Shown one piece after another: positions 1-64,000 of a DNA stretch of 64,000 nucleotides. The notes beneath the pieces were generated by a model. It was not told the DNA's origin and did no database searches. It was given only the letters and a program-made list of their open reading frames with translations. Positions within the stretch are counted from its first letter, which is position 1, and each line of letters starts with the position of its first letter. Both the position numbers and the translations under genes were made by a program. The stretch covers positions 1,984,001-2,048,000 of the forward strand of contig NZ_CP072333.1 of the NCBI RefSeq assembly GCF_018127745.1, read 5' to 3'. Source of the DNA: Porphyromonas sp. oral taxon 275 (GTDB lineage Bacteria > Bacteroidota > Bacteroidia > Bacteroidales > Porphyromonadaceae).

Positions 1-618
1 GTCGAAGATGTGACTCCCCTCCCCCGCCATCCTCTGCAGCTGGATCTTCATCTGCGTGACCTGCCCGTAGGCGTCGACGTTGCGCTTGAAGCGCTCCTGC
101 AGCTCACCGCAGAGCTCGATGGCCTTCTTTAGGTCTCCCGAGCGCGCGTAGAGCTGTACGAGGCGGTAGCGCATATCATCATTGTCAGGGTCAGCCTTAG
201 CTAGCTGCTCGGTGATACGCAGGGCATCCTGCAGGCGCTCGCGGCTGAAATAGGCGGAGGCAAGCGCCTGGCCATACTCGCGACGACTGCTATCGGCACG
301 ATAGGCGAGCTCGAGCAGCGGCAGACTCTCCGACTCACGGCCGAGGTCAGCGGCCACACGCCCGAGCAGATAGGCGATGTCGCCATCCTCAGGGGCCAAT
401 GCATGGGCGTGGCGCAGCAGCTGATAGGCCGAGTGCGGCTGATCCGCGCTACGCGCCAGCACCGCCTGATAGTAGTACTCGGTGGCCTTCGCGAGGCTGT
501 CCTCACGCGCTGCCGACTGGGGCTGCTGGGCACGAGCCTGGAGCCCCTGCCCCACTAGGAGCCCTAGCCCCAGCACGCAGAGGAGGCCTATTTTCTTAGC
601 ATCCGTCCTTGACTTCAT
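1..618 (-). CDS. Tetratricopeptide-repeat protein, 3' part outside window
   Basis: The minus frame is open from an ATG at 618 to the window edge (206 codons), so the C-terminus is missing. The start gives a signal peptide (MKSRTDAKKIGLLCVLGLG, then a hydrophobic stretch ending near ARAQQ), so the protein is exported. From about residue 35 onward it has consecutive helix-turn-helix TPR-like units with the usual small and aromatic pattern (SAYQLLRHAHALAPEDGDIA; AYLLGRVAADLG; EYGQALASAYFSRERLQDAL; MRYRLVQLYARSGDLKKAIE). TPR proteins are protein-interaction scaffolds; no enzymatic domain is visible in this part. It is the last gene of this strand before the tRNA/rpsT block, and no TAnnTTTG box is evident just upstream. 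Confidence 0.8.
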   Translation of the reverse strand, partial: MKSRTDAKKIGLLCVLGLGLLVGQGLQARAQQPQSAAREDSLAKATEYYYQAVLARSADQPHSAYQLLRHAHALAPEDGDIAYLLGRVAADLGRESESLPLLELAYRADSSRREYGQALASAYFSRERLQDALRITEQLAKADPDNDDMRYRLVQLYARSGDLKKAIELCGELQERFKRNVDAYGQVTQMKIQLQRMAGEGSHIFD

Positions 619-767
619 ATTATCCTTAACGTCTTAGATCTCTAGACTTGTACCTCTGGTTTGCCTGCCTTGGGAAAGGCCCTGCGGCCTATCCTACCCA
701 GCCCCTTGCCAGTGTATGCGATCAAAAAAGCAATAGCGCCAACCCCGTATGGAGCTGGCGCTACGTG

Positions 768-842
768 TGGTAGTCCATAGGAGAATCGAACTCCTCTTTC
801 AAGGATGAAAACCTTGCGTCCTAACCGATAGACGAATGGACC
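768..842 (-). tRNA. tRNA-Glu (anticodon TTC), CCA encoded
   Basis: Read on the minus strand, the anticodon stem CAAGG/CCTTG closes the loop TTTTCAT with anticodon TTC. The acceptor stem is GGTCCAT with ATGGACT, followed by A and an encoded CCA (complement at 768-770). The T-arm loop TTCGATT is present. It lies downstream of rpsT and is probably cotranscribed with it. Confidence 0.95.
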
Positions 843-886
843 GCCTGTTCTGCCCTCACTCCTAGGAGCTGGCAGCGTGATGTCTC

Positions 887-1141
887 TTAGCCGAGGCGAG
901 CGATCTGACGAGCGAGCTTGCTCTTCAGGTTAGCAGCCTTGTTCTTGTGGATGATGTTCTTGCCGGCGAGGCGGTCAAGCATAGAGCTAAGCTGTGGCAG
1001 TGCCGCACGTGCCTCTGCCGCATCCGTCAGAGCACGGAAGCGACGAACCGCGTTACGCATGGTCTTTGCGTAGTAGCGATTGTGCAGACGACGAGCGTTA
1101 GTCTGACGAATTCTCTTGATCGATGACTTATGATTTGCCAT
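887..1141 (-). CDS. rpsT: 30S ribosomal protein S20
   Basis: The 84-residue Lys/Arg-rich protein begins [20 protein letters not shown], the typical S20 start, and includes the conserved [18 protein letters not shown] region near the C-terminus. S20 binds 16S rRNA early in assembly of the small subunit. Length is normal for the family (about 85). The gene is flanked on both sides by nearly identical tRNA-Glu genes on the same strand, with gaps of 44 and 28 bp. A tRNA-rpsT-tRNA transcript from the promoter at 1284-1314 is likely. Confidence 0.97.
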
Positions 1142-1169
1142 TTCTTAATTCTTCTCTTGTTTGTTCTTG

Positions 1170-1241
1170 TAGCCCATAGGAGAATCGAACTCCTCTTTCA
1201 AGGATGAAAACCTTGCGTCCTAACCGATAGACGAATGGGCC
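1170..1241 (-). tRNA. tRNA-Glu (anticodon TTC), no encoded CCA
   Basis: The body is the same as the tRNA-Glu at 768-842, with anticodon TTC in the loop TTTTCAT. The acceptor stem differs by a compensated pair (GGCCCAT with ATGGGCT). The bases after the discriminator are CAA on the minus strand, so CCA is not encoded here, unlike the downstream copy. It is the first gene after the promoter at 1284-1314. Confidence 0.95.
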
Positions 1242-1283
1242 GACCTAGTGGCAAGCGCACCCCTAAGGGCTCACTTGCGAGTG

Positions 1284-1314
1284 CAAAGTTAAGACAAATA
1301 ATTGAATCTACAAA
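1284..1314 (-). promoter_or_regulatory. Promoter of the tRNA-Glu/rpsT unit
   Basis: On the minus strand there is a -33 TTTG (complement 1311-1314), a 19-bp spacer, and a -7 TAACTTTG (complement 1284-1291). This is a full match to the Bacteroidota primary-sigma consensus TTTG-N19-TAnnTTTG. Confidence 0.85.
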
Positions 1315-1464
1315 TTGCCTGCAGAAATTCCCCGCACAGGGCGGCCCCCCTCCCCCTTGCCCCGCAGCTCCGTCCCCTCTATCCCCTCAGCACCGCGCCT
1401 CCTAATCCCTCACCACTCCTTTCGCCCATCCTCCCCCACCCGCACAGCCAAGGCAGGCCGCCTC

Positions 1465-1530
1465 TGAGGGATACCCGTCAGCCCTCTGAGGGACGTCCGT
1501 GGGCGCCGCGACTGATATCACTCAGCGCGC
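1465..1530. repeat. 22-bp tandem array, GC type, 3 units
   Basis: Units begin at 1465, 1487 and 1509, exactly 22 bp apart. Their cores read TGAGGGATACCCGTCA, TGAGGGACGTCCGTGG and CGACTGATATCACTCA. This is one of eight GC-type arrays in the window. It sits in the 0.6-kb gap between the tRNA-Glu promoter and tRNA-Pro. The rest of that gap (about 1320-1460 and 1531-1839) is C-rich with no gene I can support; 1320-1460 shows weak 22-bp phasing. Confidence 0.85.
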
Positions 1531-1839
1531 TCCGACACTACTAGGAGGGCGGCGCGAGCTAGAGGCGAGGATAGTTAAGGAATAGGCGTCCAAAGGAAAC
1601 AGCCCCGTGCTGCGCTTCCCGAGCCCCGCTCTGAGCGGGCCTGCTACTTAGCCCAAGCCAAGCCCCACCTTAGCCTCTCCCCCCAGCCAGTAAGTGCGAA
1701 GGCCACCCGCGGACGCGTACCTATTATATAGTCGTGGGCAAGTGGCCGAGCTTTTGCCCCCCAAGCCACAAAGGCACAAAAACAAGAAGTCCGACCCTCC
1801 AGCGGAAGATCGGACTTATTGATGTCGCTTGTATGATCG

Positions 1840-1914
1840 TCGGGATACCAGGATTCGAACCTGGGACCCCCTGCTCCCAAAGCAGGTGCGCTAACCGGAC
1901 TGCGCTACATCCCG
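1840..1914 (-). tRNA. tRNA-Pro (anticodon TGG)
   Basis: On the minus strand the stem CCTGC/GCAGG closes the loop TTTGGGA with anticodon TGG. The acceptor stem is CGGGATG with TATCCCG, then discriminator A. CCA is not encoded. It lies 36 bp downstream of tRNA-Asp and is probably cotranscribed with it. Confidence 0.95.
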
Positions 1915-1950
1915 AGTTGTCCAGAGGAGCGGCGGCTCATTGCTGAGCGG

Positions 1951-2024
1951 CGGTATGGACGGGACTCGAACCCGCGACCCCCTGCGTGACAGGCAGGTAT
2001 TCTAACCAGCTGAACTACCACACC
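1951..2024 (-). tRNA. tRNA-Asp (anticodon GTC)
   Basis: On the minus strand the stem CCTGC/GCAGG closes the loop CTGTCAC with anticodon GTC. The acceptor stem is GGTGTGG with CCATACC, then discriminator G. The next bases are CCG, so CCA is not encoded. Confidence 0.95.
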
Positions 2025-2053
2025 GAGTGCATGTCGCTGCCTCTTGACGGCTG

Positions 2054-2084
2054 CAAAGATAGCACTAATTTTCTTTTTCGCAAA
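2054..2084 (-). promoter_or_regulatory. Promoter of the tRNA-Asp/tRNA-Pro unit
   Basis: On the minus strand: -33 TTTG (complement 2081-2084), a 19-bp spacer, and -7 TATCTTTG (complement 2054-2061). This is a complete Bacteroidota consensus promoter 30 bp upstream of tRNA-Asp. Confidence 0.85.
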
Positions 2085-2264
2085 GCTACTCCCTCAGCCT
2101 CACCCCTCTAGCCCCTACGCCCCGAGGCCCTTACGCCCGAAGCATTCCGCCGCTCTCCTACCCGCCCTAAGGACATTCAGCATAGCCTCCCCCGCACGTA
2201 GCCTTCCCCGCTCAGCCAGCTGAGTCCATCGCCCTAGCACACCCTCGCCTAAGGAACCCCTCGC

Positions 2265-2352
2265 TGACCGATAGCTATCAACGCCGTGAGGGCTATCAGT
2301 CGGACGGCTGAGGGACGTCAGTCAGCGCCGTGAGGGATATCCTTCACGGAGC
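2265..2352. repeat. 22-bp tandem array, GC type, 4 units
   Basis: Units start at 2265, 2287, 2309 and 2331. The third unit is centred on GACGTC and the fourth on GATATC (TGAGGGATATCCTTCA). The array lies between the tRNA-Asp promoter and tRNA-Ser. The remaining sequence of this 0.5-kb gap (2085-2264 and 2353-2522) shows no gene. Confidence 0.88.
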
Positions 2353-2522
2353 CTCACGGATAAGGGGGACGAAGCTCAAAACAAAGGGAGACACTACAGC
2401 AAGACAAGTCAAGCAGCCCTACAGGCCAAAGCATCCGCAAGTCGCTGTGTTTATGTAATTGTCCGAGCTGACGTATCCGTGCAGCACGGAGGACATGACT
2501 ACCCGTGCGGTCGTGCTCCATC

Positions 2523-2607
2523 GGAGAGATGGTAGAGTGGTCGATTGCGGCGGTCTTGAAAACCGTTGAGGTGAGAGCCTCCGGGGGTTCGAATCCCTCT
2601 CTCTCGC
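2523..2607 (+). tRNA. tRNA-Ser (anticodon TGA), unusual acceptor end
   Basis: The stem CGGT/ACCG closes the loop CTTGAAA with anticodon TGA. The long variable arm (GAGG-loop-CCTC) and the T-loop TTCGAAT confirm a class II tRNA-Ser. The acceptor stem pairs at positions 2-7 (GAGAGA with TCTCTC). Position 1 is G and position 72 is also G (2606), followed by C as discriminator, so the terminal pair is a G-G mismatch and the usual G73 is absent. No CCA is encoded. Confidence 0.85.
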
Positions 2608-2658
2608 GAGGGAAGATCCTTCAGCGGCGTAGCTGAGGGGCCTTTCGTGGAAATAGGA

Positions 2659-2694
2659 AGCGTCGTGACTTTGAGGAGTCGCGACGCTTTTTTT
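2659..2694 (+). terminator. Rho-independent terminator after tRNA-Ser
   Basis: A 10-bp stem (GCGTCGTGAC with GTCGCGACGC, one G-T pair) with an 8-nt loop is followed by seven T residues. Confidence 0.85.
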
Positions 2695-2705
2695 GGGGGG
2701 GGGGG
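2695..2705 (+). repeat. Poly-G tract (G11)
   Basis: Eleven consecutive G residues run directly after the terminator T-tract, about 41 bp upstream of the -7 box of the receptor gene. Such homopolymers are prone to slippage. Its position is compatible with promoter modulation but proves nothing. Confidence 0.95.
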
Positions 2706-2746
2706 AGGAACGGAAGGGCAAGGCGGCGGAGCTCAGCGCTTTGGCG

Positions 2747-2754
2747 TACTTTTG
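2747..2754 (+). promoter_or_regulatory. -7 box of the outer-membrane receptor gene
   Basis: TACTTTTG matches TAnnTTTG. It would start transcription about 85 bp before the chosen ATG at 2845. No -33 TTTG lies at the proper distance. Confidence 0.6.
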
Positions 2755-2844
2755 TTTGGGCGCGGCTGGGAGCTCGGTAGGAGCGGAGTCAGAGGGCGCG
2801 CAAGCAAAAGAAGGAAACACCCACAACGACCGGAGGACATCACG

Positions 2845-5301
2845 ATGAATAGACTTATACTCAGCCTGCTCCTACTGGGGCTCGGCATCAGCTACGGGCT
2901 CAGCGCGAGCGCTCAGACCAAACTCAGTAGCGCACAGACGAAGATCAGCAGCAGCGCTCAGACGAAGATCAGCAGTAGCGCACAGGCGAAGCTCAGCGGC
3001 AGGGTGCTCGACGAGCAGCGCAAGGGCGTAGAGGCAGCTATCGTGCTGCTTATTACTTCGCCCGACAGCATGCTGGTAGCCTCGACGCTGACCGACAGTC
3101 TGGGGCGCTTCTCCCTATCGGCGCGTCCGGGCGACTTCGTTCTCTGTGTCCGCAACCTCGGCTATAAGGAGGCTAGGCGCAGCCTGCGCCTCGAGAGCTC
3201 CGAACGGCTGGGCGACATCCTGCTGGAGCCCGAGGCGCAGGCTCTGGAGAAGGTCGTCGTCACGGCGCGCAGGTCCCGTCCGCTCACCACCGTCACGCAG
3301 GGCAAAATCCAGCTCCACGTGGCGCAGTCCTACCTCAGTGACCTGGGCAGCGCGCTGGACGTCCTGAAGCACGCCCCCGGCATCACCGTCAGCAGCAAGG
3401 GCGAGATCTCGCTGGCGACGATCGGCGGGACGGCCCTCTACGTCAATGGCAAGAAGCTGATGCTGCAGGGCGAGGAGCGTGCGGCCTTCCTTCGCACCCT
3501 CTCCTCCTCCAAGATCGCCCGTATCGAGAGCTCCCCCAGCCCCAATGCGAGCTTCGGTACCGACGGTGCGGGAGGCATCATCAACATCATCCTCAAGGCC
3601 ACGGAGGGCGAAGGCTTCTTCCTCTCGACCTCCCACAGCGCAGCCTACTGGGAGAACCTTAGGCAAAGCTCGGACTTCGCCCTCTCCTACAACAGGAGCA
3701 AGTGGCAGCTGGGGCTCAACTACAGCCACAGCATCGGCCACCACGCCATGGACTACGGCTACGAGAAGCTGCAGGGGGGTGATCGCAGCGTCTCGACGAC
3801 GATCGACACCGATAAGCGCAATACCTACACGGCGGGACTAGACTTCGCCTGGCAGCTGAGCCCGAGGAGCCAGCTCTCCGTCAGCAGCTCCGTCAGCCTA
3901 CTGGCTGGCCCCGGCCTCACAGAGACGAGCACCGAGCTCTACAAGGGGGAGCACACGCTCACGGGTATCCTCAAGGCACGTAATGACTATGTCAAGCAGC
4001 AGACCCTGCGCTACAGTCATAGCGCGAACTACCGCTACAGCCCCTCCGAGCAGCAGCAACTCTCCCTCTCGGCCGACTGGACGCACTTCGACGGCACGGC
4101 ACGCTGCGAGCAGCCCAACGACTACTATTCTCCCTCCCACACGCTCCTGCGGTCGGAGCTCTTCTACTCGCAGCCCGAGAAGGAGATCGACATCTACGCG
4201 CTGCTGGCGGACTACAAGTACGCCCCCAGCGCACGGAGCGAGCTCCTCTCGGGGCTCAAGGGCTCGCTCATCAAGAGCGGGAATAGCTTCGTCTTCACCC
4301 GCAATGGGCTCCTCGACCCCCAGCGCTCCAACCGCTTCTACTACGATGAGGCGAACCTCGAGGCCTACACACAGTACACCCACTCCTGGGATCGGCTCGA
4401 GCTCAGCGCAGGCCTACGCCTGGAGTACATGCACACCCTCGGCAGGCTCCGCGCCCACAGCCCTCAGGGATCCGAGGAGCACCGCGGCGGGCGGCTGCGC
4501 CTCTTCCCCAACCTCAGCCTCAGCTATACGCAGCCCTCGGGGGGAAAGCTCAGCCTCCTCTACAGCCAACGGCAGGACAAGCCCCGCTACGAGGATCTCA
4601 ACCCCTTCGAATACCTCCTCGACGAGTTCTCCTACTGGAAGGGAAACCCCTTCCTCCGCCCTCAGACGAGTGATAAAATCCTCCTCAGCTACAGCCTCCG
4701 AAGCCTCTCACTCAGCCTCTACTACACGCGGCTGGAGGACTACTTCACTGGGATCACCGATGCTCTGGGGCAGGACAAGACCATCATGACGACCAAGAAC
4801 ATCGGCCGTCAGCAGCAGGCGGGGCTCGAGGTCATATACTCGAGACGCCTCACCCCCTGGTGGGACTTCAGCGCCAATGTGGGCCTCTACTACTTTGTCA
4901 ACCGCCTAGACTATGAGCACTACCAGCAGACCTATCAGCGCCCCTCCTGCTCCCTCTCGGCGAGCAACAGCCTCCTGCTGCCCCTCGGGCTTAACCTAGA
5001 GCTCTCGGGGCGCTACCACTCCGCGCGCCAGGGTGGGAGCTATGAGCTGAGTAAGCCCACAGGCAGCATCGACCTCGGTCTGAATCGCAGCTGGCAAGGC
5101 GGACGGCTACGTCTAGCGCTCCTCCTGACCGACCTCCTGCACAGCGAGCGCTGGGACAGCTACGGGACGAAGGACGCCCTCAGCCTCTCCTCCTGGGGTA
5201 ATGGCGAGAGCCGCAAGCTCATCCTTCGGCTCAGCTACAGCCTCGGCAAGCAGAAGTACCCCAAGCAGGAGCAGAAGCTCGAGGAGGTCAATAGACTCTA
5301 G
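2845..5301 (+). CDS. Outer-membrane beta-barrel receptor (TonB-receptor-like, OMP_b-brl type)
   Basis: The protein has 818 residues. I chose ATG 2845 because it gives a clean signal peptide (MNRLILSLLLLGLGISYGLS, then ASAQ) and follows the -7 box; the frame stays open further upstream through the poly-G tract. Order of domains: signal peptide; four imperfect SAQTKLS/SAQTKISS repeats (about 25-55); a carboxypeptidase-regulatory-like sandwich (LSGRVLDEQRKGVEAAIVLL); a plug-like domain (LGSALDVLKHAPGITVS, GTALYVNGKKLML); and a barrel to the C-terminus with alternating aromatic strands. Proteins of this type move or bind substrates at the outer membrane; the substrate is unknown. The gene stands alone, between a terminator and a convergent methyltransferase gene. 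Confidence 0.85.
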   Translation: MNRLILSLLLLGLGISYGLSASAQTKLSSAQTKISSSAQTKISSSAQAKLSGRVLDEQRKGVEAAIVLLITSPDSMLVASTLTDSLGRFSLSARPGDFVLCVRNLGYKEARRSLRLESSERLGDILLEPEAQALEKVVVTARRSRPLTTVTQGKIQLHVAQSYLSDLGSALDVLKHAPGITVSSKGEISLATIGGTALYVNGKKLMLQGEERAAFLRTLSSSKIARIESSPSPNASFGTDGAGGIINIILKATEGEGFFLSTSHSAAYWENLRQSSDFALSYNRSKWQLGLNYSHSIGHHAMDYGYEKLQGGDRSVSTTIDTDKRNTYTAGLDFAWQLSPRSQLSVSSSVSLLAGPGLTETSTELYKGEHTLTGILKARNDYVKQQTLRYSHSANYRYSPSEQQQLSLSADWTHFDGTARCEQPNDYYSPSHTLLRSELFYSQPEKEIDIYALLADYKYAPSARSELLSGLKGSLIKSGNSFVFTRNGLLDPQRSNRFYYDEANLEAYTQYTHSWDRLELSAGLRLEYMHTLGRLRAHSPQGSEEHRGGRLRLFPNLSLSYTQPSGGKLSLLYSQRQDKPRYEDLNPFEYLLDEFSYWKGNPFLRPQTSDKILLSYSLRSLSLSLYYTRLEDYFTGITDALGQDKTIMTTKNIGRQQQAGLEVIYSRRLTPWWDFSANVGLYYFVNRLDYEHYQQTYQRPSCSLSASNSLLLPLGLNLELSGRYHSARQGGSYELSKPTGSIDLGLNRSWQGGRLRLALLLTDLLHSERWDSYGTKDALSLSSWGNGESRKLILRLSYSLGKQKYPKQEQKLEEVNRL

Positions 5302-5340
5302 CCCCAAGCCTCGGGCACGAAGCCTGCAGCCTCAAGATAC

Positions 5341-5376
5341 GACAGCGCCCCCCAGCCGTGGCTGAGGGGCGCTGTC
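5341..5376. terminator. Inverted repeat between convergent genes
   Basis: An 11-bp perfect stem, GACAGCGCCCC with GGGGCGCTGTC, lies between the receptor stop and the convergent methyltransferase stop. It has no clear T-tract, so a role as bidirectional terminator is inferred from position. Confidence 0.5.
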
Positions 5377-5469
5377 GTGCTTGGTCCCTCACGCAAAGGC
5401 GTAAGGAAGGAGCAAACTAGGTAGGGGGCTAGATAAAGCGCAGCGCAGCGCTGAGGCCAAGGCGGCTGC

Positions 5470-6276
5470 TTAGCGCCGCAGGCGCAGCTCCCAGATGGCG
5501 ACAGCGGCGGCCGCGGCCACGTTGAGCGAATCCACCTCGTGTGCCATGGGGATGCGTACGACGAGGTCCGCCCCCGAGATCGTCTCTGGGGCAAGGCCGT
5601 CGCCCTCCGTGCCGAGGATGAGCGCCAGACGCTCAGGCTCAAGTAGGCGCGGATCGCCCAGCTCGAGCGCATCCTCACGGAGGGCCATCGCTACCGTGGT
5701 GAAGCCATAGTCTCGCAGCTGCGCCAGCGGGGGCGTGATCCAGCACCAGGGCACGAGGAAGGTAGCACCCATAGAGACGCGCGCCGATCGCCGCGTGAGC
5801 GGGTCACAGGCGCCAGGGGTCAGCAGCACGGCATCCACCCCAAGGGCTGCGGCGGAGCGGAAGATCGCCCCGACATTGGTACTATCCACTACCCCATCGA
5901 TGACGACCACGCGACGCGCCGTCCCCAGCAGGGTCTCTAGCGCGGGCGGCTCGGGGCGACGCATCGCTGCCAGCACGCCCCGCGTGAGAGTATAGCCCGT
6001 GAGCCCCGCCAGCAGTGCACGTGCCCCTGTATAGACGGGAATTGTGCCACAGCGCTCGATGAGGGAGGCCGCGTCGCCCGTGATGTGCCGCTCCTCGGTC
6101 AGGAGCGCTATAGGGCTGTAGCCCGCGTCGAGCGCTCGGTGGATGACCTTGGGACTCTCGGCGATGAAGACACCCTGCCCGCCGAGCTCCTGCTGGCGCA
6201 GCTGGGCCTCCGTCAGCGAGGCGAAGAGGGCGAGCTCGGGGTACTCGTCGAGCGAAGTAATGGGGATAATGGGCAT
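5470..6276 (-). CDS. TrmH/SpoU-family RNA methyltransferase
   Basis: The protein has 268 residues from ATG 6276; an in-frame ATG at 6321 adds 15 residues unlike the family. The three SpoU signatures are present: NVGAIFRSAAALG (about 133), LILGTEGDGLA (about 217) and IPMAHEVDSLNVAAAAA (about 239). These form the knotted S-adenosylmethionine site of 2'-O-ribose methyltransferases. The N-terminal part (EAQLRQQELGGQGVFIAES) resembles the substrate-binding domain of this family. The target (tRNA or rRNA position) cannot be assigned from sequence. Confidence 0.9.
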   Translation of the reverse strand: MPIIPITSLDEYPELALFASLTEAQLRQQELGGQGVFIAESPKVIHRALDAGYSPIALLTEERHITGDAASLIERCGTIPVYTGARALLAGLTGYTLTRGVLAAMRRPEPPALETLLGTARRVVVIDGVVDSTNVGAIFRSAAALGVDAVLLTPGACDPLTRRSARVSMGATFLVPWCWITPPLAQLRDYGFTTVAMALREDALELGDPRLLEPERLALILGTEGDGLAPETISGADLVVRIPMAHEVDSLNVAAAAAVAIWELRLRR

Positions 6277-6411
6277 AGGCCTAGAGTTAGGGGGAGAACG
6301 TAGGGCTAAGGAAGCTGTCAAGGCTGCCGCCTCCTAGACAAGCGCGAGCCCCACTGCTCGGAGGCTGGAGCTAAGCCTAGGGGGGCAGGAGCTGTGCTAT
6401 CCTAAGGGGGC

Positions 6412-7233
6412 TTAGTGCGCCGAGACGCTGCTGGCGCCCGTCACCGAGCGCTCGCCGAGGACGGGACGCCCGCGGTAGCTGAGGCGCGAGGCCCCCGAGA
6501 GGGCATAGCTGAGGGCCTCCATCTCGCCGATATGCGCTGTCGAGGCACCGCTCAGCTCCGCCGAGACGACGCGGCCCTGGAGCTCGGGAGCCTTGAGCGT
6601 GCTGGCGCCCTTGAGCTCCAGCTTGAGGTCATCGACGTGGCCCTCGAGGCGCAGCGTGCTCGCGCCCTCGAGCTCCAGCTGGCAGGCCTCATCCACAGAC
6701 ACCCGCCCCGAGGCTACGCTGGCGCCCGCGGAGGAGAAGAGGAACTTGCCCGCACTGAGCCGCAGCCCTGTGAGCGTCGAGGCGCCCGAGAGGATCAGCC
6801 TAAGGCTCGGCGTCGTGATGCTATCGACGAGCTGCGCCCTCGCCGAGGAGCCGAGTTCGAGCCCGCGTAGGCTCGTCACCCAGACCTCCGCCTTGGCGCC
6901 CTTGCGCGACCAGCGCCCGAGGAAGCGGCCGAAGCCCGTCTGCTCCCTGCGCGAGGTGATGAGCAGCGCCCTACCATCGGTGCGCAACTCCAGCTCGCGC
7001 CGTACCTGCTCGGGCATCTCGGGGTCGAAGACGATGGCCGTGCGCTCCCCGACGTGCACCTTGACATCGATGGGGAAGTCTACGATGAGCGCTTCGCAGT
7101 CGGGCAGCGCCGTGCTGTCGACCTTGGTGAAGCCTAGGTGTGAGGAGCTCAGGCGGCAGGACGAGAGAGAGAGTAGCGAGAGGGTCAGGACGAGCAGCAG
7201 GCTCGCTGGAGGTAGGGAGTACTTGGTGTTCAT
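6412..7233 (-). CDS. GIN-domain (DUF2807) lipoprotein
   Basis: The protein has 273 residues. The N-terminus is a lipoprotein signal ending in SLLSLSSC, so it is lipidated and exported. The region from about 45 to the end matches the GIN/DUF2807 pattern: an early FPIDVKVHVGE strand, then recurring SGAST/KGAST/EGAST turns (at least seven) spaced about 20-25 residues. That pattern is typical of a right-handed beta-helix. The family is widespread in Bacteroidota and its function is unknown; adhesin-like or cell-surface roles have been proposed. A -7 box lies at 7266-7273. The gene is monocistronic. Confidence 0.88.
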   Translation of the reverse strand: MNTKYSLPPASLLLVLTLSLLSLSSCRLSSSHLGFTKVDSTALPDCEALIVDFPIDVKVHVGERTAIVFDPEMPEQVRRELELRTDGRALLITSRREQTGFGRFLGRWSRKGAKAEVWVTSLRGLELGSSARAQLVDSITTPSLRLILSGASTLTGLRLSAGKFLFSSAGASVASGRVSVDEACQLELEGASTLRLEGHVDDLKLELKGASTLKAPELQGRVVSAELSGASTAHIGEMEALSYALSGASRLSYRGRPVLGERSVTGASSVSAH

Positions 7234-7265
7234 AGTCGTAATCTATTAGCTGGGGTCATCTAGCT

Positions 7266-7273
7266 CAAAGGTA
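7266..7273 (-). promoter_or_regulatory. -7 box of the GIN lipoprotein gene
   Basis: The minus strand reads TACCTTTG (TAnnTTTG), about 33 bp before the start codon at 7233. No -33 box is obvious. Confidence 0.65.
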
Positions 7274-7377
7274 GCACATTCTCCTAAACCGCGCCTCGAG
7301 GGCAGGCAGAGGCAGGCTGCAGTAGTAGCTCTAGCCGCACATCACGGAGGCCGGTAGCGGAGGTGAAAGCCCCTAAG

Positions 7378-8220
7378 GGTCGCCCCTGTAGGGCTCTGTA
7401 CTTACTTACGCTACCACACCCAGGGTTTGGTCGCCCCTGCAGGGCTACGCACCCTGGGCTTTGAAAGGGGTCGCCCCTATAGGGGCTCTACCTTGTCAAA
7501 GGTGAGCTGGCCTGCGAGGCATCAGCAGAGCGTAAGGAGGTGAAAGCACCAGCAAGGCGGCCCTTCCAAAGGATAGCAGCAGTGGCGTAAGCCCCAGCGG
7601 GGCGACCCGTCCAAAGCCCAGGGTGAGGGAACGCTGTAGGCGTGACGGAACCCTGGGTCCAGCCCCACTTACACTAAAAAGCCCTACAGGGGCGACTCAT
7701 CAAACAAGCTAGGCAAGCCACGGCTGTTCTGTGGGTCGCCCCTGTAGGGCTCTGTACTTACTTACGCTACCACACCCAGGGTTTGGTCGCCCCTGCAGGG
7801 CTACGCACCCTGGACTTTGATAGGGATCGCCCCTATAGGGGCTCTACCTTGTCAGAGGAGAGCTGGCCTGCGAGGCATCAGCAGAGCGTAAGGAGGTGAA
7901 AGCACCAGCAAGGCGGCCCTTCCAAAGGATAGCAGCAGTGGCGTAAGCCCCAGCGGGGCGACCCTTCCAAAGCCCAGGGTGAGGGAACGCTGTAGGCGTG
8001 ACGGAACCCTGGGTCCAGCCCCACTTACACTAAAAAGCCCTACAGGGGCGACCCATCAAACAAGCTAGGCAAGCCACGGCTGTTCTGAGGGTCGCCCCTG
8101 TAGGGCTCTGTACTTACTTACGCTACCACACCCAGGGTTTGGTCGCCCCTACAGGGCTACGCACCCTGGGCTTTGAAAGGGGTCGCCCCTATAGGGGCTT
8201 TCCCTTGTCAGAGGAGAGCT
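7378..8220. repeat. 356-bp tandem repeat, about 2.4 copies
   Basis: The segment starting GTCGCCCCTGTAGGGCTCTG recurs at about 7379, 7735 and 8091, a period of exactly 356 bp, with nearly identical copies and a truncated third. Each unit carries short inverted modules: GTCGCCCCTGTAGGGCT against AGCCCTACAGGGGCGAC, and ACCCAGGGTTT against AAACCCTGGGT-like segments. No convincing reading frame runs through it. It occupies most of the 1.3-kb gap between the GIN gene and alkD. The same modules occur at 32.3-33.2 kb. Confidence 0.92.
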
Positions 8221-8265
8221 GGCCGGCGAGGCCTAAGCGGAGCGGCGGAATAGGGGGAGGGGCTG

Positions 8266-8464
8266 TAAGGGACATACGTGCTGCGTGTGAGAGGATCAGT
8301 AAGGCAGGCTGAGAGATATCAGTCAGCGTGCTGAGGGACGTACGTGGTGCGTGTGAGAGGATCAGTAAGGCAGGCTAAGGGATATCCCTCAGCGGGCTGA
8401 GGGACGTCCATGGCACGCGTGAGGGGTATCAGTCGGGTAGGCTGAGGGGTATCAGTCAGAGCGC
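8266..8464. repeat. 22-bp tandem array, GC type, 9 units
   Basis: Units start at 8266, 8288, 8310, 8332, 8354, 8376, 8398 and 8420, all exactly 22 bp apart; the ninth starts at 8443 after a 1-bp slip. Cores include TGAGGGACGTACGTGG, TAAGGGATATCCCTCA and TGAGGGGTATCAGTCA. This is the longest GC-type array seen here. It lies between the 356-bp repeat and the alkD stop. Confidence 0.92.
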
Positions 8465-8544
8465 CGAGACGAGGGAGGCCGCTCACGGCGGTGCATCCCT
8501 TAGCCCGCTCCGCCTGTAGGCTCAGCGCGCTAGGAGATACGGGG

Positions 8545-9288
8545 CTAGTCCTTCGGCAGGGGGACACGCAGCGCTGCCAGCCGTCGCTTCTCCTCGGAGG
8601 AGCAGCGCAGCGACTCGCGGATCTTCTGCAGCGCCTTGTTGTGTACCCAGGGGGCGAAGCGGCGCTCCGAGAGATAGGGCTCCGTGACCTCAGGGTAGCG
8701 CACATAGCACTCGGCGATGGCCCACGCGAGCCCCATACGCACATAGTAGCCCTCGTGGCGTACCGTGAGGTAGCGCTCCAGGAGCTCGGCCACGTGCTCT
8801 GCATCGACGAAGTACTGCATCAGGACGACAATGCCGAAGCGCAGCGGATACTCCTCCTCCCGCTCTAGGTAGGAGGTGAGGAAGCGCCACAGCTGTTCAC
8901 TATGCTCCGCCACCAGCCGCTTCCCACCAGCGAAGGTGAAGGTATCACAGACCGACCAGGAGTTGATCCGCTCCACCCAGCGCGCCACATGCTGGAGGTA
9001 GGGCTCTAGCGCGCCCACGGGGATCTGCCCGAGGACGAGCCCGTGCAGGATGCGTGCCTCCATGAAGTCCTCAGTCTCGGAGCGGGCGCCCGCCTCAGCC
9101 TCCGCGAGGTAGCGCTCCCAGTCGGGCTGCTTAGCAATCCGCCTGGCCAGCGCTCTGAGGTCAGGGATACGGAGCCCGAGCACCCCTGGGATGCCTGGGT
9201 GCAGGCGCTCGGCGAAGGGCTTATTGGCGCGCCCCGTGAGGCGGAGGAGCTGCTCGGTGATGGTCAGCCCGTCGATCGTATAGGACAT
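8545..9288 (-). CDS. DNA alkylation repair protein (AlkD-like)
   Basis: The protein has 247 residues from ATG 9288 (MSYTIDGLTITEQLLRL). The frame stays open for another 100 codons upstream, but that part is Pro/Arg-rich and not protein-like. The all-helical HEAT-like pattern and the motif WVERINSWSVCDTF, followed by a conserved WRFLTSYLEREEEYPLRFGIVVLM segment, fit the AlkD/DNA alkylation repair family. That family removes N3- or N7-alkylated purines without base flipping. The length matches the family (about 230-240). It is downstream of nothing on its strand closer than rodA (123 bp) and may be read from the rodA transcript. Confidence 0.87.
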   Translation of the reverse strand: MSYTIDGLTITEQLLRLTGRANKPFAERLHPGIPGVLGLRIPDLRALARRIAKQPDWERYLAEAEAGARSETEDFMEARILHGLVLGQIPVGALEPYLQHVARWVERINSWSVCDTFTFAGGKRLVAEHSEQLWRFLTSYLEREEEYPLRFGIVVLMQYFVDAEHVAELLERYLTVRHEGYYVRMGLAWAIAECYVRYPEVTEPYLSERRFAPWVHNKALQKIRESLRCSSEEKRRLAALRVPLPKD

Positions 9289-9410
9289 AGGGATAGGTGG
9301 GATTAAGGTAGTAGTCTTAGGGAAAGGCTTCCCCCGCCCGCTGGAGCGCGAGGTCGGGGGCGGCTTCGGAGCGGCTCGCACAGCCCTCGGGAGTCCGCGA
9401 GGGGGCGCCT

Positions 9411-10877
9411 CTAGGCTCGGCGCATCGTACGCCGCGCGTCGATGCCGAGGAAGATGAAGAGCAGGAAGGTGAAGCCCCAGAGCGAGCTCCCCCCATAGCT
9501 GAAGAAGGGCAGCGGGATACCGATCACGGGCACCAGCCCCAGCACCATACCGACGTTGATGAAGAGGTGGAAGAGGAAAATCGAGGCCACACAATAGCCG
9601 TAGACACGGCCGAAGTGCGTCACCTGACGCTCTGCCAGCGCGAGGATGCGCAGGATGAAGGCACCGTAGAAGAGCAGCAGCAGCGAGGAGCCGACGAAGC
9701 CCGATTCCTCGCCCACGGTGCAGAAGATGAAGTCCGTCTCCTGCTCGGGCACGTAGTTCAGCTTGGTCTGCGTGCCCTTGAGAAAGCCCTTACCCGTCAG
9801 CCCTCCCGAGCCGATGGCGATCTTGGACTGGTCGACATTGTAGCCCTTGCCCTTGAGGTCACTCTCAATACCCAGGGCGATCTTGATACGCACCTGCTGG
9901 TGGGGCTGCAGGATCTCATCGAAGACGTAGCCCACCGAGTAGAAGAAGCCCATCGATCCGAGGGCAAAGAGGGCCATCATCACATAGCGCAGCAGGTAGT
10001 CCCTCAGCGCTAGATAGAGCAGCCCGAGCACACCCAGCACCAGCATCCCCAGCGCTACGTAGGCCCAGTCGAAGCTCACGAAGAAGCTGATGAGCATACA
10101 GACGAAGTACACGCCCAGCATCCCCAGCGCCCCGTAGCGTAGCCAACGCCAGCGCTCGCGCCCCTTGCCATAGACGGCGTAGAGCACGCCCGTGAAGATC
10201 AAGATCGCATTACAGACGAAGAAGAGATCGGCCTGCGTCTCCCCGCCCCACAGCGTGTCCTCGAAGATCAGCGCCCCGATGAAGTAGACCGCCGCCGAGA
10301 AGCTCAGCCCCATAAAGAGCCCGGAGAAGCCTTCGCGGAAGAGCGCCAGGAAGAGGGCGAAGAAGACCAGCGCCGAGCCCGTCTCCTGCTGCAGCAGGAT
10401 CAGCAGCACGGGGAAGAGCACCAGCCCGAAGAGCTTGAGGTAGCTGCGTATGGACTTGATCTCGAACTCGTACTGATTACACAGCCAGGCCAGCATCAGC
10501 GCTGTGGCGACCTTGGCAAACTCTGCGGGCTGTAGGCGCACAGGCCCCAGCACCAGCCACGAGCGGGATCCCTTGATGTCGGGGGCTATGACGATAGTCA
10601 CCATCAGCAGGAGCATCATCGCCCCATAGAAGAGCGGCGCCCCCACCTCGTAGATATCGGTATCGAGCGAGAGGACGGCGAAGCCCAGTACCAGCCCGAG
10701 CCCCATCCAGAGGAGCTGCATCAGGGGGCGGCTGCCTGGGGAGAGAAGCTGCTCGGTCTCGAAGTTGTACGAGGCCCCGCAGATGGAGAGCCATCCGAAG
10801 AAGATCAGCATGAGGTACATGGCGATGCTCACCCAGTCGATGGACTGCAGCAAGCCGCCCGAGGGACGTCTGCTCAT
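9411..10877 (-). CDS. rodA: Rod shape-determining protein RodA (SEDS glycosyltransferase)
   Basis: The protein has 488 residues and about ten membrane segments. SEDS signatures are GSRSWLVLGPVRLQPAEFAK in the first half and the loop KGFLKGTQTKLNYVPEQETDF, which contains the functional acidic residues, then GMVLGLVPVIGIPLPFFSYGGSS near the end. RodA polymerises lipid II into glycan strands in the elongasome together with PBP2. It is longer than E. coli RodA (370) because of extra membrane segments in the middle, as is common in Bacteroidota. It lies 6 bp downstream of mrdA and closes the cluster. Confidence 0.95.
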   Translation of the reverse strand: MSRRPSGGLLQSIDWVSIAMYLMLIFFGWLSICGASYNFETEQLLSPGSRPLMQLLWMGLGLVLGFAVLSLDTDIYEVGAPLFYGAMMLLLMVTIVIAPDIKGSRSWLVLGPVRLQPAEFAKVATALMLAWLCNQYEFEIKSIRSYLKLFGLVLFPVLLILLQQETGSALVFFALFLALFREGFSGLFMGLSFSAAVYFIGALIFEDTLWGGETQADLFFVCNAILIFTGVLYAVYGKGRERWRWLRYGALGMLGVYFVCMLISFFVSFDWAYVALGMLVLGVLGLLYLALRDYLLRYVMMALFALGSMGFFYSVGYVFDEILQPHQQVRIKIALGIESDLKGKGYNVDQSKIAIGSGGLTGKGFLKGTQTKLNYVPEQETDFIFCTVGEESGFVGSSLLLLFYGAFILRILALAERQVTHFGRVYGYCVASIFLFHLFINVGMVLGLVPVIGIPLPFFSYGGSSLWGFTFLLFIFLGIDARRTMRRA

Positions 10878-10883
10878 AGCGCG

Positions 10884-12743
10884 CTATAGATCGTTGAGGT
10901 AGGAGATGCTGCGGTGCTCCATCTGCGAGGCTATGGCCTCACCAGCACCCGAGAGCTTGCCCCCACGTAGGTAGTACTCCATCATCACACGGCCGATAGG
11001 TACGCCGTAGTGCGCCCCGAAGCCCCCATTCTCCACATAGACCGAGACGGCGATGCGGGGACGCGAGCGGGGGGCAAAGCCGATGAAGGCCGAGTGATCC
11101 TTACCGTGCGGGTTCTCGGCCGTACCCGTCTTACCGCAGACCTCGACTTGGCCAGGGGCGAAGTTGGCCGCGCGGCAGGTACCGCCCGTGACGGCCTGCG
11201 CCATCCCCTGCACGATATACTCCCAGTGCTCGGGCGAGATGCCCGACTGCTGGCGCTGCGTGTACATCGTGTCCAGGCGCTGGCCCGAGATGTGGCGCAC
11301 CAGATGGGGACGGACGTAGCTGCCACGATTGGCGATGATGGCCGCAAGGTTGGCGATCTGTAGCGGCGTGGCGAGCACTTCGCCCTGCCCGATGGAGATG
11401 GAGATGATGGTAGAGGAATTCCAGCGTCCCTTATAGGCCTTGTCGTAGACGCTGCTATTGGGGATGTAGCCGCGCTTCTCCCCTGGGAGGTCTACGCCGA
11501 GGCGGTAGCCGTAGCCGAGGCGCACGATGCGCTCCTTCCAGTGCTCGAGGGCGACCTCTACACTCGGATAGCGCTTGCGGTCGTCTAGGAGGAAGTGCAT
11601 CCCCCAGCAGAAGTAGGCGTTGCAGGAGGTAGCCAGTGCTGGGACGAGCGAGATAGGCGAGCCGTGGGGGTGGCACTTAGGCTTCCCACCGAGGCGCGGA
11701 TAGCCGCCGTAGCAGCTGAGAGGTGTAGAGGGGGAGAGGACGCCTTCGGCTAGGAAGATCGCCCCTTGTGCGGGCTTGAAGGTCGAGCCCGGGGGGTAGT
11801 TACCCTGTATGGCACGGTTCAGGAGCGGCTTCCCGTAGCTCTCCTCGAGCATACGGTGGTTACTGCCCTTGTCCTTACCTGCCAGCAGCGCGGGGTCATA
11901 GTTCGGCGCCGTGACCATAGCCAGCACCTCGCCCGTCTCGGGCTCGATGGCGACGATGGCGCCGCGCTTGCCACGCATCATGCGCTCGCCGAGGGCTTGG
12001 AGCCCCGCGTCTATAGATAGGGTGAGGTCGCGGCCAGGGACGGGGGCCTTGTCATGCGTCCCGCCATCGAGGCGCCCCTGGATACGGCCGCGGGCATCGC
12101 GGTAGAAGATCTCTTGCCCCTTCTCCCCACGCAGCACCTCATCATAGGTACGCTCCACGCCGCTACGCCCGACGAAGTCGCCCGACATGATGGCACTGTC
12201 GCGCTCGAGGTCGGCCGTGGAGGCCTCGGACATATAGCCCAGCAGATGGGCGCCGTTGTGGTAATCGTACTGACGTATCGTGCGGGAGCGGACGGAGAAG
12301 CCGGGGAACTTATACAGCTGCTCCTCGAAGCGGCCCACATCCTCGGGCTCGAGCTGCGAGAGCAGCACCTGCGGCGTGTAGGGATTGTAGCCGCGGTTGA
12401 TACTGCGGTCTCGGACGGCAGCCAGGCGCGCTACGATCTCCTCGCGCGGCAGGCCCAGCGTCGAGGCTAGCAGCGTCGTATCGAGCTTGTCCTTAGCCTG
12501 ATGCATCACGACCATGAGGTCGTAGATGGGGCGGTTCGCCACCAGCAGCTGCCCGTAGCGATCATAGATCACCCCGCGGGCTGGGATGGTGGAGAGGATG
12601 TAGTAGGCGTTGTTCTCGGCACGACGTTTGTAGTCGTTGCTAGCGACCTGAAGGAAGAAGAGCCGCATGACGAAGACCCCGACGATGACGACCGTCAGTA
12701 GGGGGAGCAGCAGGCGACGCTTGTAGAGTTCGTCACTGACCAT
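10884..12743 (-). CDS. mrdA: Penicillin-binding protein 2 (elongasome transpeptidase)
   Basis: The protein has 619 residues. It has an N-terminal membrane anchor (about 12-32), a PBP dimerisation domain, and a transpeptidase domain with the active-site S320-x-x-K in PPGSTFKPAQ, the SCN motif (ATSCNAYF) and the KTG motif (CGKTGTAENPHGKDHSAF). PBP2 crosslinks the glycan strands made by RodA on the periplasmic face. Its place between mreD and rodA (4 and 6 bp gaps) supports the elongasome assignment over PBP3/FtsI. Confidence 0.96.
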   Translation of the reverse strand: MVSDELYKRRLLLPLLTVVIVGVFVMRLFFLQVASNDYKRRAENNAYYILSTIPARGVIYDRYGQLLVANRPIYDLMVVMHQAKDKLDTTLLASTLGLPREEIVARLAAVRDRSINRGYNPYTPQVLLSQLEPEDVGRFEEQLYKFPGFSVRSRTIRQYDYHNGAHLLGYMSEASTADLERDSAIMSGDFVGRSGVERTYDEVLRGEKGQEIFYRDARGRIQGRLDGGTHDKAPVPGRDLTLSIDAGLQALGERMMRGKRGAIVAIEPETGEVLAMVTAPNYDPALLAGKDKGSNHRMLEESYGKPLLNRAIQGNYPPGSTFKPAQGAIFLAEGVLSPSTPLSCYGGYPRLGGKPKCHPHGSPISLVPALATSCNAYFCWGMHFLLDDRKRYPSVEVALEHWKERIVRLGYGYRLGVDLPGEKRGYIPNSSVYDKAYKGRWNSSTIISISIGQGEVLATPLQIANLAAIIANRGSYVRPHLVRHISGQRLDTMYTQRQQSGISPEHWEYIVQGMAQAVTGGTCRAANFAPGQVEVCGKTGTAENPHGKDHSAFIGFAPRSRPRIAVSVYVENGGFGAHYGVPIGRVMMEYYLRGGKLSGAGEAIASQMEHRSISYLNDL

Positions 12744-12747
12744 AGGC

Positions 12748-13272
12748 CTAGCTACGGTGCGGCGGCTCGGTGCCGAAGAAGAAGAGGAGGATCAGCCCGA
12801 TCAGCCAGCTCAGGCCATAGCCTGCGGCGAAGCTAAGCAGGACATAGGGATCGCGGTGCAGCGTCGCCCCCACCAGAAGGTAGAGCGCTAGGTGATGGAT
12901 GAGCAGTAGGAGACTCATCAGGATGATCGCCCCGCTGCGCAGCGTGCCGTAGAGAGGCAGAGCCGAGGGCGGCGTCTCCCTGTCCGTGAGCGCCTGCAGT
13001 AGGGGGTAGCGGACGAAGGCCGCCAACGTCATCGCCGCAGCATGAATCCCAGGCGTGAGCCCCAGCACATCGATGGCGCCACCGATGGCAAAGCCGAGGA
13101 TGGGCAGGAGGCTACGATTGGCCCCAATGGGCAGCAGCATCAAGACGAAGGGATAGACGAAGGGCGTCGCTACGCGGAAGAGCTCCACGGGACTGAGTAC
13201 CCAGACCTGCACCGCGATCAGGAGCAGGCTCATCAGGACGAAGCGTAGGTAGCTGCTATTCATTCGTCGCAA
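12748..13272 (-). CDS. mreD: Rod shape-determining protein MreD
   Basis: The protein has 174 residues with about five hydrophobic segments and no catalytic motif, as usual for MreD. It includes the typical GGAIDVLGLTPGIHAAAMTL stretch. MreD is an inner-membrane partner of MreC and the elongasome. The start overlaps the mreC end by 17 bp, which indicates translational coupling. Sequence similarity in this family is low, so the call relies partly on position between mreC and mrdA. Confidence 0.92.
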   Translation of the reverse strand: MRRMNSSYLRFVLMSLLLIAVQVWVLSPVELFRVATPFVYPFVLMLLPIGANRSLLPILGFAIGGAIDVLGLTPGIHAAAMTLAAFVRYPLLQALTDRETPPSALPLYGTLRSGAIILMSLLLLIHHLALYLLVGATLHRDPYVLLSFAAGYGLSWLIGLILLFFFGTEPPHRS

Positions 13273-14125
13273 TAGAGTCCTCTAGGGCCTTGACCTCTCG
13301 CGAGGGCTTGGCGAGGATGACGTAGACGTAGCGCAGCGACTGGAAGTCCGTCGCCAGGCGCACCGTGTAGTTGGCGAAGATGCCCGCGGCGCCCTTAGTG
13401 CGTACGGGCTTGGCATCGGCTACCGTCCCCACCATCATCCCCTCGGGGAAGAGGTAGGAATAGCCGCTGGTCATGATCGTGTCGCCCTTCTGAGGCCGCG
13501 CATGAGGCGGTACGCCCGAGAGGACGGCAGCATTGTCGTTGGGATTGGTCGGTGCCGTGAGCGTCCCGCTGACGGACTGCCCGCGCAGGGTGCAGGAGAG
13601 GCGGATCTTGGGGTTGAGCACGGGGATGACCAGGGCGTAGTGGCTGCTCGTGGCCATCACGGCCCCGACGACGCCGGTGCTGCTCATCACGCCCATATCG
13701 GTCTCGATGCCGTCGGCCGAGCCCTTGTTGATCGTGTAGTAGACCTCGCCGGTACGCGTCACCCTATTGACGACACGCGCCACCACGACGGCTCCCGAGC
13801 TCATCGGGAGGCTATCGGTGACGTGCAGATGCGGCAGCGTGCCGTGGGCCTCAGCATCCTGCATCTGGCGTGAGAGCAGGGTGTAGCTATGGCGCAGCTG
13901 GGCGTTCTCCAGGAGCAGGCGCTCGTTGGAGGCCCTGAGATCCATGTAGCTCCAGGCCTCGGTCATCCACTCGTTGAGCTGCCCCACCACGCGGCTCGTG
14001 GCGTACCACGCTATGCTCCGTGCATAGACCGAGCCGCTCAGCACACAGGTCAGAGCGATCACCTCCAGTAGGATGAAGACGAACCAATGCCGATAGCGCT
14101 TGAGGAACTCGAGGATCTGCTGCAC
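13256..14125 (-). CDS. mreC: Rod shape-determining protein MreC
   Basis: The protein has 289 residues. It has one N-terminal membrane helix (about 13-32), a helical/coiled segment around 55-90 (LRASNERLLLENAQLRHSYT), then two beta domains with the MreC hallmarks VVNRVTRTGEVYYTINKGSADGI, GVVGAVMATSSHYALVIPVL and GDTIMTSGYSYLFPEGMMVGTV. MreC is a periplasmic scaffold that activates PBP2-RodA. It lies 45 bp after mreB and overlaps mreD. Confidence 0.96.
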   Translation of the reverse strand: MQQILEFLKRYRHWFVFILLEVIALTCVLSGSVYARSIAWYATSRVVGQLNEWMTEAWSYMDLRASNERLLLENAQLRHSYTLLSRQMQDAEAHGTLPHLHVTDSLPMSSGAVVVARVVNRVTRTGEVYYTINKGSADGIETDMGVMSSTGVVGAVMATSSHYALVIPVLNPKIRLSCTLRGQSVSGTLTAPTNPNDNAAVLSGVPPHARPQKGDTIMTSGYSYLFPEGMMVGTVADAKPVRTKGAAGIFANYTVRLATDFQSLRYVYVILAKPSREVKALEDSIATNE

Positions 14126-14170
14126 GGGGCGTGGTAGCTGGGCTAAGCTCGGAGGCTCGTGGCGAGCCGC

Positions 14171-15190
14171 CTAGCGGAAGAGGAAGTTGAAGTTATGGAT
14201 GTTCTTCAGCGCGATCCCGGTACCGATAGCGACGGAGTGGAGCGGGTTCTCAGCGATCTGGAAGTTGAGCCCGAAGCGCTTGCTCAGGCGCTTGTCCAGC
14301 CCGCGCAGCAGTGCCCCACCACCGGTAAGGACGACCCCATTGGCGACGATATCGGCATAGAGCTCGGGCGGAGTAGCCTCCAGCGAACGCAGGATAGCGC
14401 TCTCGATCTTGGCGATCGAGGCATCCAGGCACTGGCAGATCTCGTGGTAGTTGACGTCCACCTTGCGGGGCAGCGTGTCCATCATGTTGGCTCCCCATAC
14501 GGTGAAGGGCTCGGGCTCCTCGTCGAGCTCCTCATAGACGGCGCCGACGCGTATCTTGATCTGCTCTGCCGTACGCTCCCCGACCTTGATCTGATGGGTG
14601 TCGCGCATGTGGTCGATGATGTCCTGCGTGAGCTCATCGCCTGCGGTATCGATGGACTGATCCTCTACGATACCCCCTAGCGAGATGACGGCGATCTCCG
14701 TCGTCCCGCCACCAATATCCACAATCATATGCCCCTCGGGTGCCAGCACATCGATGCCGACGCCGATAGCAGCAGCCATAGGCTCGTAGATCATATAGAT
14801 GTCACGGGCCTCGGCGCGCTCGCTGGAGTCACGCACGGCACGTATCTCGACCTCCGTGCTGCCTGAGGGGATACAGACGACCATACGCAGCGTGGGCTTG
14901 TGCCAAGGGCGGCGGGGCACGATCATACGGATCATGCCACGGATCATGTGCTCGGCAGCGTCGAAGTCCGCGATCACGCCCTCACGTAGGGGACGGATGG
15001 TGCGGATGTTGGAGTTGCCCTTCTCGTACATCTCGCGCGCCTTGGTCCCGACGGCGATCATCTCACCGGTGCGGTTGTCGAAGGCCACGACAGAGGGCTC
15101 GTCGAGGACGATCTTGTCATCCTTGACGATAATCGTATTGGCTGTGCCAAGGTCCATGGCCAGCTCTTGGCGGAAGGAGAATAATCCCAT
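14171..15190 (-). CDS. mreB: Rod shape-determining protein MreB (bacterial actin)
   Basis: The protein has 339 residues of the actin/Hsp70 ATPase fold: phosphate 1 loop MDLGTANTIIVKD (12-24), phosphate 2 MIVDIGGGTTEIAVISLGG (about 155-173), and the adenosine motif GVVLTGGGALLRGLD (about 285). The membrane-binding N-terminus MGLFSFRQE is present. MreB filaments guide the elongasome. It is 31 bp downstream of purH, an arrangement that places cell-shape genes behind a purine gene promoter. Confidence 0.98.
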   Translation of the reverse strand: MGLFSFRQELAMDLGTANTIIVKDDKIVLDEPSVVAFDNRTGEMIAVGTKAREMYEKGNSNIRTIRPLREGVIADFDAAEHMIRGMIRMIVPRRPWHKPTLRMVVCIPSGSTEVEIRAVRDSSERAEARDIYMIYEPMAAAIGVGIDVLAPEGHMIVDIGGGTTEIAVISLGGIVEDQSIDTAGDELTQDIIDHMRDTHQIKVGERTAEQIKIRVGAVYEELDEEPEPFTVWGANMMDTLPRKVDVNYHEICQCLDASIAKIESAILRSLEATPPELYADIVANGVVLTGGGALLRGLDKRLSKRFGLNFQIAENPLHSVAIGTGIALKNIHNFNFLFR

Positions 15191-15221
15191 TGTAATGTAT
15201 CTGGTCGTTCTGTGAATGTCC

Positions 15222-16739
15222 TTAATGCTTGAAGTGGCGTACCCCCGTCATCACCATGGCGATACCGTGGGCGTCGGCGGCAGCGATGCTGTCGGCGTCA
15301 CGCACGGAGCCTCCGGGCTGAGCGATGGCCGTGATCCCAGCCTCGGCCGCGAGCGTCACGCAGTCGTCGAAGGGGAAGAAGGCATCACTAGCGAGTACAG
15401 CGCCCTGGAGCTCGAAGCCGAAGTGGCGCGCCTTCTCGATAGCCTGCTTGAGCGCATCGACACGCGAGGTCTGCCCCACGCCCGAGGCGATGAGCTGCCC
15501 GCCCTTGGCGAGCACGATGGCGTTGCTCTTGCTGTGCTTGACGAGCTTGGTGGCGAAGACTAGGTCCTCCAGCTCGCCCTCGGTAGGCACCACCTTAGTA
15601 ACGGGCTTCATCTCTGCCTTAGTCTCTACGGCGCGGTCGGTCTCCTGCGCCAGCACCCCGCCCAGCATCGAGCGGTAGCTCCAGTTGCTCTCGATGGGCT
15701 GGTGCTGCTCTAGGAGAATGCGGTTCTTCTTGGACTGCAGTACCTCCAGCGCACCCTCCTCATAGGCGGGTGCCACGAGTACCTCCATGAAGAGCTTGTC
15801 GATCTCGCGCGCCGTCGCCAGGTCGATGGGACGATTGGCCACGAGCACGCCTCCGAAGGCGGAGACGGGGTCGCCAGCCAGTGCAGCCGTCCAAGCCTCC
15901 AGCAGTGTGGGGCGGCTGGCGCAGCCACAGGCATTATTGTGCTTGAGGATGGCGAAGGTCGGTTCGCTGAAGTCCTGCACGAGGGCCACCGCGGCCTCGA
16001 TATCCTGAAGGTTGTTGTAGGAGAGCTCCTTGCCGTGCAGCTGAGTAAAGTAGCGGCCAAGGTCGCCGTAGAAGACCCCCTTCTGATGGGGGTTCTCGCC
16101 GTAGCGCAGTACCTTGCCGTGGTCGGCCGTGAGGCGCAGCGCGCTGCTGTCCTCAGCGTCGAAGTAGCGGAAGATCGCCGCATCGTAGCCCGAGCTAACG
16201 GCGAAGGCACGGCGAGCGAAGTGACGGCGCTGCTCGAGGCTCGTCTTAGCTCCCTGCGCCTTGAGGATATCGTAGAGCGTAGCGTAGTCGGCCTGGGAGG
16301 GGATGATGACCACGTCCTCGAAGTTCTTCGCCGCCCCACGGATGAGGCTGATGCCACCGATGTCGATCTTCTCGATGATGTCCTCCTCGCTAGCGCCCGA
16401 GGCTACCGTCGCCTCGAAGGGATAGAGGTCTACGATCACCAGGTCGATCAGCGAGAGGCCGTACTCGGCGACCTCCTGCTGGTCGGTAGCATGGCTGCGA
16501 CGAGCGAGGATACCGCCCTGGATGGCGGGGTGCAGCGTCTTGACACGCCCCCCGAGCATGGAGGGGTACTTCGTCAAATCCTCGACGGCCACACAGGGAT
16601 AGCCGAGGGACTCGATGAAGCTACTGGTACCTCCCGTGGATACGAACTCTACGCCCGCCTGATGCAGCAGGGCTAAAATGTCGGCCAGACCGTCCTTGTG
16701 GAACACCGAGATCAGCGCTCGGCGTATTTCCTTCTCCAT
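15222..16739 (-). CDS. purH: Bifunctional AICAR transformylase/IMP cyclohydrolase
   Basis: The protein has 505 residues from ATG 16739 (MEKEIRRALISVFHKDGL); an upstream ATG at 16811 would fall inside the 5' leader. The N-terminal MGS-like cyclohydrolase domain (STGGTSSFIESLGYPCVAVEDLT) is followed by the AICAR transformylase domain with KHNNACGCA, FGGVLVANRPID and the C-terminal PGGSVRDADSIAAADAHGIAMVMTG. It performs the last two steps of purine synthesis to IMP. It is slightly shorter than E. coli PurH (529). It is the first gene of the mre cluster, with a -7 box at 16837-16844. Confidence 0.97.
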   Translation of the reverse strand: MEKEIRRALISVFHKDGLADILALLHQAGVEFVSTGGTSSFIESLGYPCVAVEDLTKYPSMLGGRVKTLHPAIQGGILARRSHATDQQEVAEYGLSLIDLVIVDLYPFEATVASGASEEDIIEKIDIGGISLIRGAAKNFEDVVIIPSQADYATLYDILKAQGAKTSLEQRRHFARRAFAVSSGYDAAIFRYFDAEDSSALRLTADHGKVLRYGENPHQKGVFYGDLGRYFTQLHGKELSYNNLQDIEAAVALVQDFSEPTFAILKHNNACGCASRPTLLEAWTAALAGDPVSAFGGVLVANRPIDLATAREIDKLFMEVLVAPAYEEGALEVLQSKKNRILLEQHQPIESNWSYRSMLGGVLAQETDRAVETKAEMKPVTKVVPTEGELEDLVFATKLVKHSKSNAIVLAKGGQLIASGVGQTSRVDALKQAIEKARHFGFELQGAVLASDAFFPFDDCVTLAAEAGITAIAQPGGSVRDADSIAAADAHGIAMVMTGVRHFKH

Positions 16740-16836
16740 AAGCTGTTGAGCTATGCTACTTATTGTGATGTATTTACGCCCCGACGCCCCTAGAGCGGAC
16801 AGGCTAGCCAACTCTATACTAAGGCTCTAAGCTACA

Positions 16837-16844
16837 CAAAAATA
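16837..16844 (-). promoter_or_regulatory. -7 box of the purH-mre-mrdA-rodA cluster
   Basis: The minus strand reads TATTTTTG (TAnnTTTG), about 98 bp upstream of the purH start. No purine riboswitch structure is apparent in the leader. Confidence 0.65.
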
Positions 16845-17100
16845 CGCTTTTTCCCGCACACTGCCCCGTGGCCTGGCACAGCGGCGCTCCTCCCAGCCTC
16901 CCGACTCACTAGGCGCTAAGACGCAGCAGCCCTAAGGGACAAGCCGCAGCACCTGCTCCCCGTGAAGGTGTCCGCTCCCCTGCCTAGAGCGACTCCTCAC
17001 GAAAAAGATCTCACGAAATAAAGGCATAGGGGCGAGGAAGATAGCCGCCTCGTCGGGGAGGAGATCAGAGGGGCAATGCGGGAGATACGGAATAAGTGCG

Positions 17101-17108
17101 TATATTTG
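17101..17108 (+). promoter_or_regulatory. Orphan -7 box in the purH upstream gap
   Basis: TATATTTG matches TAnnTTTG on the plus strand, but no gene follows until 17477, which has its own box at 17435-17442. It may drive an untranslated RNA that includes the two hairpins at 17353-17419. The rest of the 16740-17476 gap shows weak 22-bp phasing and no gene. Confidence 0.4.
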
Positions 17109-17352
17109 CAGCGTTATATACAAGCTAATTTTCAGAAACTAAGACGAGGGGCTGCGCTGGGAAGCGTGACCCCTTTTCGCTATTCTAGCCCCAGCGCTCC
17201 CCTTCTGAGCGCGGCGCACCTCTCCCTTGATTTTCGCCTTACCTCCCTACTTAATAGGGAGCACTCATTCCTCGCGCCAAGTGCGCTCCCCCCAGCCTTT
17301 CCCCTTACCTCCGAGCTTGACACAGCATGCTGATCCCGTTAGCTCAGCGCGA

Positions 17353-17419
17353 TCCCGCCTAGCCCGTACGCTAGGCGGGGAGCAGGCTAAGCGCTGCCGC
17401 TTAGGGGGCTTAGCCTGCG
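17353..17419 (+). other. Two consecutive strong hairpins
   Basis: The first stem is CCCGCCTAGC with GCTAGGCGGG around a 6-nt loop. The second is GCAGGCTAAGC with GCTTAGCCTGC around a 16-nt loop. Both lie just upstream of the lipoprotein promoter, with no T-tract. They could be structured RNA from the orphan promoter at 17101 or a DNA element. Confidence 0.6.
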
Positions 17420-17434
17420 GATAAGTGAATTTGC

Positions 17435-17442
17435 TACCTTTG
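17435..17442 (+). promoter_or_regulatory. -7 box of the small lipoprotein gene
   Basis: TACCTTTG (TAnnTTTG), 35 bp upstream of the ATG at 17477. Confidence 0.65.
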
Positions 17443-17476
17443 CCGCTACAAGTATCACATCAGTCCTCAGACACTC

Positions 17477-18022
17477 ATGACACGCACCCTCAGACTTCGC
17501 CTAGGCCTCCTCTCCTTCGCCTGCCTAGGCCTCAGCACCCTCTACAGTTGCTCTGGCACGAGCGGAGCAGGCAGCAGCGACTCCGCCCAGCGCGACAGCA
17601 GCGCCCTCACCCTCGCGAGCCCCTCAGACTCGCTGCACGCCGACAGCGCCCTGCTGCATCAGCTCTACAACTCCCCCCTGCTGGATCGCCACGTAGGGCG
17701 CGACAAGAAGACCGAGCTCCAGGCCTACTGCAGCGATCGCCTCCTCGACGAGCTCGCGAAGACCTATCAGGAGATCGGCGTCATGGACAGTGACCCCGAG
17801 GAAGGCTACTATACGGAGGTCTTAACCAGCGGAGACATCAACGGCTACGACGGCCCCGAGGCGAACCGCCACGTGCAGCTGCTCGACATCAAGCCACTCG
17901 GCGGGCGTCGCTACAGCGTCCGTTACCTCCACGCTGGGGGCGAGCATCAGACGGAGCTGGAGCTCATCAGCGACAGCCAGGGTGCCCCACGCGTCGACCG
18001 CATCCTACGCCGCGCCTGGTAG
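17477..18022 (+). CDS. Small lipoprotein of unknown function
   Basis: The protein has 181 residues. The signal peptide (MTRTLRLRLGLLSFACLGLS) ends in a lipobox-like TLYSC, so it is probably lipidated. After a Ser/Asp-rich linker (about 25-60) there is a compact domain with LLHQLYNSPLLD, LLDELAKTYQEIGVMD and YYTEVLTSGDINGYDGPE, ending in mixed beta strands. The layout resembles DUF3828-type periplasmic domains, but I do not recognise it with confidence. It is monocistronic, with a -7 box upstream and a strong terminator after it. Confidence 0.8.
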   Translation: MTRTLRLRLGLLSFACLGLSTLYSCSGTSGAGSSDSAQRDSSALTLASPSDSLHADSALLHQLYNSPLLDRHVGRDKKTELQAYCSDRLLDELAKTYQEIGVMDSDPEEGYYTEVLTSGDINGYDGPEANRHVQLLDIKPLGGRRYSVRYLHAGGEHQTELELISDSQGAPRVDRILRRAW

Positions 18023-18057
18023 CTTAGCTTAGGCCCAAGCGCCTCCCCCCAAGACCA

Positions 18058-18113
18058 CGAGCCCCAGCAGACCGAAGTCGTGCCACGCACGCCGCTTCGT
18101 CTGCTGGGGCTCG
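18058..18113 (+). terminator. Hairpin terminator after the small lipoprotein gene
   Basis: The stem is CGAGCCCCAGCAGAC with GTCTGCTGGGGCTCG (15 bp), extended inward by GAAG/CTTC. Only scattered T residues follow. Confidence 0.65.
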
Positions 18114-18222
18114 CTCTATATAGAGACTTCACCCCACAGCAAACTAGGCGGCGCACCGTCTAAGCTCCACACGCCCTCGAGGAACGAGCCTCAGCGTCCT
18201 CCGCCCTTAGTCTAAGCCCTCC

Positions 18223-18310
18223 CGAGGGATATCCCTCAGCCATCTGACCGATATCCATGAGGGCGCTGACTGCCGTCCCTCGGCCCCCTGACTGATATCC
18301 CTCACGGAGC
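18223..18310. repeat. 22-bp tandem array, GC type, 4 units
   Basis: Units start at 18223, 18245, 18267 and 18289. Cores are CGAGGGATATCCCTCA, TGACCGATATCCATGA, TGACTGCCGTCCCTCG and TGACTGATATCCCTCA. Its complement resembles the other arrays better, so it appears inverted relative to them. It is in the 0.7-kb gap before susC. The remainder of that gap holds a terminator, the susC promoter and leader, and no gene. Confidence 0.9.
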
Positions 18311-18505
18311 TCCCCCTAGGAGGAGATTCGCCTGCAGGACTCCTCGCACCACGCTATTACCCCACCTAGAGCTGCCCTCGCCCGCAAGCCGAGGTACTCC
18401 CCAAGGGCGTACGCAGCACGATCCTGAGGAGGGACAAAAGGCCCTTCCCCCACCCTTCCTAAAAATCTTAGATAAATACACTGCTTTTCAGGCCCTTACC
18501 GCCCC

Positions 18506-18536
18506 TTGCATCCTACAGGGAATCGTCCTATATTTG
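18506..18536 (+). promoter_or_regulatory. susC promoter
   Basis: TTG (18506-18508), then 20 bp, then TATATTTG (18529-18536), followed by GCCCTA. The leader to the ATG at 18714 is about 170 nt. The second susC at 62211 has the same promoter and a similar leader start. Confidence 0.75.
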
Positions 18537-18713
18537 CCCTACGAAGAGATAGTCGCTAAGGAAAACACAGAGCAGCGCTCAGCGCGTGATCGCCGCTCGC
18601 TCCGAGGGATGCCCCACTGCGCTCAAGAGGCCCCGCAGTGCCCTCGACCCCCGAGAGCCCCTAGGATCAGGCACTCGGCTCACAGTACTACATTATCACC
18701 ATCAATTATCAAG

Positions 18714-21700
18714 ATGAAGACATCACTACGCAGGCTCAGCATCCTTGGGCTCCTGCTCCTGCTCGTCTCCACCATCAGCCCGCAGCTAGCGGCTCAGGGG
18801 CTGACGGTACGCGGGCGTGTCGTAGACAGCAAGCAGGAGGCCGTCATTGGCGCCTCTATCTTTGTCAAGAACAGTAAGGGCAAAGGGAGCGTGACTAACG
18901 CTCAGGGCGAATTCACCCTCAGCGGCGTCGCTCGCAACGCCATCCTTCGCGTCAGCTTCATCGGTATGAAGACCGAGGAAGTAGCCCTAGCTGGGCGCAG
19001 CGAGCTCACCATCATCCTGCAGGATGAGGCGACCAAGCTGGAGGACGTCGTCGTAGTCGGCTACGGCACGCAGAAGAAGGTCAACCTCTCCGGATCCGTC
19101 GCAGCCATCGACACCAAGCAGATCCAGGCGCGCCCCATTCAGAACCTCACCAACGGCCTACAGGGGCTCATCCCTGGGCTCAGCATCACCGGTACCAACG
19201 GCGCCCCTGGGCTCGACAACGGCGAGCTGCGCGTACGTGGGACGGGTACGCTGAACTCCGCAGCGCCCTACATCCTCATCGATGGACTGGAATCAGGCTC
19301 GCTGAACATGCTTGACCCCAGCGATATCGAGAGTATCTCCGTGCTCAAGGACGCAGCCTCCGCAGCGATCTATGGGTCGAAGGCGGCCAACGGGGTCATC
19401 CTCATCACCACCAAGCGCGGCCGCAGCGGCAAGGCACGCATCAACTACTCGGGTACCGTGGGTATGCAGTCCGCCACGCGCCTGATGGAGCGTATGGGCT
19501 CCTACGAGTACGCCACGCTGACCAATAAGCTGCGCAAGGCTGCTGGGCAGACACCCCAGTTCAGCGACGAGGCGCTACAGAAGTTCCGCGACGGTAGCGA
19601 CCCCGAGAACTACCCCAATACCGACTGGTACGCCCTAGCCTTCCGCACCGCCCTACAGCAGCGCCACAACCTCAGCGTCAGCGGGGGGACGGATCAGATC
19701 AAGTACATGGGCTCTATCGGCTACCTAGGTCAGACGGGGATCCTGCCCAATGCGCAGCGCAATCAGTACAACGTGCGCACCAACCTCGACCTCAACCTCA
19801 GCCGTATCATCTCCGCCCGCGTAGGCCTCTCCTACATCAAGAATAAGTACGCCGACCCCAATAACTCCTACGTCTCGGGAGGCTCGGACCAGATCATCCG
19901 ACAGCTCAATGTCGTCTCCCCCTGGATCCTCGGCCGCGCTAAGGACGGTACCTACGGCACGACGGGCGACGGGAACCCGCTGGCCTGGCTCGACTCGGGG
20001 CAGACCATCGACCGCGATAACCACAACATCTCCGCCACGGGGGGCATCGACATCCGCCCCATCGAGGGACTGACGCTGACGACGAACGTGGCCTACGTAG
20101 CACACCTGCTGCACTACAAGGCCTTCGTACAGTACATACGCTACAATCCCAATAAGGAGACTTCGCCCAACAACCTGGACGAGTACTACAACCTCTGGAC
20201 GCGTGCCAGCTTCGACGCCTTCGCCAACTACACCAAGAGCCTCGGCCAGCACAACCTCAAGCTCATGGTCGGTACCCACGCCGAGGACTACAACTACGGC
20301 TACCTACGCGGCGGACGCAAGAGCTTCCCCAACAACAAGCTCACCGACATTGATGCAGGTGACCGCTCCACGCAGACCAACGAAGGCTCCACGCAGGCCC
20401 TGTCGATGGTCTCGGGCTTCGGGCGTATCAACTACGACTATGCGGGCAAGTACCTACTGGAGGCTAACTTCCGTGCCGACGCCTCCTCGCGCTTCGCCGA
20501 GGGCTACCGCTGGGGCTACTTCCCCTCCTTCTCCGCAGCCTGGCGCCTCTCCAAGGAGGCCTTCCTCCAGCCGCTGTACCCCGTGCTGAGTGACCTGAAG
20601 CTACGCGCCTCTTGGGGGCTTCTCGGGAACCAAGAGGCTCTGAGGGACTACTATCCCGCCATCAACACCTACAGCATCACCCCCAGCTATCCCATGGGCG
20701 GCACGCTCCTCGGAGGCTACGCCCAGACGCAGCTCAAGCTCAAGGACATCAGCTGGGAGAAGAGTGAGAACATGGGCTTCGGGCTGGACTTCGGCTTCTT
20801 CGGCGGCCGCCTCACCGGGAGTCTCGACCTCTACAAGCGCAAGACGACGGGCATCCTGATGAGCGTCCTCGTGCCCTACGAGTTCCCCCTCGCCCCCTAC
20901 ACGGCCAATGTGGGCTCCCTCGAGAACAAGGGGATAGAGCTCTCACTGAACTACCAGACGCGCTTCGGAGACTGGACCATCGGCGCAGGGGGTAACTTTG
21001 CCTACAACAAGAACGTCATCCTAGACCTCGGCGGGCAGAGCTACATCGGCGATCAGATACGCAACGCCGTAGGCCAGCCCTTCAAGACCTACTACCTCTA
21101 CAAGGCCGATGGGCTCTTCCAGAGCAAAGAGGAGGCCGACGCCTGGGTAGCTAAGTACGGCACGCCCTTCGGCTCGCGCCCTCAGGCGGGCGACATCCGC
21201 TACGTGGACGTCAATGGTGACGGCAAGATCAACGGCGCCGACCGCATCTACACCAAGCCCATCGAGCCGAGCTACACCTTCGCGATGAACTTCAACGTAG
21301 GCTGGCGTGGCTTCGACCTCTCGGCGATGTTCAACGGCGCTGCAGGCGCAGCTCGCTACTACAGCAGCGAGGTCTTCGGGGAGTTCGCTGGGGATACGGG
21401 GCACCCCTCGACCGTATGGCGTGACGCCTGGAGCAGCACCAACCCCTCGGGTACGATGCCCCGCATCTTCCGCAAGGGCACGGCGCGTCACAACGACGCC
21501 AACTCCACCTTCTGGCTACAGAAGACGGACTACCTCCGCCTGAAGAACCTTCAGCTCGGCTACACCATTCCCCAGCGCCTGACCCAGCAGCTCGGGGTCT
21601 CCTCGGTACGCGTCTTCTACTCGGCTGAGAACCTCTTCACCCTCGACCACATGCGGGGCAACATCGACCCTGAGGCCACCAGTGCACGCCTCTCGTCCTA

Positions 21701-21746
21701 TCCGCTGCTGCGCACACACTCCTTCGGGCTCAACGTATCCTTCTAA
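18714..21746 (+). CDS. SusC/RagA-family TonB-linked outer membrane transporter
   Basis: The protein has 1010 residues from ATG 18714 (MKTSLRRLSILGLLLLLVST), which gives a proper signal peptide; the frame is open for 60 codons upstream, inside the leader. Domains: signal peptide; CarboxypepD_reg-like domain (LTVRGRVVDSKQEAVIGASI to FIGMKTEEVALAG); the DVVVVGYGTQKKVNLSGSVA signature at the start of the plug; plug with RGTGTLNSAAPYILIDGLESG and SISVLKDAASAAIYGSKAANGVILITTK; then a 22-strand-type barrel ending in FGLNVSF. With the adjacent SusD protein it forms a pedal-bin transporter powered by TonB. Substrate unknown: no glycan-degrading genes are adjacent. Confidence 0.95.
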   Translation: MKTSLRRLSILGLLLLLVSTISPQLAAQGLTVRGRVVDSKQEAVIGASIFVKNSKGKGSVTNAQGEFTLSGVARNAILRVSFIGMKTEEVALAGRSELTIILQDEATKLEDVVVVGYGTQKKVNLSGSVAAIDTKQIQARPIQNLTNGLQGLIPGLSITGTNGAPGLDNGELRVRGTGTLNSAAPYILIDGLESGSLNMLDPSDIESISVLKDAASAAIYGSKAANGVILITTKRGRSGKARINYSGTVGMQSATRLMERMGSYEYATLTNKLRKAAGQTPQFSDEALQKFRDGSDPENYPNTDWYALAFRTALQQRHNLSVSGGTDQIKYMGSIGYLGQTGILPNAQRNQYNVRTNLDLNLSRIISARVGLSYIKNKYADPNNSYVSGGSDQIIRQLNVVSPWILGRAKDGTYGTTGDGNPLAWLDSGQTIDRDNHNISATGGIDIRPIEGLTLTTNVAYVAHLLHYKAFVQYIRYNPNKETSPNNLDEYYNLWTRASFDAFANYTKSLGQHNLKLMVGTHAEDYNYGYLRGGRKSFPNNKLTDIDAGDRSTQTNEGSTQALSMVSGFGRINYDYAGKYLLEANFRADASSRFAEGYRWGYFPSFSAAWRLSKEAFLQPLYPVLSDLKLRASWGLLGNQEALRDYYPAINTYSITPSYPMGGTLLGGYAQTQLKLKDISWEKSENMGFGLDFGFFGGRLTGSLDLYKRKTTGILMSVLVPYEFPLAPYTANVGSLENKGIELSLNYQTRFGDWTIGAGGNFAYNKNVILDLGGQSYIGDQIRNAVGQPFKTYYLYKADGLFQSKEEADAWVAKYGTPFGSRPQAGDIRYVDVNGDGKINGADRIYTKPIEPSYTFAMNFNVGWRGFDLSAMFNGAAGAARYYSSEVFGEFAGDTGHPSTVWRDAWSSTNPSGTMPRIFRKGTARHNDANSTFWLQKTDYLRLKNLQLGYTIPQRLTQQLGVSSVRVFYSAENLFTLDHMRGNIDPEATSARLSSYPLLRTHSFGLNVSF

Positions 21747-21767
21747 CCCGCACGCTCCCCTACGACA

Positions 21768-23414
21768 ATGAATACATTATATAAGGGTGCTCTCGTAGCG
21801 CTCCTCGCGCTCGGTACCAGCTCCTGCTCGGGCTTCCTGGACAAGGAGCCCCACAACGCCCTATCGCCCTCCACGACCTGGAAGACCCCTCAGGATGCCC
21901 AGAAGTTCCTCATCGGCTGCTACGACGGCTGGGTCTCAGGGGCGACGATCCTCTACCTGGACTGCATGTCGGACTTTGGCTTCAACTTCCATGTCCACGA
22001 GGGCTACCGCAGCGTCGGCAACGGCTCGATGACGCCCTCCAACCCCGGCGTCTCCTTCTATGACTACTCCACCATCGGGCGCTGCAACCTGCTACTGGAC
22101 CGCATCAAGGACATCCCCTTCGCCGACGAGGCCGAGCGCAAGGACATCATCGCCCAGGCCAAGGTCATCCGTGCCTACCAGTACTATACGATGAATATCG
22201 TCTACGGCGGTGTACCCATAATAGAGCTCCCCCAGACGGCAGAGGCCGCTCAGCTCCCACGCAAGACGGAGGCCGAGGTACGCGCCTACATCGCCAAGGA
22301 TCTGGACGAAGCGCTGCCCGACCTACAGAAGAGCCCCACTGCCCGCGGACGCTTCGGCAAGGGCATGGCCCTGGCACTGCGCATGCGTGAGGCACTCTAC
22401 TACGGCGACTGGGCCCTAGCGCGGGAGAAGGCCAAGGCCATCATGGACCTCGGCATCTACGAGCTGGAGGCCGACTACGCTAAGCTCTTCACGGTCGAGG
22501 GCCAAGGCTCCAAGGAGATCATCGCTGCCGTCCAGTACCTCGACAATACCAAGCCACTGTACACCGTCATTGGCTCGATGTACAACAACGCTACGGGCGG
22601 CTGGTCCTCCCTCGTCCCCACGCCCAACCTCCTCAACACCTATGAGATGGCCAACGGGATGACGATCACCGAGTCGGGCTCAGGCTATGACCCTGCCCAC
22701 CCCTTCAAGGGCCGTGACCCACGCCTAGCGAAGACGATCTGCTACCCAGGCGCTGACTACATCCGCACCGATGGGCTCAAGGCTATCTACAACTCGCTGG
22801 ACAAGACCCTCGACGGGAAGAACAATCCCGACTACCCCGAGGCGGCCAACAACAGTTCCAAGACCGGCCTGACGTGGAACAAGTACACCTACCCCGCCAC
22901 GCAGTACACCGACACCTGGGCCTGCAACGCCTGCCCCATCGTCTTCCGCTACGCCGAGGTACTGCTGACGCTGGCTGAGGCGAGCAACGAGCTGAGCGGT
23001 CCCTCCGCCGAGGTCTACAGCGCCCTCGACCAAGTGCGTCGCCGCGCTGGCTTGCCCGCCGTCGATCGCAGCAAGTACGCCTCTAAGGACAAGCTGCGCG
23101 AGCTCATCCAGCGCGAGCGCTCCGTAGAGCTCGCTGGCGAAGGCTTCCGCCGTATGGACATCATCCGCTGGAAGGGCAGCGATGGCAAGATGCTGGCCGA
23201 GCACGTCCTCAACGCTCCGCTGGAGCGTGTGGTCGGCACCGTCGACAGCCGCATCTCCGACCCCACGATGCGCGCCACGATCAAGGTCAGCGCCACGGCA
23301 GCAGAGAAGAAGGTCGAGGACCGCAGCTTCAAGCCCCATCACCGCTACCTACCCATCCCGCAGGCTGTCCTTGACCGCAACCCCAACTTCGGCAAAAACA
23401 ACCCCGACTACTAG
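21768..23414 (+). CDS. SusD/RagB-family nutrient-binding lipoprotein
   Basis: The protein has 548 residues. The lipoprotein signal ends LLALGTSSC, followed by SGFLDKEPHNALSPSTTW, the usual SusD start. Further family features are NLLLDRIKDIPF, the TPR-like YQYYTMNIVYGGVPIIELPQ region, and the C-terminal FRYAEVLLTLAEASNELSG, IQRERSVELAGEGFRRMDIIRW and HRYLPIPQAVLDRNPNF. SusD sits on the outer surface as the lid of SusC. The gene starts 21 bp after susC and ends at a strong terminator, so the pair is a two-gene operon. Confidence 0.95.
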   Translation: MNTLYKGALVALLALGTSSCSGFLDKEPHNALSPSTTWKTPQDAQKFLIGCYDGWVSGATILYLDCMSDFGFNFHVHEGYRSVGNGSMTPSNPGVSFYDYSTIGRCNLLLDRIKDIPFADEAERKDIIAQAKVIRAYQYYTMNIVYGGVPIIELPQTAEAAQLPRKTEAEVRAYIAKDLDEALPDLQKSPTARGRFGKGMALALRMREALYYGDWALAREKAKAIMDLGIYELEADYAKLFTVEGQGSKEIIAAVQYLDNTKPLYTVIGSMYNNATGGWSSLVPTPNLLNTYEMANGMTITESGSGYDPAHPFKGRDPRLAKTICYPGADYIRTDGLKAIYNSLDKTLDGKNNPDYPEAANNSSKTGLTWNKYTYPATQYTDTWACNACPIVFRYAEVLLTLAEASNELSGPSAEVYSALDQVRRRAGLPAVDRSKYASKDKLRELIQRERSVELAGEGFRRMDIIRWKGSDGKMLAEHVLNAPLERVVGTVDSRISDPTMRATIKVSATAAEKKVEDRSFKPHHRYLPIPQAVLDRNPNFGKNNPDY

Positions 23415-23447
23415 GGCGGCTCTTCATAGAGCTTCCCCCAAGCTACC

Positions 23448-23488
23448 GCAGGGCAGGGCTCCGTCTCGGAGTCCTGCCCTGCCTTTTT
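23448..23488 (+). terminator. Terminator of the SusCD operon
   Basis: The stem GCAGGGCAGG-CTCCG pairs with CGGAG-CCTGCCCTGC (about 15 bp with one G-T position), with a TCT loop, followed by CTTTTT. Its right arm and T-tract are shared with the first copy of the CRISPR-like repeat. Confidence 0.85.
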
Positions 23489-23711
23489 GTGCGTGCACAG
23501 CTACTTAGGTCTTGGCGTACTTGATGGAGGGGATGAGCTTGCGCCCTGCCTTTTTGTGCGCGCACGCGTGCCTAGTCAGGAGGCGCAGCGCATCGAGGGT
23601 GGAACAGCCGACCTGCCTTTTTGTGCGCGCACGCGTGCCTAGTCTCAACGCGTTCCATCAGAGCCGCCTTTGCTATCGACTGCCTTTTTGTGCGCGCACG
23701 CGTGCCTAGTC
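23479..23711 (-). CRISPR. Short CRISPR-like array: 4 repeats, 3 spacers, no cas genes
   Basis: A 32-bp direct repeat (starts CTGCCTTTTTGTGCG, ends GCGTGCCTAGTC on the plus strand) occurs at 23546-23577, 23613-23644 and 23680-23711, all identical. A degenerate fourth copy is at 23479-23511. Starts are exactly 67 bp apart. The three spacers (23512-23545, 23578-23612, 23645-23679) are 34, 35 and 35 nt and are unrelated to each other. The degenerate copy is normally leader-distal, so the leader would be on the right and transcription on the minus strand. The repeat holds the palindromes GTGCGCGCAC and GCACGCGTGC. No cas genes are in the window, so it is at best an orphan array. The alternative is a non-CRISPR interspersed repeat. 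Confidence 0.62.
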
Positions 23712-23877
23712 TATTAGGATAGCGAAGCAAAGGGAGGGCGCAGCACACGCGCCGACCTAGCGGCGCCCTTCCTGTGTTGCCGCTCCACGGGACAAGCCCG
23801 ACACAGCTATCCTCCCAAGGAAGCAGAGCGCACGAGGGACGTCCCCCCTTGCGGTTTGGGGCAAGGGGAAGGGCAGC

Positions 23878-23967
23878 CGAGGGATATCAGTGAGGCGGGC
23901 TGAGGGACGTCCGTGAGGAGTGTGAGGGATATCAGTGAGGCGACCTCTAGGATATCCCTCACGGAGC
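23878..23967. repeat. 22-bp tandem array, GC type, 4 units
   Basis: Units start at 23878, 23901, 23923 and about 23946, so two of the three steps are 23 bp. Cores are CGAGGGATATCAGTGA, TGAGGGACGTCCGTGA, TGAGGGATATCAGTGA and an end unit with GGATATCCCTCA. It lies between the CRISPR-like array and the DUF2723 gene. The remainder of this 0.85-kb gap (23712-23877 and 23968-24204) shows no gene. Confidence 0.88.
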
Positions 23968-24204
23968 TCCTCCTTAGCTCTAGCCGTACGCAGCCACCTC
24001 CATAGGCCTCATGGGAGGCCTTGGGGGCGGCGCTCGGGGCTCTGCTCTGAGCTAGCCCCCGAGGCTCAGGGCGGAGGCAGCAAGGGCGCTCGCGATGGGA
24101 CTCGTCCCTGGGAGAGGAGCGGGGGCTCTAGCCGTGGCGCTTAGCTCCTGATCCTTATTCGACTACCTGCCACACGGCCTTCGGGCTGTACGCTATGGAT
24201 TAGT

Positions 24205-24212
24205 TATCTTTG
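24205..24212 (+). promoter_or_regulatory. -7 box of the DUF2723 gene
   Basis: TATCTTTG (TAnnTTTG), 54 bp before the ATG at 24266. It excludes the upstream in-frame start at 24212, which overlaps the box itself. Confidence 0.7.
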
Positions 24213-24265
24213 TGGACAATATGGCTAGCCGTAGGGCTGGCTTTAGGATAGAATTATACAGAGAC

Positions 24266-27200
24266 ATGAACTGGAAACAATTCGACCGAGCGAACAACCT
24301 CCTGGCTTGGGGCGCCTTCCTCATCGCCACCCTGACCTACCTGATGACGATAGGTCCATCGGCGAGCCTCTGGGACTGCGCTGAGTTCATCGCTTGCGAC
24401 TACAAGCTCGAGATCGGGCACCCTCCCGGGGCCCCCTTCTACATGCTTGTATATAATGTAGTATCCCATCTGGGCGGAGGCCCCCAGCATGCCGCACTGC
24501 TGACCAATGTCACCAGCGCCGTGATCAGCGGCTTCACCATCCTCTTCCTCTTCTGGACGATCACGCACATGCTGCGCCGTGTGCTCACCCCCAGCGCGCG
24601 CCTTGGGCTCAACGAGGCGCAGCCCACGGGTGAGGTCATGACCCTCGGGCAGGGGATCACTATCCTAGGGGCAGGGCTCGTGGGGAGCCTCGTGTACACC
24701 TTTTCGGACTCCTTCTGGTTCAGTGCCGTAGAGGCTGAGGTCTATGCCTTCAGCTCGCTCTTCACGGCCGTAGTCTTTTGGCTGATCTTCAAGTGGGACG
24801 AGCGCTGCGACAATGAGCGTAGCGACCGCTGGCTGGTACTCATCGCCTACCTCATGGGTCTAAGCATCGGGGTGCACCTGCTGAACCTCCTTTGCCTGCC
24901 TGCCATGGCCCTGGTCTACTACTACCGCCGCACCAAGGAGCCCACGCTCAAGGGTGCTGGCATCGCGCTGGTAGCCTCCTTCGCCCTCGTCGGGCTGATG
25001 ATGTACGGTGTCGTGCAGGGAGTGCCCAAGCTCGCGGGTAAGTGGGATATGTTCTTCGTCAACAACCTGGGGCTGGGCTACAACCAGGGGCTCTACATCT
25101 ATCTCGCAGTAGTCGCACTCGTCCTCATCTGGGGCGCCTACGAGACGCAGCGCGCCTATAGCGCACCCAAGTACCTCGAGAGCCACCGCCTACGCATCGC
25201 TCTGATCGCCTCGCTGATTCTCATCGGGCTTCCGCTGATCGGCAATACACTGGTGGGCCTCCTGATTGCGGGGGGTATCGTAGCCTTCTTCTACCTCTAC
25301 AAGGGGCTCACGGCGCGCATGGTACATACCCTGCAGATGTGTCTCGTGGCCATCATGGTCGGCTTCTCCAGCTATGGGGTGATCCTCGTGCGTGCCGAGG
25401 CCGATACGCCGATGAACGAGAATTCGCCTGCCGACGCCTTCTCCCTGCGCTACTATCTGGCACGTGAGCAGTACGGCTCCGCACCCCTGCTCTACGGGCA
25501 GACCTTCGCCTCGCGCATCAAGTACGGCAGCGATGGCCGTCCCGTGATGAAGGAGGAGGAGCCCACCTACGGACGTATCAACAAGGAGCGTCCCAGCGAC
25601 CCCGACCGCTACGTCGTGCGTAGCCTCAAGGAGGAGCCCGTCTACGAGGAGAGCGAGATGATGCTCTTCCCCCGTGTCTACGACCGCGGGCACGCCCAGA
25701 TGTACAATAGCTGGATGGGCCGCGCCGAGGATGATATGAGCGTCCCGAGCTTCGGCGAGAACCTCAGCTACTTCTTCAACTACCAGGTCAACTACATGTA
25801 CTGGCGCTACTTCCTGTGGAACTTCGCAGGGCGTCAGAACGACCTGCAGGGTGACGGCGGCCTGCTGCGTGGCGGTGCCATGACGGGGATCCCCTTCATC
25901 GACGCCCTCTTCTACGGCGATAGCGACAGCCTGCCCGAGCTGATGACGGATAATAAGGGGCACAACGTCTATTACGCCCTCCCACTGCTGCTGGGGCTGA
26001 TCGGTCTCTTCTTCCAGATCGGGGCAGGACGCCGTGGGACGGAGAGCTTCTGGATCACCTTCATGCTCTTCTTCATGACGGGTCTGGCCATCGTCCTTTA
26101 CCTCAACCAGTTCCCTGGGCAGCCCCGCGAGCGTGACTACGCCTACGTGGGCTCCTTCTACGCCTTCGCCATCTGGATCGGCTTCGGCGTGGCAGCCCTC
26201 GTCACGGCCGTCAATCAGCTCCTCGCCTCGAAGGAGGCCAAGGCTAAGGCCGTCAAGGACAAGCAGGCCCTACCCCTACAGTCTACCTATGCTGCCATCG
26301 TCGTCCTGCTGAGCCTCCTAGTACCCCTGCAGATGCTCGGGCAGAACTGGGACGACCACGACCGCTCGGGCCGTACCGTCGCTAGCGACATGGGGCGCAA
26401 CTATCTAGAGAGCTGCGAGCCCAACGCCGTGCTCTTCTGCTACGGGGACAACGACACCTTCCCCCTCTGGTACGCCCAGGAGGTCGAGGGTGTGCGCACC
26501 GACGTCCGTACGGTCAATCTCTCCTATCTGGCAGGTGACTGGTACATCGACCAGATGAAGAAGCAGGCCTACGAGGGCAAGCCCCTACCGCTCGGACTGC
26601 TCCCTGCCTCCTACTATTACTACCACGCCTACGCGCTGGTCAATCGTCAGGGCAATGAGCCCATGACGGTGCAGGAGGCCTTCGCCCAGCTCAAGGACGC
26701 TCCGCGCAATGACCCTGCGACGCTCCCCACAGGTAACATCGTCCTCCCCGTAGACTCGGTGCGCGCACAGCGCCTCGTGGCTCAGGCTGCCCCCGACGTC
26801 GCCTGCGAAGTGCTCCCCGTGATGCCCCTCTCGATCCAGAGCCGTCAGTATCTGGACATCGGCGGGCTGAGCGTGCTGGATCTCATAGCAGGCAATCAGT
26901 GGAAGCGCCCCATCTACTGGGCGATCACCTCACCCCGCAATGCCTTCGACAACCTCCCCGAGCACATGGTGCAGTCGGGCATGGTGCACCAGCTGCTGCC
27001 TATAGCCTACCCGCAGGACAGCACGGGGCAACGCAGAGAGAGCGGCATCGGCAATCTCGACCGCATGTATCAGACGGTGATGACGAAGTTCCGCTGGTGC
27101 GGCGCTGATCGTCCCGGCACCTACTTCGACGAGAATGCCCGCGGCATCGTCTCCACGCTGCGCAATCAGATCTTCTCCCCGCTGGCCGATGGCTTCATGG

Positions 27201-27568
27201 CGCGTGGCGACAAGGCCAAGGCCCAGGAAGTCCTCCGCAAGTGCCTCTCCGTGATCCGCGAGGACAACGTCCCCTACGAGACGAACTCGGTGTACTTCGC
27301 CCGCTCACTCTATCGTGCGGGGCTGACTAAGGAGGCCGACCACGTGCTGCAGGTCATCGTACGCCGCTCGCTGAGCACGCTCGTCTGGGGGCTGAGCCTA
27401 GAGCCCGAGCAGTTCCAGCAGCTGGTGCAGCACGCCGACCTGCAGGAGGCCTACATGGGTCTGACCTATCCGCTGCAGCTGGCCGATGAGTTCGGCTCCA
27501 CGGGCCTCAAGCAGTACGAGGCTCAGATCACCGAGATCGCTCGCCGCCTAGGCGCTGGACAGCGCTAA
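24266..27568 (+). CDS. DUF2723-family multipass membrane protein (probable glycosyltransferase)
   Basis: The protein has 1100 residues from ATG 24266 (MNWKQFDRANNLLAWGAFL). The N-terminal half has about ten membrane segments and the early motif SASLWDCAEFIACDYKLEIGHPPGAPFY, whose acidic residues follow the GT-C pattern seen in protein O-mannosyltransferases. A second membrane block is at about 590-720. The C-terminal soluble part has CYGDNDTFPLWYAQEVEGVRT and helical repeats. DUF2723 is a GT-C-like family whose eukaryotic member TMEM260 is an O-mannosyltransferase. A role in O-glycosylation of exported proteins here is inference. The next gene, a polysaccharide deacetylase, is 27 bp downstream. 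Confidence 0.85.
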   Translation: MNWKQFDRANNLLAWGAFLIATLTYLMTIGPSASLWDCAEFIACDYKLEIGHPPGAPFYMLVYNVVSHLGGGPQHAALLTNVTSAVISGFTILFLFWTITHMLRRVLTPSARLGLNEAQPTGEVMTLGQGITILGAGLVGSLVYTFSDSFWFSAVEAEVYAFSSLFTAVVFWLIFKWDERCDNERSDRWLVLIAYLMGLSIGVHLLNLLCLPAMALVYYYRRTKEPTLKGAGIALVASFALVGLMMYGVVQGVPKLAGKWDMFFVNNLGLGYNQGLYIYLAVVALVLIWGAYETQRAYSAPKYLESHRLRIALIASLILIGLPLIGNTLVGLLIAGGIVAFFYLYKGLTARMVHTLQMCLVAIMVGFSSYGVILVRAEADTPMNENSPADAFSLRYYLAREQYGSAPLLYGQTFASRIKYGSDGRPVMKEEEPTYGRINKERPSDPDRYVVRSLKEEPVYEESEMMLFPRVYDRGHAQMYNSWMGRAEDDMSVPSFGENLSYFFNYQVNYMYWRYFLWNFAGRQNDLQGDGGLLRGGAMTGIPFIDALFYGDSDSLPELMTDNKGHNVYYALPLLLGLIGLFFQIGAGRRGTESFWITFMLFFMTGLAIVLYLNQFPGQPRERDYAYVGSFYAFAIWIGFGVAALVTAVNQLLASKEAKAKAVKDKQALPLQSTYAAIVVLLSLLVPLQMLGQNWDDHDRSGRTVASDMGRNYLESCEPNAVLFCYGDNDTFPLWYAQEVEGVRTDVRTVNLSYLAGDWYIDQMKKQAYEGKPLPLGLLPASYYYYHAYALVNRQGNEPMTVQEAFAQLKDAPRNDPATLPTGNIVLPVDSVRAQRLVAQAAPDVACEVLPVMPLSIQSRQYLDIGGLSVLDLIAGNQWKRPIYWAITSPRNAFDNLPEHMVQSGMVHQLLPIAYPQDSTGQRRESGIGNLDRMYQTVMTKFRWCGADRPGTYFDENARGIVSTLRNQIFSPLADGFMARGDKAKAQEVLRKCLSVIREDNVPYETNSVYFARSLYRAGLTKEADHVLQVIVRRSLSTLVWGLSLEPEQFQQLVQHADLQEAYMGLTYPLQLADEFGSTGLKQYEAQITEIARRLGAGQR

Positions 27569-27595
27569 GGCTCCACAGCACCAGAGTACAGCACC

Positions 27596-28228
27596 ATGCT
27601 GGAGCGTCTCCTCTGCCGCGTACCTATGTGGTACCGCATGCTCGTCCCCGGGGCTCGCTGGCGCATACCAGCGATCTCGGGGAGGAGCATTTACCTGACC
27701 TTCGACGACGGCCCTATCCCCGAGGTGACGCCTTGGGTGCTGGACGAGCTCGACCGACTGGGGGTGAAGGCTACCTTCTTCTGCGTGGCGGACAACGTGC
27801 GCAAGTGGCCCGAGCTCTTCGAGGAGATCAAGCGTCGAGGTCACCAGGTAGGCAACCACACCTACCACCATATCCAGGGACTCTACCACGGCACGCGCAG
27901 CTATATGGAGGATGTGCATGCCGCGCACGAGCTCATCCATTCGCGCTACTTCCGCCCCCCGCATGGGCACCTGCGCTTCAGGCAGAATATCGAGCTCAGC
28001 CACAGCTTCGAGATCATCATGTGGGACGTCGTCACGCGCGACTACAATGCACGGCTCACGCCCGAGGAGGTACTCTCCAACGTCAAGCGCTACGCACGCA
28101 ACGGCTCGATCATCGTCTTTCACGACTCGCTGAAGGCTGAGAAGAATATGCGGGAGGCTATGCCTCGGGCCGTGCGCTGGCTCCTCGACGAGGGCTATCA
28201 CTTCCTACGCATAGGCGACGCCCCCTAG
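27596..28228 (+). CDS. Polysaccharide deacetylase family protein (NodB-type)
   Basis: The protein has 210 residues and is almost only the NodB domain. Motif 1 is YLTFDDGPIPEVTP, with the catalytic and metal-binding Asp pair; motif 2 is GHQVGNHTYHHI, with the metal His residues; motif 3 is YFRPPHGHLRF; motif 4 is IIMWDVVTRDY; motif 5 is NGSIIVFHDS. All catalytic positions look intact. It would remove N- or O-acetyl groups from a glycan. There is no signal peptide, so it may act in the cytoplasm or at the membrane. It is probably cotranscribed with the DUF2723 gene, suggesting a shared glycan pathway. Confidence 0.9.
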   Translation: MLERLLCRVPMWYRMLVPGARWRIPAISGRSIYLTFDDGPIPEVTPWVLDELDRLGVKATFFCVADNVRKWPELFEEIKRRGHQVGNHTYHHIQGLYHGTRSYMEDVHAAHELIHSRYFRPPHGHLRFRQNIELSHSFEIIMWDVVTRDYNARLTPEEVLSNVKRYARNGSIIVFHDSLKAEKNMREAMPRAVRWLLDEGYHFLRIGDAP

Positions 28229-28322
28229 GGGAGTACGCCCCCCAGACAGGGCAGCGAGTGGCTGCCCAGCTACTAAATGAGGAAGCTAAGGGATCATAGG
28301 CATAAGGTCTTTGGTACGGGTA

Positions 28323-28397
28323 TAAAAAAAGCGGAGCTGACTTCCCAGCCAGCTCCAACCTATTAACCAAAACCTTAACTATGAAAAATTACTTTTT
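28323..28397 (-). ncRNA. Candidate small RNA (about 75 nt)
   Basis: On the minus strand a -7 box TACCTTTG (28403-28410) is followed about 70 nt later by a perfect terminator: GGAGCTG, 10-nt loop, CAGCTCC, then GCTTTTTTT (ends 28324). No reading frame of useful size lies between. The promoter-terminator pair with nothing coding suggests a small transcript. It lies between the deacetylase stop and miaB. On the plus strand a 24-codon ORF (ATG 28381) begins in the same stretch, which could be a leader peptide instead. Confidence 0.45.
28324..28357 (-). terminator. Minus-strand terminator before miaB
   Basis: A perfect 7-bp stem (GGAGCTG/CAGCTCC) with a run of seven T residues on the minus strand. 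No minus-strand protein gene feeds it, which supports the small-RNA call. Confidence 0.75.
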
Positions 28398-28402
28398 CAA
28401 CA

Positions 28403-28410
28403 CAAAGGTA
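28403..28410 (-). promoter_or_regulatory. -7 box of the candidate small RNA
   Basis: TACCTTTG on the minus strand. No well-placed -33 TTTG is seen, so this rests on one box. Confidence 0.4.
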
Positions 28411-28522
28411 GCAATAATATCGAACAAAGGAAAGACCGCCCCAGCACACCGCTGACACCGCAGCAAGTGCGGCCCGCGGGTGGGCGGACAGACAGCTTGA
28501 ACGAACTTACTATTAATCCCTT

Positions 28523-29932
<1,410 letters not shown>

Positions 29933-29951
29933 CACTTGACTACACTATACT

Positions 29952-30932
29952 ATGGTTAATCTACAGACGACCTTCGCTGGGCTGCAGCTCTCGAGTCCGC
30001 TCATCCTGAGTAGCTCGGGCCTGACACGCAGCATCGATCGTACCAAGGCCTTAGTCGAGGCTGGCGCTGGTGCGGTCATCCTCAAGAGTCTCTTCGAGGA
30101 GCAGATCCTCATGCACACGGGGCATCTGCTGGCGCACAACGAGTATCCCGAGGCCGCCGACTACATCGCCTCCTACACCCGTGTAGAGGCCGTGGACGAA
30201 TACCTCGAGCTCCTGCGCCGCGCCAAGGCCGAGCTATCGGTGCCCATCATCGCCTCCATCAACTGCTCGGGGCTGGAGAGCTGGACGGACTTCGCCCAGA
30301 AGCTCAAGGAAGCTGGTGCCGATGCCCTCGAGGTGAACATCATGCGCCTGGAGACCTCGCGCTTCTACGACCCTGTAGCGGGTGAGGAGCTGTATCTGGA
30401 GATCGTTCGCCGCCTGCGTGCTGTGGGTCTACCGCTCATCATCAAGCTCTCGCGCCACCATACGGCGCTGCCCACACTGGTGGACAAGCTACGTGCGGCG
30501 GGGGCTACGGCCGTCACGCTCTTCAACCGCAGCTACCAGCTGGACATCGACCTGGAGCGTGAGCAGATCGTCGGCGGGGATGTCTTCTCCCACGCGGGGG
30601 ACTTTGCCGAGACCCTACGCTTCACAGGGCTCATCCGTGGCGTCGTGCCCGGTGTCGAGCTCGCTGCCTCAACGGGCATCTACGGCTGGCAGGAGCTGAC
30701 GAAGATCCTCCTGGCAGGGGCCGATGTGGCGCAGATGTGCACGGCGGTCTACAAGCACGGGCCCTCCATCATCAAGGACTCGCTGACGGGCCTCGGGCGC
30801 TGGATGATGGATCATGGCTATCAGAGCGTGGACGAATTCCGCGGTCGCCTCAGCTATGCCTCCGTCTCGGACCCGAGCCTCTTCGAGCGCCTCCAATTCA
30901 TGAAGTATTATTCAGGGCGTACGCAATCCTAG
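29952..30932 (+). CDS. Dihydroorotate dehydrogenase-like flavoprotein
   Basis: The protein has 326 residues of the FMN-binding TIM-barrel DHOD family: start LQTTFAGLQLSSPLILSSSG, then VPIIASINCSGLESWTDFAQ, ALEVNIMRLETS, PLIIKLSRH and the C-terminal GWQELTKILLAGADVAQMCTAVYKHG phosphate-binding segment. The expected active-site region of true PyrD around the catalytic Cys/Ser is only partly matched. This agrees with the dihydroorotate dehydrogenase-like branch common in Bacteroidota, whose substrate is not established. It may be cotranscribed with miaB. Confidence 0.85.
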   Translation: MVNLQTTFAGLQLSSPLILSSSGLTRSIDRTKALVEAGAGAVILKSLFEEQILMHTGHLLAHNEYPEAADYIASYTRVEAVDEYLELLRRAKAELSVPIIASINCSGLESWTDFAQKLKEAGADALEVNIMRLETSRFYDPVAGEELYLEIVRRLRAVGLPLIIKLSRHHTALPTLVDKLRAAGATAVTLFNRSYQLDIDLEREQIVGGDVFSHAGDFAETLRFTGLIRGVVPGVELAASTGIYGWQELTKILLAGADVAQMCTAVYKHGPSIIKDSLTGLGRWMMDHGYQSVDEFRGRLSYASVSDPSLFERLQFMKYYSGRTQS

Positions 30933-30978
30933 CCTTCGCCCGTTATTCTACCAACTACTAATATAGATCAAGAACAAG

Positions 30979-31650
30979 ATGAAGAAGAATGTAATGATCG
31001 CTTCGCTGCTCGCTGGGGGCCTCGTCCTCTCTAGCTGCGGCCTAAGCAATGCAGTCAAGGGCGCTGGTATTGGCGCTGGTGCTGGTGCTATCATCGGCGC
31101 TGGTGTAGGTCGTGTCCTCGGGAATACCGGCCTCGGTGCAGCCATCGGTGGCGTCGTAGGTGGCACCGCGGGTACCCTTATCGGTAACAAGATGGACAAG
31201 CAGAAGCGTGAGCTCGAGGAGAAGATGAAGACAGCTAAGGTCGAGAGCGTCAATGACGGTCAGGCCATCCGTGTGACCTTCGACAGCGGTATCCTCTTCG
31301 CCACCAACTCCGCTAGCCTCTCCACCAGCTCGCAGACTGAGCTCCGCAACCTGGCCGTTAGCCTCAAGGAGAACCCCGACACCGAGATCAAGATCGTCGG
31401 CCACACCGACAACACGGGTAGCGACAAGATCAACGACCCCCTCTCCCTCAAGCGTGCTACCAGCGTGCAGAGCTTCCTCGCTGCTCAGGGCGTATCCTCC
31501 AGCCGCATGCAGGCCATTGGCGAGGGCAGCCACAGCCCCATCGCAGACAACGGTACCGCTGCTGGCCGTCAGGCTAACCGCCGCGTAGAGGTCTACATCC
31601 TCCCCAGCAAGGCGATGATCGAGGCTGCTAAGGCAGGTACGCTGAAGTAA
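30979..31650 (+). CDS. OmpA-family lipoprotein with glycine-zipper segment
   Basis: The protein has 223 residues. The lipoprotein signal ends LVLSSC (about 20). Residues 28-75 are a Gly/Ala glycine-zipper region (GAGIGAGAGAIIGAGVGRVL and GGVVGGTAGTLIG). The OmpA C-terminal peptidoglycan-binding domain follows at about 105-210, with VGHTDNTGSDKINDPLSLKRA and GRQANRRVEV. It would tether the outer membrane to peptidoglycan, like YiaD/Pal-type proteins. Codon choice (GGT, GCT, CGT) is more biased than in its neighbours, which suggests high expression. A strong terminator follows. Confidence 0.93.
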   Translation: MKKNVMIASLLAGGLVLSSCGLSNAVKGAGIGAGAGAIIGAGVGRVLGNTGLGAAIGGVVGGTAGTLIGNKMDKQKRELEEKMKTAKVESVNDGQAIRVTFDSGILFATNSASLSTSSQTELRNLAVSLKENPDTEIKIVGHTDNTGSDKINDPLSLKRATSVQSFLAAQGVSSSRMQAIGEGSHSPIADNGTAAGRQANRRVEVYILPSKAMIEAAKAGTLK

Positions 31651-31705
31651 GCCTTCCGACTCCCTTAGCCCTTAGTCCCGCGCGGACTCAAGCAAGCTAT
31701 ATACC

Positions 31706-31750
31706 GCGCCCCCAAGCCGTCCACCGCGACGACTTGGGGGCGCTCCTTTT
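31706..31750 (+). terminator. Terminator of the OmpA-family gene
   Basis: A GC-rich stem (GCGCCCCCAAG with CTTGGGGGCGC plus inner pairing) is followed by TCCTTTTT. Confidence 0.85.
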
Positions 31751-31771
31751 TCCGCTCCTAGCCCAAGGCCC

Positions 31772-32277
31772 GCGCGCGCAGTTCCCTGGCTTAGAGCGCA
31801 AACAGCCCAAGGCGAGCGAGCTTAGTTCCCTGTCCAGGCGAGCTTAGTTCCCTATCCGAGCGAGCCGAGTGACTTGCCTCGGCGAGCTCACATCCTACAC
31901 TCCGCGAGCAAAGTGCCTGATGTCGGCGAGCAAAGTAATAATACTTCTCGGGAAAAGTAATATAAGTTCTCCCAAAATATTATATAACTTTCCGCAGAAT
32001 ATTATATAATAATCTGACAAAAGTTATATTACTTTCTCCGAAAAGTTATATAATAATTCGGGAGATATTATATAATAATTTGCGGGAACTTATATTACTT
32101 TTTCCGCCATATTATATTACTTCTCCCACTAAGCCTATAATCTTCCTTCGCCCACTGCCTTATGTGCGCTCGCCAAGGGCCTTAGCTTACGCCAGCAACT
32201 ACCTTACGTGAGCAAACTAATCCAGTCTTGTTACCTCCATCTTCATACACTCCAAGGCTGGCTTAATACGCTCCAAG
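31772..32277. repeat. 22-bp tandem array, AT type, about 23 units
   Basis: A continuous 22-bp phase runs through about 500 bp. GCGAGC begins six consecutive units at 31816, 31838, 31860, 31882, 31904 and 31926. From 31948 to 32123 eight units keep the phase but have AT-rich cores such as AAAGTTATATTACTTT and AGATATTATATAATAA. From 32124 the units drift back to mixed composition (CCTTATGTGC, CCTTAGCTTA, CCTTACGTGA at 22-bp steps). Many cores are near-palindromes of 16 bp (ideal AAAGTTATATAACTTT) with a 6-bp GC-containing linker. There is no coding potential. It starts about 20 bp after the OmpA-family terminator. Confidence 0.93.
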
Positions 32278-32289
32278 ACCAACTCGAAA

Positions 32290-33200
32290 CAGATAGCTCA
32301 GGACTTCCCTACACCCTCTAGACTACAAGCGGAAGAGGAAGCCCCAGCGAGGCGACCCATAATCAAAGCCCCGCTGGAGCTTTCCACTCCGTTTGCCCAC
32401 AGACGAAGAGGAATAGAACTTATGCTTATCCTCTATCAACACAATAGCATAGGGTACATCTGCTTCTATGGAGATAGCTCAGGCCTTTACCACACCCTCT
32501 AGACTACAAGCGGAAGAGGAAGCCCCAACGGGGCGACCCAATCAAAGCCCAGGGTGCGTAGCCCTGCAAGGGCGACCAAACCCTGGGTCAAGCAAAATAA
32601 TACTAATGGAGCGCTGTAAGTGCGACCCTCAAGGCGACCAGAGCACCGCGACTTGGAGCACCTATTTATCTTTAGGGTCGCCCCTGTAGGGCTTTGTCCT
32701 TTGACTTGATGCCCTACCCAGGGTTTGGTCGCCCTTGCAGGGCTACGCACCCTGGGCTTTGATTGAATCGCCCCGCTGGGGCTTTACACTCCGCTTGCGC
32801 ACAGACGAAGAGAAACATAACCTATACTTATCCTCTATCAACACAATAGCATAGGGTACATCTGCTTCTATGGAGATAGCTCAGGCCTGTTCCACACCCT
32901 TTGGACTACAAGCAGAGGAGAAAGCCCCAACGGGGCGACCCAATCAAAGCCCAGGGTGCGTAGCCCTGAAAGGGCGACCAAACCCTGGGTCAAGCAAAAT
33001 AATCCTAATGGAGCGCTGTAAGTGCGACCCTCAAGGCGATCGGAGCGCCGCGACTTGGAGCACCTATTTATCTTTAGGGTCGCCCCTGTAGGGCTTTGTA
33101 CTTTGACTTGATGACCTACCCAGGGTTTGGTCGCCCTTGCAGGGCTACGCACCCTGGGCTTTGATTGAATCGCCCCGCTGGGGCTTTACACTCCGTTTGC
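32290..33200. repeat. 402-bp tandem repeat, two full copies plus a deleted one
   Basis: The segment ATGGAGATAGCTCAGGCC occurs at 32468 and 32870, 402 bp apart, and the sequence between the copies is nearly identical. A shortened copy with an internal deletion lies at about 32290-32467. Units carry the modules AGCCCAGGGTGCGTAGCCCT, GGGTCGCCCCTGTAGGGCTT and ACCCAGGGTTTGGTCGCCC shared with the 356-bp repeat at 7.4-8.2 kb. Short frames on both strands repeat with the unit and are not credible genes. Confidence 0.92.
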
Positions 33201-33204
33201 CCAC

Positions 33205-33430
33205 AGACGAAGAGAAACAGAACTTAGACTTATCCTCTACGAACACGATAGAGAGGAGGAACAGAACCTATGCTTATCCTCTATGGACACGATAGCGAGG
33301 AGGAATAGAACTTATGCTTATCCTCTATCAACACAACAGCGAGGAGGGACAGAACTTATGCTTATCCTCTATGACACTATAGCGAGGAGGAACAGAGCTT
33401 ATGCTTATCCTCTATGAACACAACAGCATA
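33205..33430. repeat. 44-bp tandem repeat, about 5 copies
   Basis: CTTATCCTCTA-type segments recur at 33229, 33273, 33317, 33361 and 33404, steps of 44, 44, 44 and 43 bp. They lie within a unit containing GAGGAGGAACAGAACTTATG. Single copies of this unit also end each 402-bp repeat, so the array looks like a local expansion of the repeat end. The 44-bp period is twice 22. The sequence 33431-33545 up to the ATPase gene shows nothing further. Confidence 0.9.
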
Positions 33431-33545
33431 GGGTGTATCTAGCTCTCTGGAGATCATTCCTCCCCTTATGGACAGCAGCGGGGCGGCGGAGCTAGCAGGC
33501 GAATAGCTATCTTTGGGGTAGATGTCACACTGATACTTAGCTCCT

Positions 33546-34880
33546 ATGCGCTCCATACACCTCCAGCACTTCCGCTGCTACAGCGACCTCAGGCTCGAGC
33601 TCAAGCCCGGGATCAACCTCTTCGTCGGGGACAACGCCAGCGGCAAGACTTCGCTGCTCAGGGCTTGTCAGTACATGCTGAGTTCCTTCTTCGCGGGCTT
33701 CAGCGACGAGTACACCAAGTGGCTGAGCTTCGGCGACGACGACTTCCAGCAGGAGTTCCAGAGGGGCAAGCAGCTCGACGAGCAGCCCATCTCCATCAGC
33801 TTTGACCCCAGCGACCTCATCCAGCGCCTCAGCCCCGAGTACCTAGAGGAGCAAGGCCCTCTAGGCGAGCAAGTGCTGGAGAAGCGAAGCACCAAGAACC
33901 GCCGCGCCCTGACGGGTGGCTTCAAGGCCTACCGCAGCTACGCCCAATGGCTACAGAGCCACTACTACGACCGCGAGGCCGCACGGCAGCGCTACCCACT
34001 GCCCCTCTTCGCCTATTACTCGGTAGAGGATATCCACTCCAATCGCAAGCTCAGCCTGCAGCCCTTCAGCAAGACGACGAGCAAGTTCTCCCTCGGCTAC
34101 CTAGAGTGCCTCGAGGGCGACGGCTTCCTGCGCTACTGGGTGCACCGGCTGCTGGTGCTAGCGGAGCGTGATCCCGAGCACAGCGAGCTCGGCTTCGTGC
34201 GCCGCCAGATGCTCAAGATCCTAGGAGTGGAGGGCTGTGGCCTCTTCTACGACATGCTGATACGCCCCATCAAGCGGGAGGTGGTCTTCGTCACGCCCGA
34301 CGGGAGGGAGATCCCGACGGCCTTCCTCTCCGAGGGTTACAAGCGCATCATCTCGATGAGCCTGGATCTGGTGATGCGCAGCTACCTGCTGGACTATCCT
34401 ATCTACGGCGATGAGACCTGCCGCCACATCACGGGCACGGTGATCATCGACGAGATCGACATGCACCTACACCCGAGACTACAGGCCGAGATCCTCCCGG
34501 TGCTGCATCGCTGCTTCCCCGCCCTGCAGTTCATCGTCTCGACCCATGCGCCTATGGTGATGAGTGGCGTGCAGAGCGATGGGACGAATATCGTCTACCG
34601 CCTGCGCTGCAGCAGTGAGGCCGAGTATTCGCTCGAGGAGGCTACGACCTACGGCCTCGACATCTCCACGCTCGTGGAGCGCCTCTGGGAGCTCGCGCCC
34701 CGTAGCCATGAGGTGAGTAGCCAGCTGGCCGAGCTCTTCCACGCTATAGACGCAGGCGACTACCAGAAGGCACGCGAGCTGCTGCAGCGACTGCGCCAGG
34801 CCTTCCCAGGCGGCGAGCTGAAGGAGCTTACCCGTGCCGACACCCTTCTGAGGCTCATGCAGCACCCCCCCCGACTATGA
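33546..34880 (+). CDS. ptuA: AAA/ABC-type ATPase, PtuA-like (Septu defence)
   Basis: The protein has 444 residues of the RecF/OLD-like ABC ATPase group. Walker A GDNASGKT is at 28-35 after the typical start IHLQHFRCYSDLRLELKPGIN. A signature-like LSEGYKRII lies near 261, Walker B VIIDEIDMHLHP near 300, and the switch His in FIVSTHAPMVMSG. The overlapping downstream HNH gene makes a PtuA/PtuB pair, a known anti-phage system in which the ATPase controls the nuclease. No reverse transcriptase gene is nearby, so it is not the retron-linked form. A C8 tract at 34865-34872 precedes the stop. It lies directly after a 1.9-kb repeat region, with no clear promoter. Confidence 0.75.
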   Translation: MRSIHLQHFRCYSDLRLELKPGINLFVGDNASGKTSLLRACQYMLSSFFAGFSDEYTKWLSFGDDDFQQEFQRGKQLDEQPISISFDPSDLIQRLSPEYLEEQGPLGEQVLEKRSTKNRRALTGGFKAYRSYAQWLQSHYYDREAARQRYPLPLFAYYSVEDIHSNRKLSLQPFSKTTSKFSLGYLECLEGDGFLRYWVHRLLVLAERDPEHSELGFVRRQMLKILGVEGCGLFYDMLIRPIKREVVFVTPDGREIPTAFLSEGYKRIISMSLDLVMRSYLLDYPIYGDETCRHITGTVIIDEIDMHLHPRLQAEILPVLHRCFPALQFIVSTHAPMVMSGVQSDGTNIVYRLRCSSEAEYSLEEATTYGLDISTLVERLWELAPRSHEVSSQLAELFHAIDAGDYQKARELLQRLRQAFPGGELKELTRADTLLRLMQHPPRL

Positions 34881-35566
34881 TATACATCAAGAAGTCTCCA
34901 CCGCCCAAGGGCTTCGCAGCCTATTGCCGCCAGCCCGACGCACGCTACAGCGAGCTCTCGCACAAGGCCAAGAAGAGCCTCAAGCAAGGCCTGCTGCGCG
35001 ACCAAGGCTACCTCTGCGCCTACTGCATGGGCCGTATCGACGCCGGGGAGATGAAGGTGGAGCACATCGACAGCCAGGCCATCCACCCCGAGCTGGAGCT
35101 GGACTACGACAACCTCCTAGGCTGCTGCTACGGTGGCGAGCGCGACGAGCCCGATCCCTTCCGCGGGCGACGCTCGCTGCACTGCGACTCCTCCAAGGCT
35201 GCCCGCCGCCTCACCTGCTCGCCCCTCGACCCCGCCTGCATCGCTAGCCTCAGCTACGGATCGGAGGGCTGCAGCATACACTCCTCCAATCCCGAGTGGG
35301 ACGAGGAGCTGGATCGCATCCTGAACCTCAATACGAGCAAGCTCCGTCACAACCGTCAGGAGGCGCTCTACACGCTCCTAGACGAGCTGCAGCAGCTCTT
35401 ACCCCCACATTCCTCTCGCCATAGGCAGCGCAGCATCCTCACGAAGCTCCTCGAGCGCGTCACGGCACGCGATCGCTACGGCGAACTGATCCCCTACTGC
35501 GGCATACTCATCTACTGGCTCGAGCGCATGCTCCGCGAGCTGGAGGGGGAGCATACCGCGGGATAA
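34877..35566 (+). CDS. ptuB: HNH endonuclease, PtuB-like (Septu defence)
   Basis: The protein has 229 residues and starts MIYIKKSPPPKGFAAYCRQP, the typical beginning of the retron/Septu-associated HNH family (TIGR02646-like). A zinc-type CAYC is at 47-50, followed by the HNH elements H63 (KVEHIDSQ), N79 (LDYDNLLGCC) and H102 (LHCDSSKA). All are intact, so an active DNA nuclease is expected. Its ATG overlaps the ptuA stop by four bases (ATGA), showing tight translational coupling. Function in phage defence is inferred from the gene pair. Confidence 0.8.
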   Translation: MIYIKKSPPPKGFAAYCRQPDARYSELSHKAKKSLKQGLLRDQGYLCAYCMGRIDAGEMKVEHIDSQAIHPELELDYDNLLGCCYGGERDEPDPFRGRRSLHCDSSKAARRLTCSPLDPACIASLSYGSEGCSIHSSNPEWDEELDRILNLNTSKLRHNRQEALYTLLDELQQLLPPHSSRHRQRSILTKLLERVTARDRYGELIPYCGILIYWLERMLRELEGEHTAG

Positions 35567-35570
35567 GGAC

Positions 35571-35578
35571 TATCTTTG
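35571..35578 (+). promoter_or_regulatory. -7 box of the phnA-like gene
   Basis: TATCTTTG (TAnnTTTG), starting 5 bp after the ptuB stop and 71 bp before the next ATG. It separates the defence pair from the following gene. Confidence 0.65.
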
Positions 35579-35648
35579 CACCGAGCCCGCCGCGGCAGAC
35601 AGACAGCGCGGCAGGTAACTGATCCATCACCCTAAGTAAGCAACGACG

Positions 35649-35984
35649 ATGAACGAATATCCCCTCTGCCCCGAATGCGGCGGCCCGCACATCTACTTTG
35701 ACGGCACGACCTACGTGTGCCCCGACTGTTCCAGCGAGTTCGACGTCGAGGCGCTGTCCAGCTCCACGGCTGCCCAAGTATGCAAGGATAGCAACGGCAC
35801 GCCGCTCGCTGATGGCGACGCCGTGACCGTCATCAAGGACCTCAAGGTACGCGGCTCCTCCATGGTCATCAAGCAGGGTACCAAGGTCAAGAGCATCCGC
35901 CTCACCGACAGCCCCGACGAGGTCGAGGGCAAGGTCGATGGCTCCGTCATGGTCCTACGCGCCGAGTTCCTCAAGAAGGGCTAA
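35649..35984 (+). CDS. PhnA/YjdM-family zinc-ribbon protein
   Basis: The protein has 111 residues. The N-terminal zinc ribbon has two Cys pairs (CPECGG at about 8 and CPDCSSEF at about 26). The PhnA domain follows with DSNGTPLADGDAVTVIKDLKVRG, KQGTKVKSIRL and DGSVMVLRAEFLKK. Length and both parts match the family exactly. The name alkylphosphonate utilisation protein is historical; the biochemical role is not established. Own promoter at 35571. Confidence 0.92.
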   Translation: MNEYPLCPECGGPHIYFDGTTYVCPDCSSEFDVEALSSSTAAQVCKDSNGTPLADGDAVTVIKDLKVRGSSMVIKQGTKVKSIRLTDSPDEVEGKVDGSVMVLRAEFLKKG

Positions 35985-36155
35985 GGCCTCCGCTGCCCTC
36001 CGCCCCTCCTCTCCCCCACACCGCTCCTCCCCCTACTTGTCCCCATCCTATCGGCGTAGGTAGCGCTGGACACGATAAGGCTGGGCGACACGTTCTATAT
36101 TAGGAGCCGAGCAGCTCCACAAAAAAGAGCAGCTCTACCCTGCCCTATCCTCTAG

Positions 36156-36195
36156 CTGCACCCCAATGCTGGTCTCCTCGAGCATTGGGGTGCAG
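36156..36195. terminator. 15-bp perfect hairpin between phnA-like gene and glyS
   Basis: CTGCACCCCAATGCT pairs perfectly with AGCATTGGGGTGCAG around a 10-nt loop. There is no T-tract, so termination is not certain. The rest of the 35985-36309 gap holds the glyS promoter and a short tRNA-like stretch at 36233-36255. Confidence 0.55.
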
Positions 36196-36261
36196 GTCAT
36201 ATCTACTGCCCCGACGCACACGCTACCAGAGGCGCGGAGTGGCGCAGTGGTAGAGATTGCG

Positions 36262-36269
36262 TATTTTTG
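36262..36269 (+). promoter_or_regulatory. -7 box of glyS
   Basis: TATTTTTG (TAnnTTTG), 40 bp before the glyS ATG. Confidence 0.7.
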
Positions 36270-36309
36270 CAGTCTACAATAATATATATCAGTATACAGA
36301 GCATCATCG

Positions 36310-37851
36310 ATGGCACAGCAAGAAGACCTCTTCAAGAAGGTAATCGCCCACTGTAAGGAATACGGCTTCGTCTTCCCCTCCTCTGAGATCTATGACGGCC
36401 TCGGCGCTGTCTATGACTACGGTCAGCTGGGGAGCGAACTCAAGAATAACATCAAGCGCTACTGGTGGGAGGCTATGACCCTCCTGGCGCCCAACGTCGT
36501 GGGGATCGACTCCGCGATCTTCATGCACCCCAAGATCTGGAAGGCCTCTGGTCACGTCGACGCCTTCAATGATCCCCTCATCGACAACAAGGACTCGAAG
36601 AAGCGCTACCGCGCTGATGTCCTCATCGAGGACCACCTAGCGAAGATCGAGGAGAAGATCAATAAGGAGGTAGCCAAGGCGGCCAAGAAGTTCGGCGACA
36701 GCTTCGACGAAGCACAGTTCCGCTCTACCAATGGCCGCGTGCTCGAGTACCAGTCCAAGTGGGACGAGATCCACACGCGCTTCGCTGAGGCGATGAACGC
36801 TACCGACCTCGAGGGTCTTCGCCAGATCATCATTGATACGGAGATCGTCTGTCCCATCAGTGGTACGCGCAACTGGACGGAGGTACGTCAGTTCAACCTT
36901 ATGTTCGCCACCGAGATGGGCTCCACGGCTGAGGGCGCGATGAAGGTCTACCTGCGTCCCGAGACGGCACAGGGGATCTTCGTGAACTTCCTTAACGTGC
37001 AGAAGACCGGCCGCATGAAGGTGCCCTTCGGTATCGCCCAGATCGGGAAGGCCTTCCGCAATGAGATCGTCGCCCGCCAGTTCATCTTCCGCATGCGCGA
37101 GTTTGAGCAGATGGAGATGCAGTTCTTCGTTCGCCCAGGCGAGGAGCTCAAGTGGTTCGAGTACTGGAAGGAGCTGCGCCTGCGCTGGCACAAGGCTCTC
37201 GGCCTCGGCGACCAGAAGTACCGCTACCACGACCACGAGAAGCTGGCGCACTACGCCAATGCTGCCACCGACATCGAGTTCGAGATGCCCTTCGGCTTCA
37301 AGGAGGTGGAGGGTATCCACAGCCGTACGGACTTCGACCTGAAGCGCCACGAGGAGTTCAGCGGCAAGAAGATGCAGTACTTCGACCCCGAGCTGGGCGA
37401 GAGCTACACGCCCTATGTCATCGAGACCTCCATCGGGGTGGACCGTATGTTCCTCAGCCTGATGTGCGGCAGCTACGAGGAGGAGGCACTGGAGGGCGGA
37501 GAGAAGCGCAGCGTGCTGCGTCTCCCAGCAGCCCTAGCCCCCGTCAAGCTCGCCATCCTGCCCCTGGTGCGTAAGGACGGCCTCGACACGAAGGCACAGG
37601 AGATCTACGACGAGCTGAAGTTTGACTTCAACTGCCAGCTCGACGAGAAGGACTCCATCGGCAAGCGCTACCGCCGCCAGGATGCCATCGGTACGCCCTT
37701 CTGCGTGACGGTAGACCACCAGACGATGGAGGACGGCACCGTGACGCTCCGTCACCGCGACACGATGCAGCAGGAGCGCATCGCCATCAGTGAGCTCAGC
37801 CGCGTGCTCTACGAGGCTACCTCGCTGAAGAGCCTACTGCGCCGCATCTAA
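36310..37851 (+). CDS. glyS: Glycine--tRNA ligase (dimeric class II)
   Basis: The protein has 513 residues. Class II motif 2 lies in IGKAFRNEIVARQFIFRMREF and motif 3 in IGVDRMFLSLM. The N-terminal FPSSEIYDGLGAVYDYGQLG is diagnostic for the single-chain alpha2 GlyRS rather than the two-subunit form. The C-terminal anticodon-binding domain (LAILPLVRKDGLDTKAQEIYDEL) is complete. It charges tRNA-Gly in the cytoplasm. The next three genes (FKBP lipoprotein, surE, lpxB) follow with gaps of 26-41 bp and may be in the same operon. Confidence 0.97.
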   Translation: MAQQEDLFKKVIAHCKEYGFVFPSSEIYDGLGAVYDYGQLGSELKNNIKRYWWEAMTLLAPNVVGIDSAIFMHPKIWKASGHVDAFNDPLIDNKDSKKRYRADVLIEDHLAKIEEKINKEVAKAAKKFGDSFDEAQFRSTNGRVLEYQSKWDEIHTRFAEAMNATDLEGLRQIIIDTEIVCPISGTRNWTEVRQFNLMFATEMGSTAEGAMKVYLRPETAQGIFVNFLNVQKTGRMKVPFGIAQIGKAFRNEIVARQFIFRMREFEQMEMQFFVRPGEELKWFEYWKELRLRWHKALGLGDQKYRYHDHEKLAHYANAATDIEFEMPFGFKEVEGIHSRTDFDLKRHEEFSGKKMQYFDPELGESYTPYVIETSIGVDRMFLSLMCGSYEEEALEGGEKRSVLRLPAALAPVKLAILPLVRKDGLDTKAQEIYDELKFDFNCQLDEKDSIGKRYRRQDAIGTPFCVTVDHQTMEDGTVTLRHRDTMQQERIAISELSRVLYEATSLKSLLRRI

Positions 37852-37892
37852 GGCCCCCACTACCCATTCCTCACCCTCTAGTCCCGACACCT

Positions 37893-38423
37893 ATGAAGGC
37901 TCAGATCCTTGCCCTGCTCGCCCTAGTGGCCAGCTGTGGCCTCGCTAGCTGTAGCGACACCATCGACACGGCACAGGAGCGCCGCGCCACCAACGAGCGT
38001 AACTTCCTCTCCTTTGCCGACAGTGCAGGCTACGAGAAGGTACACCTGCCTGGCAACTATGCCGACAGCTATGTCTACATCAAGTGGCAGAAGCGCGGCA
38101 CGGGCACCGTGACCCCGGCGCAGAATGACGCCGTCAAGGTACGCTACCGCGGCTACCTGACCAGCGACTGGACGTCGAACTCCCGTAGCGCCCAGCCCGT
38201 CGATCAGGGCAACTGGGATCAGCCCGTCATCAACGACTACAGCCGCGTCAACAGCTATATAGATGGCTTCAAGTACGCCCTGCAGAGCCTCAAGGTCGGG
38301 GACGAGGTCTCCGTCGTCATCCCCTGGTATCTGGGCTATGGCTCGGCGATCACGCGCTACATCCCCTCCTACTCGAGCCTCTTCTTCCATATCAAGCTCG
38401 AGGAGATCAGCACGCCTCTGTAA
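37893..38423 (+). CDS. FKBP-type peptidyl-prolyl isomerase lipoprotein
   Basis: The protein has 176 residues. The lipoprotein signal ends GLASC (about 20). The C-terminal half is an FKBP fold: NDAVKVRYRGYLTSDW, then INSYIDGFKYALQSLKVGDEVSVVIPWYLGYGSA with the characteristic G-x-x-x-A-L-x-x-L-K-x-G-D pattern, and FFHIKLEEI at the end. It is expected to be anchored in the outer or inner membrane and help fold exported proteins. Some active-site aromatic residues of classical FKBP are not obvious, so catalytic activity is uncertain. Confidence 0.85.
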   Translation: MKAQILALLALVASCGLASCSDTIDTAQERRATNERNFLSFADSAGYEKVHLPGNYADSYVYIKWQKRGTGTVTPAQNDAVKVRYRGYLTSDWTSNSRSAQPVDQGNWDQPVINDYSRVNSYIDGFKYALQSLKVGDEVSVVIPWYLGYGSAITRYIPSYSSLFFHIKLEEISTPL

Positions 38424-38453
38424 GGGAGGCGCCCATCAGAGTATATCCCATCT

Positions 38454-39215
38454 ATGCATCTATTGCTTTCCAATGACGATGGCTTCCGCGCCGCAGGCAT
38501 ACAGGAGCTGGCCCAGTCCCTCCTCCACCTCGGCGATGTGACCATCGTCGCCCCTGACGGCCCGCGATCGGGCTTCTCAGGTGCGATCACTACGACCCAG
38601 CCCCTGCGCCTCAAGCATCGTAAGACCGAGGGACGCCTACGCATCTACAGCTGCGAGGGTACGCCCGTGGACTGCGTCAAGCTAGCGCTGAACACGCTCT
38701 TTGCCGACACACGCCCCGACCTCATCATCTCGGGGATCAATCACGGCAGCAATGAGGGCATCTGCGTAGGCTACTCGGGGACGATCGGTGCTGCCCGTGA
38801 GGGCTGCATCTACGGCATTCCCTCGCTGGCCGTATCGCTGGATGACACGGCGTGGTCGCCTGACTTCGCCGATAGCATCGTCTACACGCAGCAGGTCGTC
38901 CAGCTCATGCAGCGTATCCAGCTGCCTCCGCACACCATGCTCTCGCTCAATGTACCCAAGACCAAGCCCCAGGGGCTGAAGGTCTGCGCGCAGAGCGTGG
39001 GGAAGTTCGTTGAGGAGTTCGTCCCCAGCCAGGATGGTAGGGGCAAGGATATCTACTGGATGACAGGCCACCAGCGCCCCGCCTCTAGCGAGGACCGAGG
39101 GGACTGGTACTGGCTGCGTGAGGGCTGGGCGACGCTCACCCCGCTGCAGCTCGACACGACCAACCACGGCTGGATCGACCACCTCGACCAGCTGGCGCAG
39201 CAGGCTGCTGGCTAG
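38454..39215 (+). CDS. surE: 5'/3'-nucleotidase SurE
   Basis: The protein has 253 residues. The N-terminal LLSNDDGFRAAGIQ holds the metal-binding Asp pair, followed by VTIVAPDGPRSGFSGAIT, GTPVDCVKLAL, ISGINHGSNEGICVGYSGTIGAAREG and LNVPKTKPQG. All family blocks are present and the length is normal. SurE dephosphorylates nucleoside 5'- and 3'-monophosphates. It lies 26 bp before lpxB; surE-lpxB adjacency is common in Bacteroidota. Confidence 0.97.
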   Translation: MHLLLSNDDGFRAAGIQELAQSLLHLGDVTIVAPDGPRSGFSGAITTTQPLRLKHRKTEGRLRIYSCEGTPVDCVKLALNTLFADTRPDLIISGINHGSNEGICVGYSGTIGAAREGCIYGIPSLAVSLDDTAWSPDFADSIVYTQQVVQLMQRIQLPPHTMLSLNVPKTKPQGLKVCAQSVGKFVEEFVPSQDGRGKDIYWMTGHQRPASSEDRGDWYWLREGWATLTPLQLDTTNHGWIDHLDQLAQQAAG

Positions 39216-39241
39216 CTCCGTGACCTAGACGAAGCCCCAGC

Positions 39242-40369
39242 ATGCGCTACTTCCTAGTCGCAGGCGAAGCCTCTGGAGACCTACATGCCTCAGCGCTCAT
39301 CCGAGCTCTGAAGGCCGAGGATCCAGAGGCTTCGTTTGCCTTTATGGGTGGGGATAAGATGGCTGCGGCCGCAGGCATTCCTCCCGTCGTCCACTACCGA
39401 GAAGTAGCCTTCATGGGCGTGGTGAGCGTCCTGAAGAACTACCGCACCATACGCCGACGCGCCGAGCGCGTGCAGGAGGCCCTGCGTGCCTTCGCCCCCG
39501 ATGTGGTCATCCCGGTGGACTTCGCCGACTTCAACATCCGCTACATCCTCCCGCTGGCCCAGGAGCTAGCTATTCCCAGCGTCTACTACATCCTGCCCAA
39601 GCTCTGGGCCTGGCGTGCTGGGCGTATCAAGCAGCTCCGCCGCTACCTCAGCCACGCCCTCTCGATCCTGCCCTTCGAGGTGGACTACTTCCGCCAGCAG
39701 GGCCTCTCGGTGAGCTACGTGGGCAATCCTTGCGTCGATGCCCAGCTGAGCTATGAGGCCGAGCACCCCGAGCCTATAGCGCGCGAGGCTGACCTCCTGG
39801 CACTCCTCCCCGGCAGCCGTAAGGCCGAGCTACGGGAGAACCTCCCCCTGATGCTCCAGGCCGCTGAGGCGCACCTCGAGGCCGGTGGACGCGTGGCCCT
39901 AGCCGCCGCGCCCGGGATGACGGAGGCGGACTACGCCCCTTACCTCAGTGCTTATCCCCAGGTGGAACTCGTCTGGGGGGATAGCTACGGACTGATGCGC
40001 CGTGCCGCACGCGCAGCTGTCACCTCGGGGACGGCCACGCTAGAGACGGCGCTCGCGGGCTGCCCGCTCGTGGTATGCTACGGCATGGGCGGACGCAGGG
40101 CGCTGCGCTGGATCTTCGAGCACTGCTTCCGCGTGCGCTACGTCTCGCTGGTCAACCTCATCCTCGACCGCCTAGCCGTGCCTGAGCTCCTAGGGGATAA
40201 GCTCAGCGCAGCCACGCTCCGCCACCAGCTGGAGCTCCTCGAGGAGGGGCAGCCCGCCCGTCGGGCACAGCTGGAGGCCTTCGCCGAGCTCAGCGCACGG
40301 CTCGGCCGCAGCTACTCGGCCCCACGTGCCGCCCGTGCGCTCCTCGAGCAGCTCCAGCAGCAGCGCTAG
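39242..40369 (+). CDS. lpxB: Lipid-A-disaccharide synthase
   Basis: The protein has 375 residues of the GT19 family. Signatures are YFLVAGEASGDLHASALIRAL at the start, FAFMGGDKMAAAAGI, DVVIPVDFADFNIRYILPLA, YYILPKLWAWRAGRIKQLRRY, VGNPCVD, LLPGSRKAELRENLPLM and SGTATLETALAGCPLVVCY. It joins UDP-diacylglucosamine and lipid X into the lipid A backbone at the inner membrane. Together with the phosphoethanolamine-transferase-like gene at 44585 it points to ordinary lipid A synthesis and modification. Confidence 0.97.
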   Translation: MRYFLVAGEASGDLHASALIRALKAEDPEASFAFMGGDKMAAAAGIPPVVHYREVAFMGVVSVLKNYRTIRRRAERVQEALRAFAPDVVIPVDFADFNIRYILPLAQELAIPSVYYILPKLWAWRAGRIKQLRRYLSHALSILPFEVDYFRQQGLSVSYVGNPCVDAQLSYEAEHPEPIAREADLLALLPGSRKAELRENLPLMLQAAEAHLEAGGRVALAAAPGMTEADYAPYLSAYPQVELVWGDSYGLMRRAARAAVTSGTATLETALAGCPLVVCYGMGGRRALRWIFEHCFRVRYVSLVNLILDRLAVPELLGDKLSAATLRHQLELLEEGQPARRAQLEAFAELSARLGRSYSAPRAARALLEQLQQQR

Positions 40370-40401
40370 CCCCTCGCCTCAGCCGTGTACATCCCTGGGA
40401 T

Positions 40402-40690
40402 AAGCTGGGGATAGCCCGAGGATAAGCGAGGGATAAATCTAGGGGCACTCGTGGACGACTTCGAGCCCCCCTCCCCCTGCCTTCGCCCCCCTGTAGATAA
40501 GCCCCCGAGCTATACACCAGCTGTACACTTAGGGCCTTCGCCTAAAAGGAGGCCCAAGCCTCCCCAAGGCGTGGATGAAGCTCCAGACTAAGCCATCGGG
40601 CAGCTCTAGCTAAGGGCCTTAGCCCTGTGGGCAGTCTGTGGGCAAGCTCCCTCAAGCCTAGGGATAAGCCTGAGGAGGGGCGGAGCGAAC
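40402..40690. repeat. Degenerate 22-bp-phased intergenic region
   Basis: AAGC occurs at 40402, 40424, 40556, 40578, 40644 and 40666, all in the same 22-bp phase, often as GGATAAGC. Units between them have lost the motif but fit the spacing. Three other AAGC copies are out of phase, so the signal is weaker than in the clear arrays. The 40370-40848 gap holds nothing else I can support apart from an AT-rich stretch at 40730-40800. Confidence 0.5.
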
Positions 40691-40848
40691 TGGAAAAGCG
40701 CTTGGAGGCTTACCCACCTGTCCACGGCGTATAATATACATAGTAGATAAAGAGAAATAAGATCTAATTACTCTAAGACTATAAAAATAATAAGGACGGG
40801 GATAAGCCCCCGCCCTCGTCGCAGAGTGAGCCCACAGCCGATACAATT

Positions 40849-41661
40849 ATGAGAATACTAGCACTAGACATCGACGGTACCCTCATCACCAGCCAGCACG
40901 TGCTGACCGAGCCCGTACGTAGCGCCCTCATCCGCGCCCAGCGCGACTATGATATACGCATTGCCCTAGCTTCGGGCCGCCCTACAGCCGCGCTGGGGCA
41001 TCTAGCGGCGGAGCTGGAGCTGAAGACCTACGGCGGCTACCTGCTGCCCTTCAACGGCGGCAAGCTCATCGCAGCCGCCACGGGCGAGGTGCTCAGCGAG
41101 ACCGTGCTGGATGCTGACCTTATCCCCCAGCTCTATGATCTCACGCAGCGCTACGATCTCAACATCCTCTCCTACACCGAGGATACCATCCTCAGCGAGC
41201 GCTCCGACGACCCCTACGCGGTCAAGGAGATCGACATCACGGGCATGGCGCTGGAGGTCGTGCCCGACTTCCGTGCCCTCTCGGCGCTGAAGCTGCCCAA
41301 GTGTCTGGCCGTCGGGCCCAAGGATAAGCTCATCCCCCTCGAGGCCGAGGCGAAGGCACTGCTCGGTGAGCGTATCGACGCCTTCCGCTCCAGCGATTTC
41401 TTCCTCGAGCTTGTGCCTAAGGGCATTGACAAGGGCGCCACGCTTGGGCGCCTGCTGGAGCTGCTGGGGCTCACGCCCGAGGCGCTCATCGCCATGGGGG
41501 ATAACTACAATGACCTCGGCATGCTACGCCTAGCGGGGACGAGTGTCGCCATGGGCAATGCCCCCGAGGACATCAAGGCCGTGGCGAGCTACGTCACATG
41601 CACCAATAACGAGGACGGCGTCGCCTACGCCCTCGAGGAGCTCGTCTTCGCCCGCTCCTAG
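40849..41661 (+). CDS. Cof-type HAD phosphatase
   Basis: The protein has 270 residues. HAD motif I is LALDIDGTLI (nucleophile Asp at 7), motif II is ALASGR (about 43), the conserved Lys lies in VPKGIDKGATLG, and motif III is IAMGDNYNDLGMLRLAGTSVAMGNA. The C2B cap places it in the Cof/YidA group, which dephosphorylates sugar phosphates, flavin nucleotides or related small molecules; the exact substrate is unknown. It has its own strong terminator and is monocistronic. Confidence 0.92.
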   Translation: MRILALDIDGTLITSQHVLTEPVRSALIRAQRDYDIRIALASGRPTAALGHLAAELELKTYGGYLLPFNGGKLIAAATGEVLSETVLDADLIPQLYDLTQRYDLNILSYTEDTILSERSDDPYAVKEIDITGMALEVVPDFRALSALKLPKCLAVGPKDKLIPLEAEAKALLGERIDAFRSSDFFLELVPKGIDKGATLGRLLELLGLTPEALIAMGDNYNDLGMLRLAGTSVAMGNAPEDIKAVASYVTCTNNEDGVAYALEELVFARS

Positions 41662-41725
41662 CCTTCCCCTCCTCTACTGCTAAGCCTCGCCTCCCCAGCT
41701 CTTCGGCAGGCTCCACCCCTCTAAG

Positions 41726-41778
41726 GACAGCGCTCCCCCGACTAGCAGCTTCGCTAGCAGGGGGAGCGCTGTCTTTTT
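41726..41778 (+). terminator. Terminator of the HAD phosphatase gene
   Basis: A 14-bp perfect stem (GACAGCGCTCCCCC with GGGGGAGCGCTGTC) enclosing a second small stem (CTAGC/GCTAG), then TTTTT. Confidence 0.92.
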
Positions 41779-41892
41779 GCCTTTAGCGCGCTGTTCTTTC
41801 TCCTTCAGTCTGCTATCTCTTTTCCTTTATATAGATGGGGACAAAGCCCCACGAAGGGCGCGCGGCGTGCTACCGCTAGGGCTGCCCTTCCG

Positions 41893-41980
41893 TGACTGAT
41901 ACCCATCAGAGGTCTGAGGGCTACCAGTCAGGCCGCCGAGGGATAGCCTTCAGCGGGCTGATGGATATCAGTCAGCACCC
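41893..41980. repeat. 22-bp tandem array, GC type, 4 units
   Basis: Units start at 41893, 41915, 41937 and 41959. Cores are TGACTGATACCCATCA, TGAGGGCTACCAGTCA, CGAGGGATAGCCTTCA and TGATGGATATCAGTCA. It lies in the 0.47-kb gap between the HAD gene and ridA. The gap also holds the terminator and ridA promoter, and nothing else visible. Confidence 0.9.
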
Positions 41981-42096
41981 CTAGGTATAGGGCGCAGTGC
42001 CGTGACTGGCGGCAGGAGCAAGCCCAGTTGGCTGCTGCCTGCCCTCGCTCCTAGAGGCTGGGAGCTCGGGCGCCCAGCAGTCGGGCTGAATTGCGT

Positions 42097-42104
42097 ATCT
42101 TTGT
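42097..42104 (+). promoter_or_regulatory. -7 box of ridA
   Basis: TATCTTTG (TAnnTTTG), 25 bp before the ridA ATG. Confidence 0.7.
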
Positions 42105-42129
42105 ACACCTATAGTAACAAGATACAGCA

Positions 42130-42507
42130 ATGAAGAAGATCATCGCCACGGACAAGGCGCCTGCCGCCATCGGTCCCTACAGCCAGGCTGTACTCCTCGA
42201 CGATACGCTCTATGCCTCCGGGCAGCTCGGCATCGACCCCAGCACGGGTGACTTCCCCGAGGGGATCACGGCACAGACGGAGCAGAGCTTCCGTAACATC
42301 CATGCCATCCTCGCTGAGGCAGGCATGACGATTGATGATGTGGTCAAGACGACTTGTTTCCTGGCCGATATGGGCGACTTCGCAGCAATGAATGCTGTCT
42401 ACGAGCGCCAGTTCACGGGCAGCTTCCCCGCCCGCTCCGCAGTCGCTGTCAAGACGCTGCCCAAGAACGGGCTCGTTGAGATCGAGATCATTGCACGCAA
42501 GGGCTAA
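42130..42507 (+). CDS. ridA: RidA-family enamine/imine deaminase
   Basis: The protein has 125 residues of the YjgF/YER057c/UK114 fold: MKKIIATDKAPAAIGPYSQAV at the start, ASGQLGIDP, TEQSFRNIHAILAEAGMTIDDVVKTTCFL, and the substrate-binding Arg in FPARSAVAVKTLPKNGLVEIE near the end. RidA hydrolyses reactive 2-aminoacrylate-type imines made by PLP enzymes. Length is normal. Confidence 0.96.
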   Translation: MKKIIATDKAPAAIGPYSQAVLLDDTLYASGQLGIDPSTGDFPEGITAQTEQSFRNIHAILAEAGMTIDDVVKTTCFLADMGDFAAMNAVYERQFTGSFPARSAVAVKTLPKNGLVEIEIIARKG

Positions 42508-42557
42508 GGGAGCCCTCTGCCCGTCCTTCGTCGTATTCATTTAATCAAGGGAATCCA

Positions 42558-43547
42558 ATGGAAACAGTCGTTAGTGGTATCCGCCCGACAGGCAACCTAC
42601 ATCTAGGTAATTACTTCGGTGCTGTACGCGCCTTCGTCGAGATGCAGCAGCAGTACAATTGCTACTTCTTCATCGCAGACTGGCACTCGCTGACGACCCA
42701 CCCCCATCCCGATGACATCATACGCTCGACCAATACGATCCTAGCCGAGTACCTCGCCTGCGGCATCGATCCCGAGCAGGCGACCATCTACGTGCAGAGC
42801 GATGTGCGTGAGGTGCTGGAGCTCTACCTCTACCTCAATATGAACGCCTACCTCGGGGAGCTGGAGCGTACGACCTCCTTCAAGGACAAGGCCCGCCAGC
42901 AGCCCGACAACGTCAATGCGGGGCTCTTGACCTACCCCTCCCTCATGGCGGCCGACATCCTCATGCACAAGGCAGTCAAGGTGCCCGTAGGCAAGGATCA
43001 GGAGCAGAACATGGAGATGGCGCGCAAGTTCGCCCGCCGCTTCAACACCATCTACGGCGTGGACTTCTTCACCGAGCCGCAGTCCTTCAGCCTCGGGGCT
43101 AAGGCGCTCAAGGTCCCTGGCCTCGATGGCTCGGGCAAGATGGGTAAGAGTGAGGGCAACGCTATCTACCTCATCGACGACGAGAAGACCATATCCAAGA
43201 AGGTCATGCGCGCCGTCACCGACAGCGGCCCCACCGAGCCCAACAGCGAGAAGCCCGAGGCGATACAGAACCTCTTCACCCTGATGGAGATCGTCTCCAC
43301 GCCCGAGGTCTACCAGCACTACGACGCGCTCTACAAGGACTGCGCCATCCGCTACGGGGATATGAAGAAGCAGCTGGCCGCCGATATCAATGCCTTCTGC
43401 GCCCCCATCCGCGAGCGTATCCTCGACATCAGTGGGGATAAGGAGCTGCTGGCACGTGTGGCCCGTCTCGGCGCGGAGAAGGCCCGCGAATCGGCTGCAC
43501 GCACCATCGACGAGGTGCGCCACATCATAGGCTTCCGCCCCCGCTAG
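42558..43547 (+). CDS. trpS: Tryptophan--tRNA ligase
   Basis: The protein has 329 residues, a class I synthetase. The HIGH motif appears as PTGNLHLGNYFGA (about 10-22) and KMSKS as KMGKSEGN (about 195). Tryptophan-pocket segments ERTTSFKDKARQ, GLLTYPSLMAADILMHKA and VPVGKDQEQNMEMAR are present. Length is standard. It follows ridA by 50 bp and may be cotranscribed with it. Confidence 0.97.
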   Translation: METVVSGIRPTGNLHLGNYFGAVRAFVEMQQQYNCYFFIADWHSLTTHPHPDDIIRSTNTILAEYLACGIDPEQATIYVQSDVREVLELYLYLNMNAYLGELERTTSFKDKARQQPDNVNAGLLTYPSLMAADILMHKAVKVPVGKDQEQNMEMARKFARRFNTIYGVDFFTEPQSFSLGAKALKVPGLDGSGKMGKSEGNAIYLIDDEKTISKKVMRAVTDSGPTEPNSEKPEAIQNLFTLMEIVSTPEVYQHYDALYKDCAIRYGDMKKQLAADINAFCAPIRERILDISGDKELLARVARLGAEKARESAARTIDEVRHIIGFRPR

Positions 43548-43605
43548 AGCAAGCGGATCCCTCCCCTCCCACCTAAGTAATCACACTCATCACATAATAC
43601 TCCTC

Positions 43606-43998
43606 ATGGAATTAGTAGGAAGAATCGTCCAAATCCTCCCCCTTCGTACGGGGACGTCTAAGGCAGGCAACCCCTGGAAGGTACAGGAATACATCCTCGA
43701 GACCCTCGGCACGCAGTACCCCCGCAAGGTATGCTTCGAGCTCTTCGGGGACAACGTAGACAAGTTCCCCATGCAGATCGGGCAGGACGTCACGGTATCG
43801 ATCGACATCGAGAGCCGCGAGTTCAACGGGCGCTGGTACACCAGCATCCGCGCCTGGAATGTCGTGCAGGGCGTCGCCGCCCCTGGCGTAGTAGCTCCCG
43901 CTGCTGCTAGCTATGCCGCGCCCCAGCCTCCCGCTCAGCCCGCGGCACCTGCACAGCCTGCAGCGCCTGTCTCGGCAGCCGACGACCTACCCTTCTAG
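43606..43998 (+). CDS. DUF3127 OB-fold-like protein with SSB-like tail
   Basis: The protein has 130 residues. The first 85 match DUF3127 (VGRIVQILPLRTGTSKAGNP, YPRKVCFELFGDNVDKF, VSIDIESREFNGRWYTSIRAW), an OB-fold-like domain common in Bacteroidota. An Ala/Pro-rich linker follows (about 90-122) and then the terminal residues ADDLPF. This copies the layout of single-stranded DNA-binding protein: OB domain, flexible linker, acidic-hydrophobic tip. The family is uncharacterised; a role in nucleic-acid transactions is inference. A terminator hairpin follows. Confidence 0.85.
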   Translation: MELVGRIVQILPLRTGTSKAGNPWKVQEYILETLGTQYPRKVCFELFGDNVDKFPMQIGQDVTVSIDIESREFNGRWYTSIRAWNVVQGVAAPGVVAPAAASYAAPQPPAQPAAPAQPAAPVSAADDLPF

Positions 43999-44039
43999 CC
44001 CCTCCGCCCTTGAGCGAACCTAGCTAGATCAAAGTAAGC

Positions 44040-44088
44040 GAGCGTATGCTGTGCCCCGTCCGTGGGCTACAGCATACGCTCTTCCTTT
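44040..44088 (+). terminator. Terminator of the DUF3127 gene
   Basis: A 13-bp perfect stem (GAGCGTATGCTGT with ACAGCATACGCTC) is followed by TTCCTTT. Confidence 0.85.
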
Positions 44089-44121
44089 ATTCTCAGACCC
44101 TTCATCCACCCGCCTCCCCCT

Positions 44122-44592
44122 ATGCAGCTCATCCTCCTAGTCGTAGGCAAGACCGATAGCAAGCACATCGAGGAGCTGATGCAGCACTACGCGGCACGGC
44201 TCAAGCATTACCTCCCCTTCGAGCTCAAGGTGATCCCCGACCTCAAGCGAGGTCGCCTCGGCGAGGCGCAGCAGTGCGTGGAGGAGGGGCGCGAGCTGCT
44301 CAGGCAGGTGCAGCCAGGCGATCGCCTTTGGCTCTTCGACGAGCGCGGTGACCAGCTCACCAGCCGCACCTTCACCCAGCGCATCGAGCAGGTGATGATC
44401 TCGGGCGAGCGCCGCCTGATCCTCGCCATCGGCGGGCCCTACGGCTTCTCCGAGGAGGTCTATGCCCGCGCTCAGGGACTCGTAGGGCTGAGCAAGATGA
44501 CCTTCTCGCATCAGATGGTGCGCCTCTTCGCCCTGGAGCAGCTCTATAGGGCACAGACCATCCTACGCGGCGAGCCTTACCACCATGACTAG
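44122..44592 (+). CDS. rlmH: 23S rRNA (pseudouridine-1915-N3) methyltransferase RlmH
   Basis: The protein has 156 residues from ATG 44122 (MQLILLVVGKTDSKHIEEL); an earlier in-frame ATG at 44062 falls in the terminator region. SPOUT signatures are present: LWLFDERGDQLTSRTFTQ, LILAIGGPYGFSEEV, LSKMTFSHQMVRLFALEQLYRA. Length is exactly that of RlmH (155-160). It methylates helix 69 of 23S rRNA. It overlaps the next gene by 8 bp. Confidence 0.97.
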   Translation: MQLILLVVGKTDSKHIEELMQHYAARLKHYLPFELKVIPDLKRGRLGEAQQCVEEGRELLRQVQPGDRLWLFDERGDQLTSRTFTQRIEQVMISGERRLILAIGGPYGFSEEVYARAQGLVGLSKMTFSHQMVRLFALEQLYRAQTILRGEPYHHD

Positions 44593-46354
44593 ACAGATCG
44601 CACGGCTCTACAGCCGCCTCAAGGCCTTCATCAGCGCAGGCGACCAGCGCATCTACTACTGGATCCTCGTGCTGGCGCTGCTGGTGCCCAACCTCGTCCT
44701 CTCCATCGTCATGCAGCAGTCCAGCGTGGGGCGCATCCTCAACGTGCTGGTCATGCTGCCCATCTACATGCTGCTGCTAGCGCTAGCCAAGCGCCCTGGG
44801 CGCATCTATTGGGGCCTGGTGGTGCTGATCCTCCTGCACGTCTTCCAGCTCGTGCTCCTGACGATCTTCAGCGGCTCGGTGGTAGCGGTGGATATGATCC
44901 TCAACCTCTTCACCTCCGAGCCCGATGAGGCGGGCGAACTCCTCTCCAACATCCTCCTACCCATCTCGGGCATCCTCGGGGGCTATGTCCTGACGCTGCT
45001 GCTGGCTACCGCCTCGGCACGCAATCCGCGGCCGCTCCCGCCCAGCTTCCGCCGCCGTGTGAGCCTCTGGGGACTGGGGCTACTACTGCTGGCGCTGCCC
45101 ATCTGGGTGGGGGCGAAGCGTCGCGCGCCTTACCTCCACCTGCGCGCTGAGGTCTATCCGATGAGCGTCTTCTACAACATGTACCTAGCGACGAAGAAGC
45201 TCAGCGAAGTCATCCACTACGGCTACAGCTCGGAGGACTTCAGCTACGGAGCCACGAGCAAGCACCCTAAGGACGAGCGTGAGGTCTACGTCCTTGTCCT
45301 CGGAGAGACCAATCGCGCCTACAGCTGGAGCCTCTACGGCTACGGTCGCCCCACGACACCACGCCTGGACAGCCTCGCTGGGAGCGGGCAGCTGAGCGTC
45401 TATCGCGACGTCTTGACCCAGTCCAACACCACCTACAAGAGTATCCCCATCATCCTCTCCCCTGCTGATGCCGAGGCTGCCGACCAGCTGCCGCGCATAC
45501 AGGGCATACTGACGGCCTTCCGTGAGGCAGGCTTCTACACCGCCTACGTGACGAATCAGCCCGGCAATCACAGCTATGTGGACTTCTTCGCCATGCAGGG
45601 GGATGAATACCATTCGCTGCGTAAGGATAGGAAGCTACAGCAGCGCAAGGGGCAGCGTCCCGGGCGGCTCTACGATAGAGACATGCTCCCCTATCTGGAT
45701 CGCCTACTCTCCAGTGAGCACCCCAAGCTCTTCATCGTCCTGCACACCTACGGGGCGCACTTCAGCTACAGAGACCGCTATCCCGCAGAGGAGGCTGCCT
45801 TCCCCGTCGGCAAGCGCTATTCGGGCAGTGAGGGTGATAGCCTAAGCCTACGGGCTGCCTACGACAATGCCGTGCGCCAGACCGACCACTTCGTCGCCGA
45901 GGTCATCGCACGCCTCGGGCAGCAGGACCGCCTGGCTGCGATGCTCTATGTCTCCGACCACGGGGAGGATGTGTACGACGACAGTCGCGAGCGCTTCCTG
46001 CACTCCTCGCCCGACATCTCCTACTACCAGCTGCACGTACCGCTCGTGCTGTGGACCTCGCCCAGCTATAGGGAGCACTACCCGCTGGTATGGCGCGCCG
46101 CGCTGTCCAATCAGCATCAGCCTGCCTCGACCAACGCCGTCTTCCACACCCTACTGGATGTCGCGGGCGTCACGACACGCTACCGCCAGGAGACTAAGTC
46201 GCTGGTGAACCGTGCCTTCAAGGCGGGGCAGCGCTACTACCTTAACGACCGCTACGAGTGCGTGCCCATAGAGCAGCTGGAGCTGGCGGACGAGGATCTG
46301 GAGCTCATACGGCGTATGGGCCTGCACTTCGCCCCCAGTGTGCCCTGCCCTTAG
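44585..46354 (+). CDS. Phosphoethanolamine transferase (EptA-like), lipid A modification
   Basis: The protein has 589 residues. Four to five membrane segments lie within the first 190 residues, then an alkaline-phosphatase/sulfatase-type periplasmic domain: VLVLGETNRAYSWSLYGYGRPTTPRLD, the nucleophile region TQSNTTYKSIPIIL (Thr), VLHTYGAHFSYRDRYP, and LYVSDHGEDVYDD with the metal-binding Asp-His. These match EptA-type enzymes, which add phosphoethanolamine to lipid A and lower sensitivity to cationic peptides. Substrate (lipid A versus another glycan) is inferred. Translation is coupled to rlmH by overlap. Confidence 0.88.
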   Translation: MTRQIARLYSRLKAFISAGDQRIYYWILVLALLVPNLVLSIVMQQSSVGRILNVLVMLPIYMLLLALAKRPGRIYWGLVVLILLHVFQLVLLTIFSGSVVAVDMILNLFTSEPDEAGELLSNILLPISGILGGYVLTLLLATASARNPRPLPPSFRRRVSLWGLGLLLLALPIWVGAKRRAPYLHLRAEVYPMSVFYNMYLATKKLSEVIHYGYSSEDFSYGATSKHPKDEREVYVLVLGETNRAYSWSLYGYGRPTTPRLDSLAGSGQLSVYRDVLTQSNTTYKSIPIILSPADAEAADQLPRIQGILTAFREAGFYTAYVTNQPGNHSYVDFFAMQGDEYHSLRKDRKLQQRKGQRPGRLYDRDMLPYLDRLLSSEHPKLFIVLHTYGAHFSYRDRYPAEEAAFPVGKRYSGSEGDSLSLRAAYDNAVRQTDHFVAEVIARLGQQDRLAAMLYVSDHGEDVYDDSRERFLHSSPDISYYQLHVPLVLWTSPSYREHYPLVWRAALSNQHQPASTNAVFHTLLDVAGVTTRYRQETKSLVNRAFKAGQRYYLNDRYECVPIEQLELADEDLELIRRMGLHFAPSVPCP

Positions 46355-46382
46355 CCCCCGTCCTTAGCCTCCTCAATAAAGA

Positions 46383-46436
46383 AGCGGGACAGCGCTGCGT
46401 CGTATGACGCGGCACTGTCCCGCTGGTCTTTTCTTT
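46383..46436. terminator. Terminator between convergent genes
   Basis: A long stem (AGCGGGACAG with CTGTCCCGCT, one mismatch, then GCTGCGTC with GACGCGGC) is followed on the plus strand by a T-rich run. It serves the EptA-like gene and may also stop the convergent DUF4248 transcript. Confidence 0.88.
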
Positions 46437-46466
46437 GGGCTGACTTAGCCGTGGAGGCTTAGTGTG

Positions 46467-46763
46467 CTAGTAGGGGGAGTTCGCCCGCTGGATCTCGTAG
46501 AACTCGCGGGGTGTCCCGAGCTGCTGCAGTACGACCTCGATCTGGTAGGGCGAGATCTTGCGGCGCGTCAGGCTGAAGCCTCGGCACTGGAGCTGCCGCT
46601 TGAAGAGGGCGTCGTGCGTGATGAGCTGTCTGAGCGCACGGCTAGCACTGGAGGGCTGGTAGTGGGGGAAGTAGAGGGAGGCGAGCTCGCGGAAGCTGTA
46701 CACGCGGAACTCTAGCTCGCAGTCACGCGCGAGCTTCCTCTGGAGGAGCTTACTGGTACTCAT
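46467..46763 (-). CDS. DUF4248-family protein
   Basis: The protein has 98 residues from ATG 46763 (MSTSKLLQRKLARD); an earlier ATG at 46802 adds an unlikely hydrophobic lead. The segment FRVYSFRELASLYFPHYQPSSASRALRQLI resembles the DUF4248 pattern, in which a short winged-helix-like domain recognises the phrase Y-x-x-x-E-L-A-x-x-Y-x-P. The family occurs only in Bacteroidota and has no known function; a DNA-binding role is speculative. It is monocistronic. Confidence 0.7.
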   Translation of the reverse strand: MSTSKLLQRKLARDCELEFRVYSFRELASLYFPHYQPSSASRALRQLITHDALFKRQLQCRGFSLTRRKISPYQIEVVLQQLGTPREFYEIQRANSPY

Positions 46764-46939
46764 AGATGTAGTGAGTAATAAAGGTGAATAAATGAAGTAC
46801 ATAGGGCGAAGGTTCCTCAGCCCCGTCTGGCATCGTGTTTCTCAGTATATATAGGCCAGGCTGGGGCTTGTCTCCGTCGCTTGACGGCAAAGGTACGAAA
46901 GATCTCCCCTACTCCCTCTCGGGCCTTTGCCCTCCCTGA

Positions 46940-47060
46940 TCTGCTCGCCGTCTCACCCTTGTTTGAGCGCTGCACTACCCTATTTCGAGCGTCATCTAGC
47001 GCTCCTCTCAGCTCACCTTCCCTTTACGCTCCCTGTTCTTTGAGCTCCTTCGTAGCGCTG
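46940..47060. repeat. Weak 22-bp-phased region upstream of the rpmH terminator
   Basis: GAGC/CAGC/TAGC segments occur at 46965, 46987, 47009 and 47053, in one 22-bp phase. The signal is low and could be chance. The rest of the gap 46764-47072 shows no gene. Confidence 0.3.
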
Positions 47061-47072
47061 CCCGAGGGGTAC

Positions 47073-47112
47073 AAAAAGAGCGGGAGGTGAGCCACTGACT
47101 CACCTCCCGCTT
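47073..47112 (-). terminator. Terminator of rpmH
   Basis: On the minus strand a 12-bp stem GCGGGAGGTGAG with CTCACCTCCCGC is followed by TCTTTTTG. Confidence 0.88.
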
Positions 47113-47152
47113 GATATCTAGGTGCATGCCCTAGGGCATGCTGCCGAGTCGA

Positions 47153-47299
47153 CTAGTACTCGTCCGAAACGCTGAGCTTAGCGCGACCCTTAGCGCGACG
47201 TGCTGCGAGCACACGGCGGCCGTTAGCCGTAGCCATACGTGCACGGAAGCCGTGCTTGTTCTTTCTCTTGCGGTTCGAGGGCTGGAACGTTCTTTTCAT
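47153..47299 (-). CDS. rpmH: 50S ribosomal protein L34
   Basis: A 48-residue ORF translates as [20 protein letters not shown], then [28 protein letters not shown]. This is a textbook L34 with the usual MKRT(F/Y)QPS start. L34 is among the smallest large-subunit proteins. It has its own -7 box and terminator. It is not beside rnpA or dnaA, as expected in Bacteroidota. Confidence 0.97.
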
Positions 47300-47354
47300 C
47301 TCTGTGTCTAAATATATTTAGTTCTTACTGTTCTATGCTGCACAATTTGAGTGA

Positions 47355-47362
47355 CAAAGATA
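47355..47362 (-). promoter_or_regulatory. -7 box of rpmH
   Basis: The minus strand reads TATCTTTG (TAnnTTTG), 56 bp upstream of the rpmH ATG. Confidence 0.75.
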
Positions 47363-47428
47363 GTCAATTTTCTTGAAGCAGCCTCCGCGCGCAGCTCGGG
47401 ATGCCTCGAGGCGGTGCTCCGATCTAGG

Positions 47429-47929
47429 CTACCACAGCTGGGCGGCATCGACAAAGTGTATGCCCTTGCCCTCGGCGCGCAGCAGCTCGACGAGGCTGCG
47501 GACGGGGAGACAGAGCGTCGCCGTATTGTCGCAGGGATGTATCCCGATGAGGGCACCCTCGGCTGCGTACTCGTTGTCGAGATAGAGCTCCACCTGGTGC
47601 GTCGCGTCGTGGAGTAGCCCCAGAGGCGAGACGGAGCCCGCCTTGAGGCCAAGGATGCGCTCCAGCTCCTCCTCGCTGGCGAAGGTCAGGGTACGCGTGC
47701 CGTAGAGTCGTTTGAACTTGTTGAGCTTTACTCGTTTGTCCCCGCGCAGGGTGATGAGGTAGAAGCGCTCGTGCCTATCGTCGCGTACGAAGATGTTCTT
47801 GGCCATGGCCTCGGGATGTGGGAGGCCTAGCTCGGAGAGCGTCGTCATGCTGTGCGCCGCGGCGTGCTCAGTCAGCTGGTAGTCTATGTGACGCTCCTGG
47901 AGGTAGTCGTAGATGGCTTGCTTGTCCAT
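47429..47929 (-). CDS. YbaK/ProX-type aminoacyl-tRNA deacylase
   Basis: The protein has 166 residues. The fold is recognisable from HAAAHSMTTLSELGLPHPEAMAKNIFVRDDR, FYLITLRGDKRVKLNKFKRLYG, the LKAGSVSPLGLLHD segment and the LIGIHPCDNTATLCLPV end. This is the ProX group (prolyl-tRNA synthetase-associated domain), which hydrolyses mischarged Ala-tRNA-Pro. It stands alone, as a freestanding trans-editing factor. It is 21 bp downstream of mutY and probably shares its transcript. Confidence 0.92.
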   Translation of the reverse strand: MDKQAIYDYLQERHIDYQLTEHAAAHSMTTLSELGLPHPEAMAKNIFVRDDRHERFYLITLRGDKRVKLNKFKRLYGTRTLTFASEEELERILGLKAGSVSPLGLLHDATHQVELYLDNEYAAEGALIGIHPCDNTATLCLPVRSLVELLRAEGKGIHFVDAAQLW

Positions 47930-47950
47930 GAGATATACTAGGGGGAAGGC

Positions 47951-49060
47951 TTAGTCCTCAGCCTCCTCGAGGAGGCGCGTAAGGAGTACGGGCATGGCGT
48001 AGCGCTCTTGCTCGGCCTCGGGGATCAGGAGCCAGGGCTGCTCGTCCTCTTCGGTGGGAGGCATGAGCCCCTCGGCCTCGATGAGGTAGAGCTCGGCATA
48101 GAGCTGCTGGTGCGAGAGGCGGTGCTTAGCTCTGGCACGAGGCTGGGGATGAAGGCGCGGCGCACGTAGCTGCCCGAGGAGCGCAGAGAGACGCGGGTGC
48201 GCCAAGAGCGTCTCCGTGCTCAGGGGCTCTTCGCCGCCCTCGATGAGCGGCAGCTCGTAGAGCCCCTGCCAGATGTCGCCCGCACCGCGACGCCGTAGGA
48301 GGCGGCTGGTCGCCCCAGCCTCCCCGAGGCGCACGAGGAAGTAGTACATATAGCGGGGACGGACGCGCGTCTTGCCCTGCTTGATGGGCAGCGTCTCGGC
48401 TATCCCTCGGCGGTAGCCCTCGCACTGCTCCTGGACGGGGCACTCGGGGCAATGGGGATTGCGTGGCGTGCAGCAGAGGGCGCCGAGCTCGATGAGGGCC
48501 TGGTTGTGCCGACTGGGATGCTCGCGATCCAGCAGTTCCTCGGCTAGCTGCCAGTAGACGCGCTGCCCTGCGCCCGTATCTATGGGATCGGTGAGGGCGA
48601 AGAGACGGCTGAGGACGCGGTACACATTGCCATCCACCGTCGGGAAGGGCAGGTTGTAGGCAAAGGAGAGTATTGCCCCACGCGTGTAGGGCCCGACCCC
48701 GGGCAGACGGCTGAGCTCCTCGAGCGTGCGTGGCAGCTCGCCTCCGAAGTCCGAGACGATGATCTGGGCGGCGCGCCTGAGGTTGCGTCCGCGGGAGTAA
48801 TAGCCCAGTCCCTGCCACAGCAGCAGCACCTCGTCCTCGCTGGCGGCCGCCAGGTCGTAGACCGTGGGGAAGGCCTCGGTGAAGCGATGGTAGTAGCTCA
48901 TCCCCTGGTCCACGCGCGTCTGCTGGAGGATGACCTCCGAGAGGAGCACGTGGTAGGCCGACACGTCGCGGCGCCAGGGTAGGTCGCGGGCCTCGCGGTC
49001 GTACCAGGCACCTAGGCGCTGCCTCAGCGTCCTATATAGAGAGGATGCGGAGGTCTTCAA
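47951..49060 (-). CDS. mutY: A/G-specific adenine DNA glycosylase MutY
   Basis: The protein has 369 residues. The catalytic Glu is E42 in [15 protein letters not shown]. The helix-hairpin-helix is [20 protein letters not shown], followed by [16 protein letters not shown] with the catalytic Asp. The 4Fe-4S cluster cysteines are in [24 protein letters not shown]-like C-terminal domain binds 8-oxoG. MutY removes adenine mispaired with 8-oxoguanine. The first 29 bp of the frame overlap the end of pfkA, so a slightly later start is possible. Confidence 0.95.
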
Positions 49061-50012
49061 CGAGGTCTTCGTCTATGGGCTTGTTCTTCTTCACCGCCTT
49101 GGAGAAGGGTACGTAGACGAGGGCGTCGTTGACGATGCCTATCATCACGTTGCGCTGGCCCTCCATCAGAGCCTCGATGGCAGCGACGCCCATGCGGCTG
49201 GCGATGATGCGGTCCTGAGCGCTGGGCGAGCCCCCGCGCTGGATGTGCCCGAGGATGACGACGCGCACGTCGAACTGTGGGTACTCCTTCTCCACACGCT
49301 CGGCGACCTTCATCGCCCCGCCGGTGCTCTCGCTCTCGCTGACGAGGACGATGCTGCTGTTCTTGGTCTTGCGGAAGCCATTCTCTATGGTCTCCGCCAG
49401 CTGGTCCTTCTCGAAGGCGTATTCGGGGATGATGGCGGCCTCGGAGCCCGTGGCGATGGCGCCGTTGAGGGCAAGGAAGCCCGCCTCGCGTCCCATGACC
49501 TCGACGAAGAAGAGGCGCTCGTGGGAGCTAGCTGTGTCGCGTATCTTGTCCACAGCAGTGACGATGGTATTGAGCGCCGTATCGTAGCCTATGGTGAGGT
49601 CGGTGCCGTAGAGATCGTTGTCGATGGTGGCAGGCAGCCCGACAATGGGCACGTCCCACTCCTCGGCCAGCTCGCGAGCGCCTGAGAGCGAGCCGTCGCC
49701 GCCGATGACTACGAGGGCGTCGATGCCGTGTGCCTTCATCGTCTGGTAGGCCTGGGCACGCCCCTCTGCGTTGCGGAACTCCTGGCAGCGGGCGGTCTTG
49801 AGGATCGTCCCTCCGCGCTGGATGATGTTGCTCACGTGCTGCGTCTCGAAGTCCTCGATCTCCTGCGTGATGAGGCCCTTGAAGCCTCGGTAAATTGCCT
49901 TGACGCGTATGCCGTGGTAGATGGCGGTGCGCGTGACAGAGCGGATGGCGGCGTTCATCCCGGGGGCATCACCTCCCGAGGTCAGTACGCCGATACATTT
50001 GATAGCGGCCAT
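49032..50012 (-). CDS. pfkA: ATP-dependent 6-phosphofructokinase
   Basis: The protein has 326 residues. Signatures are [19 protein letters not shown] (ATP-binding), [55 protein letters not shown] and [22 protein letters not shown]. The GGDGS motif indicates the ATP-dependent rather than the pyrophosphate-dependent enzyme. It commits fructose 6-phosphate to glycolysis. mutY and the ProX-type gene follow on the same strand. Confidence 0.97.
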
Positions 50013-50189
50013 ATTGCTTGCTTGGTATGAGTAGTCTAGTTGGTTCGCACGTGCCTAGGCGTGCTGTGCCTTGTCTGTGCGGAGAGCTTGGATGAAGGGC
50101 TGTCCTATCGCTTTAGGACAAGTCTCGGAGCAGGCCTAGCGGGCTCGGGGCAGTGTCTCTGTAGGGGGGCAGCGGCGTGAGGGGCTAGG

Positions 50190-50320
50190 CGGGCTCGTAT
50201 TTCTTATATAACTTTTCGGAGAATATTATATTACTTTCTGACGAATATTCTATTACTTTTCGCTGAAAGTTATATTACTTTCTCCCCATTCTTATATTAC
50301 TTTGCTCCCTCCCCCTTAGC
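50190..50320. repeat. 22-bp tandem array, AT type, 5-6 units
   Basis: TATATAAC/TATATTAC-type octamers lie at 50205, 50227, 50249, 50271 and 50293, exactly 22 bp apart. Cores include AAAGTTATATTACTTT and AATATTATATTACTTT, the same as in the 31.8-32.3 kb array and in the same orientation. It occupies part of the 0.43-kb gap between pfkA and pdxJ. The rest of the gap (50013-50189, 50321-50437) shows no gene or clear promoter. Confidence 0.92.
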
Positions 50321-50437
50321 TGTCAGCTCGCTGCTCCTTATATAGGGGCTTCGTCCGAGGCGTCTCGAGGTGCTGCTGCGGCTTGCTCGGGGCAGCGTGC
50401 CCAGTGGGCATCTAGAGTGCTGGAGGAAGGGCGGCGG

Positions 50438-51154
50438 CTAGCGGACGAGGCAGGCGCGGTAGCGGCGGATCGTCTCCTCGAGGCCGAGGTAGAGCGCGTC
50501 GGAGATGAGGGCATGGCCTATGGAGACCTCGGCCAGCTGAGGCAGCTGCTCGGAGAAGTAGCGGAGGTTCTCGAGGCTGAGGTCATGCCCAGCGTTCAGC
50601 CCGAGGCCGAGGCTGGTAGCGTGTACCGCAGCGCGGGCGAAGGGGGCGACGGCGGCTGCCCTGTCCTCGGGGTAGAGGCGTGCATAGGGCTCGGTGTAGA
50701 GCTCGACGCGCTGGGTACCCAGGCGTGCGGCCTCATCGAGGTTCTCCAGATCCGTGCCGACGAAGATGGAGGAGCGTATGCCCCACTCGTGGAGGGCGGC
50801 GAGGATATCGCTGAGGAAGTCACGATGGGCGGCGACATCCCAGCCTGCGTCGCTGGTCAGGGCGTCGGGCGCATCGGGCACGAGCGTCACCTGATGCGGG
50901 CGTACCTGCTCCACCAGGCGCATGAACTCGGGGCTAGGATTACCCTCGATGTTGAACTCAGTGGTCACGATCTCCCGCAGCTCGTAGACATCGCGGTAGC
51001 GTATGTGACGCTCGTCGGGGCGGGGATGTACGGTGATCCCCTGGGCGCCGAAGCGCTCGCAGTCCCGCGCCACCTGTAGGAGGTCGGGGACATTGCCCCC
51101 ACGCGCGTTGCGCAGGGTCGCCACCTTGTTGATGTTCACACTTAGCTGTGTCAT
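50438..51154 (-). CDS. pdxJ: Pyridoxine 5'-phosphate synthase PdxJ
   Basis: The protein has 238 residues of the PdxJ TIM barrel: [110 protein letters not shown] and [19 protein letters not shown]. It condenses 1-deoxyxylulose 5-phosphate with aminoacetone phosphate derivative in vitamin B6 synthesis. Divergent from nadK. Confidence 0.97.
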
Positions 51155-51188
51155 ATGTCTAACTTATATATATTTGTAGTAGATAATA

Positions 51189-51220
51189 GGTCTCATCGAG
51201 ACCTAAGCGGGACAAAGATA
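51189..51220 (-). promoter_or_regulatory. pdxJ -7 box and leader hairpin
   Basis: The minus strand reads TATCTTTG (complement 51213-51220), 59 bp upstream of pdxJ. Just downstream in the transcript is a small perfect hairpin GGTCTC-ATC-GAGACC (51189-51203). Confidence 0.65.
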
Positions 51221-51270
51221 CGGCTTTCTCTAGCTAGCGCCGTCTAGCCGAAGGGCCTCCCAGATGGACT

Positions 51271-52143
51271 ATGTACAAGATAGCACTCATCGCCTCGCAG
51301 CACCTGGACGGTCACGCTGCGCACCTTGCCGAGCTGCTGGCTGTCCTTGACAGACCGGACGTGCGGCTGTACCTGGATCCGAGCTTCGAGACGATGCTGC
51401 GCGAGCAGTTCGGTCTAGAGCCCCGACTGGCAGGGCACCTGCCTCCCTACCCCACTCCACTAGATGTAGACTTTGTGCTGAGCCTTGGCGGCGATGGTAC
51501 CTTCCTGAGGGCTGCCCGCCGTGTCTTCGCCCAGGAGATCCCCGTGTTGGGGCTCAATATGGGACGCCTCGGCTTCCTCACCGACCGCGGGATCACCGAG
51601 GCACTGCCGCTGATGGAGCGTCTCTTCACCGAGGACTACACGCTGGAGACGCGTATGCTGCTCTCGGTCGAGGTGGACGGTCAGTGCCAGGGCGACGTGC
51701 TCAATGAGGTCGCCCTCCTCAAGCGTGAGACGGGCTCGATGATCACCATCCACACCATGCTGGGCGATGACTTCCTCGCGGACTACGACTGCGACGGGCT
51801 GATTATCGCCACACCCTCGGGCTCTACGGCCTATTCCCTCGGGGCAGGTGGCCCCTTGATGATGCCAGGCTCGCGCTGTATGCTCCTGACGCCCATAGCC
51901 CCGCACTCGCTGACGATGCGCCCGCTCGTCGTGCCCGAGGCTACGGATCTGGAGCTCAGCGTACGCGCGCGCAACAATAGCTATATGCTCGTGCTCGATG
52001 GGCAGGCACGCATCCTGCCCTGCGGGACGAAGGTGCGCATACGCAAGTCCACACGCCAGCTGCAGGTCATGCACCTCAGTCCCCACTCCTTCGCCGATAC
52101 CCTGAGGCGCAAGCTCCTCTGGGCCGCTCCTGTACGCGAGTAG
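51271..52143 (+). CDS. nadK: NAD kinase
   Basis: The protein has 290 residues. The key motif VLSLGGDGTFLRAARRV (about 72-88) holds the catalytic Asp, followed by GLNMGRLGFLTD, LNEVALLKRETGSMITI and the conserved TPSGSTAYSLGAGGPLMMP. It phosphorylates NAD to NADP using ATP or polyphosphate. Length is standard. It runs divergently from pdxJ and is 75 bp upstream of the beta-galactosidase start. Confidence 0.97.
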   Translation: MYKIALIASQHLDGHAAHLAELLAVLDRPDVRLYLDPSFETMLREQFGLEPRLAGHLPPYPTPLDVDFVLSLGGDGTFLRAARRVFAQEIPVLGLNMGRLGFLTDRGITEALPLMERLFTEDYTLETRMLLSVEVDGQCQGDVLNEVALLKRETGSMITIHTMLGDDFLADYDCDGLIIATPSGSTAYSLGAGGPLMMPGSRCMLLTPIAPHSLTMRPLVVPEATDLELSVRARNNSYMLVLDGQARILPCGTKVRIRKSTRQLQVMHLSPHSFADTLRRKLLWAAPVRE

Positions 52144-55302
<3,159 letters not shown>

Positions 55303-55354
55303 CCCTGGGGCTAAGGAACCTAAGAGCTGCCGCTGCCGCTAGAGGCAAATAAAG

Positions 55355-55400
55355 AGCGCGCCCTGCCAACCTCATCGGGTCGGCAGGACGCGCGCCTTTT
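55355..55400 (+). terminator. Terminator of the beta-galactosidase gene
   Basis: A GC-rich stem (GCGCGCCCTGCC with GGCAGGACGCGCGC, imperfect) is followed by CTTTTATA. It also lies downstream of the convergent ldh gene. Confidence 0.75.
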
Positions 55401-55422
55401 ATACTAGGCTCGGGGCACTCGG

Positions 55423-56427
55423 CTATTCCGTCACAGCGTTGGGCAGCTCGTGGCCGAGGACGAAGTCACGGATGTTGCCGAAGGTCGTGTGGGCGATGTT
55501 GCTCGTGGCCTCACGGGTGAAGAAGGCCTGGTGCGAGGTCATGATGACGTTGTTGAAGGACAGCAGGCGCGCCAGCGTGTCGTCGTCGATGATCTTGTCA
55601 CTCTTGTCCTTGTAGAAGTAGGGTTCCTCTTCCTCGTAGACGTCGAGCCCTGCGAAGCCGACCTGCTTGTTCTTGAGGCCCTCGATAAGGTCCTCGGAGT
55701 GGATCAGGCGGCCGCGTCCCGTATTGATGATCATGACGCCCTTCTTCATCTTGGCGATGCTCTCGCGGTTGATGATATACTCCGTCTCGGGCGTCAGGGG
55801 GCAGTGCAGGGAGATGATGTCCGAGCCTGCGTAGAGCTCGTCGAGGCTGACGTAGCGCACCTGGTTGGCCTCTGCGAAGGCGTGGTCGGGATAGAGGTCG
55901 TAGGCCAGTACATTCATGCCGAAGCCGCGCAGGATGCCGATGAGCACCTTGGCGATCTTACCCGTGCCGATGACCCCGAGCGTCTTGCCGTACATGTCGA
56001 AGCCCATGAGTCCGTTCAGGGAGAAGTTACCGTCACGCGTACGCCAGCTAGCGCGCTGGATCTTGCGGTTCAGCGAGAGCATGAGGGCCACGGCGTACTC
56101 GGCCACAGCGTGGGGCGAGTAGGCGGGGACGCGCGCCACGGTGATGCCTGTGGCCTTGGCGGCGGGCAGGTCTACGTTGTTGTAGCCTGCGCAGCGCAGG
56201 GCGATCATCTTGACGCCGTTCTGCTTGAGCTCGGCGATGATCTCGGCGTTGAGGTCGTCGTTGACGAAGACGCAGACGGCGTCGGCGCCGCGCGTCAGGG
56301 AGATGTTGTCGTGGCTAAGGTTGCCCGTATAGTACTTGATATCGAAGCCATATTCTTCGTTTACCTCGTTGAAGGTCGCCTTATCGTAAGGCATCGTGCC
56401 GAAGAACGCTATAGTAGTCTTGTTCAT
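55423..56427 (-). CDS. ldhA: D-lactate dehydrogenase-like 2-hydroxyacid dehydrogenase
   Basis: The protein has 334 residues of the D-isomer 2-hydroxyacid dehydrogenase family. NAD-binding GVIGTGKIAKVLIGILRGFGM (about 152) and the catalytic Arg in IINTGRGRLI, Glu in GLDVYEEEEPYF and His in TSHQAFFTREA are present. The early IALRCAGYNNVDL is typical of fermentative LdhA. It reduces pyruvate to D-lactate and recycles NADH. The monocistronic gene has a -7 box at 56471. Confidence 0.92.
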   Translation of the reverse strand: MNKTTIAFFGTMPYDKATFNEVNEEYGFDIKYYTGNLSHDNISLTRGADAVCVFVNDDLNAEIIAELKQNGVKMIALRCAGYNNVDLPAAKATGITVARVPAYSPHAVAEYAVALMLSLNRKIQRASWRTRDGNFSLNGLMGFDMYGKTLGVIGTGKIAKVLIGILRGFGMNVLAYDLYPDHAFAEANQVRYVSLDELYAGSDIISLHCPLTPETEYIINRESIAKMKKGVMIINTGRGRLIHSEDLIEGLKNKQVGFAGLDVYEEEEPYFYKDKSDKIIDDDTLARLLSFNNVIMTSHQAFFTREATSNIAHTTFGNIRDFVLGHELPNAVTE

Positions 56428-56470
56428 TTACTTCTTGTTTGCTTTGTTTTGGATTTCTGTCTTGCGAGCG

Positions 56471-56478
56471 CAAAAATA
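56471..56478 (-). promoter_or_regulatory. -7 box of ldhA
   Basis: The minus strand reads TATTTTTG (TAnnTTTG), 44 bp before the ldhA ATG. Confidence 0.7.
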
Positions 56479-56668
56479 CAACAAATCCTCCCTCCGCTGT
56501 ACGGTACGGCTAGGGTAGGGGTCGGAGGGCTGCTCGCCGAGGCCTCTTGACCCTCCTCACAGCTGGCTTCGAGAACGGGCGCGTTATGCCTTTGCTCGCC
56601 TCGGACTAAGCCGCGGTAAGGCTTGCCCTCGGCCTCCAAGCACTGTGCGTCTATAGGGGGAGGGTGCG

Positions 56669-56757
56669 TGAGGGCTATCCCTCAGCGTGCTGAGGGACGG
56701 CAGTGAGGAGCGTGAGGGCTATCAGTGGAGAGGGCTGAGGGATATCCCTCAAGGAGG
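56669..56757. repeat. 22-bp tandem array, GC type, 4 units
   Basis: Units start at 56669, 56691, 56713 and 56736 (last step 23 bp). Cores are TGAGGGCTATCCCTCA, TGAGGGACGGCAGTGA, TGAGGGCTATCAGTGG and TGAGGGATATCCCTCA; the last is a perfect 16-bp palindrome. It is in the 0.5-kb gap between ldhA and the DUF2721 gene, which holds no other feature I can support beyond the ldhA promoter. Confidence 0.92.
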
Positions 56758-56931
56758 CTCGGGCAAGGGGCAAGGCGCGCTGCGGCTCGATGAGGCCTTT
56801 GCTCGGCCCAGTAGGGGAAAAGCCTCGGCGGCTTGCCCTCGGCTAAGGGGGTAAAAGGGCAGCGGCTCACCCCCGACGACGCTGCGTGGGGATGAGCCGC
56901 TGCTCTTAGGGTTGGGGACGTAGCCTAGGGC

Positions 56932-58362
56932 CTAGTCCTGGGGCTCCTCGGGAGCCTGCTGCTGCAGGGCGCGCAGCTGGCGGGCACGTGCCTCCTCGTA
57001 GCTCATCGGACGGCCGGGCTGCTCGTCGGCGGGGCTGCTGACGGGCTCCGTGCTAGGGGCGGGCTGAGCGGCAGGCTGTGCCGTGCGGGCAGCGGGGCGG
57101 GGCGTGACGAGCGGAGCACCTGCGGGGCGTGCCATGGGCGCTGCCGTCGAGGGGCGGCTAGGCTGCACGCTGGCCTCGGGCTGAGCGAGGGCTGGCTGGG
57201 CTGCAGGCTGGCTGGGAGCTTGACTTGGGCTAGGGCTTGTGCTCTCAGCTGCGGGTGCACGCTGCACGGTGCTGGGCTGGGTAGCGGGCGCTGCTACAGG
57301 CTGCTCACTGCGGCTGGGCTGCTGCTCCGTCTGCTGCTGGGGCTCGCGGGGCTCGCGGATGGGGCGCTCGCTGCGGGGCTGGCCTGCGGGCTGTGCGCTC
57401 TGGGGCTGCGTGCTCTGAGGCTCGGCGCTGTGGGCTATTGGCTGCTCCTGGGGACTGCGTGGAGCGCGGGGCTCACGTGCTTCACGAGGCTCGCGCTGGG
57501 GGCGGCCTTCGCGCTGCTGACGGGGTTCACGCTGCTCACGAGGCTGCTCGCTGCGGCTCTCGGCCTGCTCGGCGCTCGCTGCACTCGTGGACTCCTGAGG
57601 CTGCTCGCTGCGCTCACGGCGGGGTTGACGCTGGCCCTCACGTGGCTGACGCTCCTCACGTCCTTCACGGGACTCTCGGCTCTGACGAGGCTCGCGCTCC
57701 TCGCGGCCCTCACGGGGCTCACGCTGCTGGCGTTCCTGACGCTCTTCGCGGCCAGAGCGCTGTCCTTCGCGGCCTTCACGGCTCTGACGCTCGGGGCGCT
57801 CTTCACGTCCTTCGCGGGGCTGACGTTCGGGACGCTCCTCGCGGGCGGGGCGCTCGTCCTGGGACTTGCCTTCGCCGCTGGACTTCTTCTTTTTCTTGTT
57901 CTGCTTACTCTTCTCGCGCTGTAGCTCCTCATCGTCGGGACGGCGGCGCAGCAGCGAGGGCTGCTCCTTCTTGAGCGAACCGAGATTGAGGCTCAGGGCG
58001 TCGACAGAGATCTGTATCTCCCAGATGCAGACGCAGAGTGAGGCCGCTAGCAGCACCATCCCAGCCCCAAAGATCATATCTCCGAGGACGGGTAGGTGGA
58101 TGTAGAAGAAGAACATCGCCGTAAGGCAGAAGAGCAGGCTGCTGGCCCCTAGGATCTGCATGGCGCGGATCAGCTTGAGGCGGCGGTAGAGGTTGCGCAG
58201 CTGTGCCAGGCTGGTGGGCTCGGCCTGAGGGTCGCGCTCGTGCTTCTCCTTGAGGCTACGCACGATGCTGGCGTAGGAGAGGAAGCGGTTGGTATAGGCT
58301 AGCAGGATCAGCGAGATGGCCGAGAAGAGGAGGGAGGGAGTGGAGAGGTTGATCTCGTTCAT
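56932..58362 (-). CDS. DUF2721 membrane protein with long Arg/Glu/Pro/Gln-rich tail
   Basis: The protein has 476 residues. The first 130 contain three membrane segments in the DUF2721 layout (TPSLLFSAISLILLAYTNRFL, IRAMQILGASSLLFCLTAMFF, MIFGAGMVLLAASLCVCIWE). From about 135 the chain is a lysine cluster (KQNKKKKKSS), then about 140 residues of REER/REGR/RQPRE repeats, then a Pro/Ala/Gln/Ser-rich region to the end. Typical DUF2721 proteins end soon after the membrane part, so about 340 residues are an unusual, presumably disordered, highly charged cytoplasmic tail. Function unknown; nucleic-acid or polyanion binding is possible. Confidence 0.85.
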   Translation of the reverse strand: MNEINLSTPSLLFSAISLILLAYTNRFLSYASIVRSLKEKHERDPQAEPTSLAQLRNLYRRLKLIRAMQILGASSLLFCLTAMFFFYIHLPVLGDMIFGAGMVLLAASLCVCIWEIQISVDALSLNLGSLKKEQPSLLRRRPDDEELQREKSKQNKKKKKSSGEGKSQDERPAREERPERQPREGREERPERQSREGREGQRSGREERQERQQREPREGREEREPRQSRESREGREERQPREGQRQPRRERSEQPQESTSAASAEQAESRSEQPREQREPRQQREGRPQREPREAREPRAPRSPQEQPIAHSAEPQSTQPQSAQPAGQPRSERPIREPREPQQQTEQQPSRSEQPVAAPATQPSTVQRAPAAESTSPSPSQAPSQPAAQPALAQPEASVQPSRPSTAAPMARPAGAPLVTPRPAARTAQPAAQPAPSTEPVSSPADEQPGRPMSYEEARARQLRALQQQAPEEPQD

Positions 58363-58393
58363 ATACTATGGGGCGTATGACAAGGGTGAATAA

Positions 58394-59887
58394 CTAGTAG
58401 CGCTGCGGCATGAGCTCACGCAGCCTACGGTGGAGGATGGATACCAGCATGTGGCGTATGACGACGAGGTCTATGGCCTGGCCTGTCTCGCCTGCGATGG
58501 AGGCTACCTTGCCCTGCTTGAAGCCACAGGGGTTGATGAGCTGGAAGGGGCTGAGGTCGTTGGTGACGTTCAGCGCGAAGCCGTGCATCGTCACGTAGCG
58601 GCTGCTCTTGACGCCTATGGCCGCGATCTTACGCTCCCGCTCGGGGTCGCCGACATCGAGCCAGACGCCAGCCGCACCTTCCTTCAGTTCGCCCTTGATA
58701 CCGTAGAAGCGCAGGAGCTCTATGATCGAGCTCTCCAGCAGCTCTATGTAGGCGCGCAGCCCGAGGCCGAAGCGCTCGAGGTCAAGGATAGGGTAGCCCG
58801 TGATCTGGCCAGGGCCGTGGTAGGTCACGTCCCCGCCGCGCTCGATCTCATAGAAGTCGTAGCCCATGTCGCGTAGGTGCTCGGGGCTTAGCAGCACGTT
58901 GGCCTTGTCGGCGTGCTTGCCCATCGTGAAGACGGGCTCGTGCTCGCATAGGAGGAGGTAGCTGCTGGTGGGGCGGCCCTCATGCTTGAGGGTGAGCTGC
59001 TCCTGGAAGAGCTCCTTCTGCAGCTCCCAGGCCTCGGCGTAGGCGATACGGCCAAGGTCGCGGTAGTGGAAGGGCTGCTCGAAGGGCGGCAGCGGCGTCT
59101 CGGTGACCTGGCCGTCCACAATGCTGAGGCACTGCCCGTCGTAGGCAGGGCGGACGTCCGAGGGTAGGAGCTGCTCCAGCTCGCGATGGCTGGGGGCGTG
59201 GTGCGAGAGGTGCGTCAGGAGCGTCAGCTGAGGGCGCTCCGTGAGCTGGGGGAGGCGCTGCAGCACGTCCTCCACACTCTGATGGCTCGGGTGGGGGCGG
59301 CTATAGCGTAGGGCATTGAGGACGACGAGCTGAGCACCATCGACCTTCTGCCACTCGGAGGGCTCGATCTGCTTGAGGTCGGTGATATAGACCAGCGGGC
59401 CTATACGATAGCCGACGATGGGCAGGGAGCCGTGCATGAAGGATAGGGGGATAACCTTCTCGCCGCAGACCTCGAAGGGCTGGCCCTCGACGATGGGCTT
59501 GAGGCTAAGGCGTGGCGTCCCAGGGTAGGGATTGGGCCCGAAGGCGTAGTGCATGCGGCTACGTACGGCCTCCAGCGTGCGCTCCTGCCCGTAGATGGGC
59601 ACCTCCTGACGCCAGGCGATGGTGCGGATGTCGTCCAGGCCGAAGGTATGGTCGTAGTGCTCGTGCGTCAGGAGCACGGCGTCCACGCGGTCCAGCATGA
59701 GCCGCGTAGCCTGCTCGTGGAAGTCGGGGCCACAGTCGATGAGGATGCGCTTGCCCTGATCGGTGATGACGAGGGCCGAGGTGCGTAGTCGGCGATCACG
59801 CTGATCGTCGCTCTGGCATACAGGGCAGCCGCAGCCCACCTCGGGGATGCCTGTACTGGTACCTGTGCCTAGGATGATGACCTTCAT
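58394..59887 (-). CDS. lipB: Fusion: PhnP-like MBL hydrolase and octanoyltransferase LipB
   Basis: The protein has 497 residues in one uninterrupted frame. Residues 1-255 are a metallo-beta-lactamase-fold hydrolase with LGTGTSTGIPEVGCGCPVC (structural zinc), ALVITDQGKRILIDCGPDF and the metal motif HEHYDHTFGLDDI. Residues 270-497 are LipB: RGGDVTYHGPGQITGYPIL, the catalytic Lys in GVKSSRYVTMHGFALNV and the catalytic Cys in NPCGFKQGKVAS. LipB moves octanoate from acyl carrier protein to lipoyl-dependent enzymes. The PhnP-like part resembles phosphodiesterases acting on small cyclic phosphates. There is no Met or frameshift at the junction, so the fusion is genuine in this sequence. Both active sites look intact. 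Confidence 0.93.
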   Translation of the reverse strand: MKVIILGTGTSTGIPEVGCGCPVCQSDDQRDRRLRTSALVITDQGKRILIDCGPDFHEQATRLMLDRVDAVLLTHEHYDHTFGLDDIRTIAWRQEVPIYGQERTLEAVRSRMHYAFGPNPYPGTPRLSLKPIVEGQPFEVCGEKVIPLSFMHGSLPIVGYRIGPLVYITDLKQIEPSEWQKVDGAQLVVLNALRYSRPHPSHQSVEDVLQRLPQLTERPQLTLLTHLSHHAPSHRELEQLLPSDVRPAYDGQCLSIVDGQVTETPLPPFEQPFHYRDLGRIAYAEAWELQKELFQEQLTLKHEGRPTSSYLLLCEHEPVFTMGKHADKANVLLSPEHLRDMGYDFYEIERGGDVTYHGPGQITGYPILDLERFGLGLRAYIELLESSIIELLRFYGIKGELKEGAAGVWLDVGDPERERKIAAIGVKSSRYVTMHGFALNVTNDLSPFQLINPCGFKQGKVASIAGETGQAIDLVVIRHMLVSILHRRLRELMPQRY

Positions 59888-59935
59888 GTATATGTGTGGG
59901 TGTGCTACGGTACCCGTAGAGGCGGGTGCCGGCAG

Positions 59936-60955
59936 CTAGCTGATATAGCGCACCTCGGGCTGTAGCTCGATGCCGAAGCGCTCCTGTACCTGCTGCTGTA
60001 CGTGCTGAGCTAGGCGTGCGATGTCTTGCCCCGTAGCCTCCCCGTCGACATTGGTCAGCACAAGCGCCTGCCGTGGGTAGACGCCCGCATGCCCCAGGAC
60101 GAAGCCCTTGAGCCCGCAGCGATCGATCAGCCAGCCAGCGCTGAGCTTGATCTGACCCTCGGGGGCAGGGTAGTGGGGGATGTCGGGATAGGTCTCCTGG
60201 AGCTCCGTGAGCCGTGAGGGGGGGACGATGGGGTTCATGAAGAAGCTCCCTGCATTGCCTAGCTCGGCGGGGTCAGGGAGCTTGCTGCGGCGGATGGCGA
60301 TGACCTCCTGGCGTACGTCCTCAGGGCTGGGAGCAGCGCTGCGGGCGGCTACACGTGCCTTGAGGTCGGCGTAGTCCAGCTGCAGCTCGGGCTGCTTATC
60401 GAGGCGTAGTAGTACGTGCGTGACGATGTAGTCTGCCCCCTCAGCCGTCTTGAAGAAGCTGTGGCGGTAGGCATAGTCACACTCCTCGGGAGCGAAGTGA
60501 CGTAGCTCACCCGTACGGCGGTGTACGGTGTGCACAGAGACGACGCGCTGGCTGATCTCGGCGCCATAGGCTCCGATGTTCTGCACCGCTGCGGCGCCGA
60601 CCTGGCCAGGGATCAGGGAGAGGCATTCGAGACCTCCAAGTCCGCGGGCACAGGTGTATGCTACGAGGTCATCCCAGTGCACACCAGAGCCTACGAGGAG
60701 GGTGAGGTGTGCCTCATCCTCCTCGTAGGTCTCGAGTGTGGTGATCTGGGAGTGCAGGACGATGCCATGGAAGTTGGTAAGGAAGAGCATATTGCTCCCC
60801 TCGCCTAGAAGGAGGTGCCGGCACTCCTGGAAGTACTCATCCCGGGCCAGGAGCTGCAGCTCCTCGATGCTCTTGTAGGGGATGAACCAGTCCGCCTGGG
60901 CGTCTATGCCGAAGGTGTTGTGCGCCTTGAGGGAATACTCCTTCCTGATGTCCAT
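59936..60955 (-). CDS. murB: UDP-N-acetylenolpyruvoylglucosamine reductase MurB
   Basis: The protein has 339 residues: FAD-binding segment LLLGEGSNMLFLTNFHG, LSLIPGQVGAAAVQNIGAYGAEI, Tyr region YRHSFFK, and GNAGSFFMNP with the proton-donor Ser, then LTNVDGEATGQDI carrying the final Glu. Length and layout match the E. coli type I enzyme. It reduces enolpyruvyl-UDP-GlcNAc to UDP-MurNAc using NADPH. It sits 22 bp downstream of the SPOR gene and 48 bp upstream of the MBL-LipB fusion. Confidence 0.97.
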   Translation of the reverse strand: MDIRKEYSLKAHNTFGIDAQADWFIPYKSIEELQLLARDEYFQECRHLLLGEGSNMLFLTNFHGIVLHSQITTLETYEEDEAHLTLLVGSGVHWDDLVAYTCARGLGGLECLSLIPGQVGAAAVQNIGAYGAEISQRVVSVHTVHRRTGELRHFAPEECDYAYRHSFFKTAEGADYIVTHVLLRLDKQPELQLDYADLKARVAARSAAPSPEDVRQEVIAIRRSKLPDPAELGNAGSFFMNPIVPPSRLTELQETYPDIPHYPAPEGQIKLSAGWLIDRCGLKGFVLGHAGVYPRQALVLTNVDGEATGQDIARLAQHVQQQVQERFGIELQPEVRYIS

Positions 60956-60977
60956 AGCTAGCTGCTCGCTCGGTGGA

Positions 60978-61454
60978 TTACTGAGCGTTCTCTAGGAGCC
61001 AAGCGTCCTTGAACTCGGGGGCGAAGCGTGCCTTGACGGCCTCACGGCTGGCAGCTGCCTCATCGCGCGTGTCGAAGCTAGAGACGATGACACGCAGCAT
61101 ACCCACGTCATTGGTAGCGAGTACAGCCTGGTAGCCAGCCTGCGTCATGCGGTCCTTGAGGCTGCGCGCGTTGGTGGGGTTCTGGAAGCTCCCTACGACG
61201 ACGCTGAAGCGCTTGAGGTGGCTCGCATTCTCCCCTTCGTAGGTGGAGACGCGCTCCTTACGTACAGTGACGGGGGCAGCGGGCATCTGAGCGGCGCTAG
61301 CCTCGTACTGTACGGCAGGCTTGGTGTCCTGTGCAGCGATCTCACGCTGCTTTGCTTGTTCGTAGGCCTTACGGTAGGCGCTCTTCTTAGCGCCGCAGGA
61401 GCTGAGGGTCAGCACAGCACCCAGTGCCAGGGATGCAAGGATGATCTTCTTCAT
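60978..61454 (-). CDS. SPOR-domain lipoprotein
   Basis: The protein has 158 residues. The lipoprotein signal is MKKIILASLALGAVLTLSSC, followed by a linker rich in Lys, Gln and Ala. The C-terminal SPOR domain (about 82-155) has KRFSVVVGSFQNPTNARSLKDR, LRVIVSSFDTRDEAAASREAV and DAWLLE. SPOR domains bind denuded peptidoglycan glycans, typically at the division septum. It is the first gene of a minus-strand unit with murB. Confidence 0.94.
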   Translation of the reverse strand: MKKIILASLALGAVLTLSSCGAKKSAYRKAYEQAKQREIAAQDTKPAVQYEASAAQMPAAPVTVRKERVSTYEGENASHLKRFSVVVGSFQNPTNARSLKDRMTQAGYQAVLATNDVGMLRVIVSSFDTRDEAAASREAVKARFAPEFKDAWLLENAQ

Positions 61455-61520
61455 ATGTTTCTATTATTGGGGCACCCAGCGCGATACGCAAGCCCGCGCT
61501 GTATGCTATTATCCATACTA

Positions 61521-61528
61521 CAAAGTTA
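61521..61528 (-). promoter_or_regulatory. -7 box of the SPOR-murB unit
   Basis: The minus strand reads TAACTTTG (TAnnTTTG), 67 bp before the start codon at 61454. Confidence 0.65.
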
Positions 61529-61795
61529 ATAATTCTCTCGTAGCGGCGAGCAAAGCGCCTCACCGAGGCTGAGGGACTTCGTCCGACCTCCTCCCATGAG
61601 GCTCGGAAGGCCCTGCCCAGGCATCCCTGAGCAGCTGCCCGCCCAAGGCTGCTCCGCGCGCCCTAATTAGATATGTATATAACGCAGCTGGGACGCCCAC
61701 CGCATAGCGCCGAGGCTGGGGGCGCGTCCCCTACAGCCGCGCCTCCAGCTTGCTCCTACGGGCTCTTCTCGGTGGCGCTGGGGAGGGGGTGTTGC

Positions 61796-61883
61796 TGATG
61801 GATATCAGTCAGCACGCTGAGGGCCGTCAGTGGACGCCGTGAGGGGTATCAGTCAGGAGGCTGAGGGATATCCCTCAGCGAGA
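61796..61883. repeat. 22-bp tandem array, GC type, 4 units
   Basis: Units start at 61796, 61818, 61840 and 61862, all 22 bp apart. Cores are TGATGGATATCAGTCA, TGAGGGCCGTCAGTGG, TGAGGGGTATCAGTCA and TGAGGGATATCCCTCA. It is in the 0.76-kb divergent gap between the SPOR gene and the second susC; the rest of the gap contains the two promoters and no gene. Confidence 0.92.
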
Positions 61884-62007
61884 CTCTGGGCTAAGGGAGG
61901 CCGCGTCGCAGCCTTATTGGGAGGGGTGCTGAGAGGCGTCTTAGACCGTCTTTAGGCTTCGTAAATAAATTAAGGAAGTGCTTGTATTACACGACTTTTA
62001 CTAACCC

Positions 62008-62038
62008 TTGCTCGCCCCGATCATTATCCCTAAATTTG
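62008..62038 (+). promoter_or_regulatory. Promoter of the second susC
   Basis: TTG (62008-62010), 20 bp, then TAAATTTG (62031-62038) and GCCCTA. Spacing and flanks match the first susC promoter at 18506-18536. Confidence 0.75.
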
Positions 62039-62210
62039 CCCTAAACGAAGGAACAAAGAGGAAAACACTAAGGGCGCCGAGGAGGAGACCTCGGCACGCG
62101 CCCCGCGCTGGGAAGAGTAGGGGAGAGCTGCCCCCCTACCTGCGCGACCCTCCCCCCAGCATTAGCCCCCCAGCTAGACCCGTACATACATACACTATAA
62201 TTAAAGTCAC

Positions 62211-64000
62211 ATGAAAAGAAAACTACACAGGTCGAGGCTCCTCGGGCTGCTGCTCCTTCTGCTGACCCTCCTCATGCCGCAGCTCTCGGCGCAGAGCCTC
62301 GCGGTACGCGGACGCGTCGTAGACAGCAAGGGCGAGGCCGTCGTCGGAGCCTCCGTAGTGGTCAAGGGCGCCCAAGGTAAGGGTAGCGTGACCAATCTGC
62401 AGGGCGAATTCTCCCTCTCGGGACTGAAGAAGAGCGACGTGCTCCGCGTCAGCTTTATCGGCATGAAGACCGAGGAAGTAGCCCTCGAAGGGCAGCAGTC
62501 GCTGACCATCACCCTACAGGATGCCGCCACCAAGCTGGACGATGTCGTCGTGGTGGGCTACGGCGTCCAGCGCAAGGTCAACCTCACTGGGGCGGTCAGC
62601 TCCGTCAAGGGCACCGAGCTCGCACGCCGTCCCGTAGCGGACGCCTCCCAGAGTCTGCAGGGGCTCGTCCCTGGTCTCTTGGTCACCAACGGCTCCTCAG
62701 GACGCCCTGGCGGGACGGGGACGCTCTCGCTACGTGGGCAGGGCAACCTTAAGAACAACGCCTCGCCCTACGTCCTGGTCGATGGGGTGGAGATGGCCCT
62801 CTCGGATGTCAACCCCAATGATATCGAGAGCATCTCCGTGCTCAAGGATGCTGCCGCCAGCGCTATCTACGGCGCACGCGCGGCCTACGGGGTCGTACTC
62901 GTCACGACCAAGAAGGGCGTAGCGGGCAAGATCCGTATCGGCTATCAGGGCAACTTCGGCTGGTCGGCACCGACGCTGCTGCCCGAGATGGTCAACTCCT
63001 ATGAGTTCGCCAAGTACTGGAACGCAGGCGTGCGCAACTCGGGCTCGCCTCGTCTCTACAGCGACCAGAAGCTGGAGCTGCTGCGGCGCTACATCGCTGA
63101 CCCCTCCAGTGTCGACCCCTGGGCAGAGCTGCCGAAGAACTCAATGATGAACCCCGCCTTCGAGAACTCGGAGCAGGGGGTGGGCAATGTCGACTACTTC
63201 GCCCTCCACTATAAGGACTGGGCGCACAAGCAGAGCCACAACCTCAGCGTCTCGGGCGGCAGCGAAGGCACACAGTACTACGTCTCGGGCGGCTACTATA
63301 CCGAGGACGGCATCCTGCGCTATGCCAAGATGCAGTACCAGCGCTACAACTTCGCCTCCAAGGTCACGAGCCAGCTCAAGCCTTGGCTACGCCTCAAGCT
63401 CGATACCAAGTACATCCACGGACAGAATGATACGCCCTTCGGCGCAGGCGGGCTCTCCGAGGGCTTCTACCACTCGCTGGCGCGCTTCCGCCCCACGGTC
63501 TCCGTCGTCGACCCCAATGGGCACTTCACCGAGCTAAGTATGATCCCCTACCTCCGGAGCGGCACCTACACGCGTCACAAGCAGGATCGGCTTAACCTCA
63601 CTGCTGGCGTCGAGCTGCAGCCACTCAAGGATTGGCGTATCTACCTCGACTATACCTACCGCCTCGGAGGCTCGGAGTACGAGGCGCTCAATAGAGCTCC
63701 GCGCATCTACGCCGCCGACGGGCAGCGCACCTCCCTCGGGGTACGCAGCGAGCTGGGGGTACTGCCGCAGGGCAAGTTCACCCGTAGCTTCCAGAAGGAC
63801 AACTATCGCTCGATCAACCTCTACACCAACTACCTGCTCGACCTCGGGGAGCGTCACCACTTCACCTTCCTAGCGGGCTATCAGGAGGAGGACAGCCACA
63901 CGAGCTTCCTCGAGAGTTCGGTGACGGGGCTCTACTCGCTGGACAACCCCAACGCAGGGATAGGCTCGGGGGACAAGGTGCCCGTGGATCAGCGCTACGG
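62211..64000 (+). CDS. SusC/RagA-family TonB-linked transporter, 3' part outside window
   Basis: The frame is open from ATG 62211 to the window end (596 codons). It has a signal peptide (MKRKLHRSRLLGLLLLLLTL), a carboxypeptidase-regulatory domain (LAVRGRVVDSKGEAVVGASV to FIGMKTEEVALEG), the signature DDVVVVGYGVQRKVNLTGAV, a plug with ASPYVLVDGVEMALSDVNPN and ISVLKDAAASAIYGARAAYG, and the beginning of the barrel. The first 120 residues are highly similar to the SusC at 18714, while the barrel differs, so they are paralogues for different substrates. A SusD partner is expected just beyond the window. Confidence 0.93.
   Translation, partial: MKRKLHRSRLLGLLLLLLTLLMPQLSAQSLAVRGRVVDSKGEAVVGASVVVKGAQGKGSVTNLQGEFSLSGLKKSDVLRVSFIGMKTEEVALEGQQSLTITLQDAATKLDDVVVVGYGVQRKVNLTGAVSSVKGTELARRPVADASQSLQGLVPGLLVTNGSSGRPGGTGTLSLRGQGNLKNNASPYVLVDGVEMALSDVNPNDIESISVLKDAAASAIYGARAAYGVVLVTTKKGVAGKIRIGYQGNFGWSAPTLLPEMVNSYEFAKYWNAGVRNSGSPRLYSDQKLELLRRYIADPSSVDPWAELPKNSMMNPAFENSEQGVGNVDYFALHYKDWAHKQSHNLSVSGGSEGTQYYVSGGYYTEDGILRYAKMQYQRYNFASKVTSQLKPWLRLKLDTKYIHGQNDTPFGAGGLSEGFYHSLARFRPTVSVVDPNGHFTELSMIPYLRSGTYTRHKQDRLNLTAGVELQPLKDWRIYLDYTYRLGGSEYEALNRAPRIYAADGQRTSLGVRSELGVLPQGKFTRSFQKDNYRSINLYTNYLLDLGERHHFTFLAGYQEEDSHTSFLESSVTGLYSLDNPNAGIGSGDKVPVDQRY

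Follow-up and report, generated by a model that had tools for sequence, protein, structure and literature searches.

The chromosome that contains the window (the whole 64,000-nucleotide stretch analysed here; its genome is called G000, and other G-numbers denote the genomes of relatives) carries dispersed intergenic arrays of dyad-symmetric units held in a 22-bp phase, and related genomes carry arrays of similar geometry and different sequence. We put at about even the chance that these are dispersed operator arrays on which protein dimers bind cooperatively, the dimers being, for several array families, probably HU-HIG paralogues.

Phased arrays in the window

The original prediction described 22-bp-phased arrays at ten loci, all of them intergenic, with varied unit sequence and occasional 1-bp slips. 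The observation is confirmed and is more extensive than first stated: phased units are present at all ten loci, each lies between called genes or tRNAs, and two of the ten (23878 and 56669) contain a slip. The unit sequence does vary, the ten loci falling into two sequence families. Family A, centred on GATATC or GACGTC, is found at 1465 (1464..1534, + strand, three clear units between tRNA genes), 2265 (2264..2356, +, four units), 8266 (8248..8459, +, about eight units with a 66-bp super-period), 18223 (18222..18314, − strand, four units of reversed polarity), 23878 (23879..23965, +, about four units, with its 1-bp slip), 41893 (41892..41984, +, four units), 56669 (56668..56755, +, about four units, likewise with a 1-bp slip) and 61796 (61795..61887, +, four units). 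Family B, AT-rich and AAGTTATATAACTT-like, occurs at 50190 (50194..50303, unstranded, about five units) and at 31772 (31776..32135, unstranded), where a long array of GC-rich GCGAGC units passes in phase into the AT-rich family B units. Two extra short 22-bp-periodic stretches, also unstranded, were seen, one of GGGATAAGC-type units and absent from the earlier list (40367..40448), the other immediately to the left of the 41892 array (41761..41832).

Periodicity and family A across the genome

A scan at lag 22 in this and related genomes had been proposed in advance; it was run, and the 22-bp excess survived. In a 464-kb genome sample, scored at lags 8–100 in 44-bp segments with at least 29 matches, 36 segments were found at lag 22, 33 at lag 44, 14 at lag 66, 8 at lag 45 and 7 at lag 88, with at most 4 at any remaining lag and 0 or 1 in a first-order Markov control. 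Lag 22, together with 44, 66 and 88, is thus the sole strong short-range periodicity of the sample.

The family A unit consists of CTGAGGGATATCCCTCAG followed by 4 bp, so the 16-bp core and 6-bp linker first proposed give way here to an 18-bp dyad and a 4-bp linker. Steps from unit to unit are exactly 22 bp in 133 of 142 cases and most arrays have four units, 33 of 50 spanning exactly that number; because of this usual number (the 8266 array is longer), family A is unlike a length-variable minisatellite. The leader and tail are weakly conserved (CTAAGGGGGAGG-like), and no sharp ends were seen. Genome-wide, the pattern matches at 336 forward and 320 reverse places with at most two mismatches (control, 0), many of these being counted on both strands because the pattern is nearly palindromic; a search of 60 further genomes did not find family A, none of them exceeding 6 places against these 656.

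Dyads, parity and unit number

Dyad-symmetric units (p≤0.05) were detected in 109 of 176 arrays, compared with 1 of 23 control tandem tracts; array counts within one genome are not independent, as the copies are related. Period and dyad length obey a parity rule: even-length dyads accompany period 22 (84:1), odd-length ones periods 23 and 21 (16:2 and 4:1). The extra base of period 23 sits at the dyad centre, leaving the spacing across the linker unchanged, and conservation on the linker side is about equal for periods 22 and 23. The earlier argument that two helical turns per unit would place every core on the same DNA face is therefore only partly right, since the fixed quantity is the cross-linker spacing, while the period itself is 21, 22 or 23 bp among relatives.

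Within the units, the arms are conserved (1.30 bits) and the linkers hardly so (0.28, against 0.12 in the flanks). The centre of the family A dyad is coupled: in 192 units it reads TA in 131, CG in 53 and is mixed in 8, giving 184 complementary pairs where 111.8 are expected. Elsewhere in the dyad, no excess of compensatory pairs was detected. The usual number of units is four or five in the five families counted; apart from family A, a G014 family has four at most (four in 6 of 13 arrays), two G004 families have five in 10 of 20 and in 17 of 21 arrays, and a G021 family has five in 5 of 6. Exceptions of variable length are family B with eight units, one G004 family with about eleven, and BrickBuilt, a repeat of Porphyromonas gingivalis, which is longer. 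Units at matching positions in different arrays are more similar to each other (0.725) than units within an array (0.686), which fits spread of the element as a whole; to that extent the earlier suggestion of a self-spreading repeat also holds.

Arrays in gaps and in related genomes

Of 80 sampled G000 gaps of at least 300 bp, 56 hold an array, mostly one each, against 43.4±2.6 or 28.8±2.9 expected. Genes were called here by a hexamer caller, which misses those whose composition is unusual, so that one "gap", the longest, extends over 12.5 kb; occupancy remained above random placement after all ORFs of at least 200, 150 or 120 aa had been added (58/92, 58/95 and 55/94), with 1, 1 and 3 of 65 arrays then falling inside an ORF. 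Gap statistics are given for G000 only because the caller had little sequence from relatives (coding fraction 0.35–0.76); among seven of these, over-spreading was clear in G004 (by length) and G021 only. Family A occupies 9 of 19 divergent, 5 of 8 convergent and 33 of 53 co-directional gaps. With no clear preference for a gap type, and divergent gaps occupied too, placement as terminators or promoters was rejected.

Other Porphyromonadaceae carry arrays of differing sequence, with lag peaks at 21, 22 or 23. Sequences turn over between species: of two sister species, one has GACC-N6-GGTC at period 22 and the other GACC-N7-GGTC at period 23. In at least two of the gaps compared, an array of G014 was not seen in the orthologous gap of G004. 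In a few cases the orientation flips in mid-array, as judged by eye (G022 L080:15196-15345 and G031 L121:15393-15468).

Association with HU-HIG genes

An array lies upstream of 13 of the 21 HU-HIG histone-like genes (Pfam PF18291) that were read (8/11 and 5/10), compared with 55 of 202 controls (p=0.0018), some of the 13 (L202, G004 C2:52051, L209 and L213) being at the threshold score of 30; the other 8 upstream regions had none. Since arrays are common, this any-array association is moderate. It is sharper for the minor families of G000, found upstream of 5 of 6 HU-HIG genes and of 2 of 88 other genes (p=2e-6; 3 of 4 with a triplicate collapsed, p=3e-4). The sixth HU-HIG gene (1804254-1804766, minus strand) has no array, and none of the six was found to adjoin a family A array.

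The association recurs in relatives. A family C array stands upstream of an HU-HIG gene in both G000 (gene 1212270-1212794) and G004, and the G000 protein has its closest match in the C-linked protein of G004 (86%; next match, 63%). The dominant G014 family and, in P. gingivalis (G025), BrickBuilt were each also found upstream of an HU-HIG gene, the G025 gene lying near position 961562. The corresponding pairing predicted for family B failed: the top match of the B-linked protein, of which 105 residues were compared, is a G004 paralogue whose array is a different one (70%), and the G004 HU-HIG protein with B sites upstream comes second (63%). Against the PDB, the HU-HIG profile gave one marginal histone-like match (E 0.054). 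HU proteins usually have weak sequence specificity.

Discussion

With their spacing kept, their sequence changed and several of them upstream of HU-HIG genes, the arrays look like fast-evolving chromosome binding sites. Cooperative binding of a dimeric protein, among the roles first suggested, is the reading best supported by the sequence, favoured by the dyads, the coupled centre, the conserved arms and free linkers, the usual unit number and the little long-hairpin ordering detected. We infer protein binding, HU-HIG as the binder and an effect on chromosome organisation or local transcription. Each array would be a dispersed non-coding operator element, typically of four or five dyad sites, each site holding one dimer; adjacent dimers would touch across the fixed-length linker, and a defined oligomer would assemble on about 90–115 bp of DNA. 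The elements would have been copied through the genome as wholes and would now be retained, roughly one to each long gap between genes. In several families the probable binder would be the HU-HIG protein whose own gene has that family's array upstream, an arrangement implying autoregulation together with binding at the dispersed copies. Array sequence and protein may co-evolve, which would explain why the motif differs between species as the geometry persists. More tentatively, the arrays could form a chromosome-architecture system in which each HU-HIG paralogue recognises an array family of its own and the arrays, set roughly one to a gap, resemble boundary elements. Joint evolution of motif and protein would then be rapid enough to leave sister species with a common geometry but different sequences, and would extend to a one-base change in dimer spacing made genome-wide.

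Other explanations share part of this evidence. It is unlikely, in our view, that the arrays are MITEs, as BrickBuilt has been interpreted (PMC4596501), with tandem dyads serving as transposase-binding sites and the arrays spreading and persisting as selfish DNA. Dispersal as whole elements, the G014 arrays not seen in orthologous G004 gaps and the IS5-type terminal inverted repeats of some BrickBuilt copies (PMC4596501) agree with this; however, conserved arms beside unconserved linkers are unlike dead copies, the spread over gaps is more even than random placement, and one geometry recurs with different sequences across Porphyromonadaceae. Rather unlikely, too, is binding by a different host protein, for instance an Lrp/AsnC-type octamer, whose four dimers would match four units, with the proximity of HU-HIG genes being incidental or reflecting regulation of those genes. 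A usual number of four or five units suits an oligomer of dimers, and family A, the largest in G000, has no HU-HIG partner found; against this stand the enrichment of minor-family arrays at HU-HIG genes (5/6 against 2/88) and the family C array that accompanies the best-matching HU-HIG protein in two species.

We regard it as very improbable that the arrays act as RNA, whether as terminators, attenuators or hairpin RNAs. The units are self-complementary, the few mid-array flips would favour a hairpin, and BrickBuilt has promoter activity in both directions and a predicted fold with long stems (PMC4596501). Yet family A shows no clear preference among divergent, convergent and co-directional gaps, dyad pairs off the centre lack compensatory excess, Rfam matches are to tRNAs only, and whole-array inverted order was significant (p≤0.05) for 3 arrays among 159, and for 2 among the 54 that have at least five units, a test of little power for arrays of three or four. 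Least credible are neutral slippage minisatellites, disfavoured by the usual unit number and conserved arms, and REP/BIME-type repeats moved by a Y1 (RAYT) transposase. The arrays are indeed dispersed, intergenic, palindromic and species-specific, and G000 has one Y1 transposase; nevertheless, among 25 genus genomes searched, its own included, only G000, G012 and G020 gave a Y1 match, and G004, G007, G014, G017, G021 and G022, all array-bearing, gave none, which argues against such a mover.

REP/BIME elements with RAYT are themselves dispersed intergenic palindromes, present in hundreds and with fast species turnover, as here; we know of none with dyads in a fixed 21–23-bp phase, and the arrays differ in that most of the genus (25 genomes searched) is without a Y1 match. 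Plasmid iterons and cooperative operator arrays have tandem sites about two helical turns apart that are bound cooperatively; both are single loci on replicons, whereas the arrays described here number hundreds per chromosome.

The closest published likeness is BrickBuilt itself, a MITE/minisatellite of P. gingivalis (Klein et al. 2015, PMC4596501) with tandem 23-nt units that is intergenic, dispersed and species-limited and has a copy upstream of an HU-HIG gene. G000 shares with it tandem units of similar size, dispersed between genes. Its unit, AGAYCATARTATCCTCTCRTRTG, has no place in G000 at up to three mismatches, against 112/106 in G025 and 12/17 in G010. BrickBuilt has about 19 copies, with arrays that can reach 18 or more near-identical units, length variation between strains and, in some copies, IS5-like ends (PMC4596501); family A, in contrast, has hundreds of short arrays whose units have diverged but are usually the same in number, and many sequence families make up the class as a whole. 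The genome paper on P. gingivalis W83 (via PMC4596501) mentions tandem repeats of 22, 23 and 41 nt, 22-nt repeats thus having been noticed there too; by that account they were neither exactly located nor compared between genomes. The capsule locus of P. gingivalis has an intergenic 77-bp inverted repeat that the HU protein PG0121 binds over an unrelated 77-mer (PMC3969353, PMC8757827). It resembles the arrays in its inverted symmetry, in lying between genes and in its binding of an HU protein, which for the arrays we infer; it differs in being a long stem-loop, not described in these sources as a phased array, and PG0121 is by description an HU homologue.

If the proposal of HU-HIG-bound operator arrays is correct, a whole family of bacteria would have ordered binding sites at about one per long gene boundary, replaced in sequence between close species and retained in geometry. 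A chromosome-organising system would then offer a tractable example of fast protein–DNA co-evolution, HU-HIG proteins would gain a suggested function, and BrickBuilt, described in its source from P. gingivalis and P. gulae only (PMC4596501), would become a published member of a wide class.

Gene order and array orientation

Between G000 and G004, the genes flanking array gaps were separated in 3 of 3 cases, against 2 of 10 for array-free gaps of at least 150 bp (p=0.035). Array-bearing G004 gaps for which both neighbours were found in G014 kept them in 2 of 2 cases (4 of 4 with more G014 sequence), and for this reason we do not claim the arrays as rearrangement breakpoints. A segregation element, also raised originally, was supported by no test: array orientation shows no clear relation to GC skew, by eye in sampled stretches, and a link to replication polarity was rejected. 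Among oriented family A arrays in co-directional gaps, 20 of 30 oppose transcription, a weak tendency.

Periodicity and placement of the arrays

The window occupies positions 1984001-2048000 of a single 2,180,921-bp contig and carries SusC/RagA receptors together with other Bacteroidota genes. The original prediction placed 22-bp-phased arrays at ten intergenic loci, and all ten are indeed arrays of 22-bp units lying between genes. A lag scan had been named beforehand as the refuting test, and we ran it without bias over lags 8-100 on a 464-kb sample of the genome, made of the window and twenty further stretches of 20 kb from across it. Lag 22 was found at 36 places, lag 44 at 33, lag 66 at 14, lag 45 at 8 and lag 88 at 7, each of the remaining lags at four places or fewer, and the Markov control gave 0 or 1. 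The 22-bp excess is thus present beyond the window, and the dominance of lag 22 and its multiples over such a control leaves the predicted periodicity standing.

At looser thresholds the sample yields 63 periodic loci of several sequence families, a list that includes some in coding sequence (e.g., window 57371 and 57692). The main family, A, is GATATC-centred, and the minor ones are B (AAAGTAATATAACTTT), C (AAACGTATACGTTT), D (ATTTC..TGCGCA..GAAAT) and E (AAAAGTGGCTAATCTTTT); families can be mixed in phase inside one array, as in the sampled stretches L043 (5982-6199) and L040 (10401-10537). At window 57371-57821 the 22/45-bp-periodic repeats are part of a called gene (minus strand, 56932-58362) and are therefore probably a protein-level feature rather than arrays of this class.

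None of the 50 family A arrays of the sample falls within a called gene, and with all families taken together just one of 65 arrays does. The shortest array-bearing gap measures 324 bp, and among gaps of at least 300 bp in the sample 56 of 80 carry an array (one array in 50 gaps, two in six), where random placement would fill 43.4±2.6 with equal weights or 28.8±2.9 by length. The gene caller was home-made and missed some genes; if all ORFs of 150 aa or more are counted as genes too, 58 of 95 gaps are filled, against 45.6±2.6 or 37.8±2.9 expected. Of the divergent gaps, 9 of 19 hold a family A array; the figure is 5 of 8 for convergent gaps and 33 of 53 for co-directional ones, so that no clear preference for one type emerges.

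Directly left of the array at window 8266 there is a tandem repeat of 356 bp (7376-8244; 2.4 copies, 96%). A Septu-type defence pair, a PtuA-like ATPase (PADLOC E 2.5e-149) and a PtuB-like protein (E 3.6e-62), is encoded at window 33546-35566 (+), preceded by 402-bp repeats and a 44-bp (2 x 22) tandem repeat (32368-33421) and by the array at 31776-32135.

Anatomy of family A and number of units

Exactly four units make up 33 of the 50 family A arrays, and 133 of 142 unit-to-unit steps are 22 bp. The division of the unit into a 16-bp core and a 6-bp linker, as originally predicted, does not hold for this family, whose unit is an 18-bp dyad (the mirror-symmetric part) followed by a 4-bp linker. 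In an alignment of 33 four-unit arrays, from which one of 34 was excluded for a 1-bp length difference, the information per column is 1.30 bits in the arms, 0.28 in the linkers and 0.12 in the flanks. The dyad centre depends on position, unit 2 favouring CG and units 1 and 4 favouring TA. Similarity is highest between units that share a position but belong to different arrays (0.725, compared with 0.686 within one array and 0.678 for different positions in different arrays), and whole family A elements have thus probably been dispersed, instead of growing locally.

The central bases covary (TA 131, CG 53, mixed 8, in 192 units), and at the other dyad pairs complementary combinations do not rise above independence, being fewer than expected at pair 5/14 (40 vs 78.8). 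A covarying centre with no excess elsewhere in the dyad is more in keeping with a symmetric protein-binding site than with the stem of an RNA.

Among the comparison genomes, a family of G014 has at most four units (four in 6/13), five are usual in two families of G004 (10/20 and 17/21), and a family of G021 has five in 5/6. A usual unit number is unexpected for a minisatellite growing by slippage and expected for a complex of defined size. Longer or variable arrays are a B array of about eight units upstream of an HU-HIG gene, one G004 family of about 11, and BrickBuilt, with more.

Turnover of sequence and geometry in relatives

Family A was found at 656 places in the window's own genome (G000) and at no more than six in each of the 60 others of the 61 searched, each species being represented by one genome. 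Sampled relatives do show peaks at lag 21, 22 or 23, but built from different sequences. At least one match at these lags is present in 10 of the 15 other same-genus genomes with at least 18 kb read; five of the ten were read over only about 20 kb (one match each in G007, G012 and G023, three in G014, five in G021). At the threshold used, G003, G005, G009, G010 and G018 gave no match, four of them read over only about 20 kb. A genome of another genus in the same family, G031, gave nine; in 180 kb from six genomes outside that family there were two in total, in G039 and G059, both lacking dyad symmetry.

With all stretches pooled, column permutation finds significant dyad symmetry in 109 of the 176 arrays whose period is 21-23, compared with 1 of 23 control tandem tracts whose period is different; the case is weak for G022 (1/11). 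As a whole, an array rarely forms one long inverted repeat, such an order reaching p<=0.05 in only 3 of 159 arrays (2 of 54 among those with at least five units). Among dyad-significant arrays the dyad length follows the period, being even in 84 of 85 at period 22, odd in 16 of 18 at period 23 and odd in 4 of 5 at period 21, although arrays within one genome are related copies and hence not independent cases. A rerun with a fresh random null and a slightly different array set gave, from per-distance counts, 79/80, 17/21 and 3/3, respectively. The period-23 rule is seen in G014, G021 and G025, and the period-22 rule in most genomes with that period. Conservation as a function of distance from the linker centre is much alike for both periods, and the extra base of period 23 sits at the dyad centre, where it is poorly conserved (0.60). 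The half-sites facing each other across the linker therefore keep their distance, while the spacing within the dyad may shift by one.

The turnover is seen between the sister species G014 and G004, whose glycyl-tRNA synthetases are 95% and 94% identical to that of G000. With one mismatch allowed, G014 has 410 GACCTACNGTAGGTC sites, a motif with none in G004 or G000, and G004 has 121 GACCTATATAGGTC sites, a motif with one in G014 and none in G000. In the contigs read, steps are 23 bp in 21/26 for G014 and 22 bp in 61/62 for G004. One orthologous gap has an array at the same place in both species, each with its own spacing, and a second has arrays in both as well; further orthologous gaps have an array in just one of the two, so gain and loss also happen.

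HU-HIG genes and upstream arrays

A link with HU-HIG, a histone-like protein (Pfam PF18291), was first seen by comparing PF18291 gene coordinates with array positions, which put arrays directly upstream, after which the upstream DNA was read. Since the model matches plain HU too, its tallies of 8, 9, 10, 17, 17 and 3 per genome are maxima; in G000, two of eight look by eye like plain HU and have no array. The six HU-HIG genes of G000 are preceded by an E array in three cases, a C array in one, a B array of eight units in one and none in one. The three E-linked genes (G000:C1:562662, 1225186 and 2091023, all +) are near-identical, and so is the DNA upstream of them, E array included, as though each gene had been duplicated along with its array.

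In the two sets read, an array lies no more than about 600 bp upstream of 8/11 and 5/10 HU-HIG genes (G000 5/6, G004 5/6, G013 1/1, G014 1/4, G021 0/1, G025 1/3). Among control genes whose non-coding upstream DNA measures 300 bp or more, an array of any family is present in 32/91 cases in G000 and 23/111 in G004, and the pooled comparison, 13/21 vs 55/202, gives p=0.0018 (Fisher). Three of the G000 controls are HU-HIG genes, and without these only 2 of 88 have a non-A array. For the minor families of G000 the contrast is therefore 5/6 vs 2/88 (p=2e-6), or 3/4 with the triplicate counted as one (p=3e-4); for any array it is 5/6 vs 29/88 in G000 (p=0.022) and 5/6 vs 23/111 in G004 (p=0.003). The pairing includes the dominant G014 family and BrickBuilt in G025. 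Going by coordinates, B or D sites also lie within a few hundred bases upstream of four more HU-HIG matches outside the 13/21 count (G004 C1:329618, G014 C36:381840 and C8:110524, G021 C23:1982). One G025 gene scored as a miss has an insertion sequence (L113:776-2068) between a 23-bp-phased array and itself; the ends of this element look ISPg3-like by eye against the table in PMC4596501.

Array type predicted protein relatedness for family C, the C-linked HU-HIG protein of G000 matching that of G004 at 86% and the next at 63%. For family B the same prediction failed, since the B-linked protein is best matched (70%) by one whose gene lies next to another kind of array, and the one with B sites comes second (63%). 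The B-linked HU-HIG match itself (L204; G000:C1:280897-281355) contains one TAG within the aligned stretch. The genus is taken as Porphyromonas, to which a few named homologues of a G000 HU-HIG protein belong; a genome of the same genus, G025, also carries BrickBuilt.

Proposed binding mode and relation to known repeats

Dyads with conserved arms, free linkers, a usual unit number and a fixed spacing across the linker point to protein dimers that would sit on the dyad units, each touching its neighbours. We give HU-HIG about an even chance of being the binder; its link with the arrays is statistical and positional, and concerns families other than A. That another host protein binds them is a clearly less probable reading, and a transposon view of the arrays is about as probable as that. 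The probable dispersal of whole family A elements also fits the transposon view.

The arrays belong with dispersed intergenic repeats, a kind already known. The open-licence literature searched yielded no description of the wider array class or of HU-HIG as its binder. The paper that published BrickBuilt from P. gingivalis (PMC4596501) mentions 22-, 23- and 41-nt repeats that had been noted in strain W83, their exact locations not being given. BrickBuilt itself, with units of 23 nt, is present in G025 as 112 forward and 106 reverse units.
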